Origin: a virus
IMG/VR virus record: IMGVR_UViG_3300044638_006750
Coordinates: 1-64,000 of that record
Strand: one strand, 5' to 3'
DNA length: 64,000 nt
Shown: one piece after another, positions 1 to 64,000 of the stretch
Numbering within the stretch: position 1 is the first letter of the stretch
How the letters are laid out: every line of letters starts with the position of its first letter
Notes under the pieces: model-generated
Databases searched by the model: none
What the model saw: only the letters and a program-made list of their open reading frames with translations
What the model was told of the DNA's origin: nothing
Program-made: the position numbers and the translations under genes

Positions 1-42
1 AAAACTAACCTTCTCAATTTTGCCTAGTGCCTTTTCTTCCAT
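1..42 (-). CDS. 5' end of an unidentified gene running off the left edge
   Basis: Only 14 codons are inside the window (MEEKALGKIEKVSF). The ATG at 42 follows the TAA of the upstream RNA ligase gene by one base, the tight coupling seen throughout this block, so it is probably a real start. Too short to identify. Confidence 0.5.
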   Translation of the reverse strand, partial: MEEKALGKIEKVSF

Positions 43-43
43 T

Positions 44-1075
44 TTATTCTTTCAACAAAAAGTCATTATTGATAGCTTTAAAACTAACTTCTCCACAAAA
101 GCTCCGAATTACTATTCCTTCACGATCTTGATTTGGTTTTGCAGAGTTGAAGTGTTCGCTATATTTGCCTTTCGCCATCTCTAGTAGATCGGTCTTAGTA
201 TAACTGAAACTTGAGCCTTTGTCAACTATAGGAACAAAATTCAAACCAAGTTGAGAAGTTACAATCAAAGATTTATCTAAACATAACTTCTGACCAGTTC
301 TAATATCTATCACATTAAATATGTAAAGATCAGCATGAGATAATCCTAATGGGTTTTTTTGTATTCCCGGCCCAACAACCTCTCCCTGCAATGCTAGTCT
401 GTGACCCTTTTCCCAAAAGTTCCTTAATCCTTGCTCAATATTATATCTTTCAGATATTTTCCAGAATGAATGGTCATGGGATCTACGATAACTATAATTA
501 CGTCCACAAACATGATAGGTTCCATCTTTAGGGTCAATCAAGAATGAGGAGCTTGTACCATCCAATTTTAAACTAATATAGTATGGGTTTCCAGTTAAGC
601 TCTCAATAAATCCATACTCATCATCTAATTGTACTCGCACTTCATCGGTCTTACTTATGGGCCAACTAAAACTTCGTGCATCGCCCACTATCTGTGCTGG
701 AATTGGCGGCTCATATTTCTGAATACCCAGCAAGTCTGTTACATCATCTCCAATCTTCAACTCGGTAGGATTAGGCAGTACAGATATTGGGAGCAATAGT
801 CCTTGAGAAATTTGTCCTTTTAGTTTAATGCTACGAATTTTTTCTCCTTGAACTCCATTATATTCGCTTGGGTTTTTATCTTTCTTTGTCAGAAATGGTG
901 CTATGGTGGTAGGAACCCAAGAATCTATTTCTATCATAATTACAAGATCATCAATTTTATATTTTCCAACAGCATCAACAACCGTCCATCCACCAATATT
1001 ATAGGCGCATATTTTATCTGCTTCTGGAATTCTAGTAATATCAGATATTCTTTTAATAGATGCAAGTTTTCTCAT
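44..1075 (-). CDS. RNA ligase (nucleotidyltransferase superfamily)
   Basis: 343 aa. Near residue 170 the segment SLKLDGTSSSF carries the KxDG motif of covalent nucleotidyltransferases, whose lysine takes up AMP. Downstream LALQGEVVGPGIQ and LYIFNVIDI fit motifs III/IIIa and IV. The 150-residue N-terminal region before the KLDG motif resembles the OB-like extension of the Deinococcus DraRnl/Rnl5 type, so this family is favoured over T4 Rnl1. Expected role: sealing broken RNA, with RtcB 1.4 kb upstream as a second repair ligase. The ATG at 1075 overlaps the stop of the endonuclease gene (ATGA); a GTG nine bases upstream is a weaker alternative. Confidence 0.85.
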   Translation of the reverse strand: MRKLASIKRISDITRIPEADKICAYNIGGWTVVDAVGKYKIDDLVIMIEIDSWVPTTIAPFLTKKDKNPSEYNGVQGEKIRSIKLKGQISQGLLLPISVLPNPTELKIGDDVTDLLGIQKYEPPIPAQIVGDARSFSWPISKTDEVRVQLDDEYGFIESLTGNPYYISLKLDGTSSSFLIDPKDGTYHVCGRNYSYRRSHDHSFWKISERYNIEQGLRNFWEKGHRLALQGEVVGPGIQKNPLGLSHADLYIFNVIDIRTGQKLCLDKSLIVTSQLGLNFVPIVDKGSSFSYTKTDLLEMAKGKYSEHFNSAKPNQDREGIVIRSFCGEVSFKAINNDFLLKE

Positions 1076-1461
1076 TGTAGCCACTTAATTGCTTTGTCTA
1101 AAAGCTCTTTTGAGTCTTTAAAAAACCCTAACCCTTTATTACAGGCATTACACAATAGTCCTCTAACTTTTCCTGTGGTATGATCATGATCTACGGCTAC
1201 AACATCCAAAGATTGTCCTTTTCTATGTTCAGGATGTTTCATATCTTTTCCGCATATTCCGCACTGTCCTCTAAATGCCTGCCAGTATATGTAAAACTCT
1301 TCTAAAGTTAAATTATATTTTTTAACTAAACTATGATGTCTTTGCATATCTCTAATAGAAGCAAATTTACGTTTATGGTCAGCGGAATGTCGTCTACATC
1401 GTATTCCATGGGTTAATTTATCACAGTTATCTTCTATACATTTGGTTTGTTTTCTTGGCAT
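1072..1461 (-). CDS. Endonuclease VII-like Holliday junction resolvase (HNH)
   Basis: 129 aa. The segments CGICGKD, VDHDHTTGKVRGLLC and CNACNKGLG form the zinc-binding and His-Me finger core of the T4 endonuclease VII family; an additional Cys pair lies at the N-terminus (CIEDNC). The family cleaves branched DNA before packaging. It overlaps the RNA ligase start by four bases, so the two are probably translationally coupled. AAGTGA before the ATG is a plausible ribosome-binding site. Confidence 0.9.
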   Translation of the reverse strand: MPRKQTKCIEDNCDKLTHGIRCRRHSADHKRKFASIRDMQRHHSLVKKYNLTLEEFYIYWQAFRGQCGICGKDMKHPEHRKGQSLDVVAVDHDHTTGKVRGLLCNACNKGLGFFKDSKELLDKAIKWLQ

Positions 1462-1475
1462 AAAATCACTTTATA

Positions 1476-1757
1476 TTATGTAATTCCTACAATCCAGCCA
1501 GGACTATCATCAATCCAAATATCGACTACTATGTTTTGTCTTTTAATATAATCTGCTTTGGGTTCATCATGAGAAAAATAAGTTGTCATACCTTCTGGCA
1601 AAGAATTAATGAGTTCATGACGATTTTCATGACTTCTTGCAGTAACACATATCATGTTATGATTATGCTCTTTTGCTAATTGTATTACCCTATTCCAAAA
1701 TACAGGATCGGCAGTATATGTATCATCATAATCTATTGCTATAGTAAGTTTATTCAC
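1476..1757 (-). CDS. Small HAD-like protein
   Basis: 93 aa. The N-terminus reads AIDYDDTYTADP, a HAD-superfamily motif I (DxDxT-type). VTARSHENR fits motif II and the C-terminal DIWIDDSP the terminal acidic motif. At 93 residues it is a minimal HAD fold without a cap. Known relatives act as nucleotide phosphatases or polynucleotide phosphatases; the substrate here cannot be read. Starts four bases before the stop of the next gene upstream. Confidence 0.7.
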   Translation of the reverse strand: MNKLTIAIDYDDTYTADPVFWNRVIQLAKEHNHNMICVTARSHENRHELINSLPEGMTTYFSHDEPKADYIKRQNIVVDIWIDDSPGWIVGIT

Positions 1758-2017
1758 TGTAATCCTTTATCAATGGCTTCCCACTGACTACTTGAATTAT
1801 CGTTCCACATTATATCTTTAAATTTAAAAGGAGGTTCAGTATTAGGCCAATATTTCTTTGGATCTATTTCAACATCTTTAAAACGAGACTGACTGTATCT
1901 TAATTGTTCAATTTGAGCAACTAATTCTTTGACTACTCTTTCAAGATTAAGTAGCGACTCTAATACAACATCAATCTTTTGTTTACGCTTGGTTGATTTT
2001 TTAGTTTTCTTTTTCAT
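1754..2017 (-). CDS. Hypothetical protein with basic N-terminus and coiled coil
   Basis: 87 aa, not recognised. Starts with a lysine-rich stretch (MKKKTKKSTKRKQK), followed by a leucine-heptad segment around residues 18-42 that should form a short coiled coil, then a proline- and tryptophan-containing tail. It overlaps both neighbours, consistent with one polycistronic unit. Confidence 0.7.
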   Translation of the reverse strand: MKKKTKKSTKRKQKIDVVLESLLNLERVVKELVAQIEQLRYSQSRFKDVEIDPKKYWPNTEPPFKFKDIMWNDNSSSQWEAIDKGLQ

Positions 2018-2237
2018 TAGAGAACGCTTTCATAATATGAAGAAATTGGTCTATATATTCTTTGGTTGTGGTACAACTATCCCCATTATCTATGTATAAC
2101 CAGCCATTTAATCCTGACCAGATATGAAGTTTAGTTGGAGATGTTGTAATCTTAAACTTTCTATCCGAGTATTCTACTATACAAGATAGGAATATGTTTC
2201 CATCGGTTCGTGAATATCTTTCGCTAATCAGTCTCAT
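2001..2237 (-). CDS. Hypothetical protein
   Basis: 78 aa, unrecognised, predicted soluble, alternating beta-type residues. Overlaps the neighbour genes at both ends (17 bases downstream, 4 upstream), the arrangement expected of a real gene in this operon. Confidence 0.65.
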   Translation of the reverse strand: MRLISERYSRTDGNIFLSCIVEYSDRKFKITTSPTKLHIWSGLNGWLYIDNGDSCTTTKEYIDQFLHIMKAFSNEKEN

Positions 2238-2452
2238 TTGATTACGCTCATAAAATAGCCAAAACTAACTATCCAACTCAACACCAGAGTAACTATAGAC
2301 ACATTAAAAATCCAGTAGATATCGCCTTTATAATTCCACTCAAAAGCATGAGCAATAGTGAATAGAAGAAAAGTAATCCCCATAGAAAGAGCAAGAGAAA
2401 CAACACATGATAAAGCTATGCTTAGTGATAGTCGTCCTATAAATTCTAGCAT
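2234..2452 (-). CDS. Two-helix membrane protein
   Basis: 72 aa with two hydrophobic segments: LSIALSCVVSLALSMGITFL near residues 9-28 and IFNVSIVTLVLSWIVSFGYF near the C-terminus. The ATG at 2452 has GGAG nine bases upstream and is preferred over a TTG fifteen bases earlier. Its first codons overlap the 3' end of the rtcB gene. Function unknown. Confidence 0.7.
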   Translation of the reverse strand: MLEFIGRLSLSIALSCVVSLALSMGITFLLFTIAHAFEWNYKGDIYWIFNVSIVTLVLSWIVSFGYFMSVIK

Positions 2453-3813
2453 TTCTTTTTTCTCCAAGGCTTATCTATTTCCCCAGCCATAATACAACCA
2501 TAAGGCTTTATCTCATCAACAATAGCTCCAAGATTAAAGTGTTTTATCTGTTCTTTAACCTTGTTGGCGTCTTTATATGCTGATGGTAATTCCGTAATGT
2601 CTGATTGTCCAGAAAAGAATCTTACGTCAAGTCCGGCTGTTTCTTCTTGTACAATTTGTTCTTTTGTTTTACCTGTTGAATCTAATTTAGACCGTCTATG
2701 GTCTGATCGACTATAGTTACGCCCAGCCCCATGCGGAGCAAACCCAAGATTAGTATGTGTAGTTTCTCCCTTAACAATGAGAATACCATCTCTCATATTC
2801 ATGGGAATTAATCGTAATCCATTATATGAGTCTGGAACAAAAACATCGTCCAAAGGAGTCGCCCCTTTTGCATGATAAAATAGATCATCCTTCTTGAACA
2901 CAAAGTTATGTTCATTCCAGAAAGTTTCAACATCTATTGTTTTAAATACTTTAAGTCTTACTAAGTCGTGTAAAATAGTATGATTAAGTTTTGTCCATTC
3001 TCTTACTATTTGTAAAGCATCCCAATAATCTTGTCCCTCTTTTGTATCAAAAGGAATCCAAGGATGCTTGGAATTGCTACGAGGACTTAATTCTTCTCTA
3101 AACTGTTGAGCCTTATACAATCCTTCTTTGTAAAGATTAGCACCAAATCCTCTACTGCCATGATGAGTTACCATTATGGTATGATTATCACTTTCCCTGA
3201 TTCCTATGAACAGAAAATGATTACCATCTCCTTGCGTACCAAGGTGATATTCGGCATAGTTTATGCTTTTAGCACTATTGAGATAGTAATTGCTACTGAT
3301 TTTATCTTTAAGATCGCTAGGAAGCCATCTGTGGTTCGATATTCGTCCACCTACTCCAAAATGGGTAATTTTAAAAGCGGCCTCCAGAGCCACGCTAGGG
3401 CTTGTAAAACCCAAATCTGTAGCCATCATAGAGCAACAAATGTCTGCACTGTGCATACTAGGATGAATAGCATTTTTTGTAACAACTATTCCTCCAACCG
3501 GAATATCGTTTGGGCCAGATGGACAAGCGTCTGGCATTATTGCAGCATCTACTGCTGTGGGCAAAGTTAGTATACTATTCATAGCAGAAACTACAGCATC
3601 AACATTTTGTTGTTCATGCTCATTATCGGCTATAATATTTTGATGAAAAAATATAGGTTCATTGTATGGATCAATAGTTTTAGGTACTATAGATTCTATG
3701 TATGAAACCATAGCATCGTTAGTCAATTGATTAGCATTAGCATAACCAATTACATCCTTAAACCATTTAGATGGCTTATATCCCAAATTTATAAGAGTTT
3801 GTCCATTAATCAT
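2446..3813 (-). CDS. rtcB: RtcB-type RNA ligase (3'-phosphate RNA splicing ligase)
   Basis: 455 aa, close to the usual family length. Visible hallmarks: HSADICCSM near residue 120 (metal-binding Cys), VTHHGSRGFG near 215, GEGNHFLF-like GDGNHFLF near 200 and GAGRNYSRSD near 365, where the catalytic histidine-guanylate region of RtcB sits. The family joins 2',3'-cyclic phosphate or 3'-phosphate ends to 5'-OH ends, using GTP and manganese, and repairs tRNAs cut by anticodon nucleases. Start ATG overlaps the TAA of the STAS-like gene (TAATG). Confidence 0.93.
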   Translation of the reverse strand: MINGQTLINLGYKPSKWFKDVIGYANANQLTNDAMVSYIESIVPKTIDPYNEPIFFHQNIIADNEHEQQNVDAVVSAMNSILTLPTAVDAAIMPDACPSGPNDIPVGGIVVTKNAIHPSMHSADICCSMMATDLGFTSPSVALEAAFKITHFGVGGRISNHRWLPSDLKDKISSNYYLNSAKSINYAEYHLGTQGDGNHFLFIGIRESDNHTIMVTHHGSRGFGANLYKEGLYKAQQFREELSPRSNSKHPWIPFDTKEGQDYWDALQIVREWTKLNHTILHDLVRLKVFKTIDVETFWNEHNFVFKKDDLFYHAKGATPLDDVFVPDSYNGLRLIPMNMRDGILIVKGETTHTNLGFAPHGAGRNYSRSDHRRSKLDSTGKTKEQIVQEETAGLDVRFFSGQSDITELPSAYKDANKVKEQIKHFNLGAIVDEIKPYGCIMAGEIDKPWRKKKC

Positions 3814-4112
3814 TATACTTCCAGTATATCAGATATTCCTTCTAACAGATTTCTTCGTACATTCTTATTCATATTGGACAAGAGAATGTGTTTCTTAACA
3901 AAGTCCACACCTTGATCCTTAGCTATTTTACCGATTAGATTTCGTCCCCATCCATTAGTTATGCTACGAACATCCTTGAAATCAATCTCTACATTAAAAC
4001 CCAATTCAATTTCTTCAAGCACAGACTTTCGTAATTCTGTAGCAAGTTTTGTGCTGCTCAGATCAGTACCATACATATCTTTAATTTCGTAATAAATCAA
4101 CGGACCTTTCAT
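3813..4112 (-). CDS. STAS-like DUF4325-type protein
   Basis: 99 aa. VEIDFKDVRSITNGWGRNLIGKIAKDQG matches the pattern of DUF4325 proteins (a beta strand ending in DF.DV..IT, followed by a helix), which resemble STAS anti-sigma antagonists and often accompany histidine-kinase-like ATPases. No such ATPase is seen nearby, so the partner is unknown. Confidence 0.65.
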   Translation of the reverse strand: MKGPLIYYEIKDMYGTDLSSTKLATELRKSVLEEIELGFNVEIDFKDVRSITNGWGRNLIGKIAKDQGVDFVKKHILLSNMNKNVRRNLLEGISDILEV

Positions 4113-4312
4113 GTTTCCTCTTTGTCAAAGTCTAGTAAGTCTGGATTAATTAAATCTATCATATAATCTTTAGTTAAAGCCAATGCTTCTTCACTTCCAA
4201 TCTCAGTAAGAATTTCCTCAATATCAGCAACTATTTTGTCTACAAATTCACAAACCTCCGTAAAATCACTTCTGTCTAGAGTAGCTAATTCTTTTGGTAT
4301 ATTAATTATCAT
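4109..4312 (-). CDS. Hypothetical acidic protein
   Basis: 67 aa, acidic, largely helical (EFVDKIVADIEEILTEIG). Not recognised. Its ATG overlaps the TGA of the small gene upstream and its stop overlaps the next start, so it is embedded in the operon. Confidence 0.7.
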   Translation of the reverse strand: MIINIPKELATLDRSDFTEVCEFVDKIVADIEEILTEIGSEEALALTKDYMIDLINPDLLDFDKEET

Positions 4313-4431
4313 AGGTATTTCTTAAACATTAGTGGGCCAATACGAACAAACTTATATGGAACCCCGCTATTAAATCGTGTTCCAAAATAAAACAAATTAG
4401 TTATACTCCAGCCCACCCAATCTATTTTCAT
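4309..4431 (-). CDS. Small hypothetical protein (40 aa)
   Basis: MKIDWVGWSITNLFYFG... Aromatic-rich, 40 aa. AAGGA six bases before the ATG and a four-base ATGA overlap with the next gene support it. Function unknown. Confidence 0.6.
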   Translation of the reverse strand: MKIDWVGWSITNLFYFGTRFNSGVPYKFVRIGPLMFKKYL

Positions 4432-4538
4432 AAATTTCCTTGTATTGAAAATGCCCCAATCATCTGACGTTGAAACCCTAAATACGGGAAACAGAGGTCA
4501 AGGACATTACCTCCCGGTGATCAAGTCGGTGGCGGCGG

Positions 4539-4793
4539 TTAATTCCGCTCTTGATTAATTATATCCTGTCCCGTATCATAGTCAATGACCGGATTATCAA
4601 AAGACTCTATTAGTCTTTGCAGAGTAACTTTCAAATCTTCTAGGCTTTCTTCCATAATCCTAATGGGTTCTTCTGTCAAACCATTCACCTTACCATTCTC
4701 ATCATAATAGACCTCATGAATAGCATAATAAATAGCATCATCCATATGGGTTCTAGGCTCAATATGTCGGATTATTCTGTGATTCCAACTCAT
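4539..4793 (-). CDS. Hypothetical phage protein
   Basis: 84 aa, begins MSWNHRIIRH. The pattern (S)WNxRIIRH with acidic YYDENG in the middle is one I associate with small conserved phage proteins of unknown function. The stop lies in a small GCGG/CCGC hairpin; about 100 bases without a gene follow it. Confidence 0.7.
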   Translation of the reverse strand: MSWNHRIIRHIEPRTHMDDAIYYAIHEVYYDENGKVNGLTEEPIRIMEESLEDLKVTLQRLIESFDNPVIDYDTGQDIINQERN

Positions 4794-4838
4794 AGTAGTT
4801 AACTCTCTTAAAAAGACCTTGTTAAGTGTTATTATGGA

Positions 4839-5471
4839 CTATTTTGTTTCAGCTATAATGTATATGTATGTGTTTTCTTTGTTTCTAATACCCGATAATT
4901 CTGTAAAATATCCTAATTCTGTTATTTTTATAATAGAAAAAATATTAATTAAAGATTCTTCATCAAAAAAATGTATATATTTATTATTTAAAGACAAGAA
5001 CTCGTCTTGTTTTATCTGCTGATAATTTGCTAGTGCATGTTCATATTCTTGGCAGCTTTTAGATCTAGCGGATATAAAAATCTTATTTGAGTGTTGTTCA
5101 ATGAACTGTATGGTTTTTTGCAGACTTTCTGTTTTTATTGTATGTAAAACTCTATGCGATATTAGGAAATCAAATTTTGTTGTTGGTGGTTCCATTTCTT
5201 CTAGATGACCGCAAAAATTTTGTACTTTATAGCCCAAAAGTTTGATAGTATTATGTATAGCAATATTTGATATATCATTAATAATTAAATTGCAAAATAA
5301 ATTGTCTGTAATAAATTTTGCTACCCTTCCTGTTCCACAACCATGATCAAGTATTGTGGGTTTTCCTTGATATTGTTTGATATCGTCTATAAAAGCCATT
5401 AATTGTGGACATATGCGTGTATGTCGATAATTAATATTATTGTGTCTATTTTCCCAAAAATTATGACTCAT
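4839..5471 (-). CDS. Class I SAM-dependent methyltransferase
   Basis: 210 aa. TILDHGCGTGRVAKFI near residue 40 is SAM-binding motif I; LIINDISN follows as the acidic strand-2 motif and FDFLISHRVLHT as motif post-I/IV. The substrate is unknown; the context (a TPR-like gene just upstream with a 3-base gap) does not settle it. Lower GC than its neighbours (many ATA/AAT codons), possibly recently acquired. Confidence 0.82.
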   Translation of the reverse strand: MSHNFWENRHNNINYRHTRICPQLMAFIDDIKQYQGKPTILDHGCGTGRVAKFITDNLFCNLIINDISNIAIHNTIKLLGYKVQNFCGHLEEMEPPTTKFDFLISHRVLHTIKTESLQKTIQFIEQHSNKIFISARSKSCQEYEHALANYQQIKQDEFLSLNNKYIHFFDEESLINIFSIIKITELGYFTELSGIRNKENTYIYIIAETK

Positions 5472-5474
5472 ATA

Positions 5475-6170
5475 TTATAACAGTAAAATTGATGGAACAC
5501 CGCAGCATATCGGTAAGTGACTAGATGTATCATAGTACATTATCGAAATTTTTGATACATCGTAAAAAAGTTTGAAATATTGTAAAATTTGACTATTAAA
5601 CTTATTTATATTTGGTTGAAAGTGTCCGGATTTATTATCTATATAAATAATTTTTTTAGATATTCTATCAATCGTAATACAACCAGCTCCATAGACAAAT
5701 GTTTGGTCTCCAGCTAAAAACTCATGACTATAACCTAGATTAAGATTCCATTTATTGTCTATAATAAAATCTAGTATAGTATTATAGTGTTGATTTTCGT
5801 GCAAATTTATTCTTTGGTTTTCTATGGAAAAATTTATTTTATTTTCTAACTCTTTTTTAATAGAACATTTGATTGGTATCGCATATTTTTTATGAATATC
5901 AATATGTGTTGTTTTAATAAAATTATACTGATCTTTTAGACTATTACTAATAAATGAGGTTTTTGATAATGAGGCTAGTGTTTCTTCACATCTAGTATTC
6001 GTTGGATCTATTTGCCAAGCCTTTAATAACATTGCGAATCTTTCTTCACAGGAAGAACAATAATTATCTGCAAATATAATATAAGGCCAAGCTTCGTTTG
6101 GTTTTAAGTCTAATGCTTGTTTCAGAATAAATTTTGATTGTATTGCCAAATCATGCCAGTTTTTAGACAT
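5475..6170 (-). CDS. Hypothetical protein with TPR-like N-terminus
   Basis: 231 aa. The first 70 residues (KFILKQALDLKPNEAWPYI, then a second unit ending KAWQIDPTN) look like two tetratricopeptide-type helix pairs; the remaining beta-rich part is unrecognised. Separated from the methyltransferase by three bases, so probably co-translated; TPR plus methyltransferase pairs occur in glycan-modifying clusters, but this is inference. Confidence 0.6.
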   Translation of the reverse strand: MSKNWHDLAIQSKFILKQALDLKPNEAWPYIIFADNYCSSCEERFAMLLKAWQIDPTNTRCEETLASLSKTSFISNSLKDQYNFIKTTHIDIHKKYAIPIKCSIKKELENKINFSIENQRINLHENQHYNTILDFIIDNKWNLNLGYSHEFLAGDQTFVYGAGCITIDRISKKIIYIDNKSGHFQPNINKFNSQILQYFKLFYDVSKISIMYYDTSSHLPICCGVPSILLL

Positions 6171-6178
6171 ACTGAGTA

Positions 6179-6307
6179 TTATTCTTGTATCTTTGTTCCC
6201 ATATCATATGGATATCCGTCCTCTGGATCATCACTATAAATATCTTCATAATGATTGTCCCACCAAGGAATTTTACTATCCGGTAAGTTATTTTCTGTAT
6301 TGCTCAT
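6179..6307 (-). CDS. Small acidic hypothetical protein (42 aa)
   Basis: Begins MSNTENNLPDSKIPWW, rich in Asp, Tyr and Trp. Overlaps the end of the gene upstream by 20 bases and ends just before the next start. No strong ribosome-binding site seen, so moderate confidence. Confidence 0.5.
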   Translation of the reverse strand: MSNTENNLPDSKIPWWDNHYEDIYSDDPEDGYPYDMGTKIQE

Positions 6308-6512
6308 TTGTGGGTTTCCATTCGTTTTTAAGAAACTTTAAAGTTGCTGCTACTAAATCTTCTCTATAATAACAGTCTAGCTCTAAATCTGTCAGTTCAT
6401 GATATTTTGAGGGCCAAACTCCATGAAGAACATTCATTAAAGCCTGTCCATATCTCCAGTTGAAATTCTTACTGGTCTGATCTACAAGTTTAACAAACTC
6501 TTCATAGTTCAT
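6288..6512 (-). CDS. Hypothetical protein
   Basis: 74 aa, begins MNYEEFVKLVDQTSKNFNWRYGQALMNVLH and resembles, in its FNWRYGQALMN...VWP pattern, small phage proteins of unknown function. Predicted helical and soluble. Overlaps both neighbours. Confidence 0.65.
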   Translation of the reverse strand: MNYEEFVKLVDQTSKNFNWRYGQALMNVLHGVWPSKYHELTDLELDCYYREDLVAATLKFLKNEWKPTNEQYRK

Positions 6513-6687
6513 TTGAAGTATTCTCGTTAAGATTTTTTAATGTATTGATTATGCTCAATAACAAATCAGCATCAAATTCATATTCAAAAGGTAAAAAGAT
6601 CCAACGATTATGCTCTTTAAGCATAAAATATCCATATTCACATTTGTAATGTATATCACTCATCCATTGTAAACTAGGATATTCCAT
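6502..6687 (-). CDS. Hypothetical protein
   Basis: 61 aa, aromatic-rich first half (MEYPSLQWMSDIHYKCEYGYF) and leucine-rich second half. ATG shares its A with the stop of the upstream membrane protein gene. Not recognised. Confidence 0.6.
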   Translation of the reverse strand: MEYPSLQWMSDIHYKCEYGYFMLKEHNRWIFLPFEYEFDADLLLSIINTLKNLNENTSNEL

Positions 6688-6986
6688 TATTTCTTCTTTT
6701 TATTGTTGAGATTTTTGTCTAAACGATTCAAATATAGATTTTCATGAGTTTTTTCTTCTTGTTCTTTTTGTTTTCTTTTCTTTTTGTGTTCTTTGTTTTC
6801 TTTAAATTGAATCTTAATAGATTTAGTACCAGAATATATCATAAATATAGGTAAAATTAATACAAAACATAAAACAGCATACGAACAATATGATAATATT
6901 ATCAGTAAAAATTGAATAAATAAAACACAGTAGTATGAAAAAGGAGATTCTCTTTGAAAATACTCCATCCATTCTGGTTCAAACAT
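6687..6986 (-). CDS. Membrane protein with charged cytoplasmic tail
   Basis: 99 aa. Two adjacent hydrophobic stretches (residues about 18-50), then a very basic, lysine- and glutamate-rich helical tail (KENKEHKKKRKQKEQEEK). Possibly a small membrane-anchored nucleic-acid or protein binder; no family recognised. Stop and start overlap neighbours by one base. Confidence 0.65.
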   Translation of the reverse strand: MFEPEWMEYFQRESPFSYYCVLFIQFLLIILSYCSYAVLCFVLILPIFMIYSGTKSIKIQFKENKEHKKKRKQKEQEEKTHENLYLNRLDKNLNNKKKK

Positions 6987-7177
6987 TATCTTAAACTCTC
7001 TCTGATCGCATCCTTGGCATCATCCCAGCCTTGATGGTATGCCGCCTCTAGCCACGTTTTAATTTCTTGCCAGTTGTCTACTGGGTCTTTTGGGTTTTTA
7101 ACCAGATCATCGTAGGCTCGTTCAGAACGTAACGAAAACCCCTCTATTTCATTGAGCCAATCTTCAAAATTTGCCAT
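6986..7177 (-). CDS. Hypothetical protein
   Basis: 63 aa, soluble, acidic, helical (MANFEDWLNEIEGFSLRSERAYDDL). AAGGA lies ahead of the ATG. A long hairpin is present in its 5' leader (see 7200-7232). Not recognised. Confidence 0.7.
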   Translation of the reverse strand: MANFEDWLNEIEGFSLRSERAYDDLVKNPKDPVDNWQEIKTWLEAAYHQGWDDAKDAIRESLR

Positions 7178-7199
7178 TAAAAAATCCTTGTTGTATTGA

Positions 7200-7232
7200 A
7201 GCGAGGTTCTTCAGTCTTACACAAAACCTCGC
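7200..7232 (-). promoter_or_regulatory. Hairpin in the leader of the 63-aa gene
   Basis: AGCGAGGTT (7200-7208) pairs with AACCTCGCT (7224-7232), a perfect 9-bp stem with a 15-base loop, 23 bases upstream of the start. It lacks a following U-run on either strand, so it is more likely an attenuator or RNA-stability hairpin than an intrinsic terminator. Confidence 0.5.
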
Positions 7233-7272
7233 TAAAAGTCTACGGCTATTGATTAAAGGAATACCCGCGATC

Positions 7273-7425
7273 CTAACCTTTCGGTTCAATTACAGTATCA
7301 GTATAAGTATTTATTTCTGGAAGTTTAAATTTCTTATACCCTATAAAAACTTGGCTAGTAATAACTCCCATTCCCGCAATGAGAGTAATGATTAAGCCAA
7401 CCGCAAAGATAACAAAATTACTCAT
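7273..7425 (-). CDS. Single-pass membrane protein (50 aa)
   Basis: MSNFVIFAVGLIITLIAGMG... a hydrophobic helix at residues 4-24 then a short polar tail. ATGA overlap with the upstream gene's TGA. Too short for family assignment. Confidence 0.6.
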   Translation of the reverse strand: MSNFVIFAVGLIITLIAGMGVITSQVFIGYKKFKLPEINTYTDTVIEPKG

Positions 7426-7580
7426 TTCACCAGATTTCCTAGACTAAGAATACTTGGAACCCATAACCCAACAAAAATTGCTTGATCACGATTAATATCA
7501 GCGTCTCCCAAAAACCAAAGAGATACACTAAAAACAAAACTAGCAAATGCCGCAACCACAAAATAACTACTACTCTTCAT
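7422..7580 (-). CDS. Small membrane protein (52 aa)
   Basis: Begins MKSSSYFVVAAFASFVFSVS with one clear transmembrane helix and a second weaker hydrophobic part (IFVGLWVPSILSLG). Coupled by overlap to the 50-aa membrane protein, so the pair may act together. Function unknown. Confidence 0.6.
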   Translation of the reverse strand: MKSSSYFVVAAFASFVFSVSLWFLGDADINRDQAIFVGLWVPSILSLGNLVK

Positions 7581-7595
7581 ATAATTAATCTTTCT

Positions 7596-7787
7596 TTAAA
7601 AGGTATTGTTTCTAATCGCCCTAATTATTTTCCGTGCCAACGCAGCACCACCGACAATCCTGCCTTCTGTATAATCATCCAGCCCATAACCAACTGTAGA
7701 TTCTCTCTGTTTTTGAGCGTCTATCGCTTCCAAACACAATTTTTCTACTGTTAGTTTAAGTTTATCATATTTCTCAGTATTTTTCAT
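7596..7787 (-). CDS. Hypothetical helical protein
   Basis: 63 aa, begins MKNTEKYDKLKLTVEKLC. ATG at 7787 is preferred to a TTG nine bases earlier. Amphipathic helices, glycine-rich centre (VGYGLDDYTEGRIVGG). Not recognised. Confidence 0.6.
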   Translation of the reverse strand: MKNTEKYDKLKLTVEKLCLEAIDAQKQRESTVGYGLDDYTEGRIVGGAALARKIIRAIRNNTF

Positions 7788-7792
7788 AAAAT

Positions 7793-8401
7793 TCAATCGG
7801 CCTGATGTAGTATATCATATGTTTCTAACTCGTCAAGGCACACAAACTTTGTATTACCATACTGTATAGTGCGAGAATCATGCCAATGTCCAAATATCCA
7901 CAAGTCTGGCTGATGGATATTAAACAATTCATTTAATGCCCATCCTGTCATGTTCTCATAAACTCTTTGGTGAGGCAAAAGCATTTGAGCGGCGATACTG
8001 CTAGGACAATCGTGCGTGATAACAATTTTAGGTTTTATTTTTCTGTATAATTCTCTAGCTGCCATAAAGTCTTCGATGGTTAATTGTTCTTTTTCCCACC
8101 AATCAATACCAACGGTACGATATTGTCTATCTATAGAATATGCTCCACGATAAAAAAAGAAATCAATACCACCTAAAGAACATTGTCCATAATCTCCTAA
8201 ATAGTTGGGGAATAAATGAATAATGTCATAATTATCATGATTGCCACCAATAACTTTGTGTCTCTTAAACGATAAATTATTTAGACAATTATATTTAAAG
8301 CCTAGATCCCCTAGTTGAACAGTATAATCTCTTTTTCTAGCTATCTGCTCATACTTGTCATATTTCCCATGAACATCACCTATTACTGTTAGTTGCGTCA
8401 T
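7793..8401 (-). CDS. Calcineurin-like metallophosphoesterase
   Basis: 202 aa. All metal-binding blocks of the family are visible in order: VIGDVHG (near residue 6), LGDLG (near 32), GGNHDN (near 52), ITHDCP (near 130) and IFGHWHD (near 170). Likely a phosphodiesterase or phosphatase acting on nucleotides or RNA/DNA ends; substrate not readable. Overlaps the upstream gene by 26 bases. Confidence 0.9.
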   Translation of the reverse strand: MTQLTVIGDVHGKYDKYEQIARKRDYTVQLGDLGFKYNCLNNLSFKRHKVIGGNHDNYDIIHLFPNYLGDYGQCSLGGIDFFFYRGAYSIDRQYRTVGIDWWEKEQLTIEDFMAARELYRKIKPKIVITHDCPSSIAAQMLLPHQRVYENMTGWALNELFNIHQPDLWIFGHWHDSRTIQYGNTKFVCLDELETYDILHQAD

Positions 8402-8681
8402 CTTTTTGATCCAAGATTTCTAATACTTCGTTGCGTCTGTGATGCCATAATCTTGCTAGTCCGGTAAAAGAATCATTATATCCTAGAGCATCTGAATTGT
8501 CAAACGCAAAATCGGCAATAGTTTCTGCTAAGTTAACCATATCTTTTACATCTAGTCTATGCTCTGAATAAGAATTGTATCCATAAACTCTAAATTGAAA
8601 TGGTTTATAATTTAGATGGGGATTATGATGAATCTCTATCATTAGATCATCGTTCACAGAAATAGTTTGTTTTTTATTCAT
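8376..8681 (-). CDS. Hypothetical protein
   Basis: 101 aa, soluble, begins MNKKQTISVNDDLMIEIHHNP; beta-rich first half, helical second half. Not recognised. Five bases separate it from the glycosyltransferase gene. Confidence 0.65.
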   Translation of the reverse strand: MNKKQTISVNDDLMIEIHHNPHLNYKPFQFRVYGYNSYSEHRLDVKDMVNLAETIADFAFDNSDALGYNDSFTGLARLWHHRRNEVLEILDQKDDATNSNR

Positions 8682-8686
8682 AAAGT

Positions 8687-9373
8687 TTAATTTTCTACAA
8701 TAAACGGATATGTTTTGTCTTCTACTCTACAGCCCCAGCCTAAAGTGCTACCAAATTCTTTTCTCCATTGAAAAATCAGATTAGTTTTAGGACAAAATAC
8801 TCTCATTTTAGGATGTATATAATTAGCAATAACATGATCTATATGAGATCTTTTGACATCTTTAGTATAATCATTATTAGTATCATTATCAATTCTACTG
8901 AAATGATATTCTAAAGCTTCAATCAGGTAGAAGATTTTCCTAGGATTTACTAAGTAGGCATGAAGATTTGTTACTTTGGTATCTCTAGTAGAATATTGAT
9001 TAATATCTACAGAAAAATTACTATCATGCATTGAAGGATAAAAATAAATCATATCCCATACATTATATTGTAAATAATCATTTAATAGACTATTTAGATA
9101 TAAGTTAATTTCACTAATATCTACAAGACGAGCATCGTCTTCCAAAATCAAACAAAGTTCTTGAGTATCATGAGCAATTTTTAATGCTTTGATATGAGAC
9201 AGAAAACAGGATTTCAAAGATTTGTTTTGAAAACCATTACTGCTATCAACAGGAACGGCAGATACAAACTGATAATTTAGATCATAAATTTTTGCCTGAT
9301 CCTCCTGATATTTTCTCCTATCTTTATGGTCTGGATGATTAATAATTAGTATTTTATCTACATATTTTATCAT
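8687..9373 (-). CDS. Glycosyltransferase family 25-like protein
   Basis: 228 aa. ILIINHPDHKDRR at the N-terminus and LCLILEDDARLVD near residue 85 are the family 25 (LPS-type galactosyltransferase) signatures; CFLSHIKALKIA in between fits the S-H.. helix of this family. It probably transfers a sugar to a surface or virion glycan; acceptor unknown. Works thematically with GlmS, the GDP-mannose dehydratase and the RgpF-like gene elsewhere in the window. Confidence 0.82.
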   Translation of the reverse strand: MIKYVDKILIINHPDHKDRRKYQEDQAKIYDLNYQFVSAVPVDSSNGFQNKSLKSCFLSHIKALKIAHDTQELCLILEDDARLVDISEINLYLNSLLNDYLQYNVWDMIYFYPSMHDSNFSVDINQYSTRDTKVTNLHAYLVNPRKIFYLIEALEYHFSRIDNDTNNDYTKDVKRSHIDHVIANYIHPKMRVFCPKTNLIFQWRKEFGSTLGWGCRVEDKTYPFIVEN

Positions 9374-9377
9374 TAAA

Positions 9378-9599
9378 CTAGCCTAATTGTTTGCTCTTGA
9401 TCCATTGTAGTGTTTCAAAAAAACAATTCTCACACATTTGAAGTTCATATTTTTCTCCATCGTGTTTTGACCCATAGCCCCACAATGCCTCTAAAGTAGC
9501 ATATTCACTACCAAAAATATCATTGGTGCAACAAGTCTTACATCTATCACAGTATACTTTGTCTTCAATCTTACGATATTGTTTTTTATATGTCTTCAT
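9378..9599 (-). CDS. Zinc-ribbon protein
   Basis: 73 aa with two Cys pairs, CDRCKTCC near residue 14 and CENCF near residue 58, typical of a treble-clef or ribbon knuckle. ATG at 9599 is chosen over an upstream TTG. Function unknown. Confidence 0.65.
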   Translation of the reverse strand: MKTYKKQYRKIEDKVYCDRCKTCCTNDIFGSEYATLEALWGYGSKHDGEKYELQMCENCFFETLQWIKSKQLG

Positions 9600-9942
9600 A
9601 TGGTTTTGCAACCCATCCTAGATTGAGGAGATCATTGGATATTTCTGATGTAACAAAACCCTCAGACACATATCCATCAATACTATTTGATGCTATGCCA
9701 GAACAATACCAGTCCATATAATCCATAGAGTCTCTAACCATATTTAGTTTAGAGTCATCATTGATGAGTTGAGAAACTAATCCTCCAGCATATCTCCAAG
9801 AACAAGTCCATTCATCATCGTTTTTAAAAAATCTATTGTTGCACATAGCAGCATACAAATTTTGAGCATAGGTTTCCCTTTCCCTACACTTGTATCTGAT
9901 CCATTCTGTCTTGAACAGATCATCTTCTAAAGATGCTTTCAT
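9586..9942 (-). CDS. Hypothetical protein
   Basis: 118 aa, aromatic- and acidic-rich, begins MKASLEDDLFKTEWIRYKCRE. No motif recognised. Overlaps both neighbours. Confidence 0.65.
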   Translation of the reverse strand: MKASLEDDLFKTEWIRYKCRERETYAQNLYAAMCNNRFFKNDDEWTCSWRYAGGLVSQLINDDSKLNMVRDSMDYMDWYCSGIASNSIDGYVSEGFVTSEISNDLLNLGWVAKPYEDI

Positions 9943-10157
9943 TTTCCGTATTTACTTTTCAGTAAATCCACTATTTGGCCTGCCGTGAAAGGAACAGTAT
10001 TACCCCCAAAGTAATATTCTCCAGTTAAATAAATCATATCATCTAGGATTTCTTCACTATTATAGAGTTTAGACCACTTGGGTTTATATTCATCCTTCAT
10101 GTATTCCCAAACACTATTATAAAAATCGCAAACAAGTTGGTGTGCTTTTTCATTCAT
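9939..10157 (-). CDS. Hypothetical protein
   Basis: 72 aa, helical, begins MNEKAHQLVCDFYNSVWEYM; overlaps neighbours by four bases at each end. Not recognised. Confidence 0.65.
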   Translation of the reverse strand: MNEKAHQLVCDFYNSVWEYMKDEYKPKWSKLYNSEEILDDMIYLTGEYYFGGNTVPFTAGQIVDLLKSKYGK

Positions 10158-10384
10158 ATGGCAATATTATCCTCTCTGTACGAGTCCAGTTTCAACGCCT
10201 GTATAAAAGTATCAAACAAAACTCTTTCGTGAGATTCAATTAAAACAGCCAAACCTTCCAAAGCATTACTGATTTGATCTTTTGAAAGATCATGCTCTAG
10301 TATACTAGCAGATAAATCTCTAAGATGATCAGCAAAAATACTCGTTTTATTAATTTTATCCTCAAGATCGAATCTATCTTTCAT
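10154..10384 (-). CDS. Hypothetical helical protein
   Basis: 76 aa, all-helical, acidic (DLSASILEHDLSKDQISNALEGL). Four-base overlap downstream. Not recognised. Confidence 0.65.
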   Translation of the reverse strand: MKDRFDLEDKINKTSIFADHLRDLSASILEHDLSKDQISNALEGLAVLIESHERVLFDTFIQALKLDSYREDNIAI

Positions 10385-10387
10385 ATT

Positions 10388-10621
10388 TTATGTCCTGCTT
10401 TCTGGTCTATAAAATTTACGAACAGTTTCCCAAGAAGGAAGTTCATAGAAAGGATCTCCTTCATTGACACAAACACCATTTTTATCATAGATATCATAAA
10501 ACGACACATTTCGTCGATCATAGTCTTCCCACGAATCATAATTAGCAATAATCTCAAATAGTGAATTAGACGCTAAACTATGATGGTCATAATGATAAAC
10601 TGCAACGATTTCTGTATTCAT
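10388..10621 (-). CDS. Hypothetical protein, first gene after a strong promoter
   Basis: 77 aa, begins MNTEIVAVYHYDHHSLAS. The ATG at 10621 has GGAGG eight bases upstream and lies 20 bases below a TTGACA/TATACT promoter, so it is preferred over a GTG 78 bases earlier, which would lie upstream of the transcription start. Acidic, not recognised; heads the minus-strand run of genes below it. Confidence 0.75.
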   Translation of the reverse strand: MNTEIVAVYHYDHHSLASNSLFEIIANYDSWEDYDRRNVSFYDIYDKNGVCVNEGDPFYELPSWETVRKFYRPESRT

Positions 10622-10643
10622 ATCGGCCTCCAGTGCTAGAGGT

Positions 10644-10671
10644 AGTATAACACGGTTATCGTCAGTGTCAA
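10644..10671 (-). promoter_or_regulatory. Sigma70-like promoter
   Basis: TTGACA (10671-10666), 16-base spacer containing CGATAA, TATACT (10649-10644). The same architecture recurs in the 14-39 kb cassettes. Confidence 0.8.
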
Positions 10672-10709
10672 CCCTAAACTTTAAAAATAATGGGGCCACT
10701 ACGGAGTAG

Positions 10710-10829
10710 TCAAGTTTTTATTTTGATTGATCCCTTTTTATGTTTCGGTAAATATGGACAATTCAAACATTTATGTCCGCAGCAAATTTTCCGACTGACT
10801 AGAAATTCTTTGGTTAGTGGTTTTGGCAT
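10710..10829 (-). CDS. Small Cys-rich protein (DUF5522-like)
   Basis: 39 aa. KICCGHKCLNCPYLPKHKKG carries the C-C-G-x-x-C-x-x-C-P-Y signature of short DUF5522-type proteins, probably a zinc knuckle. It overlaps the membrane protein gene upstream by 59 bases in another frame; the conserved motif, not the ribosome-binding site (weak), supports it. Confidence 0.6.
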   Translation of the reverse strand: MPKPLTKEFLVSRKICCGHKCLNCPYLPKHKKGSIKIKT

Positions 10830-10971
10830 TATATTTTAGACCAATATTGTTGGCCCACATCAAACAAAATATACCTAAAAGCAGATACCATCCGCCTTGT
10901 AATACGACGAAATATACACCGACAGACATAATGCTTAGACCAACTAAACATTCAATCAATCCTTTTTTCAT
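10771..10971 (-). CDS. Two-helix membrane protein
   Basis: 66 aa. Hydrophobic helices at about residues 4-24 and 28-45 (GLIECLVGLSIMSVGVYFVV; WYLLLGIFCLMWANNIG), polar serine-rich tail. ATG at 10971 chosen; an in-frame ATG at 10983 has its AGAGG too close. Unknown function. Confidence 0.6.
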   Translation of the reverse strand: MKKGLIECLVGLSIMSVGVYFVVLQGGWYLLLGIFCLMWANNIGLKYNAKTTNQRISSQSENLLRT

Positions 10972-11152
10972 CACAATACCCATCCTCTTTTATAAAGTCC
11001 TGCATAAAGTCAATTAAGTTTTGAAGTTCATTATGATCCAATTGAAATTTATATGCTTTATCGTGCTTGTGAATCCATAAAATATATCCATCTTCTGCTC
11101 TACAGATTTTAAAAATTTGACCCCAAGATTCAAAAGTGTCCAGATATTTCAT
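10952..11152 (-). CDS. Hypothetical protein, paralogous pattern
   Basis: 66 aa: W...FKICRAEDGYILWIHKHDKAYKFQLDHNELQNLIDFM. This beta-strand/terminal helix layout recurs in the 60-aa (11149), 66-aa (11548) and 61-aa (14674) genes, suggesting a local family of small paralogues that arose by duplication. Function unknown. Confidence 0.65.
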   Translation of the reverse strand: MKYLDTFESWGQIFKICRAEDGYILWIHKHDKAYKFQLDHNELQNLIDFMQDFIKEDGYCDEKRID

Positions 11153-11331
11153 ATATCATTATGTTCAAACACTAAACTATTTAGTATAGCTGATAAGGCT
11201 GTTATATTTCCTATATCCATTTCTATGTTTTTTGCTTCGCCATTGGTTTCCACAATAGACAATAGAAAGGTTTTGTTTCCATACATTCTAAGTGTAATTT
11301 TTTGTCCAGAAACAGTTAAAAATGATGGCAT
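11149..11331 (-). CDS. Hypothetical protein, paralogous pattern
   Basis: 60 aa: beta-rich MPSFLTVSGQKITLRMYG then IEMDIGNITALSAILNSLVF helix, the same plan as the 66-aa neighbour. Four-base overlap with it. Confidence 0.6.
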   Translation of the reverse strand: MPSFLTVSGQKITLRMYGNKTFLLSIVETNGEAKNIEMDIGNITALSAILNSLVFEHNDI

Positions 11332-11342
11332 ATCTCGTTCCT

Positions 11343-11546
11343 TTACCAGTGATGAATAGTATTAGCTATAATAAAACCACATGTTATGAAATTAATTAGA
11401 ATAATACTTAATTTTATCCAAAAGGCTGTCCATGCTTCTATCTGTGTAAGAATAGGTATATCTGGAGCATCATAGTCATCTTTGCCAACTCTATGATCTA
11501 TTGCCCTTGCTAAAATTAATAGTTTTCGATATAAGTAATTTCCCAT
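11343..11546 (-). CDS. Membrane protein with C-terminal helix
   Basis: 67 aa. Basic N-terminus (MGNYLYRKLLILARAID) and a C-terminal transmembrane helix (FWIKLSIILINFITCGFIIA). ATG at 11546 overlaps the upstream stop region; an upstream TTG is rejected. Confidence 0.6.
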   Translation of the reverse strand: MGNYLYRKLLILARAIDHRVGKDDYDAPDIPILTQIEAWTAFWIKLSIILINFITCGFIIANTIHHW

Positions 11547-11547
11547 C

Positions 11548-11748
11548 TTACTGTTGTGTTTGAAAATATTGTTGAATAAATCTAGCAAATTCTAGAAAAT
11601 CATTTGGACTGGATTCTATCACATATTCTTGGCGTATACCATCGTATTCATTAACAATACTTAGTCCATATTGTCCATTCTTAATTGATCTAAAAAGAAT
11701 AGCATTAGATGTATTTGTGTCATTAAAAAAATATGTTTCTGATGTCAT
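11548..11748 (-). CDS. Hypothetical protein, paralogous pattern
   Basis: 66 aa, begins MTSETYFFNDTNTSNA, ends in a helix (DFLEFARFIQQYF) as in the 66-aa gene at 10952. GGGAGG four bases before the ATG, which overlaps the TAA of the phosphoribosyltransferase gene. Confidence 0.65.
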   Translation of the reverse strand: MTSETYFFNDTNTSNAILFRSIKNGQYGLSIVNEYDGIRQEYVIESSPNDFLEFARFIQQYFQTQQ

Positions 11749-12212
11749 TATACCTCCCAAGGAAACACTATCCAGTCTTTATTTTGAGAACGATCTAAAC
11801 TTCTTACCGGATAGTCTACTATAAAGTTCTGTTCAGTATTATAAAATAATGAACAGGTTTTGACAGAGTGGTGTCCGCGACTCATAAATTCTGTTATGAT
11901 TTTAGACATTGTAATACCACTATCACATATATCATCTACTATCAGTATATTACTATTTATAGATAATTTTTCTGCTTCTAATAGTTTAACTTCGTTGTCA
12001 CTATCGTCTCTAGTTTGACAACTCATCATAATCATAGGTTTATCCAGTGAATGACTAAGTTTTATTGCTGGAATAAGACCACCTCTTTTAACTCCAACAA
12101 TATAGTCAGGAATCCATAATTTACCTATTAGTTTATTGCGAATATATTCTACATCATTATCTAGATCTGACCAAGTATAAAACAATTTTGTTGCTGTGTC
12201 TGTGTTTGACAT
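11748..12212 (-). CDS. Phosphoribosyltransferase
   Basis: 154 aa. NILIVDDICDSGITMSKI near residue 95 is the PRPP-binding loop (hydrophobic strand, DD, SGxT) of type I phosphoribosyltransferases; the N-terminal YIVGVKRGGLIPA is the PPi-loop region typical of the xanthine/hypoxanthine-guanine type. Probably salvages purine bases for the phage; a second, divergent member lies at 21275. Confidence 0.85.
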   Translation of the reverse strand: MSNTDTATKLFYTWSDLDNDVEYIRNKLIGKLWIPDYIVGVKRGGLIPAIKLSHSLDKPMIMMSCQTRDDSDNEVKLLEAEKLSINSNILIVDDICDSGITMSKIITEFMSRGHHSVKTCSLFYNTEQNFIVDYPVRSLDRSQNKDWIVFPWEV

Positions 12213-12213
12213 T

Positions 12214-12405
12214 TTATTTTGGTTTTTTAAATAAGGATAAAAGATATTCTGTAAGACATTTTAATTCTTCTATTGTCAGATCATTAAGTCTATCAATCAT
12301 CATCCAGTGCTTATCATCATCTCCATAAGGACGATAAATCTCAAGCTGTAAATCTTGGCTCTGCGGATTTTTTACAACCTTAAATTTAACGCTATGACAA
12401 TTCAT
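12214..12405 (-). CDS. Hypothetical protein
   Basis: 63 aa, beta-rich start (MNCHSVKFKVVKNPQSQDLQLEIYR), helical end (TIEELKCLTEYLLSLF), again the plan of the small paralogues at 10952-11748. ATGA overlap upstream. Confidence 0.6.
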   Translation of the reverse strand: MNCHSVKFKVVKNPQSQDLQLEIYRPYGDDDKHWMMIDRLNDLTIEELKCLTEYLLSLFKKPK

Positions 12406-12785
12406 GATACATCAATTTTTTGAGTAAAAACTATGCCTTTGCGTTTTGGTGCTAGTATAGGGTGGTCAAATTTAGTAACCTGAGATACCACCCAACCATA
12501 CTTTAATTTATTTGGTTTCCAACCATAATTTTCATCTGATTTTTCCACCATATGTCTATTATAGTCAGACGCCCATATATGCTCGTCTGGATAACAAAAA
12601 CTATGACTAAAAGTTATTGTTCCAATAATACGAGATTTAAATTGACCATATTTGCCTGGAGTTTCAACTAATGCAAGAGGAACTCCTTCGTAGTTTTTAG
12701 GGAGTGGATATGAGCGTGTCTCAACACATTTCTGACCATTAATTAAAAGTTGGCTCCACGGAGCCTGTATATTTATACCAGTCAT
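12402..12785 (-). CDS. ASCH-domain protein
   Basis: 127 aa. Begins MTGINIQAPWSQLLINGQKCVETRSYPLP, the ASCH pattern (QPW...I..G.K..ETR). The beta-barrel fold is related to PUA and binds RNA or acts as an RNA/nucleoside hydrolase in some members. Catalytic status not readable. Confidence 0.8.
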   Translation of the reverse strand: MTGINIQAPWSQLLINGQKCVETRSYPLPKNYEGVPLALVETPGKYGQFKSRIIGTITFSHSFCYPDEHIWASDYNRHMVEKSDENYGWKPNKLKYGWVVSQVTKFDHPILAPKRKGIVFTQKIDVS

Positions 12786-13048
12786 TTAATCAAGACTCCA
12801 ATCCAGCAGCAAGTTACTAAAAATATAACATTGATACAAGAAGCTATGATGGTATACTTTAACAGATTGGGTGAATTTACATAAATATAATAGTAGTCAT
12901 TTAAAGCCCTATCTGCTTCCCAAGGAGTATAACATTTGTTAGCAAGCATATCATATACGTCCTGCTTTGTTGCTCCCTCTTCCCAATACATTTTAGCCGC
13001 TTTCAGTAGTTCTATGTCGGTATCAACATTTCTATATTCATAATCCAT
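12782..13048 (-). CDS. Hypothetical protein with C-terminal membrane helix
   Basis: 88 aa. Soluble helical N-terminus (ELLKAAKMYWEEGATKQDVYDMLANKC resembles a UBA/HTH-like helical bundle), C-terminal hydrophobic helix YTIIASCINVIFLVTCCWIG. GGAGG ten bases before the ATG; an upstream TTG is rejected. Confidence 0.65.
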   Translation of the reverse strand: MDYEYRNVDTDIELLKAAKMYWEEGATKQDVYDMLANKCYTPWEADRALNDYYYIYVNSPNLLKYTIIASCINVIFLVTCCWIGVLIK

Positions 13049-13093
13049 AAGCAAAAAACCTCCACGATTTCTTGCCGCCTTACAAGAATACAG

Positions 13094-13360
13094 TTATCTT
13101 ACTCCACCAAAATAAAAGTTTAAAATACATTCTTTAGGATGGTATTTACTAACATGATTTATACTACCGTCATCATTCATAGTCACCGATCCAGTATGCA
13201 AGATATGACCTATTGAATAATCTTCTTTTAGAAGATGTAATTGGCTTTTATCATGAAACCAGTTCCAATAATTGTACTGGACAGGACTTTGATTGTCAAC
13301 AGACAATGCTATCATTACTGTTTGTTCTAGGTTTTTCAATAAATAGTCATGCAATGTCAT
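13094..13360 (-). CDS. Hypothetical protein
   Basis: 88 aa, soluble, begins MTLHDYLLKNLEQTVMIALS, His- and aromatic-rich. ATGA overlap with the 41-aa gene. Not recognised. Confidence 0.65.
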   Translation of the reverse strand: MTLHDYLLKNLEQTVMIALSVDNQSPVQYNYWNWFHDKSQLHLLKEDYSIGHILHTGSVTMNDDGSINHVSKYHPKECILNFYFGGVR

Positions 13361-13482
13361 TGAGTGACCTCAATATGCCACTTATTTCCATGGAGTTCAG
13401 CCACAACACCCATCCCCAATTTTACCAACTCAGATACAATCTCAGCCAACTTTTCAGTTTCATTAAGATAAAGATAAATCAT
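13357..13482 (-). CDS. Small hypothetical protein (41 aa)
   Basis: MIYLYLNETEKLAEIV... beta-alpha-beta-like 41-residue protein. Starts three bases below the stop of the 148-aa gene and its TGA overlaps the next ATG; the compact coupling supports it. Confidence 0.6.
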   Translation of the reverse strand: MIYLYLNETEKLAEIVSELVKLGMGVVAELHGNKWHIEVTQ

Positions 13483-13485
13483 ATT

Positions 13486-13932
13486 TCACCCAAATTGTGT
13501 CCACTTACGTTCAGTAATAATGTCTTTAAACCTTTTCCCGGCAGGAGTTAGTTGAACCATACCATCCACGCAAAAAATACACCCATCCTTATCGCCGGGA
13601 TTATCATAGCGGTCGCCACCTTCCTCATCATAACTATCAAAATAAAGAGTAAGGCCGGTTTTCTTATTAAAAGTATTCTTAAGGGATTGAATTAGACTTT
13701 CATATTGTTCAAAAATTTCTTCTGTAGCCTGTTCATCGTCGTTAGCACATTCATAAATAGGCTCGATAACTTCTTCTGGATTATCCCATGCTAACCATCG
13801 ACCAATACTATACCAACCAACGCTTTTAAAGTGTGGAGCCTTTTCAATAGCCTTAATTTGGGCAGGACAAAGTTTCTTCAAGTCCTTATATTCGATAACA
13901 AAAGATCCAACAGCAAAACTACCCATTCCCAT
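13486..13932 (-). CDS. Hypothetical acidic protein
   Basis: 148 aa. Begins MGMGSFAVGSFVIEYKDLKKLCPAQ, with an acidic EQATEEIFEQYESLIQ helix and a beta-rich YFDSYDEEGGDRYD segment containing CIFCVDG. Resembles phage proteins of unknown function; no catalytic motif identified. AAGGAG precedes the ATG. Confidence 0.7.
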   Translation of the reverse strand: MGMGSFAVGSFVIEYKDLKKLCPAQIKAIEKAPHFKSVGWYSIGRWLAWDNPEEVIEPIYECANDDEQATEEIFEQYESLIQSLKNTFNKKTGLTLYFDSYDEEGGDRYDNPGDKDGCIFCVDGMVQLTPAGKRFKDIITERKWTQFG

Positions 13933-14089
13933 TGTCGGAACTCCTTATTTTAGTAATTTCCCAAGATTCCATATGTTTAGTGGTTTCGTCTGGATGGCAA
14001 GGTAAAAGTTTAACACAATTCCTTCTAGCATCTGTCTCAGACTCACAATCCCTCATAACAATCTGTACAGTAACATAGTGATATTTCAT
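13919..14089 (-). CDS. Hypothetical protein behind its own promoter
   Basis: 56 aa, begins MKYHYVTVQIVMRDCESETDARRN. GGAGG six bases before the ATG (14089), preferred over an upstream TTG. Twenty-five bases below a perfect TTGACA promoter. Confidence 0.7.
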   Translation of the reverse strand: MKYHYVTVQIVMRDCESETDARRNCVKLLPCHPDETTKHMESWEITKIRSSDNGNG

Positions 14090-14113
14090 ATGGGCCTCCA
14101 AGGTATACGTCTA

Positions 14114-14142
14114 AGCATACCAGAGTAATCGACATTTGTCAA
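14114..14142 (-). promoter_or_regulatory. Sigma70-like promoter
   Basis: TTGACA (14142-14137), 17-base spacer with GTCGAT, TATGCT (14119-14114). Followed by GGAGG and the 56-aa gene. Confidence 0.8.
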
Positions 14143-14151
14143 CGGTCGCCT

Positions 14152-14382
14152 TTAGAGAATCCCAATTTCCATAAAGTCAATGTCAAGATTAAGTTCATCC
14201 CAATCTTTTTGCGTAACATTTCCTATAACCAAATAGTTATCATCTTTAGAATAGTCCTGATTTCTATCATACTTAATATAAAAACCCTCAGATAAACTAG
14301 ATTTCATCTGATTAAGATCAGTAACAATCTCTTGAGCCTCTTTGTGACCAACGATATTACTAAAACATTGAATAAGATTCAT
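14152..14382 (-). CDS. Hypothetical protein
   Basis: 76 aa, soluble, begins MNLIQCFSNIVGHKEAQEI. Its stop is nine bases upstream of the next promoter's -35. Not recognised. Confidence 0.6.
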   Translation of the reverse strand: MNLIQCFSNIVGHKEAQEIVTDLNQMKSSLSEGFYIKYDRNQDYSKDDNYLVIGNVTQKDWDELNLDIDFMEIGIL

Positions 14383-14392
14383 TTTTTTCTAT

Positions 14393-14674
14393 TTAGTTTA
14401 CCTTGATATCCTTAATAAATGTCTCAGGCACTCCAAAAGCATTTTTAGCAGTAAACTTTAAAGTAACAGTGTTTCCACTCACCTTAGTATAAAACTCATG
14501 AAATACAAGAGTATCAGGGAAGTTAACCATACTCCTAACAATCTCCTTAGCCTTCAAAATCTTATTAATCTCATTATCATCAATAGCCATAGCAATATTA
14601 GGACGAACCATAATATCTCCAATAGATCCGCCCATAACAACAGCAAACATTACCGCACGAATAAACTTAGTCAT
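14393..14674 (-). CDS. Secreted small protein
   Basis: 93 aa. Signal-peptide-like N-terminus (MTKFIRAVMFAVVMGGSIGD, then PNIAMA before a probable cleavage), then an alpha-beta domain ending YTKVSGNTVTLKFTAKNAFG, reminiscent of secreted beta-sandwich proteins with a conserved FG-x-P segment. Exported role inferred only from the leader. Confidence 0.65.
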   Translation of the reverse strand: MTKFIRAVMFAVVMGGSIGDIMVRPNIAMAIDDNEINKILKAKEIVRSMVNFPDTLVFHEFYTKVSGNTVTLKFTAKNAFGVPETFIKDIKVN

Positions 14675-14859
14675 TAGTTTTCCTCCACAAATTGGTTAAA
14701 AAAATTAGCAAGCCCCTTAATCTCATCCTTAGTCAACTGCATTTGCAACCATTGCCAAGAAATAACATTGTTAATAGTTAAAGTTGACAAATTCCCGTTC
14801 TGTTCAACATCAAAGTTGTAAATATCTGCCCTATAAGAATCTTTAGTTGCCAAACTCAT
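14674..14859 (-). CDS. Hypothetical protein, paralogous pattern
   Basis: 61 aa, beta-rich with a C-terminal helix (TKDEIKGLANFFNQFVEEN), same plan as 10952 and 11548. GGAGG upstream and TAATG overlap with the 57-aa gene. Confidence 0.65.
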   Translation of the reverse strand: MSLATKDSYRADIYNFDVEQNGNLSTLTINNVISWQWLQMQLTKDEIKGLANFFNQFVEEN

Positions 14860-15032
14860 TATTTATTTTCCTCCACCCATTCTCTATAAGCATCACACGC
14901 TTCTTGTATAATTTGAAAATAGCCTATTACACTAACTCCTTCAAATTCATGTCTCATAATATAATTCTCAAAGAGAAATTCATTTCCCTGTGGTTTGCCC
15001 CAAAGTTGTGTTTTTGTGGGTATGTCGCCCAT
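14859..15032 (-). CDS. Hypothetical protein (57 aa)
   Basis: MGDIPTKTQLWGKPQGNEF..., soluble, ends in a helix ACDAYREWVEENK. Stop TAA shares bases with the next ATG. A weak AAAGAAAT precedes the start. Confidence 0.6.
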   Translation of the reverse strand: MGDIPTKTQLWGKPQGNEFLFENYIMRHEFEGVSVIGYFQIIQEACDAYREWVEENK

Positions 15033-15079
15033 TGTTTATTCATTTCTTTGATTCTTTGGGGATTTGTTTCCCATTTAGA

Positions 15080-15247
15080 TTAATTAATGCTTTGATTATA
15101 CTTTTTAGTAGGCACAATAGCCCTTAGACGGTTATAGATAATGGTCAAATTAGTACGATCAATATGTACTTTTTCATGGAGAGTATCTCCAATAACCCTT
15201 TTAACCAGAGCAATTTCTTTATCGGTCAACAATACATTCTTATACAT
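15080..15247 (-). CDS. Hypothetical protein behind its own promoter (55 aa)
   Basis: MYKNVLLTDKEIALVKRVIG... predominantly helical and basic, with a TDKEIALVKR start like small DNA-binding regulators. AGGGGA precedes the ATG, 45 bases below the promoter at 15292. Confidence 0.65.
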   Translation of the reverse strand: MYKNVLLTDKEIALVKRVIGDTLHEKVHIDRTNLTIIYNRLRAIVPTKKYNQSIN

Positions 15248-15291
15248 AAATCCCCTATTTATTACTACTTTTCCTACTACTAGTTATAGAC

Positions 15292-15320
15292 AGTATACCA
15301 GAAGGGATAGGGTCTGTCAA
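15292..15320 (-). promoter_or_regulatory. Sigma70-like promoter
   Basis: TTGACA (15320-15315), 17-base spacer, TATACT (15297-15292). Confidence 0.8.
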
Positions 15321-15448
15321 GAGGGTTTATCGGCCATTCGCACTATTGGCCTTTAATCCAATTTTCACCACGGCGTAAGATAATAAGTGAATTTTAATTT
15401 GATTAGTTAACAAATAGATCATATTAGCTAACAAACCAGTTAAACGAC
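15321..15448 (-). other. Intergenic stretch with a small hairpin
   Basis: No convincing gene. A 31-codon ORF (MIYLLTNQIKIHLLS...) lacks a ribosome-binding site. GGCCA (15337-15341 region) and TGGCC 10 bases apart form a short hairpin just upstream of the promoter. Confidence 0.4.
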
Positions 15449-15619
15449 TTATTTCTGGGATTCAGAAGAGGTATATTGGTGGGATTGATAGTGGTGATTA
15501 ATAATATATTCTACAATATATTTGGTAGAAATCATAGAAACTATTGTAACTAGCCCCAAAAGAATCAGGTTTTTGATAAAAGGTTTATGAAATTCTACAA
15601 TTTTTGAACTACTCATCAT
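15449..15619 (-). CDS. Single-pass membrane protein (56 aa)
   Basis: MMSSSKIVEFHKPFIKNLIL... one transmembrane helix (LILLGLVTIVSMIS), His/Gln-rich tail. AAGGA five bases before the ATG pair; first of four consecutive small membrane proteins. Confidence 0.65.
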   Translation of the reverse strand: MMSSSKIVEFHKPFIKNLILLGLVTIVSMISTKYIVEYIINHHYQSHQYTSSESQK

Positions 15620-15731
15620 TTTCATCCTTATAAAGAAAATACTCTAAATACGAAACCAATCCCCACATGATGGTTATGCAGAGAAGAATGATAACATGAC
15701 CATATTTAATTAGGGGATCATTATTGTCCAT
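15609..15731 (-). CDS. Single-pass membrane protein (40 aa)
   Basis: MDNNDPLIKYGHVIILLCIT... with one hydrophobic helix and an acidic tail. Overlaps both neighbours. Confidence 0.6.
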   Translation of the reverse strand: MDNNDPLIKYGHVIILLCITIMWGLVSYLEYFLYKDENDE

Positions 15732-15819
15732 TAAAATACCTCAAGATCGCCCAGTGTATTCCTATGAGGATTGGTATTGCTATTAGGAATATGATTAGTC
15801 TGGTAGTATCATCATGCAC
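15721..15819 (-). CDS. Possible membrane peptide (32 aa, GTG start)
   Basis: Reads (V)HDDTTRLIIFLIAIPILIG..., one helix. GTG start without a clear Shine-Dalgarno; supported only by its overlap with the next gene and by the series of membrane peptides here. Confidence 0.35.
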   Translation of the reverse strand: MHDDTTRLIIFLIAIPILIGIHWAILRYFNGQ

Positions 15820-15841
15820 AAATGTTGGACATATTGGCCGT

Positions 15842-15985
15842 CTAACTATTGTCGGGGTCTGTGCTATTATCTGATGAACTAACATAATTGATTAACCATT
15901 GATTAGCTAGGTATACAATACTCTCTACTATTATAATTCCTAGAATCAAAAAACCAATGGTTCGTAAGATGCTAAATATATTCAT
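15842..15985 (-). CDS. Single-pass membrane protein (47 aa)
   Basis: MNIFSILRTIGFLILGIIIV..., one helix then a Ser/Asp-rich tail. The leader CAGTCAGTTAATATGA is almost identical to the leader of the 66-aa gene upstream, pointing to duplication of the translation start region. Confidence 0.6.
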   Translation of the reverse strand: MNIFSILRTIGFLILGIIIVESIVYLANQWLINYVSSSDNSTDPDNS

Positions 15986-16023
15986 ATTAACTGACTGTAG
16001 GCATCTGGGGCAAATCCGGTGCT

Positions 16024-16224
16024 TTAGGTGGGACTACTAAAATCTTCATAAGTTATTTTAGGAATATGATGGTCACCAGCATCCACCATATTTTTGATTT
16101 CTATGGTCAAAATACTACTACTTAAATCTGGAGTTGTTAATCTGTGCTTATTTACCAAGTCTTGAACATGAGCACAAATACTCTCACAGCTAATTTCTTT
16201 GTTTAAAACTATTCCTATAATCAT
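16024..16224 (-). CDS. Hypothetical protein
   Basis: 66 aa, begins MIIGIVLNKEISCESICAHV, soluble alpha-beta. Shares the CAGTCAGTTA leader with the downstream membrane protein gene. Not recognised. Confidence 0.6.
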   Translation of the reverse strand: MIIGIVLNKEISCESICAHVQDLVNKHRLTTPDLSSSILTIEIKNMVDAGDHHIPKITYEDFSSPT

Positions 16225-16278
16225 ACTAACTGACTGACTGTAACCATAAAAACCGATCCCATAATATTAGGTAGTACA

Positions 16279-16332
16279 AGCATATCCCCTGATAGATAGG
16301 TGGGTGAGAGAAGAGATACCAGGGGTATGCTT
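16279..16332 (-). terminator. Long hairpin after the secreted-protein gene
   Basis: AGCATATCCCCTG (16279-16291) pairs with CAGGGGTATGCTT (16320-16332) apart from one wobble, enclosing a 28-base loop. It lies 14 bases after the stop at 16346 on the minus strand. No U-run follows, so a 3'-end stabiliser or processing site is as likely as a terminator. Confidence 0.45.
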
Positions 16333-16345
16333 ATACGTTATATTA

Positions 16346-16693
16346 TCATCTCCAGCTTCTTACTCTATACCACATTCCGTTACGACCTTGAGCACTAGCA
16401 TCTCCTGTTAGGCTCATATTGTTACCGGGAACACATGTGTTACAATTGGCACTAGAACCATAACCTACCCCTTCAAAACTACCAATAGTTCCCCATACAT
16501 GACCAGTAATATTATTAGCTGCCATATAATTTGCTTCTGCTTGACATCTTTCCTGATCATTTCCCGAAACATAATAGTTACTATAACTTTGGACCTTCAT
16601 GGTCGGCTGACTATAGTACCTGGGCCTCGCCGCCTCCGCGACTAAACTAGTACAAAAAATAACGGCAAATGCAACCATAAAAATTCTCATCAT
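16346..16693 (-). CDS. Secreted protein resembling small planctomycete exported proteins
   Basis: 115 aa. Signal peptide MMRIFMVAFAVIFCTSLVAEA, then a domain with QAEANYMAANNITGHV, FEGVGYGSSANCNTC and GRNGMWYRVRSW. I associate the layout (helix, GH..G.F.GVG.GSS, Cys pair, G..W) with short secreted proteins common in planctomycete genomes. GGAGG is seven bases before the ATG. Probably acquired from the host; role unknown. Confidence 0.7.
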   Translation of the reverse strand: MMRIFMVAFAVIFCTSLVAEAARPRYYSQPTMKVQSYSNYYVSGNDQERCQAEANYMAANNITGHVWGTIGSFEGVGYGSSANCNTCVPGNNMSLTGDASAQGRNGMWYRVRSWR

Positions 16694-16730
16694 TTATCCT
16701 CCATGATAAAGTAATTCCTTTTAAGAAAAG

Positions 16731-16757
16731 ACCCCCGAGTTTTTTCGGGGGCGATCT
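16731..16757 (-). terminator. Intrinsic terminator
   Basis: CCCCCGA and TCGGGGG arms with a short loop; on the minus strand TCTTTTCTT follows. It ends the 71-aa secreted-protein gene; with no promoter visible before the 115-aa gene, partial read-through must feed that gene. Confidence 0.7.
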
Positions 16758-16818
16758 TTTCGTTATGATCTATAATCCGACAAGTTGTCCTAACCCTTCA
16801 GATTATCAACCATGATTT

Positions 16819-17034
16819 TCAACGAACAACATCACGAATACGATTGACTGTTTTTCGTCCTACATTTCGCGTAGCCTGTACGGTGCGTCGTGTTACTGTT
16901 ACTGGAACACTAACAACCTCACGGGTAACATTAACAACACGACTTCGTAGCGAACAAGTGCCGTTGACACATTCACCAGCCATAGAGGTTGAGCCAACAC
17001 AAAGTAGTGCGATTACTAATAGAAAATTCTTCAT
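16819..17034 (-). CDS. Secreted Arg-rich small protein
   Basis: 71 aa. Signal peptide MKNFLLVIALLCVGSTSMAG, a Cys pair ECVNGTCS, then a basic tail (VTREVVSVPVTVTRRTVQAT..). The (V/T)-R-rich repeats resemble planctomycete secreted proteins. ATG at 17034 with AAGGAG replaces a longer upstream start that would begin above the promoter. Confidence 0.65.
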   Translation of the reverse strand: MKNFLLVIALLCVGSTSMAGECVNGTCSLRSRVVNVTREVVSVPVTVTRRTVQATRNVGRKTVNRIRDVVR

Positions 17035-17098
17035 AAAAATAACTCCTTGGTTAAAAAGAATGTGCCGTCCTTGGCACGAATCATTCATTTACTAACCT

Positions 17099-17126
17099 AT
17101 ACTAGAAAGACGGGATTTGTTGTCAA
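17099..17126 (-). promoter_or_regulatory. Sigma70-like promoter with leader hairpin
   Basis: TTGACA (17126-17121), 16-base spacer, TAGTAT (17104-17099). The transcript leader holds a GTGCC/GGCAC hairpin around 17062-17076 before AAGGAG. Confidence 0.65.
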
Positions 17127-17157
17127 TTCCCAAAATCTTAAAGGGTTCTCTAAACTC

Positions 17158-17204
17158 GCTGACTACGACCACAAAGACCAAATCCGGCAGATTAGCTGAG
17201 ACTA
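17158..17204 (-). repeat. Dispersed repeat family S, copy 1
   Basis: GCTGACTAC ... AATCCG ... AGATTAGCTGAGACTA. Shares this layout with copies at 19800, 27251 and 32941. In this copy CCGGCA and TGCCGG (17184-17212) close a hairpin of about 11 bp. It lies between a stop codon and the next promoter, as do the other copies. Confidence 0.5.
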
Positions 17205-17243
17205 ATTGCCGGACTTGATGTTAACCAAACTTAATGGTAGTTA

Positions 17244-17360
17244 TTACAAACTTTTCTTAGGCTTATACCAAAAATTGTATAGAAAGTATGATGATAGTAA
17301 AGCTAACAATACTAATCCACCAACACTATACCAATAAACTAATGGAAAACTATCGTTCAT
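17244..17360 (-). CDS. Single-pass membrane peptide (38 aa)
   Basis: MNDSFPLVYWYSVGGLVLLA..., one helix, basic tail YKPKKSL. GAGGTG seven bases before the ATG. Confidence 0.65.
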   Translation of the reverse strand: MNDSFPLVYWYSVGGLVLLALLSSYFLYNFWYKPKKSL

Positions 17361-17373
17361 AAAGCACCTCACT

Positions 17374-17616
17374 TTAAATTACAAAGAACTCAGTGTCGGG
17401 CTTTTTTGCCTTACTAATTTTGGGACGACTACTACATTTAGTAATCTTGCCCCTATGATCCTTATGTTCAAGTTCTAGGAAACTTTTATCTCTACCGTCG
17501 TTATAATCTTTGAATCTAAAAATATAGTTCTTGATTATATCTTCAGGTTTAGTATCCTGATCATATATTTCCCCTTCTATTTCAAAGGATAATATTCTAT
17601 GAAAGATTCTAGGCAT
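17374..17616 (-). CDS. Hypothetical protein
   Basis: 80 aa, begins MPRIFHRILSFEIEGEIYDQ, basic Lys-rich C-terminus. ATG at 17616 is ten bases after AGGAG inside the upstream gene's end. Not recognised. Confidence 0.6.
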   Translation of the reverse strand: MPRIFHRILSFEIEGEIYDQDTKPEDIIKNYIFRFKDYNDGRDKSFLELEHKDHRGKITKCSSRPKISKAKKPDTEFFVI

Positions 17617-17863
17617 GATGTTCATACTCCTGTGTTAGAGTAGCAGGCCCACTAAAATCTTCCCAATTATCTACTAGAATTTCTGGAGCCTCTTTTCGAA
17701 TCTCTGACTCCAAGGCATAATTAGACTCTTTATCTTTTTCCTTTTGCAGATAGTCTCTTAAACGATCTTTTATCTGCATAAAATCTAATTCACCTAAAAT
17801 CTGATCAATATACTTTCTCTGAATCTCCCTACGAGTAACCTGATTAATAACTCTAGCCTTCAT
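17609..17863 (-). CDS. Hypothetical charged helical protein
   Basis: 84 aa, very charged and helical (RREIQRKYIDQILGELDFMQIKDRLRDYLQKEKD). GAGGTG before the ATG; behind the promoter at 17960 with a leader of about 90 bases. Confidence 0.65.
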   Translation of the reverse strand: MKARVINQVTRREIQRKYIDQILGELDFMQIKDRLRDYLQKEKDKESNYALESEIRKEAPEILVDNWEDFSGPATLTQEYEHHA

Positions 17864-17959
17864 AAATCACCTCATGGTTAAAAAGTTAAAAACAATTCGC
17901 CCATGATTCCAATTGTCCCCCGATTACTCAGGTGACGATCAGCTCCGTTGACAAATCAC

Positions 17960-17987
17960 ATTATACCATGGTGGTGAGATATGACAA
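17960..17987 (-). promoter_or_regulatory. Sigma70-like promoter
   Basis: TTGTCA (17987-17982), 16-base spacer, perfect TATAAT (17965-17960). Confidence 0.6.
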
Positions 17988-18004
17988 TTTGTTTTTTTAT
18001 TTGA

Positions 18005-18157
18005 TTAGTCTATGTCGTCATAGTTATTGAATCTTCTTGGCGATCTCTTAATAAGAATTCTTTCTGGTTCGGACGGACGCATCATGTCTATAACGATACA
18101 GGATGCTCCTATTAAAAAGAGCAGGAGGACGCCACCAAGAATATAAAAACCGGCCAT
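18005..18157 (-). CDS. Single-pass membrane protein (50 aa)
   Basis: MAGFYILGGVLLLFLIGASC..., one helix and a basic tail (ERILIKRSPRRFNN). AGAGG eight bases before the ATG. Confidence 0.65.
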   Translation of the reverse strand: MAGFYILGGVLLLFLIGASCIVIDMMRPSEPERILIKRSPRRFNNYDDID

Positions 18158-18488
18158 ACAGATACCTCTGGTTGAGCTATAATAGATTTCGAACCCTCAG
18201 ACATGTTTGATTTTGTGTCTTCTTGCTCATGTAGTTTACATAGCGCATATCTCTTTAAAAGTTTCTGAGCTTGACAGTGCTTAGCAAAACTTTATGTATT
18301 ATGCAGAGTTGGTATTAAACTACTAAAGAGTAAGAATACAAGATACATATAACTCTATAGTATCTTATGTATCAATCAGCACTCCATTGCAGACACGAGA
18401 CAGAACAGGATAATGAGCATAAGCATAAGAAGTTCCTTGGGTGACAGGTGTGAAAAAGAAAGTAATATACATTGTAATCACCGGACTT
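18158..18488 (-). other. Region with only very short possible peptides
   Basis: No gene above 50 codons. Candidates: a 16-codon hydrophobic peptide (MLMLIILFCLVSAMEC, ATG at 18414) with AAGGA seven bases upstream, and an 18-codon hydrophobic ORF (MYLVFLLFSSLIPTLHNT, ATG at 18348) whose frame continues after one TAA into AKHCQAQKLLKRYALCKL, as if a longer gene had gained a stop. Confidence 0.3.
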
Positions 18489-18659
18489 CTACGCAAAACT
18501 ACCAGCATTATCAAGACTCTCATACAAACCATCAATATAATCTCTGTCGCCTTGGCTAAGAGACTTATCATTCCAGTTGACATAACTCAGGGCATCTAGT
18601 ATAATTTCCATATCACGAACGTTGAAACGAAAGCTGTTGTATTCAGGATCGTATGTCAT
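18489..18659 (-). CDS. Hypothetical protein (56 aa)
   Basis: MTYDPEYNSFRFNVRDMEII... soluble, acidic helical. CGGAG seven bases before the ATG; directly below the promoter at 18703. The 72-codon ORF overlapping in another frame is hydrophobic and lacks a ribosome-binding site, so this frame is preferred. Confidence 0.7.
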   Translation of the reverse strand: MTYDPEYNSFRFNVRDMEIILDALSYVNWNDKSLSQGDRDYIDGLYESLDNAGSFA

Positions 18660-18702
18660 AGCTATCTCCGTAAGATGTTTTGTACTGTCGAGCTACACTA
18701 CC

Positions 18703-18730
18703 AGTATACCATACCTATCGGTCGCCACAA
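18703..18730 (-). promoter_or_regulatory. Sigma70-like promoter
   Basis: TTGTGG (18730-18725), 16-base spacer with CCGATAGGTATGG, TATACT (18708-18703). Confidence 0.65.
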
Positions 18731-18749
18731 GGTGTTGAGTATAAAGGAT

Positions 18750-19145
18750 TTAGATCAGAAAACCCCAATGGCACAGGGTCTTAATAGTAGTACCCAAACC
18801 AGGAACCAGTTCTAACTTAAAACAGTCTTTATAAGAAGCCCACACATAGGAGGAATGTTCCCAGTTAAGATCAACCTCATAAAGACCAACTTGATTACAA
18901 ACAAAAACAGTTTTACTATATCCCGAATGATACTTAACTTCCATAGGAGTAAGCTCAAGGGCATTTAGTCTTATATTAGTTTCCTCTCGTAGTTCTCTTA
19001 TAGCAGCATCAATAAGAGTCTCATTATCTTCTACGCCTCCGCCAGGCAAACAATATTTCTCAGGCATCCAAGGAGCAGTTGGTCCTCGTTTCAATAGTAA
19101 TAATTTATTAGCACTTATTACAGCAACCGTACTATTTTTTTGCAT
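18750..19145 (-). CDS. Nudix hydrolase
   Basis: 131 aa. GGGVEDNETLIDAAIRELREE followed by T-N-I is a complete Nudix box (GX5EX7REUXEEXGU with N for the last G) near residue 35. Hydrolyses nucleoside diphosphates linked to another moiety; candidates include oxidised dNTPs, NAD or RNA caps, not decidable here. Confidence 0.9.
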   Translation of the reverse strand: MQKNSTVAVISANKLLLLKRGPTAPWMPEKYCLPGGGVEDNETLIDAAIRELREETNIRLNALELTPMEVKYHSGYSKTVFVCNQVGLYEVDLNWEHSSYVWASYKDCFKLELVPGLGTTIKTLCHWGFLI

Positions 19146-19151
19146 ACCATC

Positions 19152-19217
19152 CTAGCGTCTGCGGGGTTCGGTACTTAAAAGACACATCATAAGTATAATA
19201 CAAACTATAGCAACCAA
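19152..19217 (-). CDS. Possible membrane peptide (21 aa, TTG start)
   Basis: VAIVCIILMMCLLS followed by a basic tail. GGAGG six bases before the TTG is the main support. Confidence 0.3.
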   Translation of the reverse strand: MVAIVCIILMMCLLSTEPRRR

Positions 19218-19218
19218 A

Positions 19219-19386
19219 TCAATCCTCCAATTCTCTAACTTCCACTATATTTTCTGGGCCAAATTCTCCAAAGAAATCAGGATCACCATAAAGCATATTA
19301 GTAAGATAGTTAGCAATCTCTTCCTTGTTATTAGAAACAAGATCATCCTCAATACCAAGTTCCATAGTAATCTTGATCAACTTCAT
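19219..19386 (-). CDS. Hypothetical protein (55 aa)
   Basis: MKLIKITMELGIEDDLVSNN..., acidic alpha-beta, ends DFFGEFGPENIVEVRELED. ATGA overlap with the upstream gene fixes the start; the longer in-frame start would overlap it by 70 bases. Its opening (KITMELGIEDD) parallels the upstream protein (KITVYPEAD), so the two may be duplicates. Confidence 0.65.
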   Translation of the reverse strand: MKLIKITMELGIEDDLVSNNKEEIANYLTNMLYGDPDFFGEFGPENIVEVRELED

Positions 19387-19586
19387 TTCTTGACCCGCTT
19401 CTTTCTTTTTTGGGTAAACTTTTTCAGTTCCAACCACACAGTACCATTCCCCCACACATTCTCTTCCCCAAACATATTATCAATAGCATCCTCAACATTA
19501 GTAGGAATACTATCGGGATTATCAGCTTCTGGATATACAGTAATCTTAATTAGAGCATTGTAATACTTAACTGTTTTTCTAGTCAT
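19383..19586 (-). CDS. Hypothetical protein (67 aa)
   Basis: MTRKTVKYYNALIKITVYPE..., basic C-terminus KKFTQKRKKRVKK. AAGGA before the ATG at 19586. Driven by the promoter at 19726 through a structured leader of about 135 bases. Confidence 0.65.
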   Translation of the reverse strand: MTRKTVKYYNALIKITVYPEADNPDSIPTNVEDAIDNMFGEENVWGNGTVWLELKKFTQKRKKRVKK

Positions 19587-19721
19587 ACTTCCTTTCTGCA
19601 TAACTCAAAGGGTCCCCAACATTTTGCAGACTATGATTTATAAAGAATAATATAGTCTATTTTTATCTTCCTGAGAATCAATCTCAGTAGATTATTTATT
19701 TGTTACATCGCTTGTTACTAT
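19587..19721 (-). promoter_or_regulatory. Structured 5' leader
   Basis: Minus-strand leader contains CTGAGA/TCTCAG (6 bp, loop of 5) and AGACTAT/ATAGTCT (7 bp). No ORF. Could be a cis-regulatory or stabilising leader. Confidence 0.4.
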
Positions 19722-19725
19722 GTAC

Positions 19726-19754
19726 AGTATAACACACGATTCGACTTGACGCAA
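19726..19754 (-). promoter_or_regulatory. Sigma70-like promoter
   Basis: TTGCGT (19754-19749), 17-base spacer, TATACT (19731-19726). Confidence 0.6.
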
Positions 19755-19799
19755 GGTCTTGTGGTTCATGGACTTACGATCATTGGCTGGCTTTACTGG

Positions 19800-19844
19800 A
19801 CTGACTATGAGCATCATGAGCGAACCCGTTGGATTAGATAGGAC
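19800..19844 (-). repeat. Dispersed repeat family S, copy 2 (diverged)
   Basis: ACTGACTAT ... CGAACCCGTTGGATTAGATAGGAC, matching the core CGAATCCGAAGGATTAG of the copies at 27251 and 32941. Confidence 0.4.
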
Positions 19845-19903
19845 AATCTAGGGCTAGAATAACATCCTGACCCTTATTACATTCACTATTATTATTTTTA
19901 CCT

Positions 19904-19980
19904 AACCCATTGCCACCACTCACCTTACGTCTACTCCATTGTATCGTCATCCCCAACCCCTTGTCTATAGGGAACTTGCG
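19904..19980. repeat. Cassette-boundary repeat, degraded copy
   Basis: CATTGCCACCACTCACCTTACG at the left matches the copy 95 bases further right except for a few bases, but the GC-rich core is lost. No coding gene seen between 19755 and 20168. Confidence 0.45.
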
Positions 19981-19999
19981 AGATTCTTTTACAAAATTT

Positions 20000-20085
20000 A
20001 CGTAAGTCATTGCCACCATTAAACTTACGACTAAATTCGCGGGCCGGGATCTCCCTAAGTCCTTTAGTGGCAACCACTTACGTCA
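20000..20085. repeat. Cassette-boundary repeat R1
   Basis: Module CGTAAGTCATTG...AACTTACGAC, core GCGGGCCGGGATC, module CCTAAGTCCTTTAG...CACTTACGTC. Lies just downstream of the terminator of the DUF932 gene. Confidence 0.8.
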
Positions 20086-20098
20086 AATCCACCATCAT

Positions 20099-20140
20099 AA
20101 AAAAGGAGAAGCCGCCCCCCACCCCTGAGGGACGGCTTCC
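20099..20140 (-). terminator. Intrinsic terminator of the DUF932 gene
   Basis: On the minus strand GAAGCCG pairs with CGGCTTC, followed by TCC and seven T residues. Ends the transcript of the 20169-21119 gene. Confidence 0.85.
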
Positions 20141-20168
20141 CCGAGCCACGCACCACGAAAGGAGAGCG

Positions 20169-21119
20169 TTAGATGGCGTTGGCGAACTGCAATGCAGTGT
20201 CCAATGCCTTGGAGTTGTCGTTCGCATTCTGGCCGAACCAGAGCGAGTCGAGCCGGTTGTCCGACGTGCGACCCTTGCTGTAGTTCAGGTATTCGTTGAA
20301 ACCGTTGTAGGCAGCCCACCACGTTCCACGAACCCCAACCGCAGCCTGCTTCGGACCTTCGACGAGAGTAAGGATCTCGTCCATGATATTGCGGGTGCGA
20401 GTCTTGATCTCCTCGTCCGCAGTACCTTCGATGCCCAGCAGTACCTTGACATACCGACGAACGTCGGCCTGATTGAAGTTCTTCGACGCGAGGAACCGAT
20501 ACTGTTCAGCAGTCGCTTCGAACTCCGCATTGATGTTGTCCATAATGTCACGGACTTGTTCCAGATTGGTCTTGCTGGAGCGGGTGTGACGAATACGGAT
20601 CAGTTTGCTGCCGCTATGCTTGCTGTGAGCAGCGGCGAGCGTGTTGACGCACACAACCCGGATCGGCGTATAGCCGACACGAATGGCGGTTGTGCCGTCG
20701 TGACTGTTCGACAGCAAAATGAACTTGCAAACCTCGTCACCCTTGACGATTTCGCTATTGTCACGGTTGAGTTGGGCAAGCACCCAAACCTTCTGGCCGC
20801 TATGCAGCGAACCGGCAGTGTGCAACTGGCACTCGCCAGCGTCAAGAAACGGCTGGAACCAATCGAACGCATCGCTGTTTTGCAGCGGAGTGTATCGCGG
20901 ACCAACAACCCCCAGAATAGAGTTATCAGTCTTGCGGTACGTTGCACGGGCGGGAACGGGCGTCCCCTCTTGGGTAAACAGGTCTTTCAGACCAACTTCC
21001 CAATCCAGACCAGCGGCGGTAATCGCCTCCGAAACAGTGGGAGCCTCATCCAACTGGTTCCCCAGACCGTGCCACGGGGTCGCACCAACAAACATCATCT
21101 TTTCAACAGCAGCAGGCAT
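20169..21119 (-). CDS. DUF932 / phage-plasmid-like protein
   Basis: 316 aa. Begins MPAAVEKMMFVGATPWHGLG and contains TYRKTDNSILGVVGPRYTPLQN and VRVVCVNTL-like RVVCVNTLAAA, the features of the DUF932 (TIGR03299) family found widely in phages and plasmids. Function unknown. Higher GC than the rest of the window (near 55 percent), as if transferred recently. RBS AAAGGGATAGAT; own promoter and terminator, the first gene of the cassette array. Confidence 0.85.
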   Translation of the reverse strand: MPAAVEKMMFVGATPWHGLGNQLDEAPTVSEAITAAGLDWEVGLKDLFTQEGTPVPARATYRKTDNSILGVVGPRYTPLQNSDAFDWFQPFLDAGECQLHTAGSLHSGQKVWVLAQLNRDNSEIVKGDEVCKFILLSNSHDGTTAIRVGYTPIRVVCVNTLAAAHSKHSGSKLIRIRHTRSSKTNLEQVRDIMDNINAEFEATAEQYRFLASKNFNQADVRRYVKVLLGIEGTADEEIKTRTRNIMDEILTLVEGPKQAAVGVRGTWWAAYNGFNEYLNYSKGRTSDNRLDSLWFGQNANDNSKALDTALQFANAI

Positions 21120-21161
21120 ATCTATCCCTTTCGTGTTACTGAACCTTCGTTACGTCCTTCG

Positions 21162-21190
21162 ATTCTACCATCTATTATCGGCATTGTCAA
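21162..21190 (-). promoter_or_regulatory. Cassette promoter
   Basis: TTGACA (21190-21185), 17-base spacer ATGCCGATAATAGATGG, TAGAAT (21167-21162). Type example of the promoter family. Confidence 0.9.
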
Positions 21191-21220
21191 GGGGGTGTCT
21201 TGAGAAAATTTTGTGATTGT

Positions 21221-21302
21221 CGTAAGTCGTTGTGGCGTAAGCACTTACGTTCAGCCGGGGCGCCCCGCCTGATCCTAAGTCCTTGGCGGACTTGGATTTA
21301 GG
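21221..21302. repeat. Cassette-boundary repeat R2
   Basis: CGTAAGTCGTTGTGG...GCACTTACG, core CCGGGGCGCCCCGCC, CCTAAGTCCTTGG...GATTTAGG. The 3' end of the upstream phosphoribosyltransferase gene (stop at 21275) extends into it. Confidence 0.9.
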
Positions 21303-21781
21303 AATGGGGTCTTGTAGCGTTGTTGAAACATTTTGGCTGTTTCTGTAGTGTACGCACATTCATCTGGAATATAGCAATACAATCCATTACATATTGCTTT
21401 GGGATTATCTTCGTATATAGCTTGACGAATCCATTTGAAAGTATCCCCAGAACAAATAAGATCATCTACTACAATATATCTAAAAGGAGAAACTCCTTCA
21501 ATATAAAAATCGCTGTATCGTTTTTCGTCTGGCTTACGAATAACTACAATATTTTTATTTAGCAGTTCTGCTATCTGAGGAACCACCATCAGTCCGCTTA
21601 CACCACAGCAAGCAATACTATCAAATGTATTAGCGATTGGTCGCAAATCACAAACTGCTTTGATAATAATCTTATTCCGGTTCTTGTGGTTCAAAACTCG
21701 ACACGTATGACTAGCACCCTGAATAATCTTGCCATCATCAGTGCGACGAACATCTTCTATAGATTGATTCATAAGATTCAT
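21275..21781 (-). CDS. Phosphoribosyltransferase-like protein
   Basis: 168 aa. FRYIVVDDLICSGDTFKWI near residue 100 is a PRPP loop; ACCGVSGLMVVPQIA fits the PPi loop. Distinct from the member at 11748. The last residues (NPSPPRT) are encoded by the cassette repeat, so the C-terminus was probably changed when the repeat was joined. A tRNA-like sequence occupies the leader. Confidence 0.78.
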   Translation of the reverse strand: MNLMNQSIEDVRRTDDGKIIQGASHTCRVLNHKNRNKIIIKAVCDLRPIANTFDSIACCGVSGLMVVPQIAELLNKNIVVIRKPDEKRYSDFYIEGVSPFRYIVVDDLICSGDTFKWIRQAIYEDNPKAICNGLYCYIPDECAYTTETAKMFQQRYKTPFLNPSPPRT

Positions 21782-21784
21782 AAA

Positions 21785-21864
21785 AACGGATGGTACGATT
21801 CGAACGTACTAGAAAGAAAGGAATAAAGAGATGATAATAACTTGTCCCACCAAGTTGCATCCGT
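21785..21864 (-). tRNA. tRNA-like RNA without a paired anticodon arm
   Basis: Acceptor arms ACGGATG / CATCCGT pair perfectly (7 bp), D arm ACTT/AAGT with a GG-containing loop, T arm GTACG-TTCGAAT-CGTAC. Where the anticodon arm should be there are 29 pyrimidine-rich bases with no self-complementarity. Either a decayed tRNA or a tRNA mimic; it lies between two genes on the same strand. Confidence 0.6.
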
Positions 21865-21875
21865 CCGAGAGAAGA

Positions 21876-22064
21876 TCAATCGTCAAGTTCGTCAATGTCA
21901 GAGTAGTAACTCTGGAACTCTGTATTGTATGGTTGACTCTCGTCATCATCAGCGTCAGTCATCCATGCTTCATCGGTTCCATCGTCATAGTAGATTTCAT
22001 CTTCAATATAATCAGCATCTTCGGCTAGATTGTGGTAATCGTATTCGTAATCATTCTCTCTCAT
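21876..22064 (-). CDS. Highly acidic small protein (62 aa)
   Basis: MRENDYEYDYHNLAEDADYI..., about half Asp/Glu plus many Tyr. GGAGAG before ATG 22064. Composition is that of a DNA mimic or a protein-binding decoy; no family recognised. Confidence 0.75.
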   Translation of the reverse strand: MRENDYEYDYHNLAEDADYIEDEIYYDDGTDEAWMTDADDDESQPYNTEFQSYYSDIDELDD

Positions 22065-22085
22065 AATCAACTCTCCTTTGATACC

Positions 22086-22114
22086 ATCATACACCAATCA
22101 GCCGCTTTTGTCAA
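22086..22114 (-). promoter_or_regulatory. Cassette promoter abutting tRNA-Lys
   Basis: TTGACA (22114-22109), 17-base spacer, TATGAT (22091-22086). Begins two bases after the 3' end of the tRNA-Lys gene. Confidence 0.85.
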
Positions 22115-22115
22115 G

Positions 22116-22188
22116 TGGGCCTTCTGGGACTCGAACCCAGAACCAATAGATTAAAAGTCTACTGCGCTGCCAATTGCGCCAAAGGCCC
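22116..22188 (-). tRNA. tRNA-Lys (anticodon TTT)
   Basis: 73 nt cloverleaf: acceptor GGGCCTT, anticodon loop CTTTTAA, T loop TTCGAGT. CCA not encoded. Confidence 0.95.
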
Positions 22189-22196
22189 GTTTAAAC

Positions 22197-22224
22197 ATTA
22201 TATCTTATGATTTGTTTTTGTCAA
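22197..22224 (-). promoter_or_regulatory. Promoter of tRNA-Lys, abutting tRNA-Glu
   Basis: TTGACA (22224-22219), 16-base spacer, TATAAT (22202-22197). Confidence 0.85.
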
Positions 22225-22225
22225 G

Positions 22226-22297
22226 TGACCCCACGGAGAATCGAACTCCGATCTTCGGGATGAAAGCCCGATATACGAACCATTATACTATGGGGCC
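22226..22297 (-). tRNA. tRNA-Glu (anticodon TTC)
   Basis: 72 nt; acceptor GGCCCCA, anticodon loop CTTTCAT, T loop TTCGATT. Confidence 0.93.
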
Positions 22298-22336
22298 AGC
22301 CTCGCAACTCAACGTCAGCCTCCGAAGCATTAGAAG

Positions 22337-22412
22337 TAGGGCGTGTACGAGTCGAACGTACCTATGACGACCTTATAAGAGTCGCGGATGCTACCGGCTT
22401 ACCTTACGCCCC
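22337..22412 (-). tRNA. tRNA-Ile (anticodon TAT)
   Basis: 76 nt; acceptor GGGGCGT with a G-U pair at position 1, anticodon stem CGACT and loop CTTATAA giving TAT for AUA. Most bacteria read AUA with a lysidine-modified CAT tRNA, so this would bypass that modification. Confidence 0.85.
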
Positions 22413-22421
22413 GTGTTTTGT

Positions 22422-22450
22422 ATTCTACTCTGTATATCGACCTTTGTCAA
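22422..22450 (-). promoter_or_regulatory. Promoter of tRNA-Ile and tRNA-Glu
   Basis: TTGACA (22450-22445), 17-base spacer AAGGTCGATATACAGAG, TAGAAT (22427-22422). Confidence 0.88.
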
Positions 22451-22462
22451 GGGAAACTTTAG

Positions 22463-22549
22463 CGGAATCTGAGGGATTCGAACCCCCGGAGGATTTTAAC
22501 CCTCGGCGGTTTAGTAAACCGCTGCCTTAAACCACTCGGCCAAGATTCC
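22463..22549 (-). tRNA. tRNA-Ser (anticodon ACT)
   Basis: 87 nt class II tRNA with a long variable arm and discriminator G. Anticodon stem GCGGT/ACCGC, loop TTACTAA, so the anticodon is ACT rather than the usual GCT. Confidence 0.85.
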
Positions 22550-22551
22550 AA

Positions 22552-22623
22552 CTGGCGAGACAGGATTCGAACCTGTAACCTAGCGGTTAACAGCCGCTTG
22601 CACTACCGTTGTGCTACTCGCCA
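22552..22623 (-). tRNA. tRNA-Asn (anticodon GTT)
   Basis: 72 nt; anticodon stem AGCGG/CCGCT, loop CTGTTAA, T loop TTCGAAT. Three bases from tRNA-Ser. Confidence 0.93.
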
Positions 22624-22627
22624 ATAA

Positions 22628-22698
22628 TTCCGGGACTACGATTTGAACGTAGAATAAAGGATCCAAAGTCCTCTGTGATACCGTTTCACCATCCCGGA
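22628..22698 (-). tRNA. tRNA-Gln (anticodon TTG)
   Basis: 71 nt; acceptor TCCGGGA, loop CTTTGGA, T loop TTCAAAT. Confidence 0.93.
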
Positions 22699-22699
22699 G

Positions 22700-22771
22700 A
22701 GCCGACGAAAGGATTTGAACCTTCAACCTATTGATTACAAATCAATTGCACTACCGTTGTGCTACATCGGC
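22700..22771 (-). tRNA. tRNA-Thr (anticodon TGT)
   Basis: 72 nt; acceptor GCCGATG, anticodon stem ATTGA/TCAAT, loop TTTGTAA. First of the run; its promoter is not evident and may be the one inside the gene upstream (23034). Confidence 0.92.
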
Positions 22772-22775
22772 AATC

Positions 22776-22979
22776 TTAGATATCATACTCTTGTCGCCAC
22801 TCCCTGTCAATATCGTTTCTAGTACGGCGACGTTTGGAGCGACTATCGTATGTAGTGTTGACCCGATCCTCTCTGTGTCCCGTAGGCAGTTGCCATTGAG
22901 GCTTGACTTTGATTTTGATTGTGCGTCGGGGTTGTCGAGTATCGTCGTTGTTGTGGTGCATAGTCATGCCATTGTCCAT
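22776..22979 (-). CDS. Possible basic protein overlapping the next gene in another frame
   Basis: 67 aa, begins MDNGMTMHHNNDDTRQPRR with VKPQWQL and an Arg-rich middle; looks more protein-like than the C-terminus of the overlapping 109-aa frame. Forty bases below the internal promoter at 23034, but no clear ribosome-binding site. Could instead be the true C-terminus of that gene after a frameshift. Confidence 0.45.
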   Translation of the reverse strand: MDNGMTMHHNNDDTRQPRRTIKIKVKPQWQLPTGHREDRVNTTYDSRSKRRRTRNDIDREWRQEYDI

Positions 22980-23172
22980 TTTCGTGCAGATAGAAAACCT
23001 TGTCGATATTAGGATCGTAAGCCATCAAACAGTATTGTATCGGATAAACCGGCTTTGTCAAGACCTGCTTTTGAGGAAGTTTGGGTAACTTGATATCGCC
23101 TTTCTGATAGTCTTTTACACCATTATAAGCCAAACCAAAAATAGCAATCAAAACCCCGAGCCACTGGATCAT
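22843..23172 (-). CDS. Membrane-anchored hypothetical protein
   Basis: 109 aa. N-terminal helix MIQWLGVLIAIFGLAYNGV, then a soluble part ending in DKVFYLHENGQWHDY; the last 30 residues are Gln/Thr/Ser-rich and may be out of frame. AAGGGG precedes ATG 23172; the longer start overlaps the promoter. A second promoter lies inside the coding region. Confidence 0.6.
   Translation of the reverse strand: MIQWLGVLIAIFGLAYNGVKDYQKGDIKLPKLPQKQVLTKPVYPIQYCLMAYDPNIDKVFYLHENGQWHDYAPQQRRYSTTPTHNQNQSQASMATAYGTQRGSGQHYIR
23034..23061 (-). promoter_or_regulatory. Internal promoter
   Basis: TTGACA (23061-23056), 16-base spacer beginning AAGCCGG, TACAAT (23039-23034), inside the 109-aa gene. Candidate promoter for the overlapping 67-aa ORF and the tRNA run Thr-Gln-Asn-Ser. 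Confidence 0.65.
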
Positions 23173-23208
23173 TCTTTCGCCCCTTCTTGCTGTTCTTCGT
23201 GTCATCAT

Positions 23209-23238
23209 ACCATATTTATCGGCAATCGTCCAGCCAGG
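23209..23238 (-). promoter_or_regulatory. Cassette promoter, weak -35
   Basis: TGGACG, 17-base spacer ATTGCCGATAAATATGG, TATGAT. The spacer carries the family box although the -35 is degenerate. Confidence 0.6.
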
Positions 23239-23260
23239 ACTTGAGAAGATTTTTGATTTG

Positions 23261-23346
23261 CTCTAAAGTGTTGCGAGATAAGCACTTATGACGAATCCGG
23301 CCGGCCGCCCTTGCCCTAAGTGCTTTAGGGTCAAGGACTTGTGTCA
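23261..23346. repeat. Cassette-boundary repeat R3
   Basis: AAAGTGTTGCGAGATAAGCACTTATGAC, core CCGGCCGGCCGCCC, CCTAAGTGCTTTAGGGTCAAGG. Its first bases on the minus strand (TGACACAAG) supply the stop of the 54-aa gene. Confidence 0.9.
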
Positions 23347-23508
23347 AAGGTCTTGCTCAGTCCGTATGTATTCCATAATGTCATCGCAATCCGTACACAC
23401 TGGTTCTCCCATTTCAGAATAATACCAAGGTTCTACATACGCATGATTATCGCACGATGGACATTCCCACAAGTGTCTAATCTTTTTATCGTCAACTATA
23501 ACCCACAT
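23344..23508 (-). CDS. Zinc-ribbon protein (54 aa)
   Basis: MWVIVDDKKIRHLWECPSCD...PVCTDCDD: two CxxC knuckles about 20 residues apart. GGAG before the ATG. Stop codon is the first triplet of repeat R3. Similar in plan to the 42-aa gene at 27508. Confidence 0.7.
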   Translation of the reverse strand: MWVIVDDKKIRHLWECPSCDNHAYVEPWYYSEMGEPVCTDCDDIMEYIRTEQDL

Positions 23509-23510
23509 AG

Positions 23511-23744
23511 TTATTTCTCCATAGTCCAGCCAGCTTTTTGTATCACCTTCGTACTTTTATAGACTTTCGTATCGGGTAGCGCTGTAGCATAATCCTTGAA
23601 TCCTCTTTCATCTACATAGAAATATTCATCCAGTACATCGAACTGATTTGTTTCCCACAAAGCATCTACTGCCGCACCGAACGGCTTTTTACCTGTGGAA
23701 TAAATCAACTCTAAAGTGCCACACTTAATATAGTATTTAGCCAT
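23511..23744 (-). CDS. Hypothetical protein
   Basis: 77 aa, begins MAKYYIKCGTLELIYSTGKK; the phrase KCGTLE....T..KP..AA. is one I associate with small phage proteins of unknown function. Ends one codon before the zinc-ribbon gene's leader; start overlaps the upstream stop. Confidence 0.7.
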   Translation of the reverse strand: MAKYYIKCGTLELIYSTGKKPFGAAVDALWETNQFDVLDEYFYVDERGFKDYATALPDTKVYKSTKVIQKAGWTMEK

Positions 23745-24292
23745 TATATACTCTCATATCTGCAAGCGGTACAGTTACAACTATGTTCAGTCAAACAATC
23801 CCAATCAATTGCTCCCCATATTTCTTCATCAACAAAACCGAAACTTTCAACGCCAAAATCTATTGGAACAAGTATATTGCCGCTTTTGCGTTTGATCCAT
23901 CCAAAGTTAGCACGATGAGCATCTACATAAGATAATCCATGATACTTTTCTAGCGTCCATACAACAGATTGAATATTGATTGAGTTAGAACATTCACTAT
24001 CAAAACATTCTCCGTCACAATATTCTTCATCATAACATTCGGCCATAGGCTTCGCAACCTCAGTGAGATAACCCCACTCCGTCAACTCTCCCGCGTAACG
24101 TATACGTCCAACATCCCCATAAACTTTTGGAGCCATAGCCATATCGGCCAACCCACTCTGAATACGATGGGCAAAGTCAGCGTTGTCTTTATCCTGAAAA
24201 CATTTAAAACCAAGCCTCTTATTCCCAACAATCCTAAAGAAAGTATTCCTACTTCCTGCATCATCATACAATCCAACATAAGAACTAGGCAT
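23744..24292 (-). CDS. Kinase-fold-like protein
   Basis: 182 aa. YVDAHRANFGWI ... LVPIDFGVE near residues 130-150 resembles the catalytic (H.D.HxxN) and metal-binding (DFG) loops of protein-kinase/APH folds; upstream AGELTEWGYLTEVAKPM could be the hinge. Too short for a full kinase, so a degenerate or minimal form. Four CxxC-type Cys near the C-terminus (CNCTAC). ATG 24292 preferred over a TTG. Confidence 0.5.
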   Translation of the reverse strand: MPSSYVGLYDDAGSRNTFFRIVGNKRLGFKCFQDKDNADFAHRIQSGLADMAMAPKVYGDVGRIRYAGELTEWGYLTEVAKPMAECYDEEYCDGECFDSECSNSINIQSVVWTLEKYHGLSYVDAHRANFGWIKRKSGNILVPIDFGVESFGFVDEEIWGAIDWDCLTEHSCNCTACRYESI

Positions 24293-24294
24293 TA

Positions 24295-24528
24295 TCAACT
24301 CCCAAGGCTAATCACAACAGTATTATCGTACTTTCCAAACTCTACAATAATATCAAAATCATTATCGTCAAGTATAGACTGTAGCGTTTCCTGACTAATA
24401 AGAGTGTCTGTATTGGTACCAAAACTAATATCACTATTAGAAATGGCTTCCATCACACTACCATAGTCCAACTCGTTATAGTCACAAACTTCTCTAAGGT
24501 CGAGATATTCCCAAGCATAACTTTTCAT
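24295..24528 (-). CDS. Hypothetical acidic protein
   Basis: 77 aa, begins MKSYAWEYLDLREVCDYNEL, acidic, helical then beta. AAGGA before the ATG. Not recognised. Confidence 0.65.
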   Translation of the reverse strand: MKSYAWEYLDLREVCDYNELDYGSVMEAISNSDISFGTNTDTLISQETLQSILDDNDFDIIVEFGKYDNTVVISLGS

Positions 24529-24537
24529 ATTTTATCC

Positions 24538-25242
24538 TTAGTGTGCAGGAAACAATACGTTAGCCAGACCCTTGACGCACATATCGCATGATATACTATC
24601 TTTAGTTCCGGTGCAAGTGATAACCGAGCGACCGCGACGGATTTCTGGACAAACCACAAACTTAGTCGCATTGAGAACAACCAGTTTCGGCAACGCTTTC
24701 CGCCATGCGTCGGCCTTTGCCTTGTTTTTCGGACGCTTAGGTGCAACCTTCATATCGCTATCACACCATGCGAACAGTTTGAAACCTTGGGCCAGTGCTT
24801 CGCCCATGTCGTTATCATCATGCACACTAGCGTATACATTCATATACTTTTGCAGACTCACAAGCCGGGAATCGTAGATATGAGTATAGAACCACATATC
24901 GGGCAGCGTATCGCCATCGGCCAGGATACTCTCACAAGCCCATGTCACGTTGGCAACATAGTCTAGGTCAAGTTCACCATTGAGAAACCAATCGCCACGC
25001 TCATGCCACCGAATAGACTTCTCACGACGCTTTGCGTCCAGAATCATAGCACGGATTTTATTCTTCTCGGTCACGACATTAGCAAAACCAGCAGTACGAG
25101 CGTTCTTATACTGCTTCTCAGTTTGCTCTGCATAGCAACCGTTGTCAAGATAATCACAATCAGGAGGACAAGTGTCCCCAACAGGACGAGAAACAACAAC
25201 ACAACCCTTGCCCAACTTATCGTTACCATCTGCCGTTTTCAT
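24538..25242 (-). CDS. Phage Gp88-like Cys-cluster protein
   Basis: 234 aa. DTCPPDCDYLDNGCYAEQ near residue 25, IRWHERGDWF near 80, FYTHIYDSR near 120 and a C-terminal ITCTGTKDSISCDMC. This order (Cys cluster followed by Y-A, then R-x-H-x-x-G-D) matches the mycobacteriophage gp88-type family of unknown function, likely metal-binding. Promoter at 25267 and AGGAG before the ATG. Confidence 0.65.
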   Translation of the reverse strand: MKTADGNDKLGKGCVVVSRPVGDTCPPDCDYLDNGCYAEQTEKQYKNARTAGFANVVTEKNKIRAMILDAKRREKSIRWHERGDWFLNGELDLDYVANVTWACESILADGDTLPDMWFYTHIYDSRLVSLQKYMNVYASVHDDNDMGEALAQGFKLFAWCDSDMKVAPKRPKNKAKADAWRKALPKLVVLNATKFVVCPEIRRGRSVITCTGTKDSISCDMCVKGLANVLFPAH

Positions 25243-25266
25243 GGTTTTCTCCTAGCGTGTCTCTCG

Positions 25267-25295
25267 ATTCTACACTAGATTATCGGCACAGTCAA
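25267..25295 (-). promoter_or_regulatory. Cassette promoter
   Basis: TTGACT (25295-25290), 17-base spacer GTGCCGATAATCTAGTG, TAGAAT (25272-25267); preceded upstream by CTAAAGTTTTCCTC. Confidence 0.88.
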
Positions 25296-25324
25296 GAGGA
25301 AAACTTTAGAGAGAAAAAGATTTG

Positions 25325-25408
25325 TCGTAAAGTCTTATGGGGTCAGCACTTACGACGAACCCGGCCGCCCGAATTTGTTCTAAGTCTTTACCCTTAAAGA
25401 ACTTAGGA
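25325..25408. repeat. Cassette-boundary repeat R4
   Basis: CGTAAAGTCTTATGG...GCACTTACGAC, core CCCGGCCGCCCG, CTAAGTCTTTACCC...AACTTAGG. Confidence 0.88.
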
Positions 25409-25460
25409 GTACTTCACACAGTTTTAAAAACTGCTCAGTAGTTTCAGCATCGTTTTTCAT
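25380..25460 (-). CDS. Possible small peptide (26 aa)
   Basis: MKNDAETTEQFLKLCEVLLS..., starting right after tRNA-Arg and ending inside repeat R4. No ribosome-binding site; doubtful. Confidence 0.25.
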   Translation of the reverse strand: MKNDAETTEQFLKLCEVLLSSLRVKT

Positions 25461-25462
25461 AA

Positions 25463-25534
25463 TAGCCCCAAGAGGAATCGAACCTCTAATACAGGATTAG
25501 AAATCCCGTGTTATATCCGTTTAACTATGGGGCC
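25463..25534 (-). tRNA. tRNA-Arg (anticodon TCT)
   Basis: 72 nt; acceptor GGCCCCA with a G-U closing pair, loop TTTCTAA, T arm AGAGG-TTCGATT-CCTCT. Confidence 0.9.
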
Positions 25535-25542
25535 GCATTGCT

Positions 25543-25571
25543 ATTATAACATAACCCACTCAACGCCGCAA
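25543..25571 (-). promoter_or_regulatory. Promoter of tRNA-Arg
   Basis: TTGCGG (25571-25566), 17-base spacer, TATAAT (25548-25543). The -35 is part of the hairpin next to it. Confidence 0.65.
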
Positions 25572-25603
25572 GCCCCCGTGGCGTCCCACGGAGGCATTTG
25601 CGG
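25566..25603 (-). terminator. Strong GC-rich hairpin
   Basis: CCGCAA ... TTGCGG enclosing CCGTGG-GACG-CCACGG, a nearly continuous stem of about 16 bp. Plus-strand TTTTAT follows, minus-strand U-run is absent. Probably stops the structured RNA or gene upstream before the tRNA-Arg promoter. Confidence 0.55.
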
Positions 25604-25795
25604 TTTTATGGTGTTATCGGCTACCATCTCCATAAGTAATATACTCTAGAAGCCCAATAACTTCAAGGTCACCATCCTATTATTGGCTGGTTAGGCTCTT
25701 CTAGGTTGCACCTTTAAGTCTTGCAACGGACTATCATTACGCGGGAGTTATCCCGCCGCACTATGCCTAAAATCTATTTATACTGGCATAGTCCA
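25604..25795 (-). ncRNA. Highly structured non-coding stretch
   Basis: No ORF. On the minus strand: GGACTAT/ATAGTCC (closing, 25728-25794), competing CTATGCC/GGCATAG, GCGGGA-TAAC-TCCCGC, GTTGCA/TGCAAC (25705-25727) and CTAGAAG/CTTCTAG with CCAATA/TATTGG inside (25644-25703). It follows the 83-aa gene and may be its long 3' UTR or a separate RNA. The two mutually exclusive helices sharing ATAG suggest a switch. Confidence 0.45.
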
Positions 25796-25806
25796 GTTTG
25801 TTGATG

Positions 25807-26058
25807 TTAGGCGATTGCCTCCTCCTTGGCAACCTTGCCATCGTGAGCGTCACCAGCCTGTTCGGCAGTTACGCCAGTGACGCGGGCACGCCACACCTTA
25901 TAACCTTGCTCGCTAAACGCCTTGACCTCACCAGCCTTGACATTAGCGTGAATGTCGCTGGACAGCGAACCACTCAGGCACTCACGAATCGAATCAACAA
26001 CACTGTCACGATCCAGTTCGTCCGCAACAATATCAACCGCAAAAGAAAACTTCTTCAT
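25807..26058 (-). CDS. Hypothetical protein (83 aa)
   Basis: MKKFSFAVDIVADELDRDSV..., alpha-beta protein with KAFSEQGYKVWRARVTGVTA; ends in an acidic tail KVAKEEAIA. AAAGG before ATG 26058. Higher GC than the flanking genes. Confidence 0.72.
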   Translation of the reverse strand: MKKFSFAVDIVADELDRDSVVDSIRECLSGSLSSDIHANVKAGEVKAFSEQGYKVWRARVTGVTAEQAGDAHDGKVAKEEAIA

Positions 26059-26106
26059 AGTAATCAACCTTTCCAAAAGTGTTACAGTTACCAATCACAT
26101 ACTACC

Positions 26107-26135
26107 AGTATACGCTACTGATAGCCACTTGTCAA
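26107..26135 (-). promoter_or_regulatory. Cassette promoter
   Basis: TTGACA (26135-26130), 17-base spacer, TATACT (26112-26107). Confidence 0.85.
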
Positions 26136-26194
26136 GTCTGCCATGAAGGTTTCTTTCGTTGGCATCGTGGCAGCCACTTGCTTCGTGTTCCATC

Positions 26195-26223
26195 ATTCTA
26201 CAGTATATTATCGGCATTGTCAA
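26195..26223 (-). promoter_or_regulatory. Cassette promoter without a gene behind it
   Basis: TTGACA (26223-26218), 17-base spacer ATGCCGATAATATACTG, TAGAAT (26200-26195). Only about 55 bases separate it from the next promoter; they contain a GTGGC/GCCAC hairpin and no gene with a ribosome-binding site. Confidence 0.85.
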
Positions 26224-26260
26224 GGCCGAACTTGAGGAGTTACTCAAAAATTTTTTCTTT

Positions 26261-26348
26261 TGTCCTAAGTCGTTTAGCCGTAAGGACTTACGTCGAACCC
26301 GGCCCGCCTGCCTAGTCCTAAGTTCTTTAGGGACAAGGCTTTAGGTCA
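26261..26348. repeat. Cassette-boundary repeat R5
   Basis: TCCTAAGTCGTTTAGCC...GGACTTACGTC, core CCCGGCCCGCC, TCCTAAGTTCTTTAGG...GCTTTAGGTC. Its first triplet on the minus strand is the stop (TGA) of the L7/L12-like gene. Confidence 0.93.
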
Positions 26349-26720
26349 TGAAAGATAACCCTCACAACCCAAAGTGGTCAGATCACGCAGCAGTGCCTCT
26401 GCCGCTTCCGGCGTTTTCAGAGTCATCGTATTTCGATTGGTGCCACTATCACGCCACTTACCGAACTGGTCGTAGTGACCAACAATCACATCCGTCCAAT
26501 CCTTGGCTTCTTTCAGACCCCATCCGGTGTGCAGTCGGATAGCCTTGATACAGTGAATACGGTTGTTTGTACTCATACCTCCGGTGATTGTCACCATACG
26601 ACGCTGATTCACACCCAGCGCCATCTCCAAGGCACACACGATCTTCTCGTACATGTCCAGATTGCAGCCGTTGGATACAAGGTTCAGGGCCTCACGCACA
26701 CTCAAATCAATCTTGATCAT
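26346..26720 (-). CDS. Protein with ribosomal L7/L12 C-terminal-like domain
   Basis: 124 aa. HCIKAIRLHTGWGLKEAKDW followed later by LKTPEAAEALLRDLTTLGCEG reproduces the alpha-beta pattern of the L7/L12 C-terminal domain (K.I..VR..TGLGLKEAK...E.....A..L...L...G), the part that recruits translation factors. N-terminus unrelated. Could act on ribosomes or mimic L7/L12; inference. Stop codon is given by repeat R5; start overlaps the upstream stop. Confidence 0.7.
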   Translation of the reverse strand: MIKIDLSVREALNLVSNGCNLDMYEKIVCALEMALGVNQRRMVTITGGMSTNNRIHCIKAIRLHTGWGLKEAKDWTDVIVGHYDQFGKWRDSGTNRNTMTLKTPEAAEALLRDLTTLGCEGYLS

Positions 26721-27199
26721 ATTCCAAAACTTTCTGTATACTTAGGGTCTATCTCGTAAATGCCGTCAAAATTTCCGTTGCGTTCTTCTAGAACATATAC
26801 CTGTTTGCCATGAGTAATCAAGGTATCATATTCACTATTGTCCCAAATAAACTCGTTGTTGTCACTTTCTCGTCGCCAGTGCGGATCACGAAGTGGATTA
26901 TAGAACAACTTTTCCAGATTGTCAATAGGCAAAATCGGGTAAAAGTCCTTACGCAACATCACCTCATCACACCTTACCCATCCACTCACATCATGCACAC
27001 CAGCCTCAAATACCTGTTTAGCCTTATTCGGCCTATTCCACAACTTACAACCCCTCATCTCCAACTGATATTCAGCAGGATCATAATAGCAAACCTCAAC
27101 AGTCTTTCCTCCCTGCTTAACTTTAATTTGCCAGTGCATATAGTGGGATCCACCACCCAAATGAAATCTCACTTCTCCATACAAAGGTTTCTGTTTCAT
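26717..27199 (-). CDS. Hypothetical protein, apparently leaderless mRNA
   Basis: 160 aa, begins MKQKPLYGEVRFHLGGGSHY, beta-rich with many aromatic residues. The ATG lies six bases below the -10 box of the promoter at 27206, so transcription would begin at about the A of the start codon. No catalytic motif recognised. Confidence 0.7.
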   Translation of the reverse strand: MKQKPLYGEVRFHLGGGSHYMHWQIKVKQGGKTVEVCYYDPAEYQLEMRGCKLWNRPNKAKQVFEAGVHDVSGWVRCDEVMLRKDFYPILPIDNLEKLFYNPLRDPHWRRESDNNEFIWDNSEYDTLITHGKQVYVLEERNGNFDGIYEIDPKYTESFGI

Positions 27200-27205
27200 A
27201 CTTAT

Positions 27206-27234
27206 ACTATACTCTATCGTTCAGTTGTTGTCAA
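27206..27234 (-). promoter_or_regulatory. Cassette promoter at the start codon
   Basis: TTGACA (27234-27229), 17-base spacer with CGATAGAG, TATAGT (27211-27206). Confidence 0.8.
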
Positions 27235-27250
27235 TAGACCCTATACACTG

Positions 27251-27296
27251 GCTGACTACATCCACCCTATCCGAATCCGAAGGATTAGACAAGACA
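27251..27296 (-). repeat. Dispersed repeat family S, copy 3
   Basis: GCTGACTAC ... CGAATCCGAAGGATTAG ... AAGAC. The minus strand forms AATCC-TTC-GGATT. Sits 17 bases upstream of the next promoter. Confidence 0.6.
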
Positions 27297-27307
27297 GATA
27301 GATTGGG

Positions 27308-27373
27308 TTATGCCATACTCGGCTTTGCATTTAACCGTGGCTTCTTTGATATCATTCTGCCAGCGGCCCTCAT
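27308..27373 (-). CDS. Possible small basic peptide (21 aa)
   Basis: MRAAGRMISKKPRLNAKPSMA, directly below a good promoter with AAGG eleven bases upstream; the transcript would otherwise be non-coding. Confidence 0.3.
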   Translation of the reverse strand: MRAAGRMISKKPRLNAKPSMA

Positions 27374-27387
27374 CTATCGTCTGCCTT

Positions 27388-27416
27388 AGTATACATCTAT
27401 TATCGGCAAGAGTCAA
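27388..27416 (-). promoter_or_regulatory. Cassette promoter
   Basis: TTGACT (27416-27411), 17-base spacer CTTGCCGATAATAGATG, TATACT (27393-27388). Confidence 0.88.
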
Positions 27417-27433
27417 GAGAAGTCTTTAGAAAA

Positions 27434-27520
27434 TCGCAAAGTGTTGAACTATAAGCACTTACGACGATTTCGGCCCGCCGAACTTGTCCTAAGTCTTTAT
27501 GTGATCACTAGTTAGCAACA
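27434..27520. repeat. Cassette-boundary repeat R6
   Basis: CGCAAAGTGTTGAAC...GCACTTACGAC, core CGGCCCGCCG, CCTAAGTCTTTATGTG, with a diverged right end. Confidence 0.85.
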
Positions 27521-27636
27521 TACCACCAATGGCAGTTTGCACAGAAGTGCCATATAATACCATAGTCATGGTCATATTTGTATACTAGAACATCACATTT
27601 GCCACACGGACAAATATCGCTAAGTGTTTTAAGCAT
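27508..27636 (-). CDS. Zinc-ribbon protein (42 aa)
   Basis: MLKTLSDICPCGKCDVLVYK...FCANCHWW: CPCGKC and CANC knuckles. Ends inside repeat R6 and overlaps the 70-aa gene upstream by eight bases. Confidence 0.65.
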   Translation of the reverse strand: MLKTLSDICPCGKCDVLVYKYDHDYGIIWHFCANCHWWYVAN

Positions 27637-27841
27637 TGTCTCGCACCAATTCTATATACTTGTTCACAAGTTCAGGAGCTGATATCTCATGCAGCCCAAT
27701 CAATTCTTTAACCTTGTTTCTCTGAGCATTACTCATTGCACTCATACGAGAGTTAAGAAAATTCAGAACATAGATAATGGCTTGCTCACGATTCATATCA
27801 CAAGCTTCCACAGTATTTAAGTCTCTAAAGTTTTTAGCCAT
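27629..27841 (-). CDS. Hypothetical helical protein
   Basis: 70 aa, all helical (REQAIIYVLNFLNSRMSAMS). Eight-base overlaps at both ends. Not recognised. Confidence 0.68.
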   Translation of the reverse strand: MAKNFRDLNTVEACDMNREQAIIYVLNFLNSRMSAMSNAQRNKVKELIGLHEISAPELVNKYIELVRDNA

Positions 27842-28091
27842 TAGGATAATCCTCTGGGTAGTCTTTTGCAGGCTTAATCGGTCTGCTCATCACACCATCA
27901 TCTGGCATCCACCACGGAGCATCCATTCGGTCAACCAAGCCGGGAGATTCATGACAAAAAATCAGATGTGGACTGAACGGATCATTCTCAGAATAAGAAT
28001 ACTCTCCAGCCCACACGCCAATATGCTCACCATAGTACCAGATACCCTGCCCGTGCTCTGGTTGCTTCTCAAAGAAACTAATCCATTCCAT
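27834..28091 (-). CDS. DUF551-like protein
   Basis: 85 aa, begins MEWISFFEKQPEHGQGIWYY, with DAPWWMPDDG in the second half; the W-I-S....P..G/..HWMP.. plan is that of DUF551 phage proteins of unknown function. ATG overlaps the upstream TGA. Confidence 0.72.
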   Translation of the reverse strand: MEWISFFEKQPEHGQGIWYYGEHIGVWAGEYSYSENDPFSPHLIFCHESPGLVDRMDAPWWMPDDGVMSRPIKPAKDYPEDYPNG

Positions 28092-28261
28092 CAGGAAGTC
28101 TCCTCAGTATTTCCATCCATCAGCTTATTAAATACATTCTCCTGCATCTTCATAAACTGTTTCTGATTGCCCCAATACTCTCCGCGTTCCATATTCTCAC
28201 ATACCAGATTATACAGATAGTTCAGTTCGGTTTTGGTCAGTTCAATCGTTGTAGTTTTCAT
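28091..28261 (-). CDS. Hypothetical helical protein (56 aa)
   Basis: MKTTTIELTKTELNYLYNLV..., helical, Met/Gln-rich. TAATG overlap upstream and TGATG overlap downstream show tight coupling in this operon. Confidence 0.7.
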   Translation of the reverse strand: MKTTTIELTKTELNYLYNLVCENMERGEYWGNQKQFMKMQENVFNKLMDGNTEETS

Positions 28262-28509
28262 TACCAATTCTCCGGCATAGGAATCTCACCAAAACTAGTA
28301 TAGCATACGACGCCATGACTGTCAATCTTCATGGTTCCCTCATTAACAAAGGGCGTCCATTCTGGCAAACCATCGTCAAATTCACCATGCGTCCACTGCC
28401 CCCATCCACCCCTATCCTTATCCCACATAAGAACCATAGGACAATCATATCCAGCAACGCAACACAGATACTCATCATCTATAATAGGATCGCCATAATG
28501 CCAATTCAT
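28261..28509 (-). CDS. Hypothetical protein
   Basis: 82 aa, Trp/Gly/Asp-rich (MWDKDRGGWGQWTHGEFDDG); related in style to the DUF551-like protein two genes below (LPEWTPFVNEG). Not otherwise recognised. Confidence 0.65.
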   Translation of the reverse strand: MNWHYGDPIIDDEYLCCVAGYDCPMVLMWDKDRGGWGQWTHGEFDDGLPEWTPFVNEGTMKIDSHGVVCYTSFGEIPMPENW

Positions 28510-28709
28510 TTTACTTTCTTCTTTTTCTTCTTCTTAGGCTTACTAGGCAACTTAGTCTCTATCTCAATCTCTTCTATTCTAACCGGTCTTAGCGTATTGT
28601 CCATAGCATCAAACCATGCTTCGGCAATCTTTCTGGTTTTACAGACCATCTGGGTTTCTTCATGGATACAACCAGCCCCATACTCACAGATAATAGCGTA
28701 ACCTTTCAT
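28506..28709 (-). CDS. Hypothetical protein with poly-lysine tail
   Basis: 67 aa, begins MKGYAIICEYGAGCIHEETQ and ends KPKKKKKKKVK, suggesting nucleic-acid contact. GGAGG before ATG 28709. Confidence 0.7.
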   Translation of the reverse strand: MKGYAIICEYGAGCIHEETQMVCKTRKIAEAWFDAMDNTLRPVRIEEIEIETKLPSKPKKKKKKKVK

Positions 28710-28930
28710 TTTCCCCTCCCAATAATCAAGCACTTCTCACCCTTATCTCCATCCATATGGCTCACAGACTCATGAGGACCATAATACCACCTATCCTTAT
28801 CGTTCACATTGAAAACAATCTCGTCAGTCTTCAATCCGACATCATTATATCCACCCTCATATCCAAGCGTAAGAACCCGCATATCGGACGGATAGTTCTT
28901 CAACTGCTCAATAAACTCTGCAATGGTCAT
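28706..28930 (-). CDS. Small phage protein, promoter-proximal
   Basis: 74 aa: MTIAEFIEQLKNYPSDMRVL followed by TLGYEGGYND; the pattern T..E....L..YP.D..V....GYEGG..D.. occurs in many phage genomes without known function. AAAGGAGAG before the ATG. Confidence 0.78.
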   Translation of the reverse strand: MTIAEFIEQLKNYPSDMRVLTLGYEGGYNDVGLKTDEIVFNVNDKDRWYYGPHESVSHMDGDKGEKCLIIGRGK

Positions 28931-28948
28931 GATCTCTCCTTTTCCAGC

Positions 28949-28976
28949 ATTCTACCATCTATTTTCTATCTGTCAA
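28949..28976 (-). promoter_or_regulatory. Cassette promoter
   Basis: TTGACA (28976-28971), 16-base spacer ending ATAGATGG, TAGAAT (28954-28949). Drives the six-gene operon down to 27508. Confidence 0.85.
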
Positions 28977-29011
28977 GAGTATTAAAATACCGGCTGTTAA
29001 TGGATCGACTT

Positions 29012-29084
29012 ACCAGATAACAGGATTCGAACCTGTAACTCCTCTCATCTCTGAGTGGAACTCTGCCATTTGAGTTATATCCAG
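29012..29084 (-). tRNA. tRNA-like RNA with an anticodon arm capped by a GAGA tetraloop
   Basis: 73 nt. Acceptor CTGGATA/TATCTGG (two G-U), D arm ACTC-AAATGGCA-GAGT, five-base variable loop and T arm ACAGG-TTCGAAT-CCTGT are canonical. The expected 7-base anticodon loop is absent: CCACTCA and TGAGAGG pair (one A-A mismatch) and close a GNRA-type GAGA loop, with no U33 and no anticodon. Confidence 0.65.
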
Positions 29085-29368
29085 CGATAGTTTTACGATT
29101 AATGTCCGGTATCACGCATTAACCAACCACAGACCGTCATTTGGTGGTTTCTATCCGACCCCTGTTTGTAACCAGCGAATCTTTTACGCCCCGATTCTAT
29201 AACCCACCAATACTCCGATATTATGAACCCTTGGAGCAAGGTAAACACTGGTGGAAACCGTCCACGGAAATCCTCCCTGCAAATAAGGTGGTATTGCGCA
29301 TATAACCCTATTTGGTCTGGCTCTTGGAACGGTTACTGGTTGTTTGGTATCCGGCTGTTGTTTCAGTG
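29085..29368 (-). ncRNA. Non-coding region, possibly a third diverged pseudoknot RNA
   Basis: No gene with a ribosome-binding site. Minus strand 29090-29165 holds AACCAC/GTGGTT and TTAATG/CATTAA hairpins and GACGGTCTG in the same order as RNA A at 29457, so it may be a diverged third copy. A 26-codon ORF (MRNTTLFAGRISV...) is the only peptide candidate. Confidence 0.35.
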
Positions 29369-29396
29369 ATTCTACCCGATGAAAGATAAAATGCAA
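29369..29396 (-). promoter_or_regulatory. Promoter into the non-coding region
   Basis: TTGCAT (29396-29391), 16-base spacer ending CATCGGG, TAGAAT (29374-29369). A partial copy of the spacer (ATCCTTCATCGGGTA) lies 70 bases upstream. Confidence 0.6.
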
Positions 29397-29456
29397 GCGC
29401 ATTGTTGCAGTGTTAATTCACTCTATTACCCGATGAAGGATAATACCGGATTGTAT

Positions 29457-29594
29457 TGGAGCGTGACCAAGGATTCGCACCTTAGTAGATTGGTATACTA
29501 TCCTAACGTATAACCCCGTTAGGCAACCCCACGCTGCATAACAGACCGTAGGTTTATCGTACAGGTTATCCCAATCTAGTCGCTAGACTCACGC
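29457..29594 (-). ncRNA. RNA A: tRNA-like ends enclosing a pseudoknotted domain
   Basis: 138 nt. GCGTGA...TCACGC forms an acceptor-like stem followed by T and an encoded CCA; a T-arm-like hairpin AAGG-TGCGAAT-CCTT precedes it and AGTC-TAGC-GACT stands for the D arm. In place of the anticodon arm: P1 AGATTGG/CCAATCT, P2 TGTAC/GTATA, P3 AACC/GGTT, hairpin P4 CCTAACG/CGTTAGG whose loop GGTTAT pairs with ATAACC next to P1. Same fold as RNA B with compensatory changes. Confidence 0.65.
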
Positions 29595-29601
29595 ATTATA
29601 T

Positions 29602-29743
29602 TGGTCGTAATGAGGACGCCATCCCCCATAGATTAGCATTACTATACAACGTATAAGCCCGTTGTCAACCCCATCTCTGCCGAGACATGCGGGGTTTATC
29701 GTAATGGCTTATCCTAATCTAGTCCCGTCGCATGGACCTACGA
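29602..29743 (-). ncRNA. RNA B: second copy of the pseudoknotted tRNA-like RNA
   Basis: 142 nt, starts about 18 bases below the predicted transcription start of promoter 29768. P1 AGATTAG/CTAATCT, P2 ATTAC/GTAAT, P3 AACCCC/GGGGTT, P4 ACAACG/CGTTGT, loop GGCTTAT pairing with ATAAGCC. Ends TCGTAG/TTACGA then CCA; the T-arm equivalent is degenerate. GCGACGGGAC near the 5' end recalls the tmRNA 5' consensus, but no tag ORF is present. Confidence 0.62.
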
Positions 29744-29767
29744 AAGTTTGTTTTGTCTTACTCAATC

Positions 29768-29796
29768 ATTCTACATCTATTATCGTCACTTGTCAA
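29768..29796 (-). promoter_or_regulatory. Promoter of the tandem structured RNAs
   Basis: TTGACA (29796-29791), 17-base spacer AGTGACGATAATAGATG, TAGAAT (29773-29768). Confidence 0.9.
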
Positions 29797-29832
29797 GAGC
29801 CATCTGTAGGAATTCCAAAAATTTTTTGTATT

Positions 29833-29920
29833 GATGTAACCCTATGATACACAAGCACTTACGACAAACTCGGCGGGCCACCCTCGTCCTAAGTACCCTT
29901 GGGCAAAGCACTTAGGGCGA
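29833..29920. repeat. Cassette-boundary repeat R7
   Basis: Left module diverged (ATGTAACCCTATG...GCACTTACGAC), core CGGCGGGCC, CCTAAGTACCCTTGGGC...GCACTTAGG. Confidence 0.82.
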
Positions 29921-29929
29921 AGGGACGAT

Positions 29930-30409
29930 CTAGGCGTTTACTTCCTCATCGTCTTTGAAAAACTCCTGCATATCATACTCGTTCCACAATGCTACAGGAA
30001 TCATATCCTTACTATTGTAGTCGCAGTAGTTATCAGCACCATTATCCCATATACCACAGAAAGCCATCCCCGGTTCCCAATAGGTTGCTCGTACATTATA
30101 TCCTAATTCTACAAGTTTCTCATATAAACCGACAGGAGGACTCCAGGCACTATCAAAAGAGCAACAAACCTCGTTATCAACCCTAGTGGCTTTCAAACCA
30201 TATCGTTCCTCTTTTTCTGTGCCAACATCGGCCCCAATATCCCACTTGGTTCCCCAGTTGTTGATTTGCCAGTTATACCAATCTTCGCCCTCCGGCAACG
30301 GCAAAAACTCACTACAAGCCTTACCTAGATTGTAGGCTTTCTCAAACCTATCAACCATATCCTTATTAGGATGGGAAACCGTCAACTTGTTCATGCACCA
30401 GTTAGGCAT
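29930..30409 (-). CDS. DUF1281 / Api92-like ferredoxin-fold protein
   Basis: 159 aa. Begins MPNWCMNKLTVSHPNKDMVD and has NNWGTKWDIGAD and FDSAWSPPVGLYEKL, the N-W-C-x-N, N-W-G-T-K-W and S-x-W-x-P-P signatures of the DUF1281/Api92-like family in phages and plasmids. Function unknown; acidic C-terminus (FFKDDEEVNA). Confidence 0.88.
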   Translation of the reverse strand: MPNWCMNKLTVSHPNKDMVDRFEKAYNLGKACSEFLPLPEGEDWYNWQINNWGTKWDIGADVGTEKEERYGLKATRVDNEVCCSFDSAWSPPVGLYEKLVELGYNVRATYWEPGMAFCGIWDNGADNYCDYNSKDMIPVALWNEYDMQEFFKDDEEVNA

Positions 30410-30418
30410 ATAAACCTT

Positions 30419-30616
30419 TCAGTTTAGGGTTGTGGTCAATGCTTCATAGCGAGCATCACGCTTGGCTGCTTCCAAAGCCTTGCAGAAAAACTGATGAAAG
30501 TCATCCAAGTCAGCATGAATCTCTTGCTCTGTTTTGCCAATAGAAAGAATCATTCTCATAGCAAAAGCAGCGACATGATCCGCAATCAGACTCTTTTCTT
30601 CTTCAGACAGGCTCAT
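30419..30616 (-). CDS. Hypothetical helical protein
   Basis: 65 aa, fully helical, begins MSLSEEEKSLIADHVAAFAM. Overlaps the upstream gene by 14 bases. Not recognised. Confidence 0.68.
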   Translation of the reverse strand: MSLSEEEKSLIADHVAAFAMRMILSIGKTEQEIHADLDDFHQFFCKALEAAKRDARYEALTTTLN

Positions 30617-30785
30617 TTTTTACCTCTTTAGCGTCAGCGATCCAATCCCCAATATACACTCGTTCTACAAACAATCTATCGCCATACTTCATGTTAGCCA
30701 TACGTATAGCGTCCCATTCGCTAAACGCTTTGACATATCCAACCAGCCGACAGTCTTTGACCACGGCCCAAGTATACATTGTCAT
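30603..30785 (-). CDS. Hypothetical protein
   Basis: 60 aa, begins MTMYTWAVVKDCRLVGYVKA; beta-alpha pattern with FSEWDAIRMANMKYGDR, similar in plan to small phage proteins of unknown function. GGAGG seven bases before the ATG. Confidence 0.7.
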   Translation of the reverse strand: MTMYTWAVVKDCRLVGYVKAFSEWDAIRMANMKYGDRLFVERVYIGDWIADAKEVKNEPV

Positions 30786-31039
30786 TCATCTTCCTCCACG
30801 CCCCCAAACATCTCATCCCACGTTTCTGCGTCAATACCGGTCATGAGAATCTCACGATCATCGGCATTGAGATACGGGAAGCAGTTTTGAATCAAACCGC
30901 CATTCAGCCATTCGTTAGCATCACTCAGTTTTGTGGTAATGCTAAACGGACGACCACCCACACTGATACCGCTAAACACCACATCGTCACCGACAACATT
31001 TCGGTCAACCGCATCAGTCATAGCATATCGAGTCAACAT
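30782..31039 (-). CDS. Hypothetical protein, promoter-proximal
   Basis: 85 aa, begins MLTRYAMTDAVDRNVVGDDV and ends in an acidic stretch (WDEMFGGVEEDE). GGAG eight bases before ATG 31039; the longer start lies inside the promoter. Confidence 0.72.
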   Translation of the reverse strand: MLTRYAMTDAVDRNVVGDDVVFSGISVGGRPFSITTKLSDANEWLNGGLIQNCFPYLNADDREILMTGIDAETWDEMFGGVEEDE

Positions 31040-31062
31040 CTTTTTTCTCCTTGTGTTCACCG

Positions 31063-31090
31063 ATTCTATCATGTATTATCGGCTTGTCAA
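31063..31090 (-). promoter_or_regulatory. Cassette promoter
   Basis: TTGACA (31090-31085), 16-base spacer AGCCGATAATACATGA, TAGAAT (31068-31063). Confidence 0.9.
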
Positions 31091-31116
31091 GAGGAAAAAC
31101 CTTAGAAAAAGTTTCG

Positions 31117-31205
31117 CTATCTAAACCCTTGTCGGATAAGGACTTACGTCATGCGGGGCGGCGCGGCCTTACCCTAAGTGCTGCAATAGCAACACCTTAG
31201 GGCTT
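31117..31205. repeat. Cassette-boundary repeat R8
   Basis: CTAAACCCTTGTCGG...GGACTTACGTC, core GGGGCGGCGCGGCC, CCTAAGTGCTGCAATAGCAAC, CCTTAGGG. Confidence 0.88.
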
Positions 31206-31221
31206 GGCTCGACATTTGATA

Positions 31222-31629
31222 CTAGAACATCATCGCGGCCAAACCGCTCTTGAACAAAGCACCAGCCAGCAAAGGTCTACGACAGTTGGTAGTACGCTCT
31301 GCGTAGAAGTTACGAACACTGCCATTCGGCATCTTGCAAGTAACAAGATGACTGGTACGCACAAACTGCGGATCATTACGACGATACGCACTACGGGTAT
31401 TCAGTCTTCGGATACTTGCACTGTCCAGAGTATGAACATCCAGAACCTTAGCAAGATAACGCTCAGGATCGCCCTTTGCGGGCTGTTCATAAACAAAGTT
31501 ATACACTTCGCCAACCTTTGCTGTACTCAGTGATCCATGCACACCACCGTACACAGAATACGTCAGGAATGCAATCACAGCAGTAGCAACAACAACAATA
31601 CCACCAATCACAAACGTCAAATCGCTCAT
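31222..31629 (-). CDS. Membrane-anchored basic protein
   Basis: 135 aa. N-terminal helix TFVIGGIVVVATAVIAFLTY, then a soluble domain with FVYEQPAKGDPERYLAKV and RTSHLVTCKMPNGSVRNFYAERT, an SH3-like beta pattern that also resembles WYL-type sequences. AAAGGG before the ATG. Function unknown. Confidence 0.72.
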   Translation of the reverse strand: MSDLTFVIGGIVVVATAVIAFLTYSVYGGVHGSLSTAKVGEVYNFVYEQPAKGDPERYLAKVLDVHTLDSASIRRLNTRSAYRRNDPQFVRTSHLVTCKMPNGSVRNFYAERTTNCRRPLLAGALFKSGLAAMMF

Positions 31630-31671
31630 ATCAACCCTTTCGTTAGAAAAACTAGAACCACAACTCCAACC

Positions 31672-31700
31672 ATTCTACATCTATTATCGTCATTTGTCAA
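31672..31700 (-). promoter_or_regulatory. Cassette promoter
   Basis: TTGACA (31700-31695), 17-base spacer AATGACGATAATAGATG, TAGAAT (31677-31672). Confidence 0.9.
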
Positions 31701-31725
31701 GCGGAAACTTTAGAAATCTATCCCG

Positions 31726-31783
31726 TTCAGTTGCGTAAGGCTTGTCCTCTTGTTCTATATCTATTATCGACCAACAGTACCTA
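31726..31783. repeat. Truncated cassette junction
   Basis: GTTGCGTAAGGCTTGTCC keeps a piece of the boundary repeat; TCTATATCTATTATCGACC keeps the -10 and spacer of a cassette promoter without its -35, which is replaced by the end of the nuclease gene. Confidence 0.5.
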
Positions 31784-32324
31784 CCTTCTTTAGAGAATTT
31801 GGGTAGAACTTGAAAAAATCTCGAATGTCGTCGTTGTATGCCATATTGGCATTATCACAAGTCGCATCAAAATAGAGATAATACCCGCTATCTTGTCGAG
31901 TCAGATTTTGCGTATACTTCTTGACATGCTTTTGCTCACTCCATTTTGTCACTAGTCCATTAGGAGTAATAAAAATCATGAACAAAATATCGAAACATTC
32001 AGGCTTGACACCACTGAAAACGCAAATGCTCTTGGAGCCTTTCTTGGTGTGTTTGGGAAACATCTTAGCAGTCTTGACTTCGCAACGAATGTTGTCGTTC
32101 AAAAGAATGTCAAAAGATTTCGTACCACCATGCCTCTTGACATCATATCCGTTTTGACGCAGCCGACGAGCCATCAGTTTCTCGCCGCATTGACCAATAG
32201 CATACGGGTCAAGACGAGAAAGAGTATACGCTAACTTGTTCAGTTTGGGGCAAAAATAGGTTTCCGGCTCCAAACACTTGATTCCGTTCTTGATCTTATG
32301 AAAGTCACGCATCGTGAACATCAT
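31764..32324 (-). CDS. PD-(D/E)XK-like nuclease
   Basis: 186 aa. GQCGEKLMARRLRQNGYDVKRHGG then FDILLNDNIRCEVKTAK near residues 45-90 gives the E...D..ExK catalytic series of the restriction-endonuclease/resolvase fold. Likely cuts host or invading DNA. GGAG before the ATG; own promoter 22 bases upstream. The last residues (GTVGR) come from a remnant promoter. Confidence 0.75.
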   Translation of the reverse strand: MMFTMRDFHKIKNGIKCLEPETYFCPKLNKLAYTLSRLDPYAIGQCGEKLMARRLRQNGYDVKRHGGTKSFDILLNDNIRCEVKTAKMFPKHTKKGSKSICVFSGVKPECFDILFMIFITPNGLVTKWSEQKHVKKYTQNLTRQDSGYYLYFDATCDNANMAYNDDIRDFFKFYPNSLKKVGTVGR

Positions 32325-32345
32325 TATTCTCCTGTAGTTATGGCT

Positions 32346-32373
32346 ATTCTACAAGAGTATCGGCTATTGTCAA
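32346..32373 (-). promoter_or_regulatory. Cassette promoter
   Basis: TTGACA (32373-32368), 16-base spacer ATAGCCGATACTCTTG, TAGAAT (32351-32346). Confidence 0.88.
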
Positions 32374-32398
32374 TAGATTTAGTGAAAAAATTATTTTT

Positions 32399-32485
32399 TG
32401 TTCTAAACCTATGGCAGATAAGAACTTACGACAAATCGGGCCGCTCCGCCTCACCCTAAGTGCTTTAGGGATAAGGCTTTGCGTT
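32399..32485. repeat. Cassette-boundary repeat R9
   Basis: TTCTAAACCTATGGC...GAACTTACGAC, core CGGGCCGCTCCGCC, CCTAAGTGCTTTAGGGATAAGGCTT. Provides the TGA of the 76-aa gene. Confidence 0.9.
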
Positions 32486-32715
32486 CACTCAAAATCCACA
32501 AAAATAACCTGATTATATCCACGAGGCTTGATGGTTAGGCTCTCACCATAGTCATAGGTGTCAGCCTTTACGTTTGTCATACCAACAGCTTTCTTCGCGT
32601 AATATGTAATAGTACGCTGTGAGGCTTCATTGGGTAGATCAAATCCATATCGGTTAACCCAACCATAATTAGCTTCACCACCCAGCGTATCAGTAATTAT
32701 CACATTCACCTTCAT
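32485..32715 (-). CDS. Hypothetical protein (76 aa)
   Basis: MKVNVIITDTLGGEANYGWV..., beta-rich, with ASQRTITYYAKKAVGM; small phage proteins with the same LGG.....W....... pattern exist, function unknown. AAGGAG before ATG 32715. Stop TGA at the edge of repeat R9. Confidence 0.74.
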   Translation of the reverse strand: MKVNVIITDTLGGEANYGWVNRYGFDLPNEASQRTITYYAKKAVGMTNVKADTYDYGESLTIKPRGYNQVIFVDFE

Positions 32716-32812
32716 CTCCAAACTCCTTATGTTCAAATACAAGATCGCTCATCAAATAGGATACCAGAATCCCAGCAGCCATACCCAAACCGAAAATCAC
32801 ATAACCATCCAT
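32690..32812 (-). CDS. Membrane peptide (40 aa)
   Basis: MDGYVIFGLGMAAGILVSYL..., one helix and an acidic tail. AAAAGGAAAAG before the ATG; overlaps the next gene. Confidence 0.65.
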   Translation of the reverse strand: MDGYVIFGLGMAAGILVSYLMSDLVFEHKEFGDEGECDNY

Positions 32813-32825
32813 GGCTCTTTTCCTT

Positions 32826-32900
32826 TTAGTTTATAAGATAGGTTGCCACACAACCGCCCAAAAAACTCGCCAGAAACAAGATTTTCTCACTGAAACTCAT
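32826..32900 (-). CDS. Membrane peptide (24 aa)
   Basis: MSFSEKILFLASFLGGCVAT..., one hydrophobic helix; first ORF below the promoter, ten bases from the -10. Weak ribosome-binding site. Confidence 0.45.
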   Translation of the reverse strand: MSFSEKILFLASFLGGCVATYLIN

Positions 32901-32909
32901 GCTTGCACC

Positions 32910-32938
32910 ATTCTACTTTAGAAAGATTATTCTGTCAA
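32910..32938 (-). promoter_or_regulatory. Cassette promoter
   Basis: TTGACA (32938-32933), 17-base spacer, TAGAAT (32915-32910). Confidence 0.85.
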
Positions 32939-32940
32939 GT

Positions 32941-32988
32941 GCTGACTACAAGCCATTGTAGCCGAATCCGAAGGATTAGCAGAGACTA
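32941..32988 (-). repeat. Dispersed repeat family S, copy 4
   Basis: GCTGACTAC ... CGAATCCGAAGGATTAG ... AGACTA. Minus strand folds AATCC-TTC-GGATT and CTACAA/TTGTAG. Directly abuts the TTGACA of the next promoter and follows the stop of the 56-aa gene. Confidence 0.65.
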
Positions 32989-33156
32989 CCAGCCATCTCC
33001 TATTGCCTTTCGATTGTTCGCCCCGCGAGTCCGAAGACGCTTGGGACGGTTATCGTGCTTACCACTACCTCCAAGGTGGGGGTTGTGACCTTTGCCTATT
33101 TCCCATACTTGACGCACGTTCAATACCAACACCATGTTTTTCTTGCGTTTGCTCAT
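32986..33156 (-). CDS. Basic small protein (56 aa)
   Basis: MSKRKKNMVLVLNVRQVWEI followed by GKGHNPHLGGSGKHDNRPKR, strongly basic with Gly/His/Asn; suggests RNA or DNA binding. Eight bases below the -10 box, so the leader is almost absent. Same layout could exist elsewhere in phages, not recognised. Confidence 0.65.
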   Translation of the reverse strand: MSKRKKNMVLVLNVRQVWEIGKGHNPHLGGSGKHDNRPKRLRTRGANNRKAIGDGW

Positions 33157-33163
33157 GTTCTTT

Positions 33164-33191
33164 ACTCTACCATATTATCGACCAAAGTCAA
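33164..33191 (-). promoter_or_regulatory. Cassette promoter
   Basis: TTGACT (33191-33186), 16-base spacer TTGGTCGATAATATGG, TAGAGT (33169-33164). Confidence 0.85.
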
Positions 33192-33212
33192 GCACAACCT
33201 GTAAGAATTTTT

Positions 33213-33300
33213 TTGTCATAAGTCATTGGCAGCAAAAGACTTAGAACTAATCCGAGCGGCCCCGCTTGCCACAAGTGCTGTAGCAGCAAGGGTTTACGAT
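33213..33300. repeat. Cassette-boundary repeat R10
   Basis: TCATAAGTCATTGGC...GACTTAGAAC, core CCGAGCGGCCCCGC, ACAAGTGCTGTAGCAGCAAGGGTTTACG. Confidence 0.86.
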
Positions 33301-33527
33301 CAGAAATCTCCAACAGTATTCAAGCGTACAGGCTCGCTCTTGAATGAACATACATTCAGTCCACTAGCAGCCACAACAGTATCGAACATGATACCGAGAA
33401 ACTCCTGCCTTTCAACTGCTGTACTCATATCATGTTCTGGCAACTCTAACAGAAACTCACGATCAACGGCAATCTCATCACCATTATCATTCTCTACGAG
33501 AATATCATAGAAGCGATGCGTGTTCAT
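33300..33527 (-). CDS. Hypothetical acidic protein
   Basis: 75 aa, begins MNTHRFYDILVENDNGDEIA. AAGGAG before the ATG. Stop TGA begins repeat R10. Not recognised. Confidence 0.7.
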   Translation of the reverse strand: MNTHRFYDILVENDNGDEIAVDREFLLELPEHDMSTAVERQEFLGIMFDTVVAASGLNVCSFKSEPVRLNTVGDF

Positions 33528-33545
33528 ACTGTGCTCTCCTTGGGT

Positions 33546-33863
33546 TCAATCGTAGTAGGGGCCATCTTCGTTGTAATCAACATAACCGATTGCATCATCG
33601 GCATGGAAATCCTCTCGGTCATCTCCGTAGTAGCCGTAATCCTCATCTGTTCCCCAACCGCATGACGCAAGGCCGGACTCGTGATCTCCGTCCATATCAT
33701 CATTAATATCCTCATCAACCCAGTCCACCTCTCCACTATTATCATCCTCGTCGTAAAAGTCGTTGTAATCGTCATAGTTAGAATCTTCTTCGTCGCCAAC
33801 GTAGGCCATGTCATCGTCCTCATAAGCGTTATCGGGATCGAACAGGGGGTCAGGGTGACTCAT
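33546..33863 (-). CDS. Extremely acidic protein, possible DNA mimic
   Basis: 105 aa, roughly half Asp/Glu with many Tyr and Trp (for example DEEDSNYDDYNDFYDEDD). GAGGAAG before the ATG. Charge and size are those of DNA-mimic anti-restriction proteins (Ocr, ArdA type) but there is no sequence match I can name. A same-strand ORF in another frame (Thr/Met-rich) is a shadow. Confidence 0.75.
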   Translation of the reverse strand: MSHPDPLFDPDNAYEDDDMAYVGDEEDSNYDDYNDFYDEDDNSGEVDWVDEDINDDMDGDHESGLASCGWGTDEDYGYYGDDREDFHADDAIGYVDYNEDGPYYD

Positions 33864-33889
33864 CATCTTCCTCTCTTTCTTGTATCGGC

Positions 33890-33918
33890 AGTCTACCAGA
33901 AAAACTTTAGGCTGTCAA
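33890..33918 (-). promoter_or_regulatory. Cassette promoter
   Basis: TTGACA (33918-33913), 17-base spacer with CTAAAGTTTTTC, TAGACT (33895-33890). Confidence 0.85.
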
Positions 33919-33921
33919 GCC

Positions 33922-34077
33922 CTACCAGCCGTTTCGGCGATATTCTTCTCGGAGTTCCTCTTCTTCACGACGCTGACGATCATTCACAGGAGGGCCATAT
34001 CCCAGATCATATGCTTCTCGCGCAGCATCATATCCATCATCAGAATCTTCGTCATTCCATTGGTCGTATCGACTCAT
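33922..34077 (-). CDS. Charged small protein (51 aa)
   Basis: MSRYDQWNDEDSDDGYDAAR..., acidic first half, Glu/Arg-rich helix (RQRREEEELREEYRR) at the end. Stop lies four bases above the next -35. Ribosome-binding site weak (GAGAGTG). Confidence 0.65.
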   Translation of the reverse strand: MSRYDQWNDEDSDDGYDAAREAYDLGYGPPVNDRQRREEEELREEYRRNGW

Positions 34078-34113
34078 CTTTCACTCTCACTTTCTCTACT
34101 TCTTATATCGTCA

Positions 34114-34142
34114 AGTCTAGCATCTCAACTTTAGCCTGTCAA
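34114..34142 (-). promoter_or_regulatory. Cassette promoter
   Basis: TTGACA (34142-34137), 17-base spacer GGCTAAAGTTGAGATGC, TAGACT (34119-34114). Confidence 0.85.
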
Positions 34143-34163
34143 GAGAAAATCTAAAAATTTTTT

Positions 34164-34254
34164 GTTGACGTAAACTGTTGAGACATAAGGACTTACGTTT
34201 CGCGGGGCCGGCCGGCCTCACCGCAAGTGCTTATGCGGCAAGGCTTTGCGTCAA
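34164..34254. repeat. Cassette-boundary repeat R11
   Basis: CGTAAACTGTTGAG...GGACTTACG, core GGGGCCGGCCGGCC, CGCAAGTGCTTATGCGGCAAGGCTTTGCGTC. Starts on the minus strand with the stop of the 57-aa gene. Confidence 0.92.
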
Positions 34255-34424
34255 ACCGTAAACTCTACGTCCGGTTCGATCTGGTCACTAATCCCCACCA
34301 CCTCAGCCCAATCGTAAAAATCGACTTGGACACTAGGATCATCAATCGGCTCAACCATCGGCTCAAGAATACCCTGCTCTGCCATCTCGTCAAGGATCCG
34401 GTTTACTGCGTCGAAATCCAGCAT
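34251..34424 (-). CDS. Acidic small protein (57 aa)
   Basis: MLDFDAVNRILDEMAEQGIL..., acidic helix then beta (VQVDFYDWAEVVG). AAAGG before ATG 34424; the longer start would cover the promoter. Stop TGA is the first codon of R11. Confidence 0.7.
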   Translation of the reverse strand: MLDFDAVNRILDEMAEQGILEPMVEPIDDPSVQVDFYDWAEVVGISDQIEPDVEFTV

Positions 34425-34458
34425 ACTGTTTTCCTTTGGGGTGGTGAGAACAAAAGCC

Positions 34459-34487
34459 ATCATATGCGGAAAGTGTGTCATTGTCAA
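34459..34487 (-). promoter_or_regulatory. Cassette promoter
   Basis: TTGACA (34487-34482), 17-base spacer, TATGAT (34464-34459). Confidence 0.82.
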
Positions 34488-34491
34488 GCCC

Positions 34492-34635
34492 TTATTTCAT
34501 GAGTCTAAGAACAGCCTCCAACCTCGCAATTTCCAGCCTCAATTCAGCCACCTTGCCGAACATCCTAGCCTGTCGATAATTGTCGATATCGTATCGCAGG
34601 CTTATGATCTGATAGTTGATGGTTTCGCGTGTCAT
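34492..34635 (-). CDS. Coiled-coil small protein (47 aa)
   Basis: MTRETINYQIISLRYDIDNY..., heptad leucines in KVAELRLEIARLEAVLRLM. AAAGGAAG before the ATG; stop five bases above the next -35. Confidence 0.7.
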   Translation of the reverse strand: MTRETINYQIISLRYDIDNYRQARMFGKVAELRLEIARLEAVLRLMK

Positions 34636-34655
34636 GGTCTTCCTTTCTCTAATCT

Positions 34656-34684
34656 AGTCTACACTCGGCCGTCCTACTTGTCAA
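34656..34684 (-). promoter_or_regulatory. Cassette promoter
   Basis: TTGACA (34684-34679), 17-base spacer, TAGACT (34661-34656). Confidence 0.82.
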
Positions 34685-34847
34685 TACGCTTCTCAAAAAT
34701 TGTGTCCAAATAAATCTCTTTTTCACTGACCACCCATCCATACTCACAACGAGGGGTATACACACCAATATAGACTTTCCCTTTTTCGACTCCCTCAAAT
34801 CCCAGACCATAACCGAACAACCCAGCCAGAAATATCATAGAGAACAT
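34674..34847 (-). CDS. Small protein with hydrophobic N-terminus (57 aa)
   Basis: MFSMIFLAGLFGYGLGFEGV... (possible signal or membrane anchor), then beta-rich. AAAGGAACC before the ATG. Its TAG lies two bases past the next promoter's TTGACA, so gene end and promoter overlap. Confidence 0.68.
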   Translation of the reverse strand: MFSMIFLAGLFGYGLGFEGVEKGKVYIGVYTPRCEYGWVVSEKEIYLDTIFEKRIDK

Positions 34848-34863
34848 AAAAGGTTCCTTTCTA

Positions 34864-34892
34864 TGTATATTATCGGCTAATTCCCGCTAACA
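34864..34892 (-). promoter_or_regulatory. Weak cassette promoter
   Basis: TGTTAG, 17-base spacer ending AGCCGATAA, TATACA. Keeps the family spacer box but has a poor -35. Confidence 0.45.
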
Positions 34893-34907
34893 TCTTTAGC
34901 ACAAATA

Positions 34908-34998
34908 ATTTCACCTAAATCCCTATCCTGCAACAACTTACGACCAGCCGGGGCGCGCCCCTGCATCGTAAGTCTTTACGTCGCAAGGGTTTGCGTCA
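34908..34998. repeat. Cassette-boundary repeat R12
   Basis: Left module diverged, AACTTACGACC, core CCGGGGCGCGCCCC, CGTAAGTCTTTACGTCGCAAGGGTTTGCGTC. Supplies TGA of the 27-aa gene. Confidence 0.86.
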
Positions 34999-35079
34999 AT
35001 TTTTGTTATTGTAGAACGGACTGATTACACAATAGGCAAAACCGACATATCCGATGATGAACATTAAGGCACTGAACAT
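34996..35079 (-). CDS. Membrane peptide (27 aa)
   Basis: MFSALMFIIGYVGFAYCVIS..., one helix. Begins like the 57-aa protein at 34847 (MFSMIFLAG). Stop in R12. Confidence 0.55.
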   Translation of the reverse strand: MFSALMFIIGYVGFAYCVISPFYNNKN

Positions 35080-35091
35080 TTTATAGTCTTT

Positions 35092-35283
35092 CTATTTACA
35101 GGGTTGCAGATCGTATAGGGAACAGTGGACAGTCCTACCGTCATCATACTGTACTGATGCCCAAGCATCTTTTGTACCATAAATCTCATCGGCCAAGACA
35201 CCCATGAAACATTTCACCACAACCTTTTGACCGTCCAGCATCACAGTATCCCCGTATCGAGGGGTGTGTTCAGCAGTAAACAT
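35092..35283 (-). CDS. Hypothetical beta-rich protein
   Basis: 63 aa, begins MFTAEHTPRYGDTVMLDGQK, SH3-barrel-like beta pattern with VQYDDGRTV. Starts two bases below the upstream stop. Similar in style to the 59-aa gene at 36648. Confidence 0.68.
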   Translation of the reverse strand: MFTAEHTPRYGDTVMLDGQKVVVKCFMGVLADEIYGTKDAWASVQYDDGRTVHCSLYDLQPCK

Positions 35284-35285
35284 TT

Positions 35286-35666
35286 TTAGTTTTCGTCCTT
35301 CCATGCAAATGGGCTGATTTCTTCGCCATATGCCGTAATGGCTTCGTACTGAGCCTTCAACGCTTCCACACGCTCTTTGCTGCCCGGCTTGCCAACCTTC
35401 ACGATCATGGTATCGTCTCCACCAATAAGCCGAGGATCGGCCTTCTCGACACGAATTTTGCCGAGCCGACGCAGTGCTTTCCGATTGAACTTCAAAACCT
35501 TTTCAGAAACCACATACCGCTTCTGGTCTGCAACTCCGTAAACGTAGTCGGTATCTTCGGTGATTCGATCATCGGGAATCTCTACCAGCATGGGAATCGC
35601 GATACCCTTGAAAACCATACGGGCCTGACGCTTGGCGTTCTCAATAATGGCAAACTTCGTTTTCAT
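35286..35666 (-). CDS. Hypothetical protein
   Basis: 126 aa, begins MKTKFAIIENAKRQARMVFK, basic core (KFNRKALRRLGKIRVEKADP). AGAGAGACAAAG before ATG 35666, the form of ribosome-binding site used by many cassettes. Higher GC. Not recognised. Confidence 0.72.
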   Translation of the reverse strand: MKTKFAIIENAKRQARMVFKGIAIPMLVEIPDDRITEDTDYVYGVADQKRYVVSEKVLKFNRKALRRLGKIRVEKADPRLIGGDDTMIVKVGKPGSKERVEALKAQYEAITAYGEEISPFAWKDEN

Positions 35667-35691
35667 CTTTGTCTCTCTTTCTTGTGTGTGG

Positions 35692-35720
35692 ATTCTAGCA
35701 ACCTGTCTACCGCTTGTCAA
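35692..35720 (-). promoter_or_regulatory. Cassette promoter
   Basis: TTGACA (35720-35715), 17-base spacer, TAGAAT (35697-35692). Confidence 0.85.
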
Positions 35721-35724
35721 GCCC

Positions 35725-35928
35725 TCAAATCTTCCAGTGGGAGAACTTCAGGGTGAACACTTGTCCAGGGTACTTGCTTGCGATGTACGCTTCGGCGGTT
35801 TCCTTCCGATTGTCGGTAGCCGAAACACCCTGAACCACCTTACCGTCGATGATGACGCTCCAGATTCGACGCTTGCGAATCTTCGGCAGGGAAGCGATGA
35901 AACTGTTGACGCTAGTGACCTTTTCCAT
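35725..35928 (-). CDS. Hypothetical basic protein
   Basis: 67 aa, begins MEKVTSVNSFIASLPKIRKR; the middle RRIWSVIIDGKVVQGVSATD followed by an AYIASKYP helix looks like a small DUF with a double-stranded beta turn. Behind the TTGCAA-type promoter. Confidence 0.7.
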   Translation of the reverse strand: MEKVTSVNSFIASLPKIRKRRIWSVIIDGKVVQGVSATDNRKETAEAYIASKYPGQVFTLKFSHWKI

Positions 35929-35960
35929 CTTTTCTCTCTCTTTCTTTCTCTTATATCGAC

Positions 35961-35988
35961 ATTATACCATGGATTCTTGAGGTTGCAA
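35961..35988 (-). promoter_or_regulatory. TTGCAA-type promoter
   Basis: TTGCAA (35988-35983), 16-base spacer, TATAAT (35966-35961). Differs from the TTGACA promoters and shares its upstream 110 bases with the promoter at 38279. Confidence 0.75.
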
Positions 35989-36072
35989 GAGAAATCTAGA
36001 AATTTTTGTGTCAAGATTTTTTGACAAAACTTTTGCCTGCTTTTTGAGCATTTGGCATACTATTTGCTAGTG
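35989..36072. repeat. Duplicated upstream region with inverted repeat, copy 1
   Basis: Contains TGTCAAGATTTTTTGACA (inverted TGTCAA/TTGACA) and TTTGGCATACTATTTGCTA. The same order is found at 38308-38390. Confidence 0.7.
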
Positions 36073-36159
36073 CGTCATAAGTTCTTGTGGCTTAAGCACT
36101 TACGTCAAAATTTGCCCGCCCTCCTCGTTGTAAGTCTATATGCGGCAAGCAGTTACGAT
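36073..36159. repeat. Cassette-boundary repeat R13
   Basis: TCATAAGTTCTTGTGG...GCACTTACGTC, core TTGCCCGCC, TGTAAGTCTATATGCGGCAAGC. Confidence 0.87.
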
Positions 36160-36368
36160 TAGTTTTCGCGTCCTACATACCAAGTTTTCCCACTATCGTC
36201 TTTCATTTTTTTCCACCCCATTTTCGCAAAATACCTATCTTGAAGATAGTTGTCAACAAGCCTAAATGTTTGCAAGAAAATCCACCAACCAACCGTAGAG
36301 CCAACAAACCAAGCCCCAATAAACCATATTGCCAAGGTTGCCCACATCTCCACCTCTGCTTCACTCAT
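36159..36368 (-). CDS. Single-pass membrane protein
   Basis: 69 aa: acidic start, Trp-rich helix (WATLAIWFIGAWFVGSTVGW), basic tail with WKKMKDD. AAAGGGG before the ATG; stop at the edge of R13. Confidence 0.7.
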   Translation of the reverse strand: MSEAEVEMWATLAIWFIGAWFVGSTVGWWIFLQTFRLVDNYLQDRYFAKMGWKKMKDDSGKTWYVGREN

Positions 36369-36383
36369 GTTTCCCCTTTCGGT

Positions 36384-36599
36384 TTAGGATACGCCCATCC
36401 AAGAAGCGTTTTCACAACAATAATCGTAGAACATATCGTTCAGAACTTCTTCATAGTTCTTATCTTTCAAGAGCCTACGGTCAAGGGTTGAGTCACACTC
36501 AGCATAAAACTTACCCTTTCCTACTTCAAACACAATCGTACAGGCATGAGCCTCACTACCCCAAATCCTAGCCTTAGCATCCACAAACTTCTTCAACAT
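36384..36599 (-). CDS. Hypothetical protein
   Basis: 71 aa, begins MLKKFVDAKARIWGSEAHAC, three Cys, acidic C-terminus. AGAGAGAAAAAG before the ATG. Not recognised. Confidence 0.7.
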   Translation of the reverse strand: MLKKFVDAKARIWGSEAHACTIVFEVGKGKFYAECDSTLDRRLLKDKNYEEVLNDMFYDYCCENASWMGVS

Positions 36600-36622
36600 C
36601 TTTTTCTCTCTTTCTTAGTACG

Positions 36623-36651
36623 ATTCTAGTAGATGGTTTCAATGTTGTCAA
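36623..36651 (-). promoter_or_regulatory. Cassette promoter overlapping a stop codon
   Basis: TTGACA (36651-36646), 17-base spacer, TAGAAT (36628-36623). The TGA inside TTGACA is the stop of the 59-aa gene. Confidence 0.88.
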
Positions 36652-36827
36652 GCCCCACAAGCCACTTCCCACTCATGGGGCATATAGCCTTTTTGCAGTT
36701 CGGTTGTGCTGCACTCGCATTGCACACCGGCCAGATCGACCACCCATACATCACCCTCGTCGAAGTACCAATCAACAATCTTTCCAGTGATTCCACCAAG
36801 CCGAACCTTGTCACCAATCTCGTACAT
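36648..36827 (-). CDS. SH3-like small protein (59 aa)
   Basis: MYEIGDKVRLGGITGKIVDW... the G-D-K-V-R....G..G.I......D..V.V pattern is a KOW/SH3-type barrel; three Cys near CECS. AAAGG before the ATG. Stop codon shared with the next promoter. Confidence 0.72.
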   Translation of the reverse strand: MYEIGDKVRLGGITGKIVDWYFDEGDVWVVDLAGVQCECSTTELQKGYMPHEWEVACGA

Positions 36828-36853
36828 TCTAGCCTTTCTTTCTTGTTGCCTGT

Positions 36854-36882
36854 ATTCTATACATCTATTATCGACTTGTCAA
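36854..36882 (-). promoter_or_regulatory. Cassette promoter
   Basis: TTGACA (36882-36877), 17-base spacer AGTCGATAATAGATGTA, TAGAAT (36859-36854). Confidence 0.9.
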
Positions 36883-36908
36883 CAGTGAAAACTGAAGAAA
36901 TTTTTTTA

Positions 36909-36995
36909 GACTTAAAGTGTTGGTGTGTAAGTAGTTACGTCAAATCGGAGCGGCCGGCCTCGCCGTAAGTTCTTTACGGACAAGGCTTTATGTCA
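36909..36995. repeat. Cassette-boundary repeat R14
   Basis: CTTAAAGTGTTGGTG...AGTAGTTACGTC, core CGGAGCGGCCGGCC, CCGTAAGTTCTTTACGGACAAGG. Starts with the TGA of the 99-aa gene. Confidence 0.9.
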
Positions 36996-37292
36996 ACCCA
37001 CAACCATACGGTCTTCAAACGGTGTACCATCGTTCAGGTACCACTCATAGTTCTTCTGGTATACCTGTACGGGTGAATACTGGTTGATACGCTTCTTCGT
37101 GGTGTGTGTACGCCATCCACCACTATTCAGCATCACAGTATCATCGGGATAGATTACTACAACATTCGTACCGTGCAACTCGATTGCAACGCTACCATCT
37201 GCTTGAATGTAGGCATAGGTGTTGTTGCCAACCTTTCGTTGTCCACGATTACGCTTACCCAAAACCATCTTCGTTGCTTCTGCGTGTGTCAT
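36993..37292 (-). CDS. Conserved phage hypothetical protein
   Basis: 99 aa. NNTYAYIQADGSVAIELHGT followed by VVVIYPDDTVMLNSGGWRTH and TTKKRINQY: this DGS...LH.T.VV...PD....LNSGGWRT.TT..RIN arrangement is one I know from many phage genomes, without assigned function. Stop is the first triplet of R14. Confidence 0.82.
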   Translation of the reverse strand: MTHAEATKMVLGKRNRGQRKVGNNTYAYIQADGSVAIELHGTNVVVIYPDDTVMLNSGGWRTHTTKKRINQYSPVQVYQKNYEWYLNDGTPFEDRMVVG

Positions 37293-37300
37293 TTTTTCTT

Positions 37301-37420
37301 TCAGTTAAAAAGGTTTTCCAGCCATTCACGATACATCTCGCCCATCGCACAAAAAACTTCATGCAGAATATAGGTGAGTCCTGCACATGCACACAGTAGA
37401 GCCAAATCCACAAAAGTCAT
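37301..37420 (-). CDS. Membrane peptide (39 aa)
   Basis: MTFVDLALLCACAGLTYILH..., one Cys-containing helix. GAGGAAAAAG before ATG 37420; the longer start overlaps the promoter. Confidence 0.65.
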   Translation of the reverse strand: MTFVDLALLCACAGLTYILHEVFCAMGEMYREWLENLFN

Positions 37421-37444
37421 TTCTTTTTCCTCTTTGGAGAGTCT

Positions 37445-37473
37445 AGTATATCGTCTCTCGCTGGTCCTGTCAA
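37445..37473 (-). promoter_or_regulatory. Cassette promoter overlapping a stop codon
   Basis: TTGACA (37473-37468), 17-base spacer, TATACT (37450-37445). Its TGA ends the 49-aa gene. Confidence 0.86.
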
Positions 37474-37619
37474 TACTCTCCACAATCTTCGACAACTTCT
37501 TCTCCAATCACTTCGCAGTGTTCGCAGCACTTCGGGCAAATACCATAATCCACTTGGGCGAAGGTCATCTCACAGCCGCAGCAATCCGAAGTGAAGTAGA
37601 CCCGAATGACGTTTTCCAT
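37470..37619 (-). CDS. Zinc-knuckle protein (49 aa)
   Basis: MENVIRVYFTSDCCGCEMTF...CPKCCEHCE: Cys pairs CCGC and CPKCC with an acidic C-terminus. AAAGGAAAACC before the ATG. Stop within the next -35. Confidence 0.72.
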   Translation of the reverse strand: MENVIRVYFTSDCCGCEMTFAQVDYGICPKCCEHCEVIGEEVVEDCGEY

Positions 37620-37647
37620 GGTTTTCCTTTCCTCTTGTGTTGTGTCT

Positions 37648-37675
37648 ATTATACTTATCGGCATATTCCTGTCAA
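37648..37675 (-). promoter_or_regulatory. Cassette promoter
   Basis: TTGACA (37675-37670), 16-base spacer GGAATATGCCGATAAG, TATAAT (37653-37648). Confidence 0.9.
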
Positions 37676-37699
37676 TACCTTAAAAAGATTTTTATACAA

Positions 37700-37785
37700 G
37701 CCATAAGTGGTTGTCAGATAAGCACTTACGTCAAACGCGGCGCGCCCCGCTTTTCGTAAGTCTTTATGGGCTAAGGTTTTACGTT
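37700..37785. repeat. Cassette-boundary repeat R15
   Basis: CCATAAGTGGTTGTC...GCACTTACGTC, core CGCGGCGCGCCCCGC, CGTAAGTCTTTATGGGCTAAGG, TTTTACG. Confidence 0.92.
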
Positions 37786-37970
37786 ATAGAGCGGATGCTC
37801 TCCCGATACCTGAACCGCAGTTCAGTAGCAGCAGCCCGAATCACCTCGCATAGCACCTCTTTTAGAGCACCCTTCGCATGGGGGAGTTGAAGCTGTGCCT
37901 CACGCAGAGTCAACTGAATCGTGCTGGTTTGCATAGTGTCGAATGATGGCTGAAAATAGCTGGTATTCAT
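37779..37970 (-). CDS. Hypothetical protein (63 aa)
   Basis: MNTSYFQPSFDTMQTSTIQL..., helical, basic C-terminus (LRFRYRESIRSIT). AGAGAGAACAG before ATG 37970. Stop TAA at the edge of R15. Confidence 0.7.
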   Translation of the reverse strand: MNTSYFQPSFDTMQTSTIQLTLREAQLQLPHAKGALKEVLCEVIRAAATELRFRYRESIRSIT

Positions 37971-37993
37971 CTGTTCTCTCTTTCTGTGGTTGT

Positions 37994-38022
37994 ATCCTAC
38001 CGTATCCACGCTTGGCTGTCAA
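37994..38022 (-). promoter_or_regulatory. Cassette promoter overlapping a stop codon
   Basis: TTGACA (38022-38017), 17-base spacer, TAGGAT (37999-37994). TGA is the stop of the 73-aa gene. Confidence 0.85.
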
Positions 38023-38240
38023 GTCGTGTAGGCATTGGTAAGCCGATGATACTTAGCCCACAACTCATCTACCACGAACTGCACAACCCGATCATGAGAA
38101 CCACGGCAAACGTAGTATCCCATGTGAATGTCGAACAGGGCATACGTCCCATCCGTTTGGGGGTGGAACGTGAAGCCACACTTGTAGGCGTAGGCGTTGA
38201 TCTTACCCTTGATCGTCGAAGTCTTAGGAGGCTTTCTCAT
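38019..38240 (-). CDS. Hypothetical protein
   Basis: 73 aa, basic N-terminus (MRKPPKTSTIKGKINAYAYK), then GFTFHPQTDGTYALFDIHMG. AGAGAGAAGAAA before the ATG; behind the second TTGCAA promoter. Not recognised. Confidence 0.7.
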   Translation of the reverse strand: MRKPPKTSTIKGKINAYAYKCGFTFHPQTDGTYALFDIHMGYYVCRGSHDRVVQFVVDELWAKYHRLTNAYTT

Positions 38241-38278
38241 TTTCTTCTCTCTCTTTCTCTCTTACTTCTTATATCGAC

Positions 38279-38307
38279 ATTATACCAGCCCCTACTTGAG
38301 TTTGCAA
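38279..38307 (-). promoter_or_regulatory. TTGCAA-type promoter
   Basis: TTGCAA (38307-38302), 17-base spacer, TATAAT (38284-38279). Confidence 0.75.
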
Positions 38308-38390
38308 GAGAAAAATCTAGATTTTTATGTCAAGAAATTTTGACAAAATTTTTCTGTATTTTGAGTATGTTTGGCACACCAATTGCTATA
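38308..38390. repeat. Duplicated upstream region with inverted repeat, copy 2
   Basis: TGTCAAGAAATTTTGACA then TTTTGAGTATGTTTGGCACA; aligns over its length with 35989-36072. Confidence 0.7.
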
Positions 38391-38480
38391 TCGTCATAAC
38401 CCTATATCTCATAAGTACTTACGTCGAATCCGAGCCGCCCCGCTAGTCGTAAGTCTTTATCAGATCACCACTTAGGTCAC
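38391..38480. repeat. Cassette-boundary repeat R16
   Basis: TCATAACCCTATATC...GTACTTACGTC, core CCGAGCCGCCCCGC, CGTAAGTCTTTATCAG, CACTTAGGTC. Confidence 0.86.
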
Positions 38481-38578
38481 ATGTGGTCATTATAGATTAT
38501 TTCGATCTGCCTAAACACATAGAACAACAGCATAGTGATGGTGGAAGCAAAACACAGGTCGATAATCAGCCTAATCAT
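38477..38578 (-). CDS. Membrane peptide (33 aa)
   Basis: MIRLIIDLCFASTITMLLFY..., one helix. AAAAGGAG before the ATG; stop TGA at the edge of R16. Confidence 0.65.
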   Translation of the reverse strand: MIRLIIDLCFASTITMLLFYVFRQIEIIYNDHM

Positions 38579-38597
38579 GAGCAACTCCTTTTTCGGT

Positions 38598-38626
38598 ATT
38601 CTACACTATGGATTCTGAACAATCAA
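38598..38626 (-). promoter_or_regulatory. Cassette promoter
   Basis: TTGATT (38626-38621), 17-base spacer, TAGAAT (38603-38598). Confidence 0.75.
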
Positions 38627-38630
38627 GCCC

Positions 38631-38831
38631 TTAGCAAGCGTAGATAAAAACTTTTTCATTCACACAACGATTACTAATCGTCACAATCCAATTCTTTCCG
38701 CTTCCGTCTTCTCTCATGATGCTATTCACCAGCCCGCAGTGAGCGTTGCCCTTGGGGTCGATCACACCAATATACTTACCAGCAGTCATAGCAGCGAAAA
38801 TCTTGCTCAGGTTGTTGTTGTGCTTGGTCAT
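38631..38831 (-). CDS. Hypothetical protein
   Basis: 66 aa, begins MTKHNNNLSKIFAAMTAGKY, beta-rich with GVIDPKGNAHCGLVNS (SH3-like). AGGAG before the ATG. Confidence 0.72.
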   Translation of the reverse strand: MTKHNNNLSKIFAAMTAGKYIGVIDPKGNAHCGLVNSIMREDGSGKNWIVTISNRCVNEKVFIYAC

Positions 38832-38854
38832 GTTCTTTTCTCCTTAGTGATTGT

Positions 38855-38882
38855 ATTCTATAAGATTATTCTAGGCTGTCAA
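38855..38882 (-). promoter_or_regulatory. Cassette promoter
   Basis: TTGACA (38882-38877), 16-base spacer, TAGAAT (38860-38855). Confidence 0.85.
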
Positions 38883-38896
38883 TACTGTACGCTTGT

Positions 38897-39046
38897 TTAG
38901 AGAATCGTACCATCACCACGAATACGATACATGATACCGCCGATACTGTACAGAACAATACCCTCTCCGAGATGCTGAACAAACGTAGCCGAGTAGCCGT
39001 GTCGAGCAACCAACCGTCGAACCGTATTTTGCACTTGAATCGTCAT
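38897..39046 (-). CDS. Hypothetical protein (49 aa)
   Basis: MTIQVQNTVRRLVARHGYSA..., basic helix then a beta hairpin (GIVLYSIGGIMYRIRGDG). AGAGAGAAATAAA before ATG 39046. Confidence 0.68.
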   Translation of the reverse strand: MTIQVQNTVRRLVARHGYSATFVQHLGEGIVLYSIGGIMYRIRGDGTIL

Positions 39047-39072
39047 TTTATTTCTCTCTTTCTTATACGTAT

Positions 39073-39100
39073 ATTCTATCAAGATTTTTTAGCGTGTCAA
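39073..39100 (-). promoter_or_regulatory. Cassette promoter
   Basis: TTGACA (39100-39095), 16-base spacer, TAGAAT (39078-39073). Confidence 0.85.
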
Positions 39101-39106
39101 TACTGA

Positions 39107-39334
39107 TCAGTAGTACAGTCCGTCAGCAACCACCTCACCGTTCTCATTCACCTCGATAAACTCTCCCTCATCGCCCATCGGGAAAAAATACTGAATATAT
39201 CCGTACTCGTCGTTCAGAGCCTCTTCGAGCAACTCGCCACCGATGCGAGCAATCCCAACCAAGGTATCGGGAGAAGTGCTATCCGCACCGTACAGGAACT
39301 CAACCAACTCGTCTCGGGTGTTCAAGGTAACCAT
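39107..39334 (-). CDS. Acidic hypothetical protein (75 aa)
   Basis: MVTLNTRDELVEFLYGADST..., acidic, ends VNENGEVVADGLYY. GGAG nine bases before ATG 39334; upstream in-frame starts sit on the promoter. Confidence 0.7.
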   Translation of the reverse strand: MVTLNTRDELVEFLYGADSTSPDTLVGIARIGGELLEEALNDEYGYIQYFFPMGDEGEFIEVNENGEVVADGLYY

Positions 39335-39362
39335 TTTTATCATCTCCTCTTGTGTTGAACGT

Positions 39363-39391
39363 ATTATACATATCGGCTTTTCTCGTGTCAA
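39363..39391 (-). promoter_or_regulatory. Cassette promoter, last of the array
   Basis: TTGACA (39391-39386), 17-base spacer ending GCCGATATG, TATAAT (39368-39363). Confidence 0.9.
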
Positions 39392-39417
39392 TACCTTAGA
39401 AAAAAATTTTTCTGTAA

Positions 39418-39508
39418 TTATCCTAAGTCCTTATTTATCAAACACTTACGAACAATCGGGCGGATTAAAATCGTCGTAAGTACTTATGCCCCAACAACTT
39501 AGGGGGGT
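39418..39508. repeat. Cassette-boundary repeat R17
   Basis: TCCTAAGTCCTTATTTATC, AACACTTACGAAC, core CGGGCGGATTA (GC palindrome lost), CGTAAGTACTTATGCC, CAACTTAGG. Right border of the array; the next gene is the subtilase. Confidence 0.85.
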
Positions 39509-39619
39509 TTTTCTGTTTTAGTAAGGATATCGGCGTTTTTTGTGTCGAGGCGGCGGTGGTGCAAACATAGTAGGGGGCTATTATATGAATATGTACTACC
39601 TAAACCTTAAAGGTTGCCC
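39509..39619 (-). other. Gap without a gene
   Basis: Only a 15-codon Pro/Arg-rich ORF (MFAPPPRHKKRRYPY) without a ribosome-binding site; no promoter of the cassette type. Confidence 0.4.
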
Positions 39620-41215
39620 TTATTTCCTTATACGATACTCTCCAACCAGAGACGCTTGTTTCGATACTGGATCGAATACCACTACCTTTATAACATTGTC
39701 TCCTCTACGAAACCAGATTCTATTCAAACTTATATTAAAACCATGATACGCCGATCCTAAACTATACTTTAATGCTTGTCGATACTGATTGGCCCACTGA
39801 CCAGCCACGAGCCTATCGTTTATAAGAATTCTTACTACTACAGGAGAACTTCCGCTTCTATCACTATACGCCCATCCTGCAATTCTACTAGTAGTTAATA
39901 GTCCTACACGAACCACAGGAGGAGGAATTACAACCTTTGTCGTAGCAATGGTGCTCCACGACCCGCTCTGAGAGTCCATAGCCTTTATATTTATAACATG
40001 GTCTCCTACTACCAGACCTCCCAGATTAAAAATAAAAGTTCCATCAGACCCAGATATTTTTGAAGTAACCAGAGTATCATCTATCCATAGCTGCAAATTA
40101 AGCGGATTAGTACCGTCTGGATCTTTGACCCATCCACTAACAATTTTTAATGTTTGATAATTAATGCCACCAATTGGAGCTTGATTATGAACGTATGGTA
40201 TTCCCAAGAGACTGTCAACAGCCGCTTCTATATTTAGTTTTCCACCAGTAGCCACCTTTCCAAATAATTCCGGTAATTTATCGACCGCCCCAAAGATCAC
40301 ACCCTTAACTTCTGCAACACTTAATGGTTGGATGCTATTTAATAGTGCTACGGCTCCGGTTACAAATGGAGCAGCCATGCTAGTTCCGCTTAAATATCCA
40401 TAACTATTCCATGGCAACGTAGAATATATCATACTTCCCGGAGCAGCTAAATCTACTGTGGTTGAACCATAGTTAGAAAACCCTGCAAGATTTACTTTAT
40501 CATAACTTAAAGCCCCGACACTAATAATATTATCTATATCATAGCAACTAGGATATCTTAATGTAATATCATTATTACTACCATTATTTCCAGCAGCAAC
40601 AGTCAACACAATTCCACTATCATTTAATTTTTGAATTTCTCCATACAACATATTACTAAAGCCAGTTCCCCCACCCCAGCTAGCATTAGCCACAACCACA
40701 TTAACCCCATAAACATTTTTCATCATCAGAGCATACTCCATTGCTCGAATTGCCCCACCAGTGTCTCCGATTCCTCTGTCATCCATGAATTTTAAACTCA
40801 TGATACTAACTTTCCAATTTACTCCAGCAATACCTAACGAATTATCTCCTACTGCACCAATTATACCAGCAACATGAGTGCCATGTCCATAATTATCTTG
40901 TACGTTGCTAGTATTATTAGAAAAATTCCACCCATAAATATCATCTATATAACCATTATTTTCATTATCTATACCGTCACCAGCTATTTCAAAAGGGTTT
41001 ATCCATAAATTATCTTTAAGATCCTGGTGCGTCAAATCTGTTCCACTATCTATAACAGCGACTACTACATTTTTAGAACCGGTTGATTGACTCCATGATC
41101 CAAAGGATGATATACTCTGTAACCCCCACTGATTATTTAGTAAAGGGTCGTTAGAAGAAACAGATAACAGGGCCCTAGTCTCTAATTGCTCTAATCCTAG
41201 AACTTTTTTGTTCAT
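39620..41215 (-). CDS. Secreted subtilisin-like serine protease with planctomycete-type N-terminal motif
   Basis: 531 aa. Catalytic triad of family S8: VVAVIDSGTDL (Asp near 56), YGHGTHVAGIIG (His near 110), SGTSMAAPFVTGA (Ser near 280), and the oxyanion AAGNNGSN. After the catalytic domain come two Ig-like beta domains (near 365-440 and 450-531). The start MNKKVLGLEQLETRALLS fits the LEPR-XLL motif of planctomycete exported proteins. AAGGAC precedes ATG 41215; a longer frame upstream is rejected. Probably a host-derived envelope-acting or virion protease. Confidence 0.9.
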   Translation of the reverse strand: MNKKVLGLEQLETRALLSVSSNDPLLNNQWGLQSISSFGSWSQSTGSKNVVVAVIDSGTDLTHQDLKDNLWINPFEIAGDGIDNENNGYIDDIYGWNFSNNTSNVQDNYGHGTHVAGIIGAVGDNSLGIAGVNWKVSIMSLKFMDDRGIGDTGGAIRAMEYALMMKNVYGVNVVVANASWGGGTGFSNMLYGEIQKLNDSGIVLTVAAGNNGSNNDITLRYPSCYDIDNIISVGALSYDKVNLAGFSNYGSTTVDLAAPGSMIYSTLPWNSYGYLSGTSMAAPFVTGAVALLNSIQPLSVAEVKGVIFGAVDKLPELFGKVATGGKLNIEAAVDSLLGIPYVHNQAPIGGINYQTLKIVSGWVKDPDGTNPLNLQLWIDDTLVTSKISGSDGTFIFNLGGLVVGDHVINIKAMDSQSGSWSTIATTKVVIPPPVVRVGLLTTSRIAGWAYSDRSGSSPVVVRILINDRLVAGQWANQYRQALKYSLGSAYHGFNISLNRIWFRRGDNVIKVVVFDPVSKQASLVGEYRIRK

Positions 41216-41276
41216 GGTCGTGTCCTTACGAAAAGTTATGATAAATCTGAACTTCTCGCAATTTATCAGAAAAATT

Positions 41277-41708
41277 TCAGGTGTCAATCGGATTTAAAAT
41301 CATATGCATTCCACCGTCAATAAAGCCAATTTTGCCATAAAAATCCACAAGATTAGGATTACAATTTAACTTAACCTTATAGCACTTATTCCTTTTTGCC
41401 ACCCGAATACAATGATCCACAATTTCTTTTCCGTATCCTTTTCCTCGTTGTGATGGATGAACGCCCACATCCTCAATATGACAACACAACTGATTATATC
41501 TTAACTTACATTCCATAATAGTTGAGGCCGTAGCCACAATATTATCTTCTACCAAACCCACCCACGTTAAAATATTGGTTGGTCTCGACTCTAAAGCAAA
41601 TTTAATACTTTCCTCATTAGATAGTGAGACCCCGCTATTATTTAGCGAGGCCACACATTCTAAATACTGAGAGATATTATCAGAAGGCTCTAATATTTTG
41701 ATATCCAT
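41277..41708 (-). CDS. GNAT-family N-acetyltransferase
   Basis: 143 aa. HIEDVGVHPSQRGKGYGKEI near residue 75 is the acetyl-CoA-binding motif A, and NPNLVDFYGKIGF the motif B region. ATG 41708 chosen; it overlaps the upstream secreted protein gene by 29 bases. With GlmS nearby, glucosamine-6-phosphate acetylation is possible but unproven. Confidence 0.85.
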   Translation of the reverse strand: MDIKILEPSDNISQYLECVASLNNSGVSLSNEESIKFALESRPTNILTWVGLVEDNIVATASTIMECKLRYNQLCCHIEDVGVHPSQRGKGYGKEIVDHCIRVAKRNKCYKVKLNCNPNLVDFYGKIGFIDGGMHMILNPIDT

Positions 41709-41994
41709 AGTTCCACATCGGATAATTTGGGATAACATTTACATAAGTTCTCTGACAACCAAAAATGCACCTTCTTTCCTGCACAACATAATTAACATAT
41801 GGAGGAGCAACATATAAAGGAGCAGCTACCACAGGATTATAATAGTAATAGGTTGTTACCGGTTGATAGACCGTACTATAGACTGGAGTTACAACTGTTT
41901 GAGGAACATAAGTAGTAACAGGCACAACAACCTGCTGACCATAAACAGAGCTACAACAAAACACTAATACTAAACTTAATAACAGATTCTTCAT
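41680..41994 (-). CDS. Secreted Val/Tyr/Pro-rich protein
   Basis: 104 aa. Signal peptide MKNLLLSLVLVFCCSSVYGQ, then repeating (V)VTPVYSTVYQPVTTYYYY-like units and a Cys pair RRCIFGC. Low-complexity beta/adhesive composition resembles planctomycete secreted proteins. AAAGGAATC before ATG 41994. Confidence 0.7.
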   Translation of the reverse strand: MKNLLLSLVLVFCCSSVYGQQVVVPVTTYVPQTVVTPVYSTVYQPVTTYYYYNPVVAAPLYVAPPYVNYVVQERRCIFGCQRTYVNVIPNYPMWNYGYQNIRAF

Positions 41995-42005
41995 AGAGAT
42001 TCCTT

Positions 42006-43832
42006 TCATTCTACGGTTACGCTTTTGGCTAAATTACGTGGTTTATCCACATTGCATCCTCTTAATACCGCACTATAATATGCAAATAATTGCAAAGGCA
42101 TAATAGATATTAAAGGAGATAGCGGATCAATAATTCTTGGAACTATAATATCATAGTCGGATACTGATGACTTGTCATTCCCAACAGTAATAATCTTTCC
42201 TTCTCTTGCCTTGATCTCCTGTATATTGCTATAAATTTTGTCATAATAATTTTTATGGTTAGAAATAACAATCACAGGCATATTCTTATCAATTAATGCT
42301 ATAGGCCCATGTTTCATTTCTGCCGCAGGATATCCCTCAGCATGAACATAGCTAATTTCTTTTAATTTTAACGCTCCTTCAAGAGCCACAGGAAAATTAT
42401 ATTGACGCCCTAAATATAAACAATTCTTTGATTTGACAAAACGCTTGGCTAATTGATTAATATAATTTCCATTCAAAGACTCTCTCATAATATCTGGCAA
42501 TGCTCGCAAATCATTCAATAGAGCTTTTCGATATTCTATATCTAATGATCTATTAGTTTTATTTTGTTCTATCCACAAACTCAGCATTAATAATGATACT
42601 ACCTGAGTTGTAAATGCTTTTGTGCTAGCCACACCAATTTCCATACCAGCTCTGAGAAATACCCCACAATCTGTAAGATGAACCATAGAAGAATTAGGAG
42701 TATTACAAATACCAATTACAAAAGCCCCCTTACTTTTAGCTAATTCTAAAGCGCTTATAGTATCAGCAGTTTCCCCACTTTGACTAATCCCAATAATCAC
42801 ATCATCCTGCATAATAAATGGTTTACGATATCTGAATTCACTAGCATATTCCACACTAACTTTAATATGACAAAATTCTTCAAGATAATACTTTGCTAAT
42901 AATCCAGCGTGCCAGCTAGTTCCACAACCTAATATGGTTATGTGTTTGGCATTGGCTAGTCTTTCTTCGTATCCTAAAAGTCCCCCAAGAACTATGCGAT
43001 ATCCATCAATTCGCCCACTAGTACAATCTTCTATGCAACGTGGTTGTTCGTATATTTCTTTTAACATAAAGTGATCAAACTCACCCTTCTCTAGATTGAA
43101 TAGTTGATAATGCAATTTTCGTATATTACAAGGAGACAAAATAGTACCATCCATATTCATTAATTCTATTTTATTAGATATCTTACAAATGGTATTGTCT
43201 TCTAAAACTATAATTTGATCACAATGCTCATGAATAGCAATTCCGTCAGAGGCCACAAAAAATTCATTTCCCTTTTCTCCCACAACCAATGGACTTCCCT
43301 TCTTTGCACAAACCAAAGTATCAGGAGTTGTACTATCTAATAAAACGATAGCATATGCCCCTGTGACTCTTTCAGAAGCTAGTTTAACAGCTTCGCACAG
43401 ATCTTTCGCCTCTTTAATTAAATAGTCATAAATTAAGTATAAAAATACCTCACTATCAGTATCACTCTTAAAATAATAACCCTTCTGCAAAAGTTCCTCT
43501 TTCAGAGTTAAATAGTTTTCAATAATACCATTATGAACAATACTTAAACGATTATCTTTAGTATTATGAGGATGAGCATTTCTTGAACATGGTTTTCCAT
43601 GAGTTGCCCAGCGTGTATGACCTATACCAATTCGTGCCGTGACACTATTTTCCTTAGTCACTATTCCTTCTAGATCAGCCACACAACCAGCCTGTTTATG
43701 GGTTTTTATCTGATGGAACAATATGTAACTAATACCGGCGCTATCATAGCCCCGATATTCTAGTTTTTTTAATCCTTCAAGCAAAAAGGGCAAGCATTTC
43801 TGCCCGCCCTTGTATGCGACGATCCCACACAT
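42006..43832 (-). CDS. glmS: Glutamine-fructose-6-phosphate aminotransferase
   Basis: 608 aa, full length. Mature N-terminus CGIVAYKG carries the Ntn glutaminase Cys; RWATHGKPC, HNGIIEN and SDTDSE follow. Two SIS domains follow: TILGCGTSWHAG and GISQSGETADT near 300-350, ASTKAFTTQ near 400, and the C-terminal ALKLKEISYVHAEGYPAAEMKHGP and the end PRNLAKSVTVE. Makes glucosamine-6-phosphate, entry to amino-sugar and cell-wall precursors. AAGGA before the ATG. Confidence 0.97.
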   Translation of the reverse strand: MCGIVAYKGGQKCLPFLLEGLKKLEYRGYDSAGISYILFHQIKTHKQAGCVADLEGIVTKENSVTARIGIGHTRWATHGKPCSRNAHPHNTKDNRLSIVHNGIIENYLTLKEELLQKGYYFKSDTDSEVFLYLIYDYLIKEAKDLCEAVKLASERVTGAYAIVLLDSTTPDTLVCAKKGSPLVVGEKGNEFFVASDGIAIHEHCDQIIVLEDNTICKISNKIELMNMDGTILSPCNIRKLHYQLFNLEKGEFDHFMLKEIYEQPRCIEDCTSGRIDGYRIVLGGLLGYEERLANAKHITILGCGTSWHAGLLAKYYLEEFCHIKVSVEYASEFRYRKPFIMQDDVIIGISQSGETADTISALELAKSKGAFVIGICNTPNSSMVHLTDCGVFLRAGMEIGVASTKAFTTQVVSLLMLSLWIEQNKTNRSLDIEYRKALLNDLRALPDIMRESLNGNYINQLAKRFVKSKNCLYLGRQYNFPVALEGALKLKEISYVHAEGYPAAEMKHGPIALIDKNMPVIVISNHKNYYDKIYSNIQEIKAREGKIITVGNDKSSVSDYDIIVPRIIDPLSPLISIMPLQLFAYYSAVLRGCNVDKPRNLAKSVTVE

Positions 43833-43845
43833 TCCTTGTGCCTAT

Positions 43846-44082
43846 TTAATTAGACGTTGGTTGAGCACTAGCATTTACCACACTAGCAGCCCTATTCTTC
43901 GGACGCCTACCCTTTGGTTTTTCAATATGCAGCTTTCGCCTTTGGCGTCTAACCATAGCAGTTGTAATATTTTGGCCACAAATTTGGCTTAGTTTAACGG
44001 CCAATTCGTCGTCACTATAAAGCTGCTGGTTGTTTTGAATAAATTCTAGATCCGTTTGGGTCCATTTCTTGTAGGTAGCCAT
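43846..44082 (-). CDS. Small helical DNA-binding protein
   Basis: 78 aa. KKWTQTDLEFIQNNQQLYSD with W at the first helix, then TTAMVRRQRRKLHIEKPKGR, resembles a Myb/SANT-like or HTH fold with a basic tail (GRRPKNRA). Located at the divergent promoter pair, so a transcription regulator is plausible. AAGGAG before ATG 44082. Confidence 0.65.
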   Translation of the reverse strand: MATYKKWTQTDLEFIQNNQQLYSDDELAVKLSQICGQNITTAMVRRQRRKLHIEKPKGRRPKNRAASVVNASAQPTSN

Positions 44083-44120
44083 ATTAAGTAATCTCCTTGT
44101 AAAAAATCCATCAAACCTAC

Positions 44121-44151
44121 AGTATAGTATCTTTTTGCTAATATTATGCAA
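44121..44151 (-). promoter_or_regulatory. Minus-strand promoter of the glmS unit
   Basis: TTGCAT (44151-44146), 16-base spacer, TACTAT (44129-44124) or the adjoining TATACT. Diverges from the plus-strand promoter 36 bases away. Confidence 0.6.
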
Positions 44152-44186
44152 GATGTTGGGTAAATTTTTATTTTTAAAGGTTCTTA

Positions 44187-44215
44187 TTGACAAAAAGTGT
44201 ACAAAAAAATATTAT
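44187..44215 (+). promoter_or_regulatory. Plus-strand promoter of the morphogenesis block
   Basis: TTGACA (44187-44192), 17 A/T-rich bases, TATTAT (44210-44215), 33 bases before the first ATG. Confidence 0.75.
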
Positions 44216-44247
44216 AGTCTATACTAACTACTGGAGAGGAAACTCTT

Positions 44248-44424
44248 ATGAGCAATTTTGACGATATTAAAATAGTACCATCAGTTCTTGATGTTAAAGC
44301 TTTTGCTACAGAAGATGGCATTGTCACCCAGGAAGAACTACAACTAGAAGAAGGAAAAAGTATAGCAGAGCTTTTACAAGATGAAGAAAAAAAGAAAAGC
44401 GAGCAAAACGAACCTACCGAATAA
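44248..44424 (+). CDS. Acidic small protein (58 aa)
   Basis: MSNFDDIKIVPSVLDVKAFA..., acidic, charged C-terminus. GGAGAGG eight bases before the ATG. First gene of the plus operon and 44-base overlap with the sigma-like gene. Confidence 0.75.
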   Translation: MSNFDDIKIVPSVLDVKAFATEDGIVTQEELQLEEGKSIAELLQDEEKKKSEQNEPTE

Positions 44425-45013
44425 TGTTACCGAAGAAGAATTTCTAAGAGTACTTGATAACATTAGTAAACGATTAGGCCATAAATTTAAATTCGGCTAT
44501 CATAGCTACGAGGATATGTATCAGCAGGCAGCCATCTTTGCCCTAGAAGGATTGGAGAAATATGACCAAAAAAGACCTTTGGAAAACTTCCTGTGGACTC
44601 ACGTTAGAAATCGTTTATTCAACTATAAAAGGGATAATTATAAAAGACCAGATAAACCATGTTTAACCTGTCCTTTTTATGACAAACATTTCCAGAACTC
44701 CAATAACCAATGTACAGAATTTGCCAACCAGATGGACTGTGAGCTTTATAAGAAGTGGTATAATAGAAATGATAGTAAAAAGAACATTATGAAACCCACA
44801 ACCATAGAAGACCAATCATTGCTTCGTAATAAAGACAATGAAGACTTCCAGTACATAATGGGCAATAAAGAACTGATCCAAAAACTAGAAGAACACCTAC
44901 AAGGCGAGTATAGGGAAATTTATTTACGTTTGAAGCATGGAACAAAGGTTCATAAGGCCGATATTAAAAAATTACAGAAATATATACAGGAAATAATAGC
45001 CGACTATGAATAA
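44381..45013 (+). CDS. Sigma-like transcription factor
   Basis: 210 aa. HSYEDMYQQAAIFALEGLEK followed by YDQKRPLENFLWTHVRNRLFNYKRD reproduces sigma70 region 2 (DL.Q.A..AL..A...FD..R...F..Y....V.NRL). An inserted Cys cluster (CLTCPFYD, later C) follows. The C-terminal helix part (EYREIYLRLKHGTKVHKADI) would be region 4-like. Analogous to T4 gp55, likely directs late transcription; no -10 consensus for it was identified. Confidence 0.75.
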   Translation: MKKKRKASKTNLPNNVTEEEFLRVLDNISKRLGHKFKFGYHSYEDMYQQAAIFALEGLEKYDQKRPLENFLWTHVRNRLFNYKRDNYKRPDKPCLTCPFYDKHFQNSNNQCTEFANQMDCELYKKWYNRNDSKKNIMKPTTIEDQSLLRNKDNEDFQYIMGNKELIQKLEEHLQGEYREIYLRLKHGTKVHKADIKKLQKYIQEIIADYE

Positions 45014-45809
45014 AAAACGTGGACAGCTATCATTAGATGAAGAAAAGTTTATAAGAGAAAATGTATCCTCTTTATCTATAGAAACCATAGCGGATCAGCT
45101 AAATCGTAGTACAGCTCCAATCAAACGCTATATTGAAGAACAAAAGCTATTCGTATCGCCGGACGAAAAAAGAGACGACGAAACTCTTAGATATAAGCTG
45201 CGATCAAAAACCTTTTGGGAGGAGATACAGCGTCAATTTGACGAATCTAGCGGGGAATTAAAGTATTTCGAGGATACATGGATAGGTCTTATAAAACAGT
45301 TCAGAGAAGACGTTTTACCGGCAGAAGAACTACAAATCAAACAATTTATAACTATCGATATTTTGATTAATCGTAGCATGAAAGAACGTAAACGTCATAT
45401 TACGGATACCGAAAAACTACAAAAACTGGTGGATGATGAATATGCTAAACCAGAAGATCAAAGAGATATTCCAAAACTGGCCAACCTTGAGACACAACTT
45501 GGGTTTGCCCGCAACAGTATCGCTAATTATACTAATGAATATACCAAGCTGCTTAATGAACAGCAAAAGATTAGCAAAGATCTTAAGGCAACTCGTGAAC
45601 AACGAATCAAAAGAGTAGAAGACGGCAAAAGTAGCTGGGTAGGATTAATACGAATGCTAGAAGAAGAAGAAATCCGAGAAAAAGAAGGACGCCAGATGGA
45701 GATTTTGGCTCTAGCAACAGAAAAAGCCAAACAAAAGATGTTTGAGCTACATCAGTATAACGATGGATCCTTGGATAAACCCTTTTTAACACCGGAGAGT
45801 GTGGACTAA
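45006..45809 (+). CDS. Putative small terminase / DNA-binding coiled-coil protein
   Basis: 267 aa. N-terminal helix-turn-helix (SLSIETIADQLNRSTAPIKR), then long acidic/basic coiled-coil helices. Length, order and position upstream of the large terminase fit a small terminase subunit, but the sequence is not diagnostic. Eight-base overlap with the previous gene. Confidence 0.55.
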   Translation: MNKKRGQLSLDEEKFIRENVSSLSIETIADQLNRSTAPIKRYIEEQKLFVSPDEKRDDETLRYKLRSKTFWEEIQRQFDESSGELKYFEDTWIGLIKQFREDVLPAEELQIKQFITIDILINRSMKERKRHITDTEKLQKLVDDEYAKPEDQRDIPKLANLETQLGFARNSIANYTNEYTKLLNEQQKISKDLKATREQRIKRVEDGKSSWVGLIRMLEEEEIREKEGRQMEILALATEKAKQKMFELHQYNDGSLDKPFLTPESVD

Positions 45810-45810
45810 T

Positions 45811-46824
45811 ATGAAAACTCAGAAACACAATCATATAGCTATGGTAACAGGAGTTACTGGTCAAGACGGATCATATTTATCTGAATGGTTATTATCTAAA
45901 GGATATACTGTAATTGGATTATACAGACGAAGCAGCTCTAATAACTTTCATAGACTAAATAATATAATCCATAACCCTAATTTTCAACTAGAAGAATTCG
46001 ACCTCACGGATCCATCAGACGTATCTCAAAGCATAAACAGATTTCAACCAGAAGAGTTCTATAATTTAGCTGCTCAAAGTCATGTAGCCACCAGCTTTAA
46101 GCAACCTAGTACAACAATGGAAATCAATGCCACAGGAGTCATAAATATCCTGGAAGCTATCAGAAATTATTCCTCTGCTACAAAATTCTATCAGGCTAGT
46201 ACTAGTGAAATGTTCGGTAGAAATGTATCTGTAAATTATGCTACAAATGAAACATATCAAAACGAAAATACTGAACTTTTACCACAAAGTCCATACGGAG
46301 TATCCAAAGTAGCTGCTCATAGAATGGTACAAATTTATAGAGAAGGCTACGGAATATTTGGTTGTTCAGGTATTTTATTCAATCATGAAAGTCCTCGTCG
46401 TGGAGAAAATTTTGTTACTCGTAAAATTACTAAATATATTGGTAAATTAATTAATAACATTAATAGTGAAGGCTCTTTAAAACTAGGAAATATTAATATT
46501 CATAGAGACTGGGGACATGCCAAGGATTATGTAAGAGCAATGTGGATGATGATGCAGCATGATGTTCCTGATGACTATGTTATAGCTACGGGTGAAACCA
46601 GAACAGTATTAGATTTTCTTAAAGCTGCTTTTAATCATGTAAATCTAGACTACAAAGAATATGTAGAAATAGATCCATCTTTGTATAGGCCAGCAGAAGT
46701 TGAATATTTAAAGGGTTTGCCAGACAAGGCCAAAGATGTATTGGGATGGGAACCAGAAATATCATTTGATGAATTAGTAGTAGATATGGTAGAGTCCGAT
46801 ATTAAAAGTTATAGCTATGTATAG
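45811..46824 (+). CDS. gmd: GDP-mannose 4,6-dehydratase-like epimerase/dehydratase
   Basis: 337 aa. Rossmann start AMVTGVTGQDGSYLSEWLLS (GxxGxxGxxL type), YNLAAQSHV, STSEMFG, QSPYGVSK with the catalytic Tyr/Lys and NHESPRRGENFV are characteristic of GMD. Converts GDP-mannose to a 4-keto-6-deoxy sugar, a precursor of fucose, rhamnose or perosamine. Start ATG at 45811 preferred over GTG 12 bases earlier. Confidence 0.92.
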   Translation: MKTQKHNHIAMVTGVTGQDGSYLSEWLLSKGYTVIGLYRRSSSNNFHRLNNIIHNPNFQLEEFDLTDPSDVSQSINRFQPEEFYNLAAQSHVATSFKQPSTTMEINATGVINILEAIRNYSSATKFYQASTSEMFGRNVSVNYATNETYQNENTELLPQSPYGVSKVAAHRMVQIYREGYGIFGCSGILFNHESPRRGENFVTRKITKYIGKLINNINSEGSLKLGNINIHRDWGHAKDYVRAMWMMMQHDVPDDYVIATGETRTVLDFLKAAFNHVNLDYKEYVEIDPSLYRPAEVEYLKGLPDKAKDVLGWEPEISFDELVVDMVESDIKSYSYV

Positions 46825-47083
46825 AAATTTTGAAGATCCAATTTATAAGAAATGGAGAAAAGACGTTTATAAAAGGGATCATTTTACTTGCCAATGGCCA
46901 GGATGTGTTAACAATAAGAAGTTAAATGCTCATCATATTAAAACATGGGCTAATTTTCCAGGGTTAAGATATGATGTTAATAACGGTATTACGCTATGTA
47001 AACAGCATCACAAAATGATACAAGGAATGGAAGATTCTTACGAAGCTGTATTTTTACGAATCATACAACAGAAAAAAATATGA
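46817..47083 (+). CDS. HNH endonuclease
   Basis: 88 aa. RDHFTCQWPGC, LNAHHIKTWANF, GITLCKQHHKMI: complete HNH (His-Me) motif with two zinc Cys pairs. Phage HNH proteins near the terminase often take part in packaging; an independent homing role is also possible. Confidence 0.88.
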   Translation: MYRNFEDPIYKKWRKDVYKRDHFTCQWPGCVNNKKLNAHHIKTWANFPGLRYDVNNGITLCKQHHKMIQGMEDSYEAVFLRIIQQKKI

Positions 47084-47559
47084 TAGATTATAACAATATA
47101 AAAATTATCGTTGATACACGAGAACAGCAACCGTGGGATTTTCCTAGACACGAAGTAGCATCCAGAAAGTTAGATACTGGAGATTACTCAATGGAGGGTT
47201 TTGAGCACTTGTTATGTATTGAACGTAAAAAAAGCGTAAGTGAAATAGCTAATAATATCACAGAAAAAAGATTTAAAGATGTTATTAACAGGATGACAAC
47301 TTATAAATATCCCTTCATACTTTTAGAGTTCGATCTAGAGGATGTGTTGCAGTATCCAATAGGCTCCAATGTTCCCAAAAAAATGTGGGATAAACTAAAA
47401 ATTTCACCAGCATTTATTTTAAAGCATCTAACAGAATTACAGGTTTATTTTAATATTAAGGTTTTATTTTGTGGATGTCCATCTAATGCAGAAAAAATGG
47501 CTATCGCTATCATGAGAAGAGTTTATGAGCTTGAAGGCAAGTCAGAAAAAGATATTTGA
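47080..47559 (+). CDS. ERCC4/XPF-type nuclease
   Basis: 159 aa. IIVDTREQQPW at the N-terminus, KLDTGDYS, LLCIERKKSVSEIANNI: matches the ERKxxxD/GDY signature of ERCC4 nucleases, without the HhH2 tail. Probably a structure-specific DNA nuclease. Four-base overlap with the HNH gene. Confidence 0.85.
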   Translation: MIDYNNIKIIVDTREQQPWDFPRHEVASRKLDTGDYSMEGFEHLLCIERKKSVSEIANNITEKRFKDVINRMTTYKYPFILLEFDLEDVLQYPIGSNVPKKMWDKLKISPAFILKHLTELQVYFNIKVLFCGCPSNAEKMAIAIMRRVYELEGKSEKDI

Positions 47560-49567
47560 AGATGCTTGGCTAGGACTTGGCGATTTATCGCTACTGTCTT
47601 TAAGTTCAAACAATCCGATGATACACAGATCAGAAAAGGATATAGAAAATCCGGATCTGCATTTGTTAAGACTATTGCGAGATCCAAAATACATAGGATC
47701 TACATGCAATCTTTTATTTAATATAGAATTACATCCTATTCAAGTTTTAATTTTGCAAGAATTTTGGACACGAGCATTTCCTATGTATATTGCTAGTCGT
47801 GGTTGGGGTAAGTCGTTTCTTTTGGCTTTATATTCTTTATTACGATGTACTTTTTATCCTGGTACAAAAATAGTTATTGTGGGCGCAGCTTTTAGACAGA
47901 GTAAGATTATATTTGAATACATGGAAACTATGTGGCGCAATAGTCCAATTTTAAGAAGTATATACAATGGCAATGATGATGGACCACGCCGTGACGTTGA
48001 TAGATGTACTATTCGCTTGGGCGACAGCTGGACTATTGCTGTTCCTATGGGCGATGGGAGTAAAATCAGAGGTCTTAGAGCGCATATCATTATTGCAGAC
48101 GAATTTGCATCTATTAGCCCCGACATCTATGAAACTGTAGTATCAGGCTTCGCTGCTGTTTCTGCTAGTCCGATCCAAAACGTAAAGGAACAAGCTAAAA
48201 AAGCCGCTATGATTGAGGCAGGATTATGGAATGAGGAACTAGAAATACTTAATGACAAAATGGGTAATCAAGCAATCATATCTGGTACTGCTGATTATTC
48301 CTTTAAACATTTCGCCCAATATTGGAATAGATATAAAGCTATTATAGAAAGTAAAGGCAATATTCAAAAACTAGAAGAAATTTTTAAGGGTGAAGTTCCT
48401 AGTAATTTTAATTGGAAAGATTATTCTATTATTCGTATTCCATATGAATTAATACCGAAAGGTTTCATGGATGATAAACAGGTTAGTAGAGCTAAAGCTA
48501 CTATTCATACCGGTATATATAACATGGAGTATGGAGCTTGTTTTACAGCTGATAGTGATGGATTCTTCAAGAGAAGCCTTATAGAAAGTTGTGTTGTTAA
48601 TGATACTAAACCAATAATTATCAATTCAAATCCTATAGTTTTCGACGCAGTGATACATGGTAATTCTTCTAGACAGTATATTTATGGTGTTGATCCAGCA
48701 TCCGAACAAGATAATTTTAGTATCGTAATTCTTGAAGTTTATCAAGATCATGCTCGTGTTGTATATTGTTGGACAACCAATCGCAATAATTTTAAAGAAA
48801 GACAAAAAACAGGATTAGTTAAAGAATATGATTTCTATGGTTTTTGTGCCAGAAAAATACGCAATCTTATGAAGATTTTTCCATGCTCTCGTATTGGTAT
48901 GGATGCTCAGGGTGGTGGTGTCGCTATTGAAGAAGCTTTACACGATCCTTCTAAGCTAGAAGAAGGAGAAACATTAATTTGGCCAGCTATTAACTATGAT
49001 AAGAGCAGAGATACAGATTCACAACCGGGACAACATCTAATAGAATTAGTACAGTTCGCCAAGGCGGACTGGACAAGCCAAGCTAATCACGGATTAAGAA
49101 AAGACTTAGAAGACAAAACATTATTATTCCCAAGATTTGATGGATTAACATTAGGTTTGGCATTAGACGCAGAAGGTAAAGATATTATGACTACTGATTT
49201 GACCCATAATATTTATGATAGTTTAAGCGAATGCATACTAGAAATAGAAGAACTTAAAAACGAATTGACTACTATAGTGATGACACAAACAAGCACCGGA
49301 CCAAACGCTAGAGACAGATGGGATACTCCAGAAGTTAAACTACCAAACGGTAAAAAGGGTAGACTCAGAAAAGATAGATATAGTTCTCTTGTGATAGCCA
49401 ATATGTTGGCCAGACAATCCAGAATATCACTAGCTCCGATAGAATATGATCTCATAGGAGATAATCGCAGAAATGTTGTCAATCAAACAGGAGCTTTATA
49501 CAAAGGACCAGAATGGTTTACTTCAGCAGTAAACGATGATATATATAAGGGAATCTATAGAGAATAG
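47525..49567 (+). CDS. terL: Terminase large subunit
   Basis: 680 aa. Walker A ASRGWGKSF near 90, Walker B IIIADEFAS near 185, nuclease GVDPASEQDNFSIVI near 385, IGMDAQGGG near 460. The N-terminal ATPase powers DNA translocation, the C-terminal RNase H-like domain cuts DNA. Overlaps the previous gene by 35 bases. Confidence 0.95.
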   Translation: MSLKASQKKIFEDAWLGLGDLSLLSLSSNNPMIHRSEKDIENPDLHLLRLLRDPKYIGSTCNLLFNIELHPIQVLILQEFWTRAFPMYIASRGWGKSFLLALYSLLRCTFYPGTKIVIVGAAFRQSKIIFEYMETMWRNSPILRSIYNGNDDGPRRDVDRCTIRLGDSWTIAVPMGDGSKIRGLRAHIIIADEFASISPDIYETVVSGFAAVSASPIQNVKEQAKKAAMIEAGLWNEELEILNDKMGNQAIISGTADYSFKHFAQYWNRYKAIIESKGNIQKLEEIFKGEVPSNFNWKDYSIIRIPYELIPKGFMDDKQVSRAKATIHTGIYNMEYGACFTADSDGFFKRSLIESCVVNDTKPIIINSNPIVFDAVIHGNSSRQYIYGVDPASEQDNFSIVILEVYQDHARVVYCWTTNRNNFKERQKTGLVKEYDFYGFCARKIRNLMKIFPCSRIGMDAQGGGVAIEEALHDPSKLEEGETLIWPAINYDKSRDTDSQPGQHLIELVQFAKADWTSQANHGLRKDLEDKTLLFPRFDGLTLGLALDAEGKDIMTTDLTHNIYDSLSECILEIEELKNELTTIVMTQTSTGPNARDRWDTPEVKLPNGKKGRLRKDRYSSLVIANMLARQSRISLAPIEYDLIGDNRRNVVNQTGALYKGPEWFTSAVNDDIYKGIYRE

Positions 49568-49623
49568 GTGTATTTACTAAGTAATCCGATTACAATAATA
49601 TTACAATGGCATTATAAATTAAT

Positions 49624-51828
49624 ATGAGCAAAAGAATACCAAAAAATAGTTCAATTCCTGACGCCACACCAGAAAAGTCAGAAGCATACGTCACATGGGG
49701 TGATGACCTTAGTAGTAAGCAGGATGCTCTCAATAAATCGTCAGAATCTTTAGACGAATATACAGGCATACAAAAAGCCGAAGGTTCTAGGCGTTACCGT
49801 TTAGACTATTCTAATCTTGATACAAATACAGGTGGTAGACCGGGATTAACCCGTGCTGATTACTACTATTTTAGGCCAGATGAAGAAGTTCCTTCTCAGG
49901 TCAAGAACGTTATTAAAAAAGCAGAAGATATTTATCAAAGAGTCGGATTAGTTAAAAACGTTATCGATTTGATGGCAGACTTTGCCGTTCAAGGAATAAG
50001 ACCTGTTCATAAGAATAAAAGAATCGAAAGATTTTATAGACAATGGTTTAAAAAAGTTGGAGCTAAAGAACGTAGCGAGAGATTTTTAAATAACTTATAC
50101 AAAACAGGTAATTTAGTTATTAATAGACAAACCGCTAAATTAAGCGTTAAAGTTGCAGATCATCTATATAAAGCTGTTTCCAGTCCAGACTTAATCGTTC
50201 AAGATGTAGATCAATTAAAAATAGAAAAACGAGAGATTCCTTGGAAATATACTTTTATAGATCCTTTTTATGTAGATGTATCCGGAGGAGCATTAGCTTC
50301 TTTCGTATCTAATAAAACCTATCAATTAAGTCTACCAGCCGCACTGAGAAAATTAATAAATAGTCCCAAAAATGATGCCGAAAAAAAGATTGTCGAATCA
50401 TTACCTCCTCAGATAATAGAAGCAGCAAAAAATAAAAAACCCTATTTATTAGATTCTGATAAGACAGTAGTATATCACTATAAAAAAGACGATTGGCAAG
50501 CATGGGCCTATCCCATGATTTATGCGATTATGGATGATATTATTGTTATAGAAAAACTAAAGCTAGCAGATATGGCGGCTCTTGATGGCGCTATATCAAA
50601 TATTAGAATTTTTAAGCTAGGTAATCTAGAACATAAAATTGCTCCAACAAAAGCTGCTACTGCCAAGCTAGCTCAAATTTTAGGCAATAACGTTGGTGGA
50701 GGCACCATGGATTTAGTTTGGGGTCCAGACATCGAACTAATCGAATCTAAAACCACAGTACATCAATTCCTTGGAGAAGGCAAATATGTTCCGCATTTGA
50801 ATTCTGTATATGCTGGACTAGGTATTCCTCCAACTCTAACTGGTACATTCGGAGCAGCTGGAACGACGAATAATTTCATTAGTTTAAAGACTCTAACACA
50901 AAGACTACAGTATGGTAGAGATGTCATTATAGATTTTTGGGAAAAAGAAATGGCATTGGTACAGAAAGCTATGGGATTCAGATACTCAGCTAAGATTGAA
51001 TTTGATAGAATGGATTTAAGTAATGAAGATAGCGAGAAAGCTTTACTAATTCAATTAGCAGATAGAAATCTGATTTCTGATGAAATGTTACAGAATAGAT
51101 TTGGTTTCGATCCAGATATGGAAAAGACTAGACTAAATAGAGAATCTAGAGATAGGAATAGTGAACGTATGGTAAGAAAATCTGGTCCGTGGCACGATCC
51201 ACAAATAGAAAATGCTCTGAAGAAAATAGCATTACAAGGTGGTACTGTTACTCCTAGTCAGGTGGGTCTAGACCTAGACAAAAAGAAGAGCGGAGAAAAA
51301 ACGGCACTAGAAATGAAAACAGCGTCGTTGCCGAATGCTAACCCAACGCAGTTGGCAAAAGATTCGCCAGAATCTTTGCCAGGAGTACCGGGTCAAGGTC
51401 GCCCCAAGAACTCAAAAGATTCTTCGCCACGAAAAACGAAAGTGTTTAAACCACAAACTGGCGCCACGCTAATGGTATGGGCGAATGAAGCACAAGAAAA
51501 AATTAGTGATATTATTAATCCTATATTATTAGAGTTTTACAAAAAGAAAAATCTACGATCATTATCTAGTGAAGAGTCAAAAGAATTAGAAGAGGTCAAG
51601 GCCAAAGTATTGTTCTCAACAGCACCATTTTCACAATTAGACCAAGCTAATATCATGAAAGCATTTGGTATTATTAATGAAGAACAGCAAAAAATTATAT
51701 TTCTGGGGTATAATAATTGGCTCAAAGACCTTTCTGCACAACTTAACAAAACTTTAACAGTAGAAGAACAGAAACAGGCCAAAGCTTCATTCTACTCATA
51801 TTTGTATACAGAGAATAATGGAGAATAA
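49624..51828 (+). CDS. Portal protein
   Basis: 734 aa. LVKNVIDLMADFAVQGIRP and the helical stem-like region (near 400-480) with FLGEGKYVPHLNSVYAGLGI fit large phage portals. The C-terminal 200 residues, after a Pro/Gly-rich linker GVPGQGRPKNS, are an extension of unknown role. Order terL-portal-protease is as expected. The TAA overlaps the next gene's start region. Confidence 0.88.
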   Translation: MSKRIPKNSSIPDATPEKSEAYVTWGDDLSSKQDALNKSSESLDEYTGIQKAEGSRRYRLDYSNLDTNTGGRPGLTRADYYYFRPDEEVPSQVKNVIKKAEDIYQRVGLVKNVIDLMADFAVQGIRPVHKNKRIERFYRQWFKKVGAKERSERFLNNLYKTGNLVINRQTAKLSVKVADHLYKAVSSPDLIVQDVDQLKIEKREIPWKYTFIDPFYVDVSGGALASFVSNKTYQLSLPAALRKLINSPKNDAEKKIVESLPPQIIEAAKNKKPYLLDSDKTVVYHYKKDDWQAWAYPMIYAIMDDIIVIEKLKLADMAALDGAISNIRIFKLGNLEHKIAPTKAATAKLAQILGNNVGGGTMDLVWGPDIELIESKTTVHQFLGEGKYVPHLNSVYAGLGIPPTLTGTFGAAGTTNNFISLKTLTQRLQYGRDVIIDFWEKEMALVQKAMGFRYSAKIEFDRMDLSNEDSEKALLIQLADRNLISDEMLQNRFGFDPDMEKTRLNRESRDRNSERMVRKSGPWHDPQIENALKKIALQGGTVTPSQVGLDLDKKKSGEKTALEMKTASLPNANPTQLAKDSPESLPGVPGQGRPKNSKDSSPRKTKVFKPQTGATLMVWANEAQEKISDIINPILLEFYKKKNLRSLSSEESKELEEVKAKVLFSTAPFSQLDQANIMKAFGIINEEQQKIIFLGYNNWLKDLSAQLNKTLTVEEQKQAKASFYSYLYTENNGE

Positions 51829-51832
51829 TTTT

Positions 51833-53329
51833 ATGAAAATATTTGAACAAGAAAAACTAGACGGATTGGAAGAAAAAATTAAAGCCTCGGCCTCGATCAT
51901 TTATGCTTCTTATGCCGAGCCATGCTCATCCTCCAGTAAAACAAAACATATTAAAAGTTTAGCTTCTGTTAATGATTTAGATCTTTACTATGTTCAATCT
52001 ATTCTTGTTACTTCAAACTGGAATAAAAATGACGATATTTTTGACAAAGCAGAAGTATGGGAAGCCAAAAACACTCCAGAAGATAAGCCGACCAACTTAG
52101 AACACAATGAGAATGATATAGTTGGCCACATAACATCTAATTGGCCAGTAACTATGGATGGTCTTTTAATAGATGAATCCACACCAGTAGAAAATCTTCC
52201 CGATACCTATCACATACTCACAGGATCGGTTATTTATACTGGTTATACAACACCAGATCTAAAAGAGAGATCTGCAAAATTAATAGCCGAAATAGAAAAC
52301 GGCAATAAATATGTTAGTATGGAATGCTTTTTTAAGGGGTTTGATTATGGTCTCTTAAATAAGAGTACTGGAGAATATAAAGTTCTTAGTCGCAATGAAG
52401 CTACTGCATATTTAACAAAATACCTTAGAGCATATGGTGGTATGGGCGAACATGACAACTATAAAATAGGTCGTGTTTTAAGAAATATCACCTTTTCGGG
52501 CAAAGGGTTTGTTGACAAACCAGCAAATCCAGATAGTATAATTTTTACTAAAGATAACTTATTGAATAAAAATGATAATATCATTTTGGAAAAAAATGAC
52601 AATTTTGAATTATCAGGTGTATCTAAACAACAGTCCAACCTTAATCAAGTGGAGAATAGTACAATGAAAGAAGAAACATCAGTTGCAGAAGTTGTACCAG
52701 CAACAGAAACCCCAACCGCTCCCGTAGAAGAAGTAACTGTAACTGAAGTAGCTTCTGTATCCACGGAAGAGGTCAACGATTCCATCAAGGCCAAAGAAGA
52801 AGAAATTCAAAGTTTAACACAAACTATCTCTGAGCTTAATGATGCAATTGCTAAGACAAAACATGACATGTCTAAGAAAGACGAAGAAATGAAGAAGATG
52901 AAGGCTGAACTTGATACTGCTCTCGAAGCAGTTGCAGCTTATAAGAAAGCTGAAGAAGAAGCCATGAAGAAAGAAAAGAAAATGAAGAGAGTCGCTCAGC
53001 TTACCGAAAAGGGAGTAGAGAGCGAACTAGCTTTATCCACAGTAGAGAAATTCGAAGCTGTAGATGATGAAGCTTTTGAAGCAATCGTAGCTTTAGCTGG
53101 TAAAATGCCTCCTTGGCTTAAAGATAAGACCAAAGAGGAAGATGATACTGAAGAAAAAGCTAAGAAAAAGGCTTCAGAAACAACAGTTGATCCTGCTGTT
53201 CTAGAGACTGCTGAAGTTGAAGCAAATGTTAATCTATCAGTTGGAGAAGCTGAAGTTGAGAATGCTGTTTCGTCTACACGTGCAGCTCTAGTAGATTTTG
53301 TTAATAGCAGATTAGGCACATCCAAATAA
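51833..53329 (+). CDS. Head maturation protease-scaffold fusion
   Basis: 498 aa. The first 230 residues (ILVTSNWNKNDDIFDKAEVW, then NLEHNENDIVGHI, YVSMECFFKG) resemble prohead protease/gp21-like domains; residues 285-390 form a Glu/Lys-rich coiled coil typical of scaffolds. GGAG nine bases before ATG 51833. Active residues not certain: H in NLEHNEND is a candidate. Confidence 0.75.
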   Translation: MKIFEQEKLDGLEEKIKASASIIYASYAEPCSSSSKTKHIKSLASVNDLDLYYVQSILVTSNWNKNDDIFDKAEVWEAKNTPEDKPTNLEHNENDIVGHITSNWPVTMDGLLIDESTPVENLPDTYHILTGSVIYTGYTTPDLKERSAKLIAEIENGNKYVSMECFFKGFDYGLLNKSTGEYKVLSRNEATAYLTKYLRAYGGMGEHDNYKIGRVLRNITFSGKGFVDKPANPDSIIFTKDNLLNKNDNIILEKNDNFELSGVSKQQSNLNQVENSTMKEETSVAEVVPATETPTAPVEEVTVTEVASVSTEEVNDSIKAKEEEIQSLTQTISELNDAIAKTKHDMSKKDEEMKKMKAELDTALEAVAAYKKAEEEAMKKEKKMKRVAQLTEKGVESELALSTVEKFEAVDDEAFEAIVALAGKMPPWLKDKTKEEDDTEEKAKKKASETTVDPAVLETAEVEANVNLSVGEAEVENAVSSTRAALVDFVNSRLGTSK

Positions 53330-53351
53330 CCCTTTAATCGGAGATTCAAAA

Positions 53352-53807
53352 ATGGCTCTAAAACCAGATCGTATCGAACTTCTATCAGATGTTTCATTTT
53401 TCATGAATTCCACTGCTACTCGTGGTGGTGTTGCTAGTGTGGTTGTTTCCAGTAGTGGTGTTGGCGTCTCCATGGATGATGCTAATGCTGTTGTAGCTTA
53501 TGCTGCCAATGCTTCTGGAGCTAAACCAGTTGGTATTCTACTCAATGACGTTGTTGATCTTGATCTAACAAGACAACACATCAATTGGCACAAAGACGAA
53601 GTACAAGTTGGAGGTAAGGTTACACTATTGCGTCAAGGTCAAGTAACTACTAATCTTGTTGGTGGTACTCCATCAGCCGGTGCCGATGCTTATGTTGCCA
53701 ACAGTGGCTATATCAGCACAACACAGGCTACAGGTGCCGTCAAGATTGGTCAGTTCTTAAGTGCAGTAGATTCCAACGGTTACGCTAAAGTTTCAGTAAA
53801 TCTATAA
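53352..53807 (+). CDS. Head decoration / structural protein
   Basis: 151 aa, Val/Ser/Gly-rich beta protein (VASVVVSSSGVGVSMDDANA, then PVGILLNDVVDLDL), of the size and position of decoration proteins preceding the capsid gene. GGAG before the ATG. Confidence 0.75.
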   Translation: MALKPDRIELLSDVSFFMNSTATRGGVASVVVSSSGVGVSMDDANAVVAYAANASGAKPVGILLNDVVDLDLTRQHINWHKDEVQVGGKVTLLRQGQVTTNLVGGTPSAGADAYVANSGYISTTQATGAVKIGQFLSAVDSNGYAKVSVNL

Positions 53808-53837
53808 TTCATTTTCATCACAAAGGGAGATTATACA

Positions 53838-54863
53838 ATGGCAGGCAACAACAAAACTTTTCAACCCAACTCGGAACTAACTGATCTTTTAGTTCGTTCC
53901 GGCTCGATGAATAGAGAAACATCTTTGGCAGCAACTCACGAGTTTGCTAAGGCTCTCGAACTACCTCTAAGACAAGCCCTTTTAAGTGGCAATATCCTAG
54001 ACGGTATTTTCGAGCCAATCAGACTTGCTCAAAGTGCTACTCCAGAGTTTCCACTTGACTTTCTTGCTCCTGGCACAGAGAAGGACTTTGTGGCTTACAC
54101 AATTCCTAATCATGGCTATATTCCAGAACGTCATGTCGAAGGTGATTACGTCATGGTACCAACCTACGACATTGGCGCTAGTATCGACTGGCTACTAAAG
54201 TATGCTCGTGATGCTCGCTGGGACGTAGTTGGTCGTGCTATGGAAGTTCTAGAAGGTCAATTTGTCAAGAAGATGAACGATGACGGCTGGCACACCATCC
54301 TTGCTGCTGGTGTTGACCGCAACATCGTTGTTTATGACAGTGACGCTTCTGCTGGTCAGTTTACTAAGAGATTAGTAAGCTTGATGAAGACAGTTATGCG
54401 TAGAAATGGTGGCGGTAACTCTGCTAGCAATAACAGAGGTATTCTCACCGATCTATATGTCTCTCCAGAAAGTATGGAAGACATCCGTAATTGGGGCTTG
54501 GATCTCGTTGACGATATTACTCGTCGTGAGATTTATACAGCTGCTGACGGTGCTGTTAACAGAATCTTTGGCGTGAACCTCCATGATCTAGATGAACTCG
54601 GCGTTGGCCAAGAGTATCAGCTATTCTATAGCAACACTCTCAATGGTACTCTACCAGATAATGGTGCAGCTGATGACAAGGTAGAAATTGTTGTCGGTCT
54701 CGACTTACGCAAGAGCGATTCCTTTATCATGCCAGTTCGTGAAGAAGTTCAAATCTTCGAAGACGAAACATTACATCGTCAGAAGAGAGCTGGTTTCTAT
54801 GGCTGGGCCGAACAGGGTTTTGCTGTTCTAGACAATCGTAGAGTTCTAGTTGGCGCTCTCTAA
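53838..54863 (+). CDS. Major capsid protein
   Basis: 341 aa. HK97-type plan: N-terminal helix-rich arm, FEPIRLAQSATPEFPLDFLA, GASIDWLLKYARDARWDVVG spine helix, DLYVSPESMEDIRNW and DLRKSDSFIMPVREEVQIFE in the P/A domains. High-frequency codons and a strong terminator after it suggest high expression. GGGAG before the ATG. Confidence 0.9.
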   Translation: MAGNNKTFQPNSELTDLLVRSGSMNRETSLAATHEFAKALELPLRQALLSGNILDGIFEPIRLAQSATPEFPLDFLAPGTEKDFVAYTIPNHGYIPERHVEGDYVMVPTYDIGASIDWLLKYARDARWDVVGRAMEVLEGQFVKKMNDDGWHTILAAGVDRNIVVYDSDASAGQFTKRLVSLMKTVMRRNGGGNSASNNRGILTDLYVSPESMEDIRNWGLDLVDDITRREIYTAADGAVNRIFGVNLHDLDELGVGQEYQLFYSNTLNGTLPDNGAADDKVEIVVGLDLRKSDSFIMPVREEVQIFEDETLHRQKRAGFYGWAEQGFAVLDNRRVLVGAL

Positions 54864-54894
54864 TAGTGTCAATTATGACTAGATCATAAGAAGT

Positions 54895-54927
54895 AAGGGC
54901 TGGCGTCAAACCCAGCCCTTCTTTTTT
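54895..54927 (+). terminator. Intrinsic terminator after the capsid gene
   Basis: AAGGGCTGG / CCAGCCCTT stem of 9 bp, then CTTTTTT. Separates the head block from the connector/tail block. Confidence 0.9.
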
Positions 54928-54997
54928 ATACATAGGTATGGTGTATAGTCTTTCAATGGACTATTATTTATCTAGATAAACTCAAAAGGATCCTATT

Positions 54998-55516
54998 ATG
55001 GCTTGGCAAGATACTATTACATCTATTGTAAGAGTTATGATAAATGATCTGGATTCGACCAGCTATAAATATTCTGATGAAAGAATACAACACGTAGCCG
55101 CTACTGCTGCTACATATGTTCAGTTTGATGTTGTTTTAGATCATTCCTATGAGGTTGATGTGGTGAATGATATTATAAGTCCTGACCCCACCATAGATAA
55201 TGATAGTATTTTTATTAGTCTATTAGCTCTTAAAACTGCATGTATTATAGACCAGAGTAATTTTAGAACCAAAGCAGCCATGGAAGGAATTAGGGCTAGT
55301 TTGGGTCCAGCACAATTAGCTGTTGCTAATAGTTTATCAGGATGGAAAGAAATATTGGAGCATGGACCATGTAAACTATATCAAGAATTTACAGAGCATT
55401 GGGACGTATCTAATGCCAGTGCCGTTAGGGCTATTCTTAGTCCGTTTGTTGGTAATAAATTTGATCCTTTTATGTTACCCTATAATGAAGATAGAAGTAG
55501 AGACCTATACTCTTAA
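54998..55516 (+). CDS. Head-tail connector-type protein
   Basis: 172 aa. All-helical, begins MAWQDTITSIVRVMINDLDS, with SLLALKTACIIDQSNFRTKA, like gp6/gp15-type head completion proteins. AAGGATCC before the ATG. Confidence 0.68.
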   Translation: MAWQDTITSIVRVMINDLDSTSYKYSDERIQHVAATAATYVQFDVVLDHSYEVDVVNDIISPDPTIDNDSIFISLLALKTACIIDQSNFRTKAAMEGIRASLGPAQLAVANSLSGWKEILEHGPCKLYQEFTEHWDVSNASAVRAILSPFVGNKFDPFMLPYNEDRSRDLYS

Positions 55517-55524
55517 GGATATTT

Positions 55525-56910
55525 ATGGCAGCAGTATTATATAATTTTCCTATAGAAAATGGATCGGCTTTAGAAATTACTTTCAGATATGTGGACGTAT
55601 CTCTAAATCCTATTAACATATCTAACTATGCTGTTTATCTTCGTATGAGGACAAATGATGGTCAGATTATATCTTTTAGTAATTGTGAGCGAAGTCCTAA
55701 CTATAGTTTAACTACGCACAATGGCTATGCCTTACTAAAGATACCAGCTAAGACGACTCAGAATTATAACTTTCTCAATGCTGTTTACGACTTAGAACTA
55801 CAACATCCTAATGAACAATATCCGGGTAGCGGATATACTCTAGAAAGAATAGCATATGGAACTATTGATATTATACAAAAAAGCGTCCCGGTAAATGTTC
55901 CTCTAGATTTGTGTAAAATCCAATATCCCGATAATCAGTGCGAAGATTTGTGTTGTGATACGAGAATACTTGATCCTTTCGACTATTCATATACAGGTAA
56001 TAGAATAAATATATTAGATAATAGTTCAGGTATTAGTACTATTAATGTTTACGATTCTGGTACAATAGAAAATATAGAAGTAGCACTCAATAACCTGAAT
56101 CACTCTGCGCCACAAGATCTGAGAATATTCTTGCAACCACCCAGTGGAGACAAAATATTACTTGCTGGTCACAATAAAATACTAAATAATAGACCAGATT
56201 TTAATTTTACATTCTCAAACAAAGCCACGCAAGACACATACCTGTATAATGTTAGTAATTTTGGTTATACAAATATTATGGATAAAACAGATATTATTAA
56301 GCTTAACAATGAAACCCTATTGTCTTCTTTAAATCATTTAATAGGAACTATTCCAGTTGGTAATTGGTCTCTGATTATTTTTGATGACGATGTACCAGTT
56401 AGTGGATATCTAGAATCTTGGAATTTGATCCTGACCATGCAAGACGTGGCTCCTACGCCCACTCCCACTAATACTCCTACTTTAACTCCTACAAGAACAA
56501 ATACCCCCACTCCAACAAATACTCCAACTCCTAGCGTTACATCGTCTAATACTCCCACTCCTACAGTAACACAAACACCGACCGTAACTCCGTCTGTATC
56601 CGCTCCTATGAGTTGTGGTACTCAAGCATTTAGCGGAGGATTTGGAACCACAGTAAATAATTATATTATGCCGTCTAATGAGGGAGAGGTAGAGTTTTTC
56701 TATGATGCATATACCATTCCTGATTCTTTCAGTGTTCAGATAGAAGGTGGAGGACAAACATTCGTCAATACCGGTCCGGTCTCTGGTTCTGGTTCCATAA
56801 CTTTCTGCAAACCATCTGGGGTTACTCAAATATCAGTAACCGTTGTTGGTTCAGATCAAAATACTGGATGGACCTATACATTAGGGTGTCCAGATAATCC
56901 GTGTACTTAA
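55525..56910 (+). CDS. Adhesin-like virion protein with P-domain and Thr/Pro linker
   Basis: 461 aa. N-terminal 115 residues (ITFRYVDVSLNPINISNYAV) resemble the BppU baseplate N-domain. Then a P/Homo-B-like domain (QDLRIFLQPPSGDKILLAGH ... GNWSLIIFDDDVPVSGYLES). Residues about 310-365 are TPT/TPS repeats, and a C-terminal beta domain with two Cys (AFSGGFGTTVNNYIMPSNEG). Suggests receptor or surface binding. Confidence 0.7.
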   Translation: MAAVLYNFPIENGSALEITFRYVDVSLNPINISNYAVYLRMRTNDGQIISFSNCERSPNYSLTTHNGYALLKIPAKTTQNYNFLNAVYDLELQHPNEQYPGSGYTLERIAYGTIDIIQKSVPVNVPLDLCKIQYPDNQCEDLCCDTRILDPFDYSYTGNRINILDNSSGISTINVYDSGTIENIEVALNNLNHSAPQDLRIFLQPPSGDKILLAGHNKILNNRPDFNFTFSNKATQDTYLYNVSNFGYTNIMDKTDIIKLNNETLLSSLNHLIGTIPVGNWSLIIFDDDVPVSGYLESWNLILTMQDVAPTPTPTNTPTLTPTRTNTPTPTNTPTPSVTSSNTPTPTVTQTPTVTPSVSAPMSCGTQAFSGGFGTTVNNYIMPSNEGEVEFFYDAYTIPDSFSVQIEGGGQTFVNTGPVSGSGSITFCKPSGVTQISVTVVGSDQNTGWTYTLGCPDNPCT

Positions 56911-57111
56911 ATGACAAAAATAAATAATATTAATTTTCACACCAGATCATTATCTATAGAATTAGGATTCTATAATAGACTACAAAATGTAGATACTATA
57001 TCTAATACGGTAACAATCGTATCCGATAAAAATATAGAAACACTACCCATATCCAAAGTCGAGAGCGTTACCTTCATACCAGAAAAACAAATAGTTCAAA
57101 CAGTCAGATAG
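56911..57111 (+). CDS. Hypothetical structural protein
   Basis: 66 aa, begins MTKINNINFHTRSLSIELGF, beta-rich. ATG directly follows the TAA of the adhesin-like gene, so likely coupled. Not recognised. Confidence 0.65.
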   Translation: MTKINNINFHTRSLSIELGFYNRLQNVDTISNTVTIVSDKNIETLPISKVESVTFIPEKQIVQTVR

Positions 57112-57115
57112 TACC

Positions 57116-58030
57116 ATGACCGCAGTACTAATTTATGTTTTTTACACAGACATATGGGACGAGTTATACACGCTACTGCTACCACTAAAAGACAATATAG
57201 CTATAGATATTGCTTTATGTCAGGATAATGATAATAGTAAAATTTTACAAGATTTACAGTCTTTTAACCTTATTCAGATTAGATATGTTGAGAATAAAGG
57301 TGCTGACATAGGTCCATTTTTATTACAGATACAAGATTTAGATTCTGACAAATATCCATATTTTATTAAGTTGCATAGTAAAAAATCTAAAATTAAAAAT
57401 TTTGAATGGAGATATGTATTGTTTAATACCCTTATAGGGTCAAAGGATATTTTTCAAAAAAATATTGACTTACTATCTAGCAATCCAATGGTTGGAGCTA
57501 TAACCGATCCCACTATGATTATGACTAGATTAGCAAATAATAAAAACCATATAAAAATATTATGTCATACATTAAACATTAAAACTACAGATAACAGATT
57601 CATGGCTGGTAGTATGTTTGCAAGTAGGACTAAGATTTTTCAAAAGTATTTTACCAAATCATTCATAGACCATGTGTATCCTTTACTAGAAACTGGTAAA
57701 GTCTGCGATATTCAGAAGGGGACATTTTGTCATGCTATGGAGCGTATTTTCGGCAAGATTATACATAATGAAAAATTAGTAATAAGTTATCATAGAGAAG
57801 ACCCTTTGCTGACTATTTATAATGTTGAACACAAAAAGAAATTCAGTATATACAAGTGCTATAATAACTACTGCTATACTAGATCTAATAAAAATTTAAT
57901 TTTTGGCTATATATATAGTATCATTAATGACGATTCTGTTGTTCTGAATTGGACCTATCTGAAAGACTATCAGAACTATATTCGAAGATATGATAAACAG
58001 ACTAATGGGCTATTTATCGGTGTATCTTAA
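57116..58030 (+). CDS. RgpF-like rhamnan synthesis/glycosyltransferase-like protein
   Basis: 304 aa. VENKGADIGPFLLQIQDL, PYFIKLHSKKSKIKNFEWRY and later RFMAGSMFASR fit the RgpF (rhamnan synthesis protein F) family pattern (N.G.D.GPFL, KLH.KKS...W R). An A/T-rich gene inserted between virion genes. Possibly modifies a glycan on the particle or host; function inferred. Confidence 0.72.
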   Translation: MTAVLIYVFYTDIWDELYTLLLPLKDNIAIDIALCQDNDNSKILQDLQSFNLIQIRYVENKGADIGPFLLQIQDLDSDKYPYFIKLHSKKSKIKNFEWRYVLFNTLIGSKDIFQKNIDLLSSNPMVGAITDPTMIMTRLANNKNHIKILCHTLNIKTTDNRFMAGSMFASRTKIFQKYFTKSFIDHVYPLLETGKVCDIQKGTFCHAMERIFGKIIHNEKLVISYHREDPLLTIYNVEHKKKFSIYKCYNNYCYTRSNKNLIFGYIYSIINDDSVVLNWTYLKDYQNYIRRYDKQTNGLFIGVS

Positions 58031-58061
58031 CTCATACCATTAATTTTAGTAAAGGAATTTT

Positions 58062-58568
58062 ATGAGTGATATTATTACACCAGAACTCAAATCCATGTTC
58101 AATGGTGCGATAGACAGTATTTTAAAAGAGGGTGCTCTCAGTATACCATGCAAGTTAAAATATGCTGGTACAAGTCAAACCTTATGTCCTAATTGCATAT
58201 ATGATCCCTTATCTAAAAGATCTGCAAATAAATTCAAAACGTCAGGAGGCGTACCTTTTGGAGATGGCCAGATTTGTCCAGTTTGTTCTGGCAGAGGGTT
58301 GTCACAGTCTGATTCTGAAGAAACTGTTCATCTTGGAGTAATTTTTGATAGCAAATATTTCTTAAAATGGGGATCCGATACCATAAGAATACCTGATGGC
58401 GTAATACAAACTATATGCTCGTCTTCTTTTATTGATAAACTAAAAAATGCTTCAGAAATTATTGTGACTGTCAACAATAACCTATACAAATATACCAGAT
58501 TAACAGAACCACAACCGGCTGGTTTTGGAGACACAAATTATATACTCACTTTGTGGCAAAGACAATGA
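58062..58568 (+). CDS. Head completion / neck-type protein
   Basis: 168 aa. Cys pairs LCPNCIYDP and CPVCSGRG (zinc knuckle) in the first half, beta-barrel-like second half. Position after connectors suggests a neck or tail-terminator role. TGA overlaps the next ATG (ATGA). Confidence 0.65.
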   Translation: MSDIITPELKSMFNGAIDSILKEGALSIPCKLKYAGTSQTLCPNCIYDPLSKRSANKFKTSGGVPFGDGQICPVCSGRGLSQSDSEETVHLGVIFDSKYFLKWGSDTIRIPDGVIQTICSSSFIDKLKNASEIIVTVNNNLYKYTRLTEPQPAGFGDTNYILTLWQRQ

Positions 58569-59197
58569 ATATTAAGCTAACAATTCTTGAGAGCGACGGA
58601 CAAATAGCTCAGAGCATAGTTTCTGCATTAAAGCCTCAAGTAGAGACGTTAGTTAATAAATCTATTAAGACTTTACAAAATGATATCCAGCAAGATTTTG
58701 AAAGCGCTCTTAAATCTGAGCCAGAGTATGAGTCTCTAAAGTCTGGTCGTCTTAAATATGAATTTGGTCTTCCTCAAGATGTTAATATAGATGAGGTAGT
58801 ATCTATTATGAGTAATAGTATTAAGATACAAGTTACTCCAAGCATGAATCCTACAAGGATCAATATGGGTATTACGATTAGTATATTTGATAAAAGCGGA
58901 GAGCCAGCAATATCGTCAGACAATGCTTTCATGACTGATGAGAAAAGAGGATATTCTCTGCCGTGGCTTGAATGGTTATTGTTCAAAGGAACTAGACCAT
59001 TGGTTAAAAACTTTACAGTTAAAATTGGTCCTAATAAATTTTCCAGAACAGGTATGGCCTTGATGATTGATAGTAATAAAAACTGGAAAGTTCCTAGCGA
59101 GTTTGCCGGTAGTCCATCTAACAACTGGGCCACAAGAGCACTAGATAAAATAGAAGATAAAATCAAAGACAAAATTGGTAAAATTTTAAGAGGATAA
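58565..59197 (+). CDS. Tail completion-type protein
   Basis: 210 aa. KSEPEYESLKSGRLKYEFGL and LEWLLFKGTRPLVKNFTVKI, followed by a C-terminal helix, suit HK97 gp10-like/tail completion proteins. ATG 58565 chosen because it overlaps the stop of the previous gene. Confidence 0.65.
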   Translation: MNIKLTILESDGQIAQSIVSALKPQVETLVNKSIKTLQNDIQQDFESALKSEPEYESLKSGRLKYEFGLPQDVNIDEVVSIMSNSIKIQVTPSMNPTRINMGITISIFDKSGEPAISSDNAFMTDEKRGYSLPWLEWLLFKGTRPLVKNFTVKIGPNKFSRTGMALMIDSNKNWKVPSEFAGSPSNNWATRALDKIEDKIKDKIGKILRG

Positions 59198-59201
59198 AAC
59201 T

Positions 59202-60197
59202 ATGACAACCCCAACACCTACACCAACAGCAGAATGTGGATGCTGTATTAATCAAAATTACACTCATTTTTTCCATATAGATAAATATGCTAAATATACG
59301 ATATTATCACAATTAGAAGACAATTTTAAATCATTTTTAGATACAGCTTTTTTGAATATTGGGGCTTTTACCAATATAGATAGACCAACAGGCACTCTGT
59401 ATGGTGGTAACATGGCCAAACTAAATTCTGTAAGCGATCCTGCTTTACCAAGTGGATCAGCATGGGAAACTTCTAAAAAAGATTGGATATGGGAGGACTG
59501 CTGCACATATTCGGGAGCTACTCCAATAGACATTTCAGGAGTATATGTAAACAACATTTTTTACCCAGAGCCAACAGGAGCATCGCCCTATACTTATAAT
59601 TTGAACTATCCTCTTGGTCGTGTTACTTTTGCTTCTGGAATACCTCTTAACTCTAATGTTGAAATGTCGTATTCGTACAGAAATGTACAAGTATATAAAT
59701 CTAATGAATCAGCATGGTTCAAGGAACTACAGTATGCTTCATATGATCCGACTAAATTCAATAATATTAAGCAAATTACAAGTAATCATAGAGTTCAGAT
59801 GCCATCTATAGTACTAGAATTTTTGCCAGGAATGGATATGAAACCCTATGAAATAGGCTCAACATCCAATATTATATATCAAGATTTAATGCTAAATATT
59901 TTAACAGAAAGCTATTCTGATAGAGCAATAATATTAGATATATTAGTACAACAAAAAGATAGGCCAATATATCTATATGATATTAACAAAGTGGTCAACG
60001 ACGGAGTTTATCCATTAAATTATGATGGGTCTATTAATCCGTCCGGCTTATCATATACTGACTTAGTAGAAAATACAGATTACAAATTAACAATAGTGTA
60101 TATTAAGAAAGCTGACGTTATAGACCTTAACAATTACGGTCAAAACCTATATATTGGCAACCTTAGATATAGGTTAGAAATTTTCCCTTGGTATTAA
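59202..60197 (+). CDS. Tail/neck structural protein
   Basis: 331 aa, begins with Thr/Pro (MTTPTPTPTAECGCCINQNY); VDNIFYPE-like NNIFYPEPTG, LNYPLGRVTFASGIPLNSNV and IVLEFLPGMDMKPYEIG resemble structural proteins of T4-like neck/tail size. Cys pair CGCC may bind metal. Confidence 0.65.
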   Translation: MTTPTPTPTAECGCCINQNYTHFFHIDKYAKYTILSQLEDNFKSFLDTAFLNIGAFTNIDRPTGTLYGGNMAKLNSVSDPALPSGSAWETSKKDWIWEDCCTYSGATPIDISGVYVNNIFYPEPTGASPYTYNLNYPLGRVTFASGIPLNSNVEMSYSYRNVQVYKSNESAWFKELQYASYDPTKFNNIKQITSNHRVQMPSIVLEFLPGMDMKPYEIGSTSNIIYQDLMLNILTESYSDRAIILDILVQQKDRPIYLYDINKVVNDGVYPLNYDGSINPSGLSYTDLVENTDYKLTIVYIKKADVIDLNNYGQNLYIGNLRYRLEIFPWY

Positions 60198-60259
60198 ATT
60201 ATTGGTGTAAGATATACTGACGATACATCTTCCACATTTCTTAACATGGAGACGATACA

Positions 60260-61438
60260 ATGGCTAAACGTATATTTTTCGGTTCTAGTGCCTTAGCTGT
60301 TAGGCCAACATATGTCGCTAGCTTCGACAGTAATGGTATTGAGCAGTTGGAGACTGGCGCAGGCGCTAATGACAATAAATGGTTTGTACCAAAAGGTATT
60401 CAAAGCGTTGGTTTTTCAACTAGTGCTGCATTCGAACCAATGTTCCAATTAGGCCAAACAGAAGTTTATGGTCGTATGGAAAGCCAGAGTCCTCAGGTAG
60501 AATGCACAATTAGCAAAGCTATCGATGGTACACAACCTCTTTATACCACTCTTAATGGTGGCCATGGAATAGCTAATAATAAAGCCCCTGCTGAATTAGC
60601 TTCTAATTCTGTAGAAATAGCACTAGGTATTTACGCAGAGTCTGTTCCTTATGCTAGTGGTGCTACTCAAGCCGCGGTATTTTGCAGCGGCATGTATGTT
60701 TCGAACGTTCAAATTCAGCTTCCTTTAGATGGTGTTGCTACAGAACAAGTTACTCTTGTTGGAGATACCAGAAAATGGCTAGATAGTAGTAATCCTATTG
60801 CTGATAGTCTAGGAGATAATACTAGAGATGTTATTGGTAGTGGTAGTGCCGCATCGTCATATCAAAGATGGACATTAGATAAAACCAATAGTAAGTTGCC
60901 AATTGGCGTATCCGGCTTCCCATTACAAAGTGTTAATGTTACAATGTCTATTGGTCGTGAAGTAATTCAAGAACTAGGTACCAGAGGAAAGTATTGTCGT
61001 TATGCAACCTTTCCATTTGAAGTAACTAGTGAATTTGAAGTTATTGCTGGTAAACATCGTAGCGGTACCGATGGAGTATCTGGTAATGACGTAGCACTAG
61101 TGGCTCCAGACTATGACTTTAAAAACCATGCTGGTTATGCTTGTGCTTCTGCTACTATTTATGATGTTACTCCTGGCTCAGACACTAATAGTATTGATGG
61201 TGGCGGTATTGACAAAGGTTGGAGAGATCAAGAAATCAAAGTTAAGTTATGCGGTGCTACTGCTAACGATTATCTATGGATTGATCTTGGTACAAAAAAT
61301 AGAGCTACTGCTGTAAACTATGCCGGTGGTGATACTGGTGGTGGTAACGTTACATTAACGTATAGCTTCCAGAATTATAACTATCTACAGCTAGATGGTG
61401 CTGGCAGTTATGCTACAGAGCCATATAGTTTTGCTTAA
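60260..61438 (+). CDS. Tail tube or major tail protein
   Basis: 392 aa, beta-rich, Gly/Ser/Thr-rich (QSVGFSTSAAFEPMFQLGQT ... VQIQLPLDGVATEQVTLVGD). Well-expressed-looking codons, isolated by a leader and a hairpin terminator. Ends GAGSYATEPYSFA. Confidence 0.78.
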   Translation: MAKRIFFGSSALAVRPTYVASFDSNGIEQLETGAGANDNKWFVPKGIQSVGFSTSAAFEPMFQLGQTEVYGRMESQSPQVECTISKAIDGTQPLYTTLNGGHGIANNKAPAELASNSVEIALGIYAESVPYASGATQAAVFCSGMYVSNVQIQLPLDGVATEQVTLVGDTRKWLDSSNPIADSLGDNTRDVIGSGSAASSYQRWTLDKTNSKLPIGVSGFPLQSVNVTMSIGREVIQELGTRGKYCRYATFPFEVTSEFEVIAGKHRSGTDGVSGNDVALVAPDYDFKNHAGYACASATIYDVTPGSDTNSIDGGGIDKGWRDQEIKVKLCGATANDYLWIDLGTKNRATAVNYAGGDTGGGNVTLTYSFQNYNYLQLDGAGSYATEPYSFA

Positions 61439-61447
61439 TTAGTTTAG

Positions 61448-61475
61448 TTGACATAATCTTATAGATTTTTATCAT
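61448..61475 (+). promoter_or_regulatory. Possible promoter after the tube gene
   Basis: TTGACA (61448-61453), 16-base A/T spacer, TATCAT (61470-61475). It would start before the hairpin at 61479. Confidence 0.45.
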
Positions 61476-61478
61476 AAT

Positions 61479-61512
61479 AAGCCAATCGGCGGGCAGTCCC
61501 GCCTTTTGGCTT
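61479..61512 (+). terminator. Terminator-like hairpin
   Basis: AAGCCAA-TC-GGCGGG-CAGT-CCCGCC-TT-TTGGCTT, compound stem of about 13 bp; only a weak T-run (GTTGTGTTT) follows. Confidence 0.65.
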
Positions 61513-61545
61513 GTTGTGTTTCAGGAAATTAAAAAGGATATTATA

Positions 61546-61683
61546 ATGGACGAGTTATTAAATATTATCGGTCGTTTGTATGTTGATTTATATCATTCTC
61601 AAAAGCTATTAGACGTATTACAAGAACAGCTTAAAAATAAAGATAAAGAAATAGCGGACTTGAAGAAGACCAAGAATGAATAA
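61546..61683 (+). CDS. Small coiled-coil protein (45 aa)
   Basis: MDELLNIIGRLYVDLYHSQK..., helical with heptads (KLLDVLQEQLKNKDKEIADL). AAAGGA before the ATG; eight-base overlap with the next gene. Confidence 0.7.
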   Translation: MDELLNIIGRLYVDLYHSQKLLDVLQEQLKNKDKEIADLKKTKNE

Positions 61684-62713
61684 GGCTGATCTAGAATCTA
61701 TTTTATATAGAGTAATTTCTAAAAAAAGCTTTTTTACATTTAAAAATAAAAGATATTGTTTAACTGCTGCTTCGTTTGATATAAAACAAAGAGCATTAGA
61801 AATATATTATGATACTATATCAGATGAAAAATATAATGGTTGGTTGAGAGAAAGCAATCTAATTAATTTACTTATTCATTATGGGTATTGGACTCCTTTT
61901 ACAGAAAATCTAATAAAAGATCTTAATAAACAGGTTGATAAAACTAAAATTAGTTTGTATGAGAACAGACTTAATAGTAAAATGGTTACTAGTATACGCA
62001 AACAATTAAAGCAATTATATAATCAGTTAGATAAAATACTCAGTCAAAAACAAGAATTATATCAGCATACTTTAGAAGGCTATGCTAATAGTATTCGTAA
62101 TGAATATATTTTATGTAATTGTTTACTAGATGAAAAAAATAATAAAGTATTGTCTTTTAATAGCAATTCTTCATATATTCTTTTTAATGGACTTGTTGCC
62201 GCCAGCAACGAGAAAATGATTACCGTTTCTCAACTTAGAGAGTTGGCAAGAGACAATCTATGGAAGTCCATATGGAACTGTAATAAAAGTAATCCATTTG
62301 GAGAAAAAGGAGCAATATATCTTTCGGACGATCAACGAGGTCTGATTAATTTTTCAATTATGTATGATTCGGTGTATGATCATACGGAATGCCCGGAAGA
62401 TTTTGTTATAGACGATGATGACATGTTGGACGGATGGATTTTGTATCAGAAAGAAAAAGTTAAGAGAGACAAAACAAGGGATGCTTTAAGCAAGACACAT
62501 AAGAATGCTCAGGAAGTTTTTATAATGGCTCAAAATCAAGAAGATCTAGAGAGAATATCTGATCTTAACGATGACATCTCTAAGGGGATTATTAAGTCTA
62601 GAATTAATGCCACCAAACAGAATGGAATAATTGATGAATTGGACCTACCAGATGTTAGGTCGGATATTGATCAACAGCTTGCTAGTAAAGCAGGAAATTA
62701 TAATAGGAAATAA
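61676..62713 (+). CDS. Hypothetical helical protein of the tail block
   Basis: 345 aa. ENLIKDLNKQVDKTKISLYE and YNQLDKILSQKQELYQHTLE form long helices; acidic DDDDMLDGWILYQ in the middle. Likely a tail assembly or chaperone protein; not recognised. Confidence 0.68.
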   Translation: MNKADLESILYRVISKKSFFTFKNKRYCLTAASFDIKQRALEIYYDTISDEKYNGWLRESNLINLLIHYGYWTPFTENLIKDLNKQVDKTKISLYENRLNSKMVTSIRKQLKQLYNQLDKILSQKQELYQHTLEGYANSIRNEYILCNCLLDEKNNKVLSFNSNSSYILFNGLVAASNEKMITVSQLRELARDNLWKSIWNCNKSNPFGEKGAIYLSDDQRGLINFSIMYDSVYDHTECPEDFVIDDDDMLDGWILYQKEKVKRDKTRDALSKTHKNAQEVFIMAQNQEDLERISDLNDDISKGIIKSRINATKQNGIIDELDLPDVRSDIDQQLASKAGNYNRK

Positions 62714-62715
62714 TT

Positions 62716-63045
62716 ATGAAACATAATAAAAAAGATGAAGATTTAGATGATCTAATTTATAGTATCACTAAAAAATTTCAGACAACCATGATTGGAGCAT
62801 TAGCTAAGTTTGAAGAATCTTTTGGATACTTATGGGATAACGATACCGAAAATGGTAAAGCATACTATAAGTTATGGCAACAAACACGAAACAATATACT
62901 TAATAATGGAAATAATCAATTGAGATCGGCACTAGACGAATTGGAAGACTATGCCTATAATAAAGAAAAGGGCTATAAGTACCATTATAAATTCTATTTC
63001 AATAACAACAGACCAGAGGATAAAGGAGACCAATATGACAGGTAG
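62716..63045 (+). CDS. Hypothetical helical protein
   Basis: 109 aa, begins MKHNKKDEDLDDLIYSITKK; helical. ATG three bases after the previous stop; overlaps the next gene by 11 bases. Confidence 0.68.
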   Translation: MKHNKKDEDLDDLIYSITKKFQTTMIGALAKFEESFGYLWDNDTENGKAYYKLWQQTRNNILNNGNNQLRSALDELEDYAYNKEKGYKYHYKFYFNNNRPEDKGDQYDR

Positions 63046-63928
63046 AACTTTTAAGGCCACAATCGACTCTAAGGAAACAGAAATTTTTGTAAGAAGTCCG
63101 AGTCTCCAGGACCAGAGAGAAGCTCAGAAACTATATAATCAGGCTTTTACAGATGCCATTAAGTCAAAAGCTGTTGTTAGAGCAAAGATGGATGATGTAT
63201 TAACAGAACAGGGTTTATGGAATAATGAGAAGCAGGCCAGACTGTCGGAACTACAACAAACCCTACTGGAGTCTGAAAGAAGACTTGCTCAGGGTGGTAT
63301 TAGTCTTAAAGAGGCCAAAAGTATCGCTATGAACATGAAAGGTGTTCGTGATGATATCAGAGAACTAATTAGCGCCAGATCATCTCTGGATAATCATAGT
63401 GCAGAAGGTCAAGCTGATAATACTAGGTTTAATTATCTAGTATCAGCATGTGTGGTGTATAATGATACTAAAGAGCCGGTTTTTAAGAATATGGAAGATT
63501 ACCTAAATAGAGCTACTGAACAAGTAGCAGTACTTGGTGCTCAAAATTTGGCTAATATGCTATATGGTTTGGATAGTGACTATGAAAATAATTTACCAGA
63601 AAACAAATTTTTAAAGAAGTATAAGTTTGTTGATGATAAATTACGACTAATAGACAAACAAGGCAGACTCATAGACGAAGAGGGAAGACTAATAGATGAA
63701 AGCGGAAGATTTATCAATGACAAAGGAGAATTTGTTGATAAATTCGGAAATAGAGTTGATTTTGACGGCAACTATGTGGTTGAATTTAAGCCATTCCTAG
63801 ACGATGACGGAAACCCAATCGTAGAAGAGACTAACAATGCAGCAGTTTCACAACAACCACCAGAAGTCAAGTTATCAGCTCCTCCAGAAAATCTCAAGAC
63901 TGAAGAATCAGCTGGTACTCCAGCTTAG
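63035..63928 (+). CDS. Tail-chaperone-like protein with short tandem repeats
   Basis: 297 aa. Helical first half (QDQREAQKLYNQAFTDAIKS), then near residues 208-260 at least six imperfect repeats of the form (L/F)IDExGR, a beta-spiral-like hinge, and a Pro/Glu-rich tail. ATG 63035 has AAAGGAGA six bases upstream; the longer frame begins inside the previous gene. Confidence 0.7.
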   Translation: MTGRTFKATIDSKETEIFVRSPSLQDQREAQKLYNQAFTDAIKSKAVVRAKMDDVLTEQGLWNNEKQARLSELQQTLLESERRLAQGGISLKEAKSIAMNMKGVRDDIRELISARSSLDNHSAEGQADNTRFNYLVSACVVYNDTKEPVFKNMEDYLNRATEQVAVLGAQNLANMLYGLDSDYENNLPENKFLKKYKFVDDKLRLIDKQGRLIDEEGRLIDESGRFINDKGEFVDKFGNRVDFDGNYVVEFKPFLDDDGNPIVEETNNAAVSQQPPEVKLSAPPENLKTEESAGTPA

Positions 63929-63963
63929 TTTTTGCTTGTATTGTTTTCTTATTACCGTAAATG

Positions 63964-63996
63964 AACCGGCTCGATTATTATCTGGGCCGGTTTTTT
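63964..63996 (+). terminator. Intrinsic terminator
   Basis: AACCGGC / GCCGGTT stem (7 bp, 15-base loop) followed by TTTTTTATTT. Confidence 0.88.
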
Positions 63997-64000
63997 ATTT

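Follow-up and report, generated by a model that had tools for sequence, protein, structure and literature searches.

The window analysed here, the whole 64,000-nucleotide stretch at positions 1 to 64,000 of the viral record IMGVR_UViG_3300044638_006750, carries an array of 90 bp elements set in helical phase with near-consensus sigma70 promoters. The conserved anatomy of the element is that of double-stranded DNA, selected as a duplex. As it lies at a whole-helix-turn distance from the promoter, the element is probably a docking site for a regulator of early genes. The reading that we favour, with a probability of about 0.6, is that of a duplex platform for a multimeric regulator at immediate-early promoters, which would secondarily provide homology for the exchange of gene cassettes. 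This reading accounts jointly for the symmetry of the element, its fixed spacing, the lack of covariation, the selection on the half-sites, the orientation and the helical phasing.

Seventeen clear copies, aligning without gaps, were found from position 19997 to 39507, together with one degraded copy near 19903, in agreement with the count of the initial annotation. In a leave-one-out PWM analysis these copies scored 48–96 bits, against a negative best score for shuffled sequence, and they are therefore more alike than shuffled DNA. A PWM scan of the whole 232,683-bp record gave no site above zero besides the 17 window copies. The distance from one copy to the next was 693–2400 bp, start to start, and every window copy falls between minus-strand genes, as had been reported. 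The island that contains them (19900–39600, minus strand) has a GC content of 0.43–0.49, compared to about 0.34 elsewhere in the phage. It is made of small minus-strand genes and tRNAs, and holds 33 of the 78 near-consensus sigma70 promoters of the phage, all 33 on the minus strand, where shuffled sequence gave 0.7.

A solo half-element, consisting of a single module recognized by its inverted-repeat match to a module, is located outside the left end of the array (19746–19780), and solo modules were seen in other arrays too. The degraded copy (19903–19989), under the PWM threshold and identified by sequence comparison, has no G/C core. Element 1 (19997–20086, 73 bits) marks the distal end of the array. 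All elements are on the plus strand, and the promoters associated with them are on the minus strand. Element 2 (21217–21306, 84 bits) and element 4 (25322–25411, 84 bits) each lie 27 bp from a promoter (21190–21162 and 25295–25267, respectively). The distance is 37 bp for element 5 (26260–26349, 101 bits; promoter 26223–26195), 35 bp for element 7 (29831–29920, 83 bits; promoter 29796–29768) and 26 bp for element 8 (31116–31205, 76 bits; promoter 31090–31063). Elements 9 (32398–32487, 88 bits; promoter 32373–32346) and 14 (36907–36996, 84 bits; promoter 36882–36854) are both 25 bp away. Elements 11 (34165–34254, 97 bits; promoter 34142–34114) and 15 (37698–37787, 89 bits; promoter 37675–37648, 12/12 consensus) are both 23 bp away. 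Element 17 (39418–39507, 57 bits), at the promoter-proximal end, is 27 bp from a second promoter with a 12/12 consensus (39391–39363). The array is completed by elements 3 (23258–23347, 98 bits), 6 (27431–27520, 68 bits), 10 (33213–33302, 75 bits), 12 (34910–34999, 75 bits), 13 (36072–36161, 84 bits) and 16 (38391–38480, 72 bits).

The family extends across uncultivated giant phages. A pattern scan of IMG/VR returned at least 119 stretches, among which 118 had PWM-confirmed copies and 103 had two or more. At least 572 unique copies were gathered from IMG/VR contigs, and 333 of these share less than 80% identity with one another. In the 12 large records reached via these loci, copies were present in 12/12, with 14–25 copies in eleven of them and 7 in the shortest (192 kb), and among the matches listed, the copies of each large record group in one region. 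The expectation that related phages would carry the same repeat at different loci was thus borne out. The family is apparently unnamed, as the initial annotation had supposed: an Rfam search with the element (element 5) gave no match to a known RNA family.

The element is nearly symmetric about column 44.5. Four 10 bp dyads with the consensus TAAGNNCTTA, centred at columns 10.5, 25.5, 63.5 and 78.5, are arranged symmetrically around an 8 bp core composed of G and C only. The dinucleotides A7A8, T28T29, A60A61 and T81T82 are practically invariant and are separated by 21, 32 and 21 bp, corresponding to about 2, 3 and 2 helix turns. The module spacing was 53 bp in 462/477 module pairs, which were found without imposing a spacing, and the consensus ends of the element over the 333 copies were TTGNCNTAAG and TTANGNCAA. 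The plan of two modules first described therefore holds, in the form of two inverted-repeat modules of about 36 bp around a GC-rich centre. The palindromic nature attributed to this centre does not: a palindrome of at least 8 bp was present in only 5 of the 17 window cores, and over the 333 copies core palindromes of at least 6 bp were rarer than with independent columns (0.31 vs 0.46). The cores differ from copy to copy, as had been noted, but they do not stay palindromic, and the constraint bears on G/C composition and not on self-complementarity.

In orthologous copies, defined by homology of both flanks, 6–10% of the positions changed in the half-sites, 27–37% in the loops and about 25% in the flanks, a sign of strong selection on the half-sites. 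Of 415 core changes, 349 (84%) were C–G swaps, compared to 9% in the coding flank. Because the changes are mostly C–G swaps, the core appears to be held as G/C with the strand left free, an unusual signature which indicates selection on the composition of the duplex rather than on its sequence. Inversion of the core was considered as a cause of the swaps and rejected, as the direct match outscored the reverse complement in 236 of the 277 pairs of orthologous copies.

The elements are coupled to promoters in a constant order. Read in the direction of the genes, the unit consists of the upstream stop codon at or inside the element, the element, an A/T tract starting with A on the gene strand, a promoter of the form TTGACA-(16–17)-TATAAT or TAGAAT, and the gene. 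A near-consensus promoter was present on the gene side of 337 of 536 elements, compared to 8 in shuffled sequence and 11 on the other side. Among the strongly oriented elements flanked by a promoter on a single side, the orientation corresponded to the promoter side in 246/249. The promoters linked to elements have an UP-like tract with an A+T content of 0.71, against 0.57 at the unlinked promoters, which lack the tract. Two observations count against the platform reading: about 37% of the elements have no gene-side promoter above the strict threshold, and many promoters of the island have no element.

The distances from the element to the −35 box peaked at 14, 24–25, 35 and 46 bp. When each combination of downstream gene family and distance was counted once (162 unique values), the periodicity at 10.5 bp was R(10.5) = 0.447, for a jitter null with a mean of 0.07 in which 0 of 3000 trials were as high. 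Outside the main distance peak, 70 of 104 values were in phase (39.6 expected). No phasing was seen in three control distances: element to start codon, element to the stop codon upstream, and −10 box to start. Phase and period were then set in advance for loci whose flanks have no homology to the first set; there, 19/24 distances fell in the predicted phase (9.1 expected), and 12/15 did so outside the main peak (5.7 expected). The helical phasing of element and promoter is thus demonstrated. Within orthologous groups, the steps between distance classes were in phase in 21 of 38 cases (14.5 expected), which gives moderate support. Since these steps are only moderately phased, inheritance of element and promoter as a block may add to the peaks, and part of the distance distribution could result from copying the two together.

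We propose that a multimeric regulatory protein, encoded by the phage or by its host, would bind the four dyads as duplex. The element would keep to one helix face and lie directly upstream of the UP tract and of the near-consensus sigma70 promoter of each presumed immediate-early cassette. The bound complex would most likely touch the RNA polymerase, probably by way of alpha C-terminal domains seated on the UP tract. It would thereby set the timing or the strength of early promoter firing. As the promoters are already near consensus and possess UP tracts, activation is no more likely than a co-ordinated shut-off or a control of timing; like the bound protein, the polymerase contact and the immediate-early class of the promoters, the sign of the regulation is one that we infer. 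A screen of conserved small proteins as candidate binders yielded two sigma-like proteins and no convincing operator-binding protein. In addition, the many copies would serve as homology for the exchange of cassettes of one to a few genes by homologous recombination. If the model is true, it provides a readable rule (site, spacing and phase) for early gene control in abundant uncultivated large phages, and a clear case of a regulatory element doubling as a joint for modular gene exchange. A more ambitious version, which we put forward tentatively, is that the whole clade uses a standardized "plug-in" head for nearly every immediate-early cassette. This head would comprise a four-dimer nucleoprotein platform, whose core is read only for the stability of its G/C duplex, together with an UP tract and a consensus promoter. 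Genes of whatever source could then be swapped into a common regulatory circuit, the same DNA furnishing the homology for the swap.

The position of the element, precisely in the gap that separates the upstream stop codon from the following promoter, would also suit an insulator. Alone or bound by a protein, it would act as a roadblock terminator halting read-through that would otherwise occlude the next strong promoter. The strong tandem promoters all pointing in one direction, the G/C-only core and the modest excess of pairing in module 2 are consistent with this explanation, which we nevertheless regard as unlikely. No U-tract follows the element, so that the stable stem and U-run of an intrinsic terminator are not found together, and terminator-like sites were not enriched at the elements (15 vs 13.9 ± 3.8). 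Column-permuted copies fold as well as real ones. The last cassette carries its own canonical terminator (20142–20105, minus strand) just ahead of element 1. A terminator needs no helical phasing to a downstream −35 box, and this explanation covers the position of the element but not its phase. The initial annotation had asked whether a known transposon or terminator family could account for the repeat, and none was found to do so.

The 481 intervals between elements had a median of 997 bp and contained mostly one to three small genes, which supports the view that the elements mark the edges of small gene cassettes. Between phages these cassettes have been shuffled without any change of orientation. 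Between cassettes 85–95% identical, the neighbour was homologous in only 160 of 277 comparisons, and between those 75–85% identical in 358 of 754. No inverted cassette was observed among the homologous pairs compared, and the loci L024 and L221 differ by exactly one cassette and one element copy. This gain or loss, the shuffling and the absence of inversion would be expected if the element were primarily the exchange point of mobile cassettes, whether integron-like and site-specific or served by a dedicated enzyme. We consider this improbable. The crossovers in chimeric elements were spread over all 90 columns. In a search directed at tyrosine recombinases and Y1 transposases, none of the 12 records had a tyrosine recombinase or phage integrase above the PF00589 cut-off, and none matched the Y1 (RAYT) transposase profile PF01797. 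The UvsX-like recombinase encoded by the phage would be enough for homologous exchange, and an exchange point leaves both the promoter phasing and the selection on the half-sites unexplained. The shuffling in one orientation, the scattered crossovers and the lack of a detected tyrosine recombinase suggest that the elements, in addition to their role as a regulator platform, are probably also patches of homology. Cassette exchange is then probably a by-product of the many similar copies. An enrichment of raw BLAST alignment ends at the elements was set aside, being confounded by the elements' own similarity.

The initial annotation had proposed selection for a hairpin structure. RNAalifold predicted zero pairs on the aligned copies, and the strongest mutual information was between adjacent bases and not between stem partners. 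Module 1 (z −5.9) and the inner hairpin (z −3.9) paired less than independent columns would, and around the axis of the core the pairing signal was close to zero. Module 2 showed a weak excess of pairing at axis 142, where the best stems reached a z of about 6, chiefly through the pair 58–84 (z 6.1); this excess may leave room for some RNA role, against a pure duplex platform. The folding energy of column-permuted copies (−25.5 ± 0.5 kcal/mol) equalled that of real copies (−26.0 kcal/mol). With this absence of alignment-wide structure and of an Rfam match, an RNA or single-stranded DNA hairpin acting as mRNA 3′-end stabilizer, processing site or cruciform is very improbable, even if single copies fold with z −1.0 to −3.8 and the pair 58–84 covaries. 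What stands of the earlier interpretation is an apparently unnamed family at cassette edges, recurring at different loci; selection for a hairpin or a self-complementary core does not.

Among known systems, the promoter early stem-loop (PeSL) cassettes of T4-type phages (Arbiol 2010; Comeau 2014, as summarized in PMC4503421) offer a close parallel. According to that summary, they too are composite blocks in intergenic DNA that include an early promoter of host type and recur among the small genes of plastic regions. They are linked to the shuffling of genes among related phages, which has been proposed to follow from the similarity of their many copies, in the way suggested here for cassette exchange. 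The adjoining host-type promoter (337/536, vs 8 in shuffled sequence) and the density in shuffling regions were both observed in our family. In place of the PeSL stem-loop terminator, as summarized in the same source, the upstream part is here a 90 bp duplex site of four dyads around a G/C core, in helical phase with the promoter; covariation, U-tract and terminator enrichment were all lacking. In phage phi29, dimers of p4 remodel DNA and switch promoters from four imperfect inverted-repeat sites spanning about 120 bp, and the action of p4 at A2c/A2b is a precedent for timing or shut-off (PMC3100819). The elements similarly present several inverted-repeat sites on a fixed helix face beside putative early promoters, for a binder that is here putative; the sequence is different, and the single regulatory region of phi29 contrasts with the 14–25 standardized copies found here. 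In cluster K mycobacteriophages, ESAS is a single pair of 17-bp repeats whose position goes with start codons and SAS (PMC3203893). As with ESAS, inverted repeats in many copies lie ahead of small phage genes, and their departures break RNA pairing, for which reason they are read as protein sites; unlike ESAS, the elements have four dyads and are tied to the −35 box instead of the start codon. Cluster A mycobacteriophages, which are temperate, have stoperators (PMC9283540), likewise numerous intergenic sites oriented with transcription. These are short, asymmetric repressor sites of 13 bp, whereas the present element is 90 bp long and near-symmetric, in phages with no integrase above the cut-off. 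Integron attC sites differ by the tyrosine integrase, not found above cut-off in the 12 records, by a fixed crossover point, and by the R″/R′ boxes RYYYAAC and GTTRRRY, which are absent from the consensus ends (TTGNCNTAAG and TTANGNCAA, 333 copies). REP/BIME repeats differ by their RAYT transposase (PF01797 in 0/12 records). Because at least one defining feature of each was looked for and not found, the element is not assigned to the PeSL, integron, REP or stoperator families.

No DNA match was found in the cultured phages compared, none of the cultured relatives tested carries the element, and the terminase of the phage resembles those of cultured phages only distantly. An origin in host chromosomes was examined and rejected: among 15 hits in bacterial or archaeal genomes, real arrays were present in just four, all short MAG contigs, which are probably misbinned phage. 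As regards a possible T4-type affiliation, the genes identified in the phage include, besides the UvsX-like recombinase, RIIA and one for a sigma factor that matches region 2. The ends of its record share a direct repeat, the first 100 bases being found again at position 232318.

At the distal end of the array, a canonical 17-bp intrinsic terminator (window positions 20,105–20,142, minus strand) was located directly ahead of the last element. Solo half-elements, made of a single module, were visible close to the array ends, at positions 19,746–19,780 of the window and at 7878–9522 of L020, another locus of the element family. They numbered 116 over the loci scanned.

In the island, the minus-strand cassette protein encoded at positions 26,346–26,720 was kept in relatives and showed a weak match, slightly under the Pfam cut-off, to the C-terminal domain of ribosomal protein L7/L12. 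A Pistol self-cleaving ribozyme was observed in a cassette at positions 25,735–25,797 (minus strand), with a score of 53.7 bits against a gathering threshold of 34.5. Nine tRNA genes in all, on the minus strand, were found in the island (22,115–22,771, 25,463–25,534 and 29,011–29,085), one of them with an odd call of a four-base anticodon (gaga). The segment past this tRNA, from position 29,090 to 29,770, was devoid of long minus-strand ORFs and displayed recurring short motifs; in the search of this region against Rfam, the tRNA was the sole match.

Outside the island, the minus strand encoded an RNA ligase family protein and an RtcB-like tRNA ligase family protein close to the record start (44–1084 and 2446–3813), and a GlmS-like glucosamine-fructose-6-phosphate aminotransferase (42,006–43,832) with 43% identity to phage-collection matches. 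Two sigma-like proteins were encoded at positions 44,381–45,013 of the window (plus strand) and 1192–1782 of the locus L012 (minus strand), one matching sigma70 region 2 and the other region 4.

On a 170,406 bp contig (L054), element-like repeats were spaced by approximately 5 kb, and their cores had longer G-runs (GGGGGGGCGCC). Element arrays were also present on four short contigs (L216, L221, L224 and L228) from MAGs of bacteria unrelated to one another by assignment; these contigs are probably misbinned phages.
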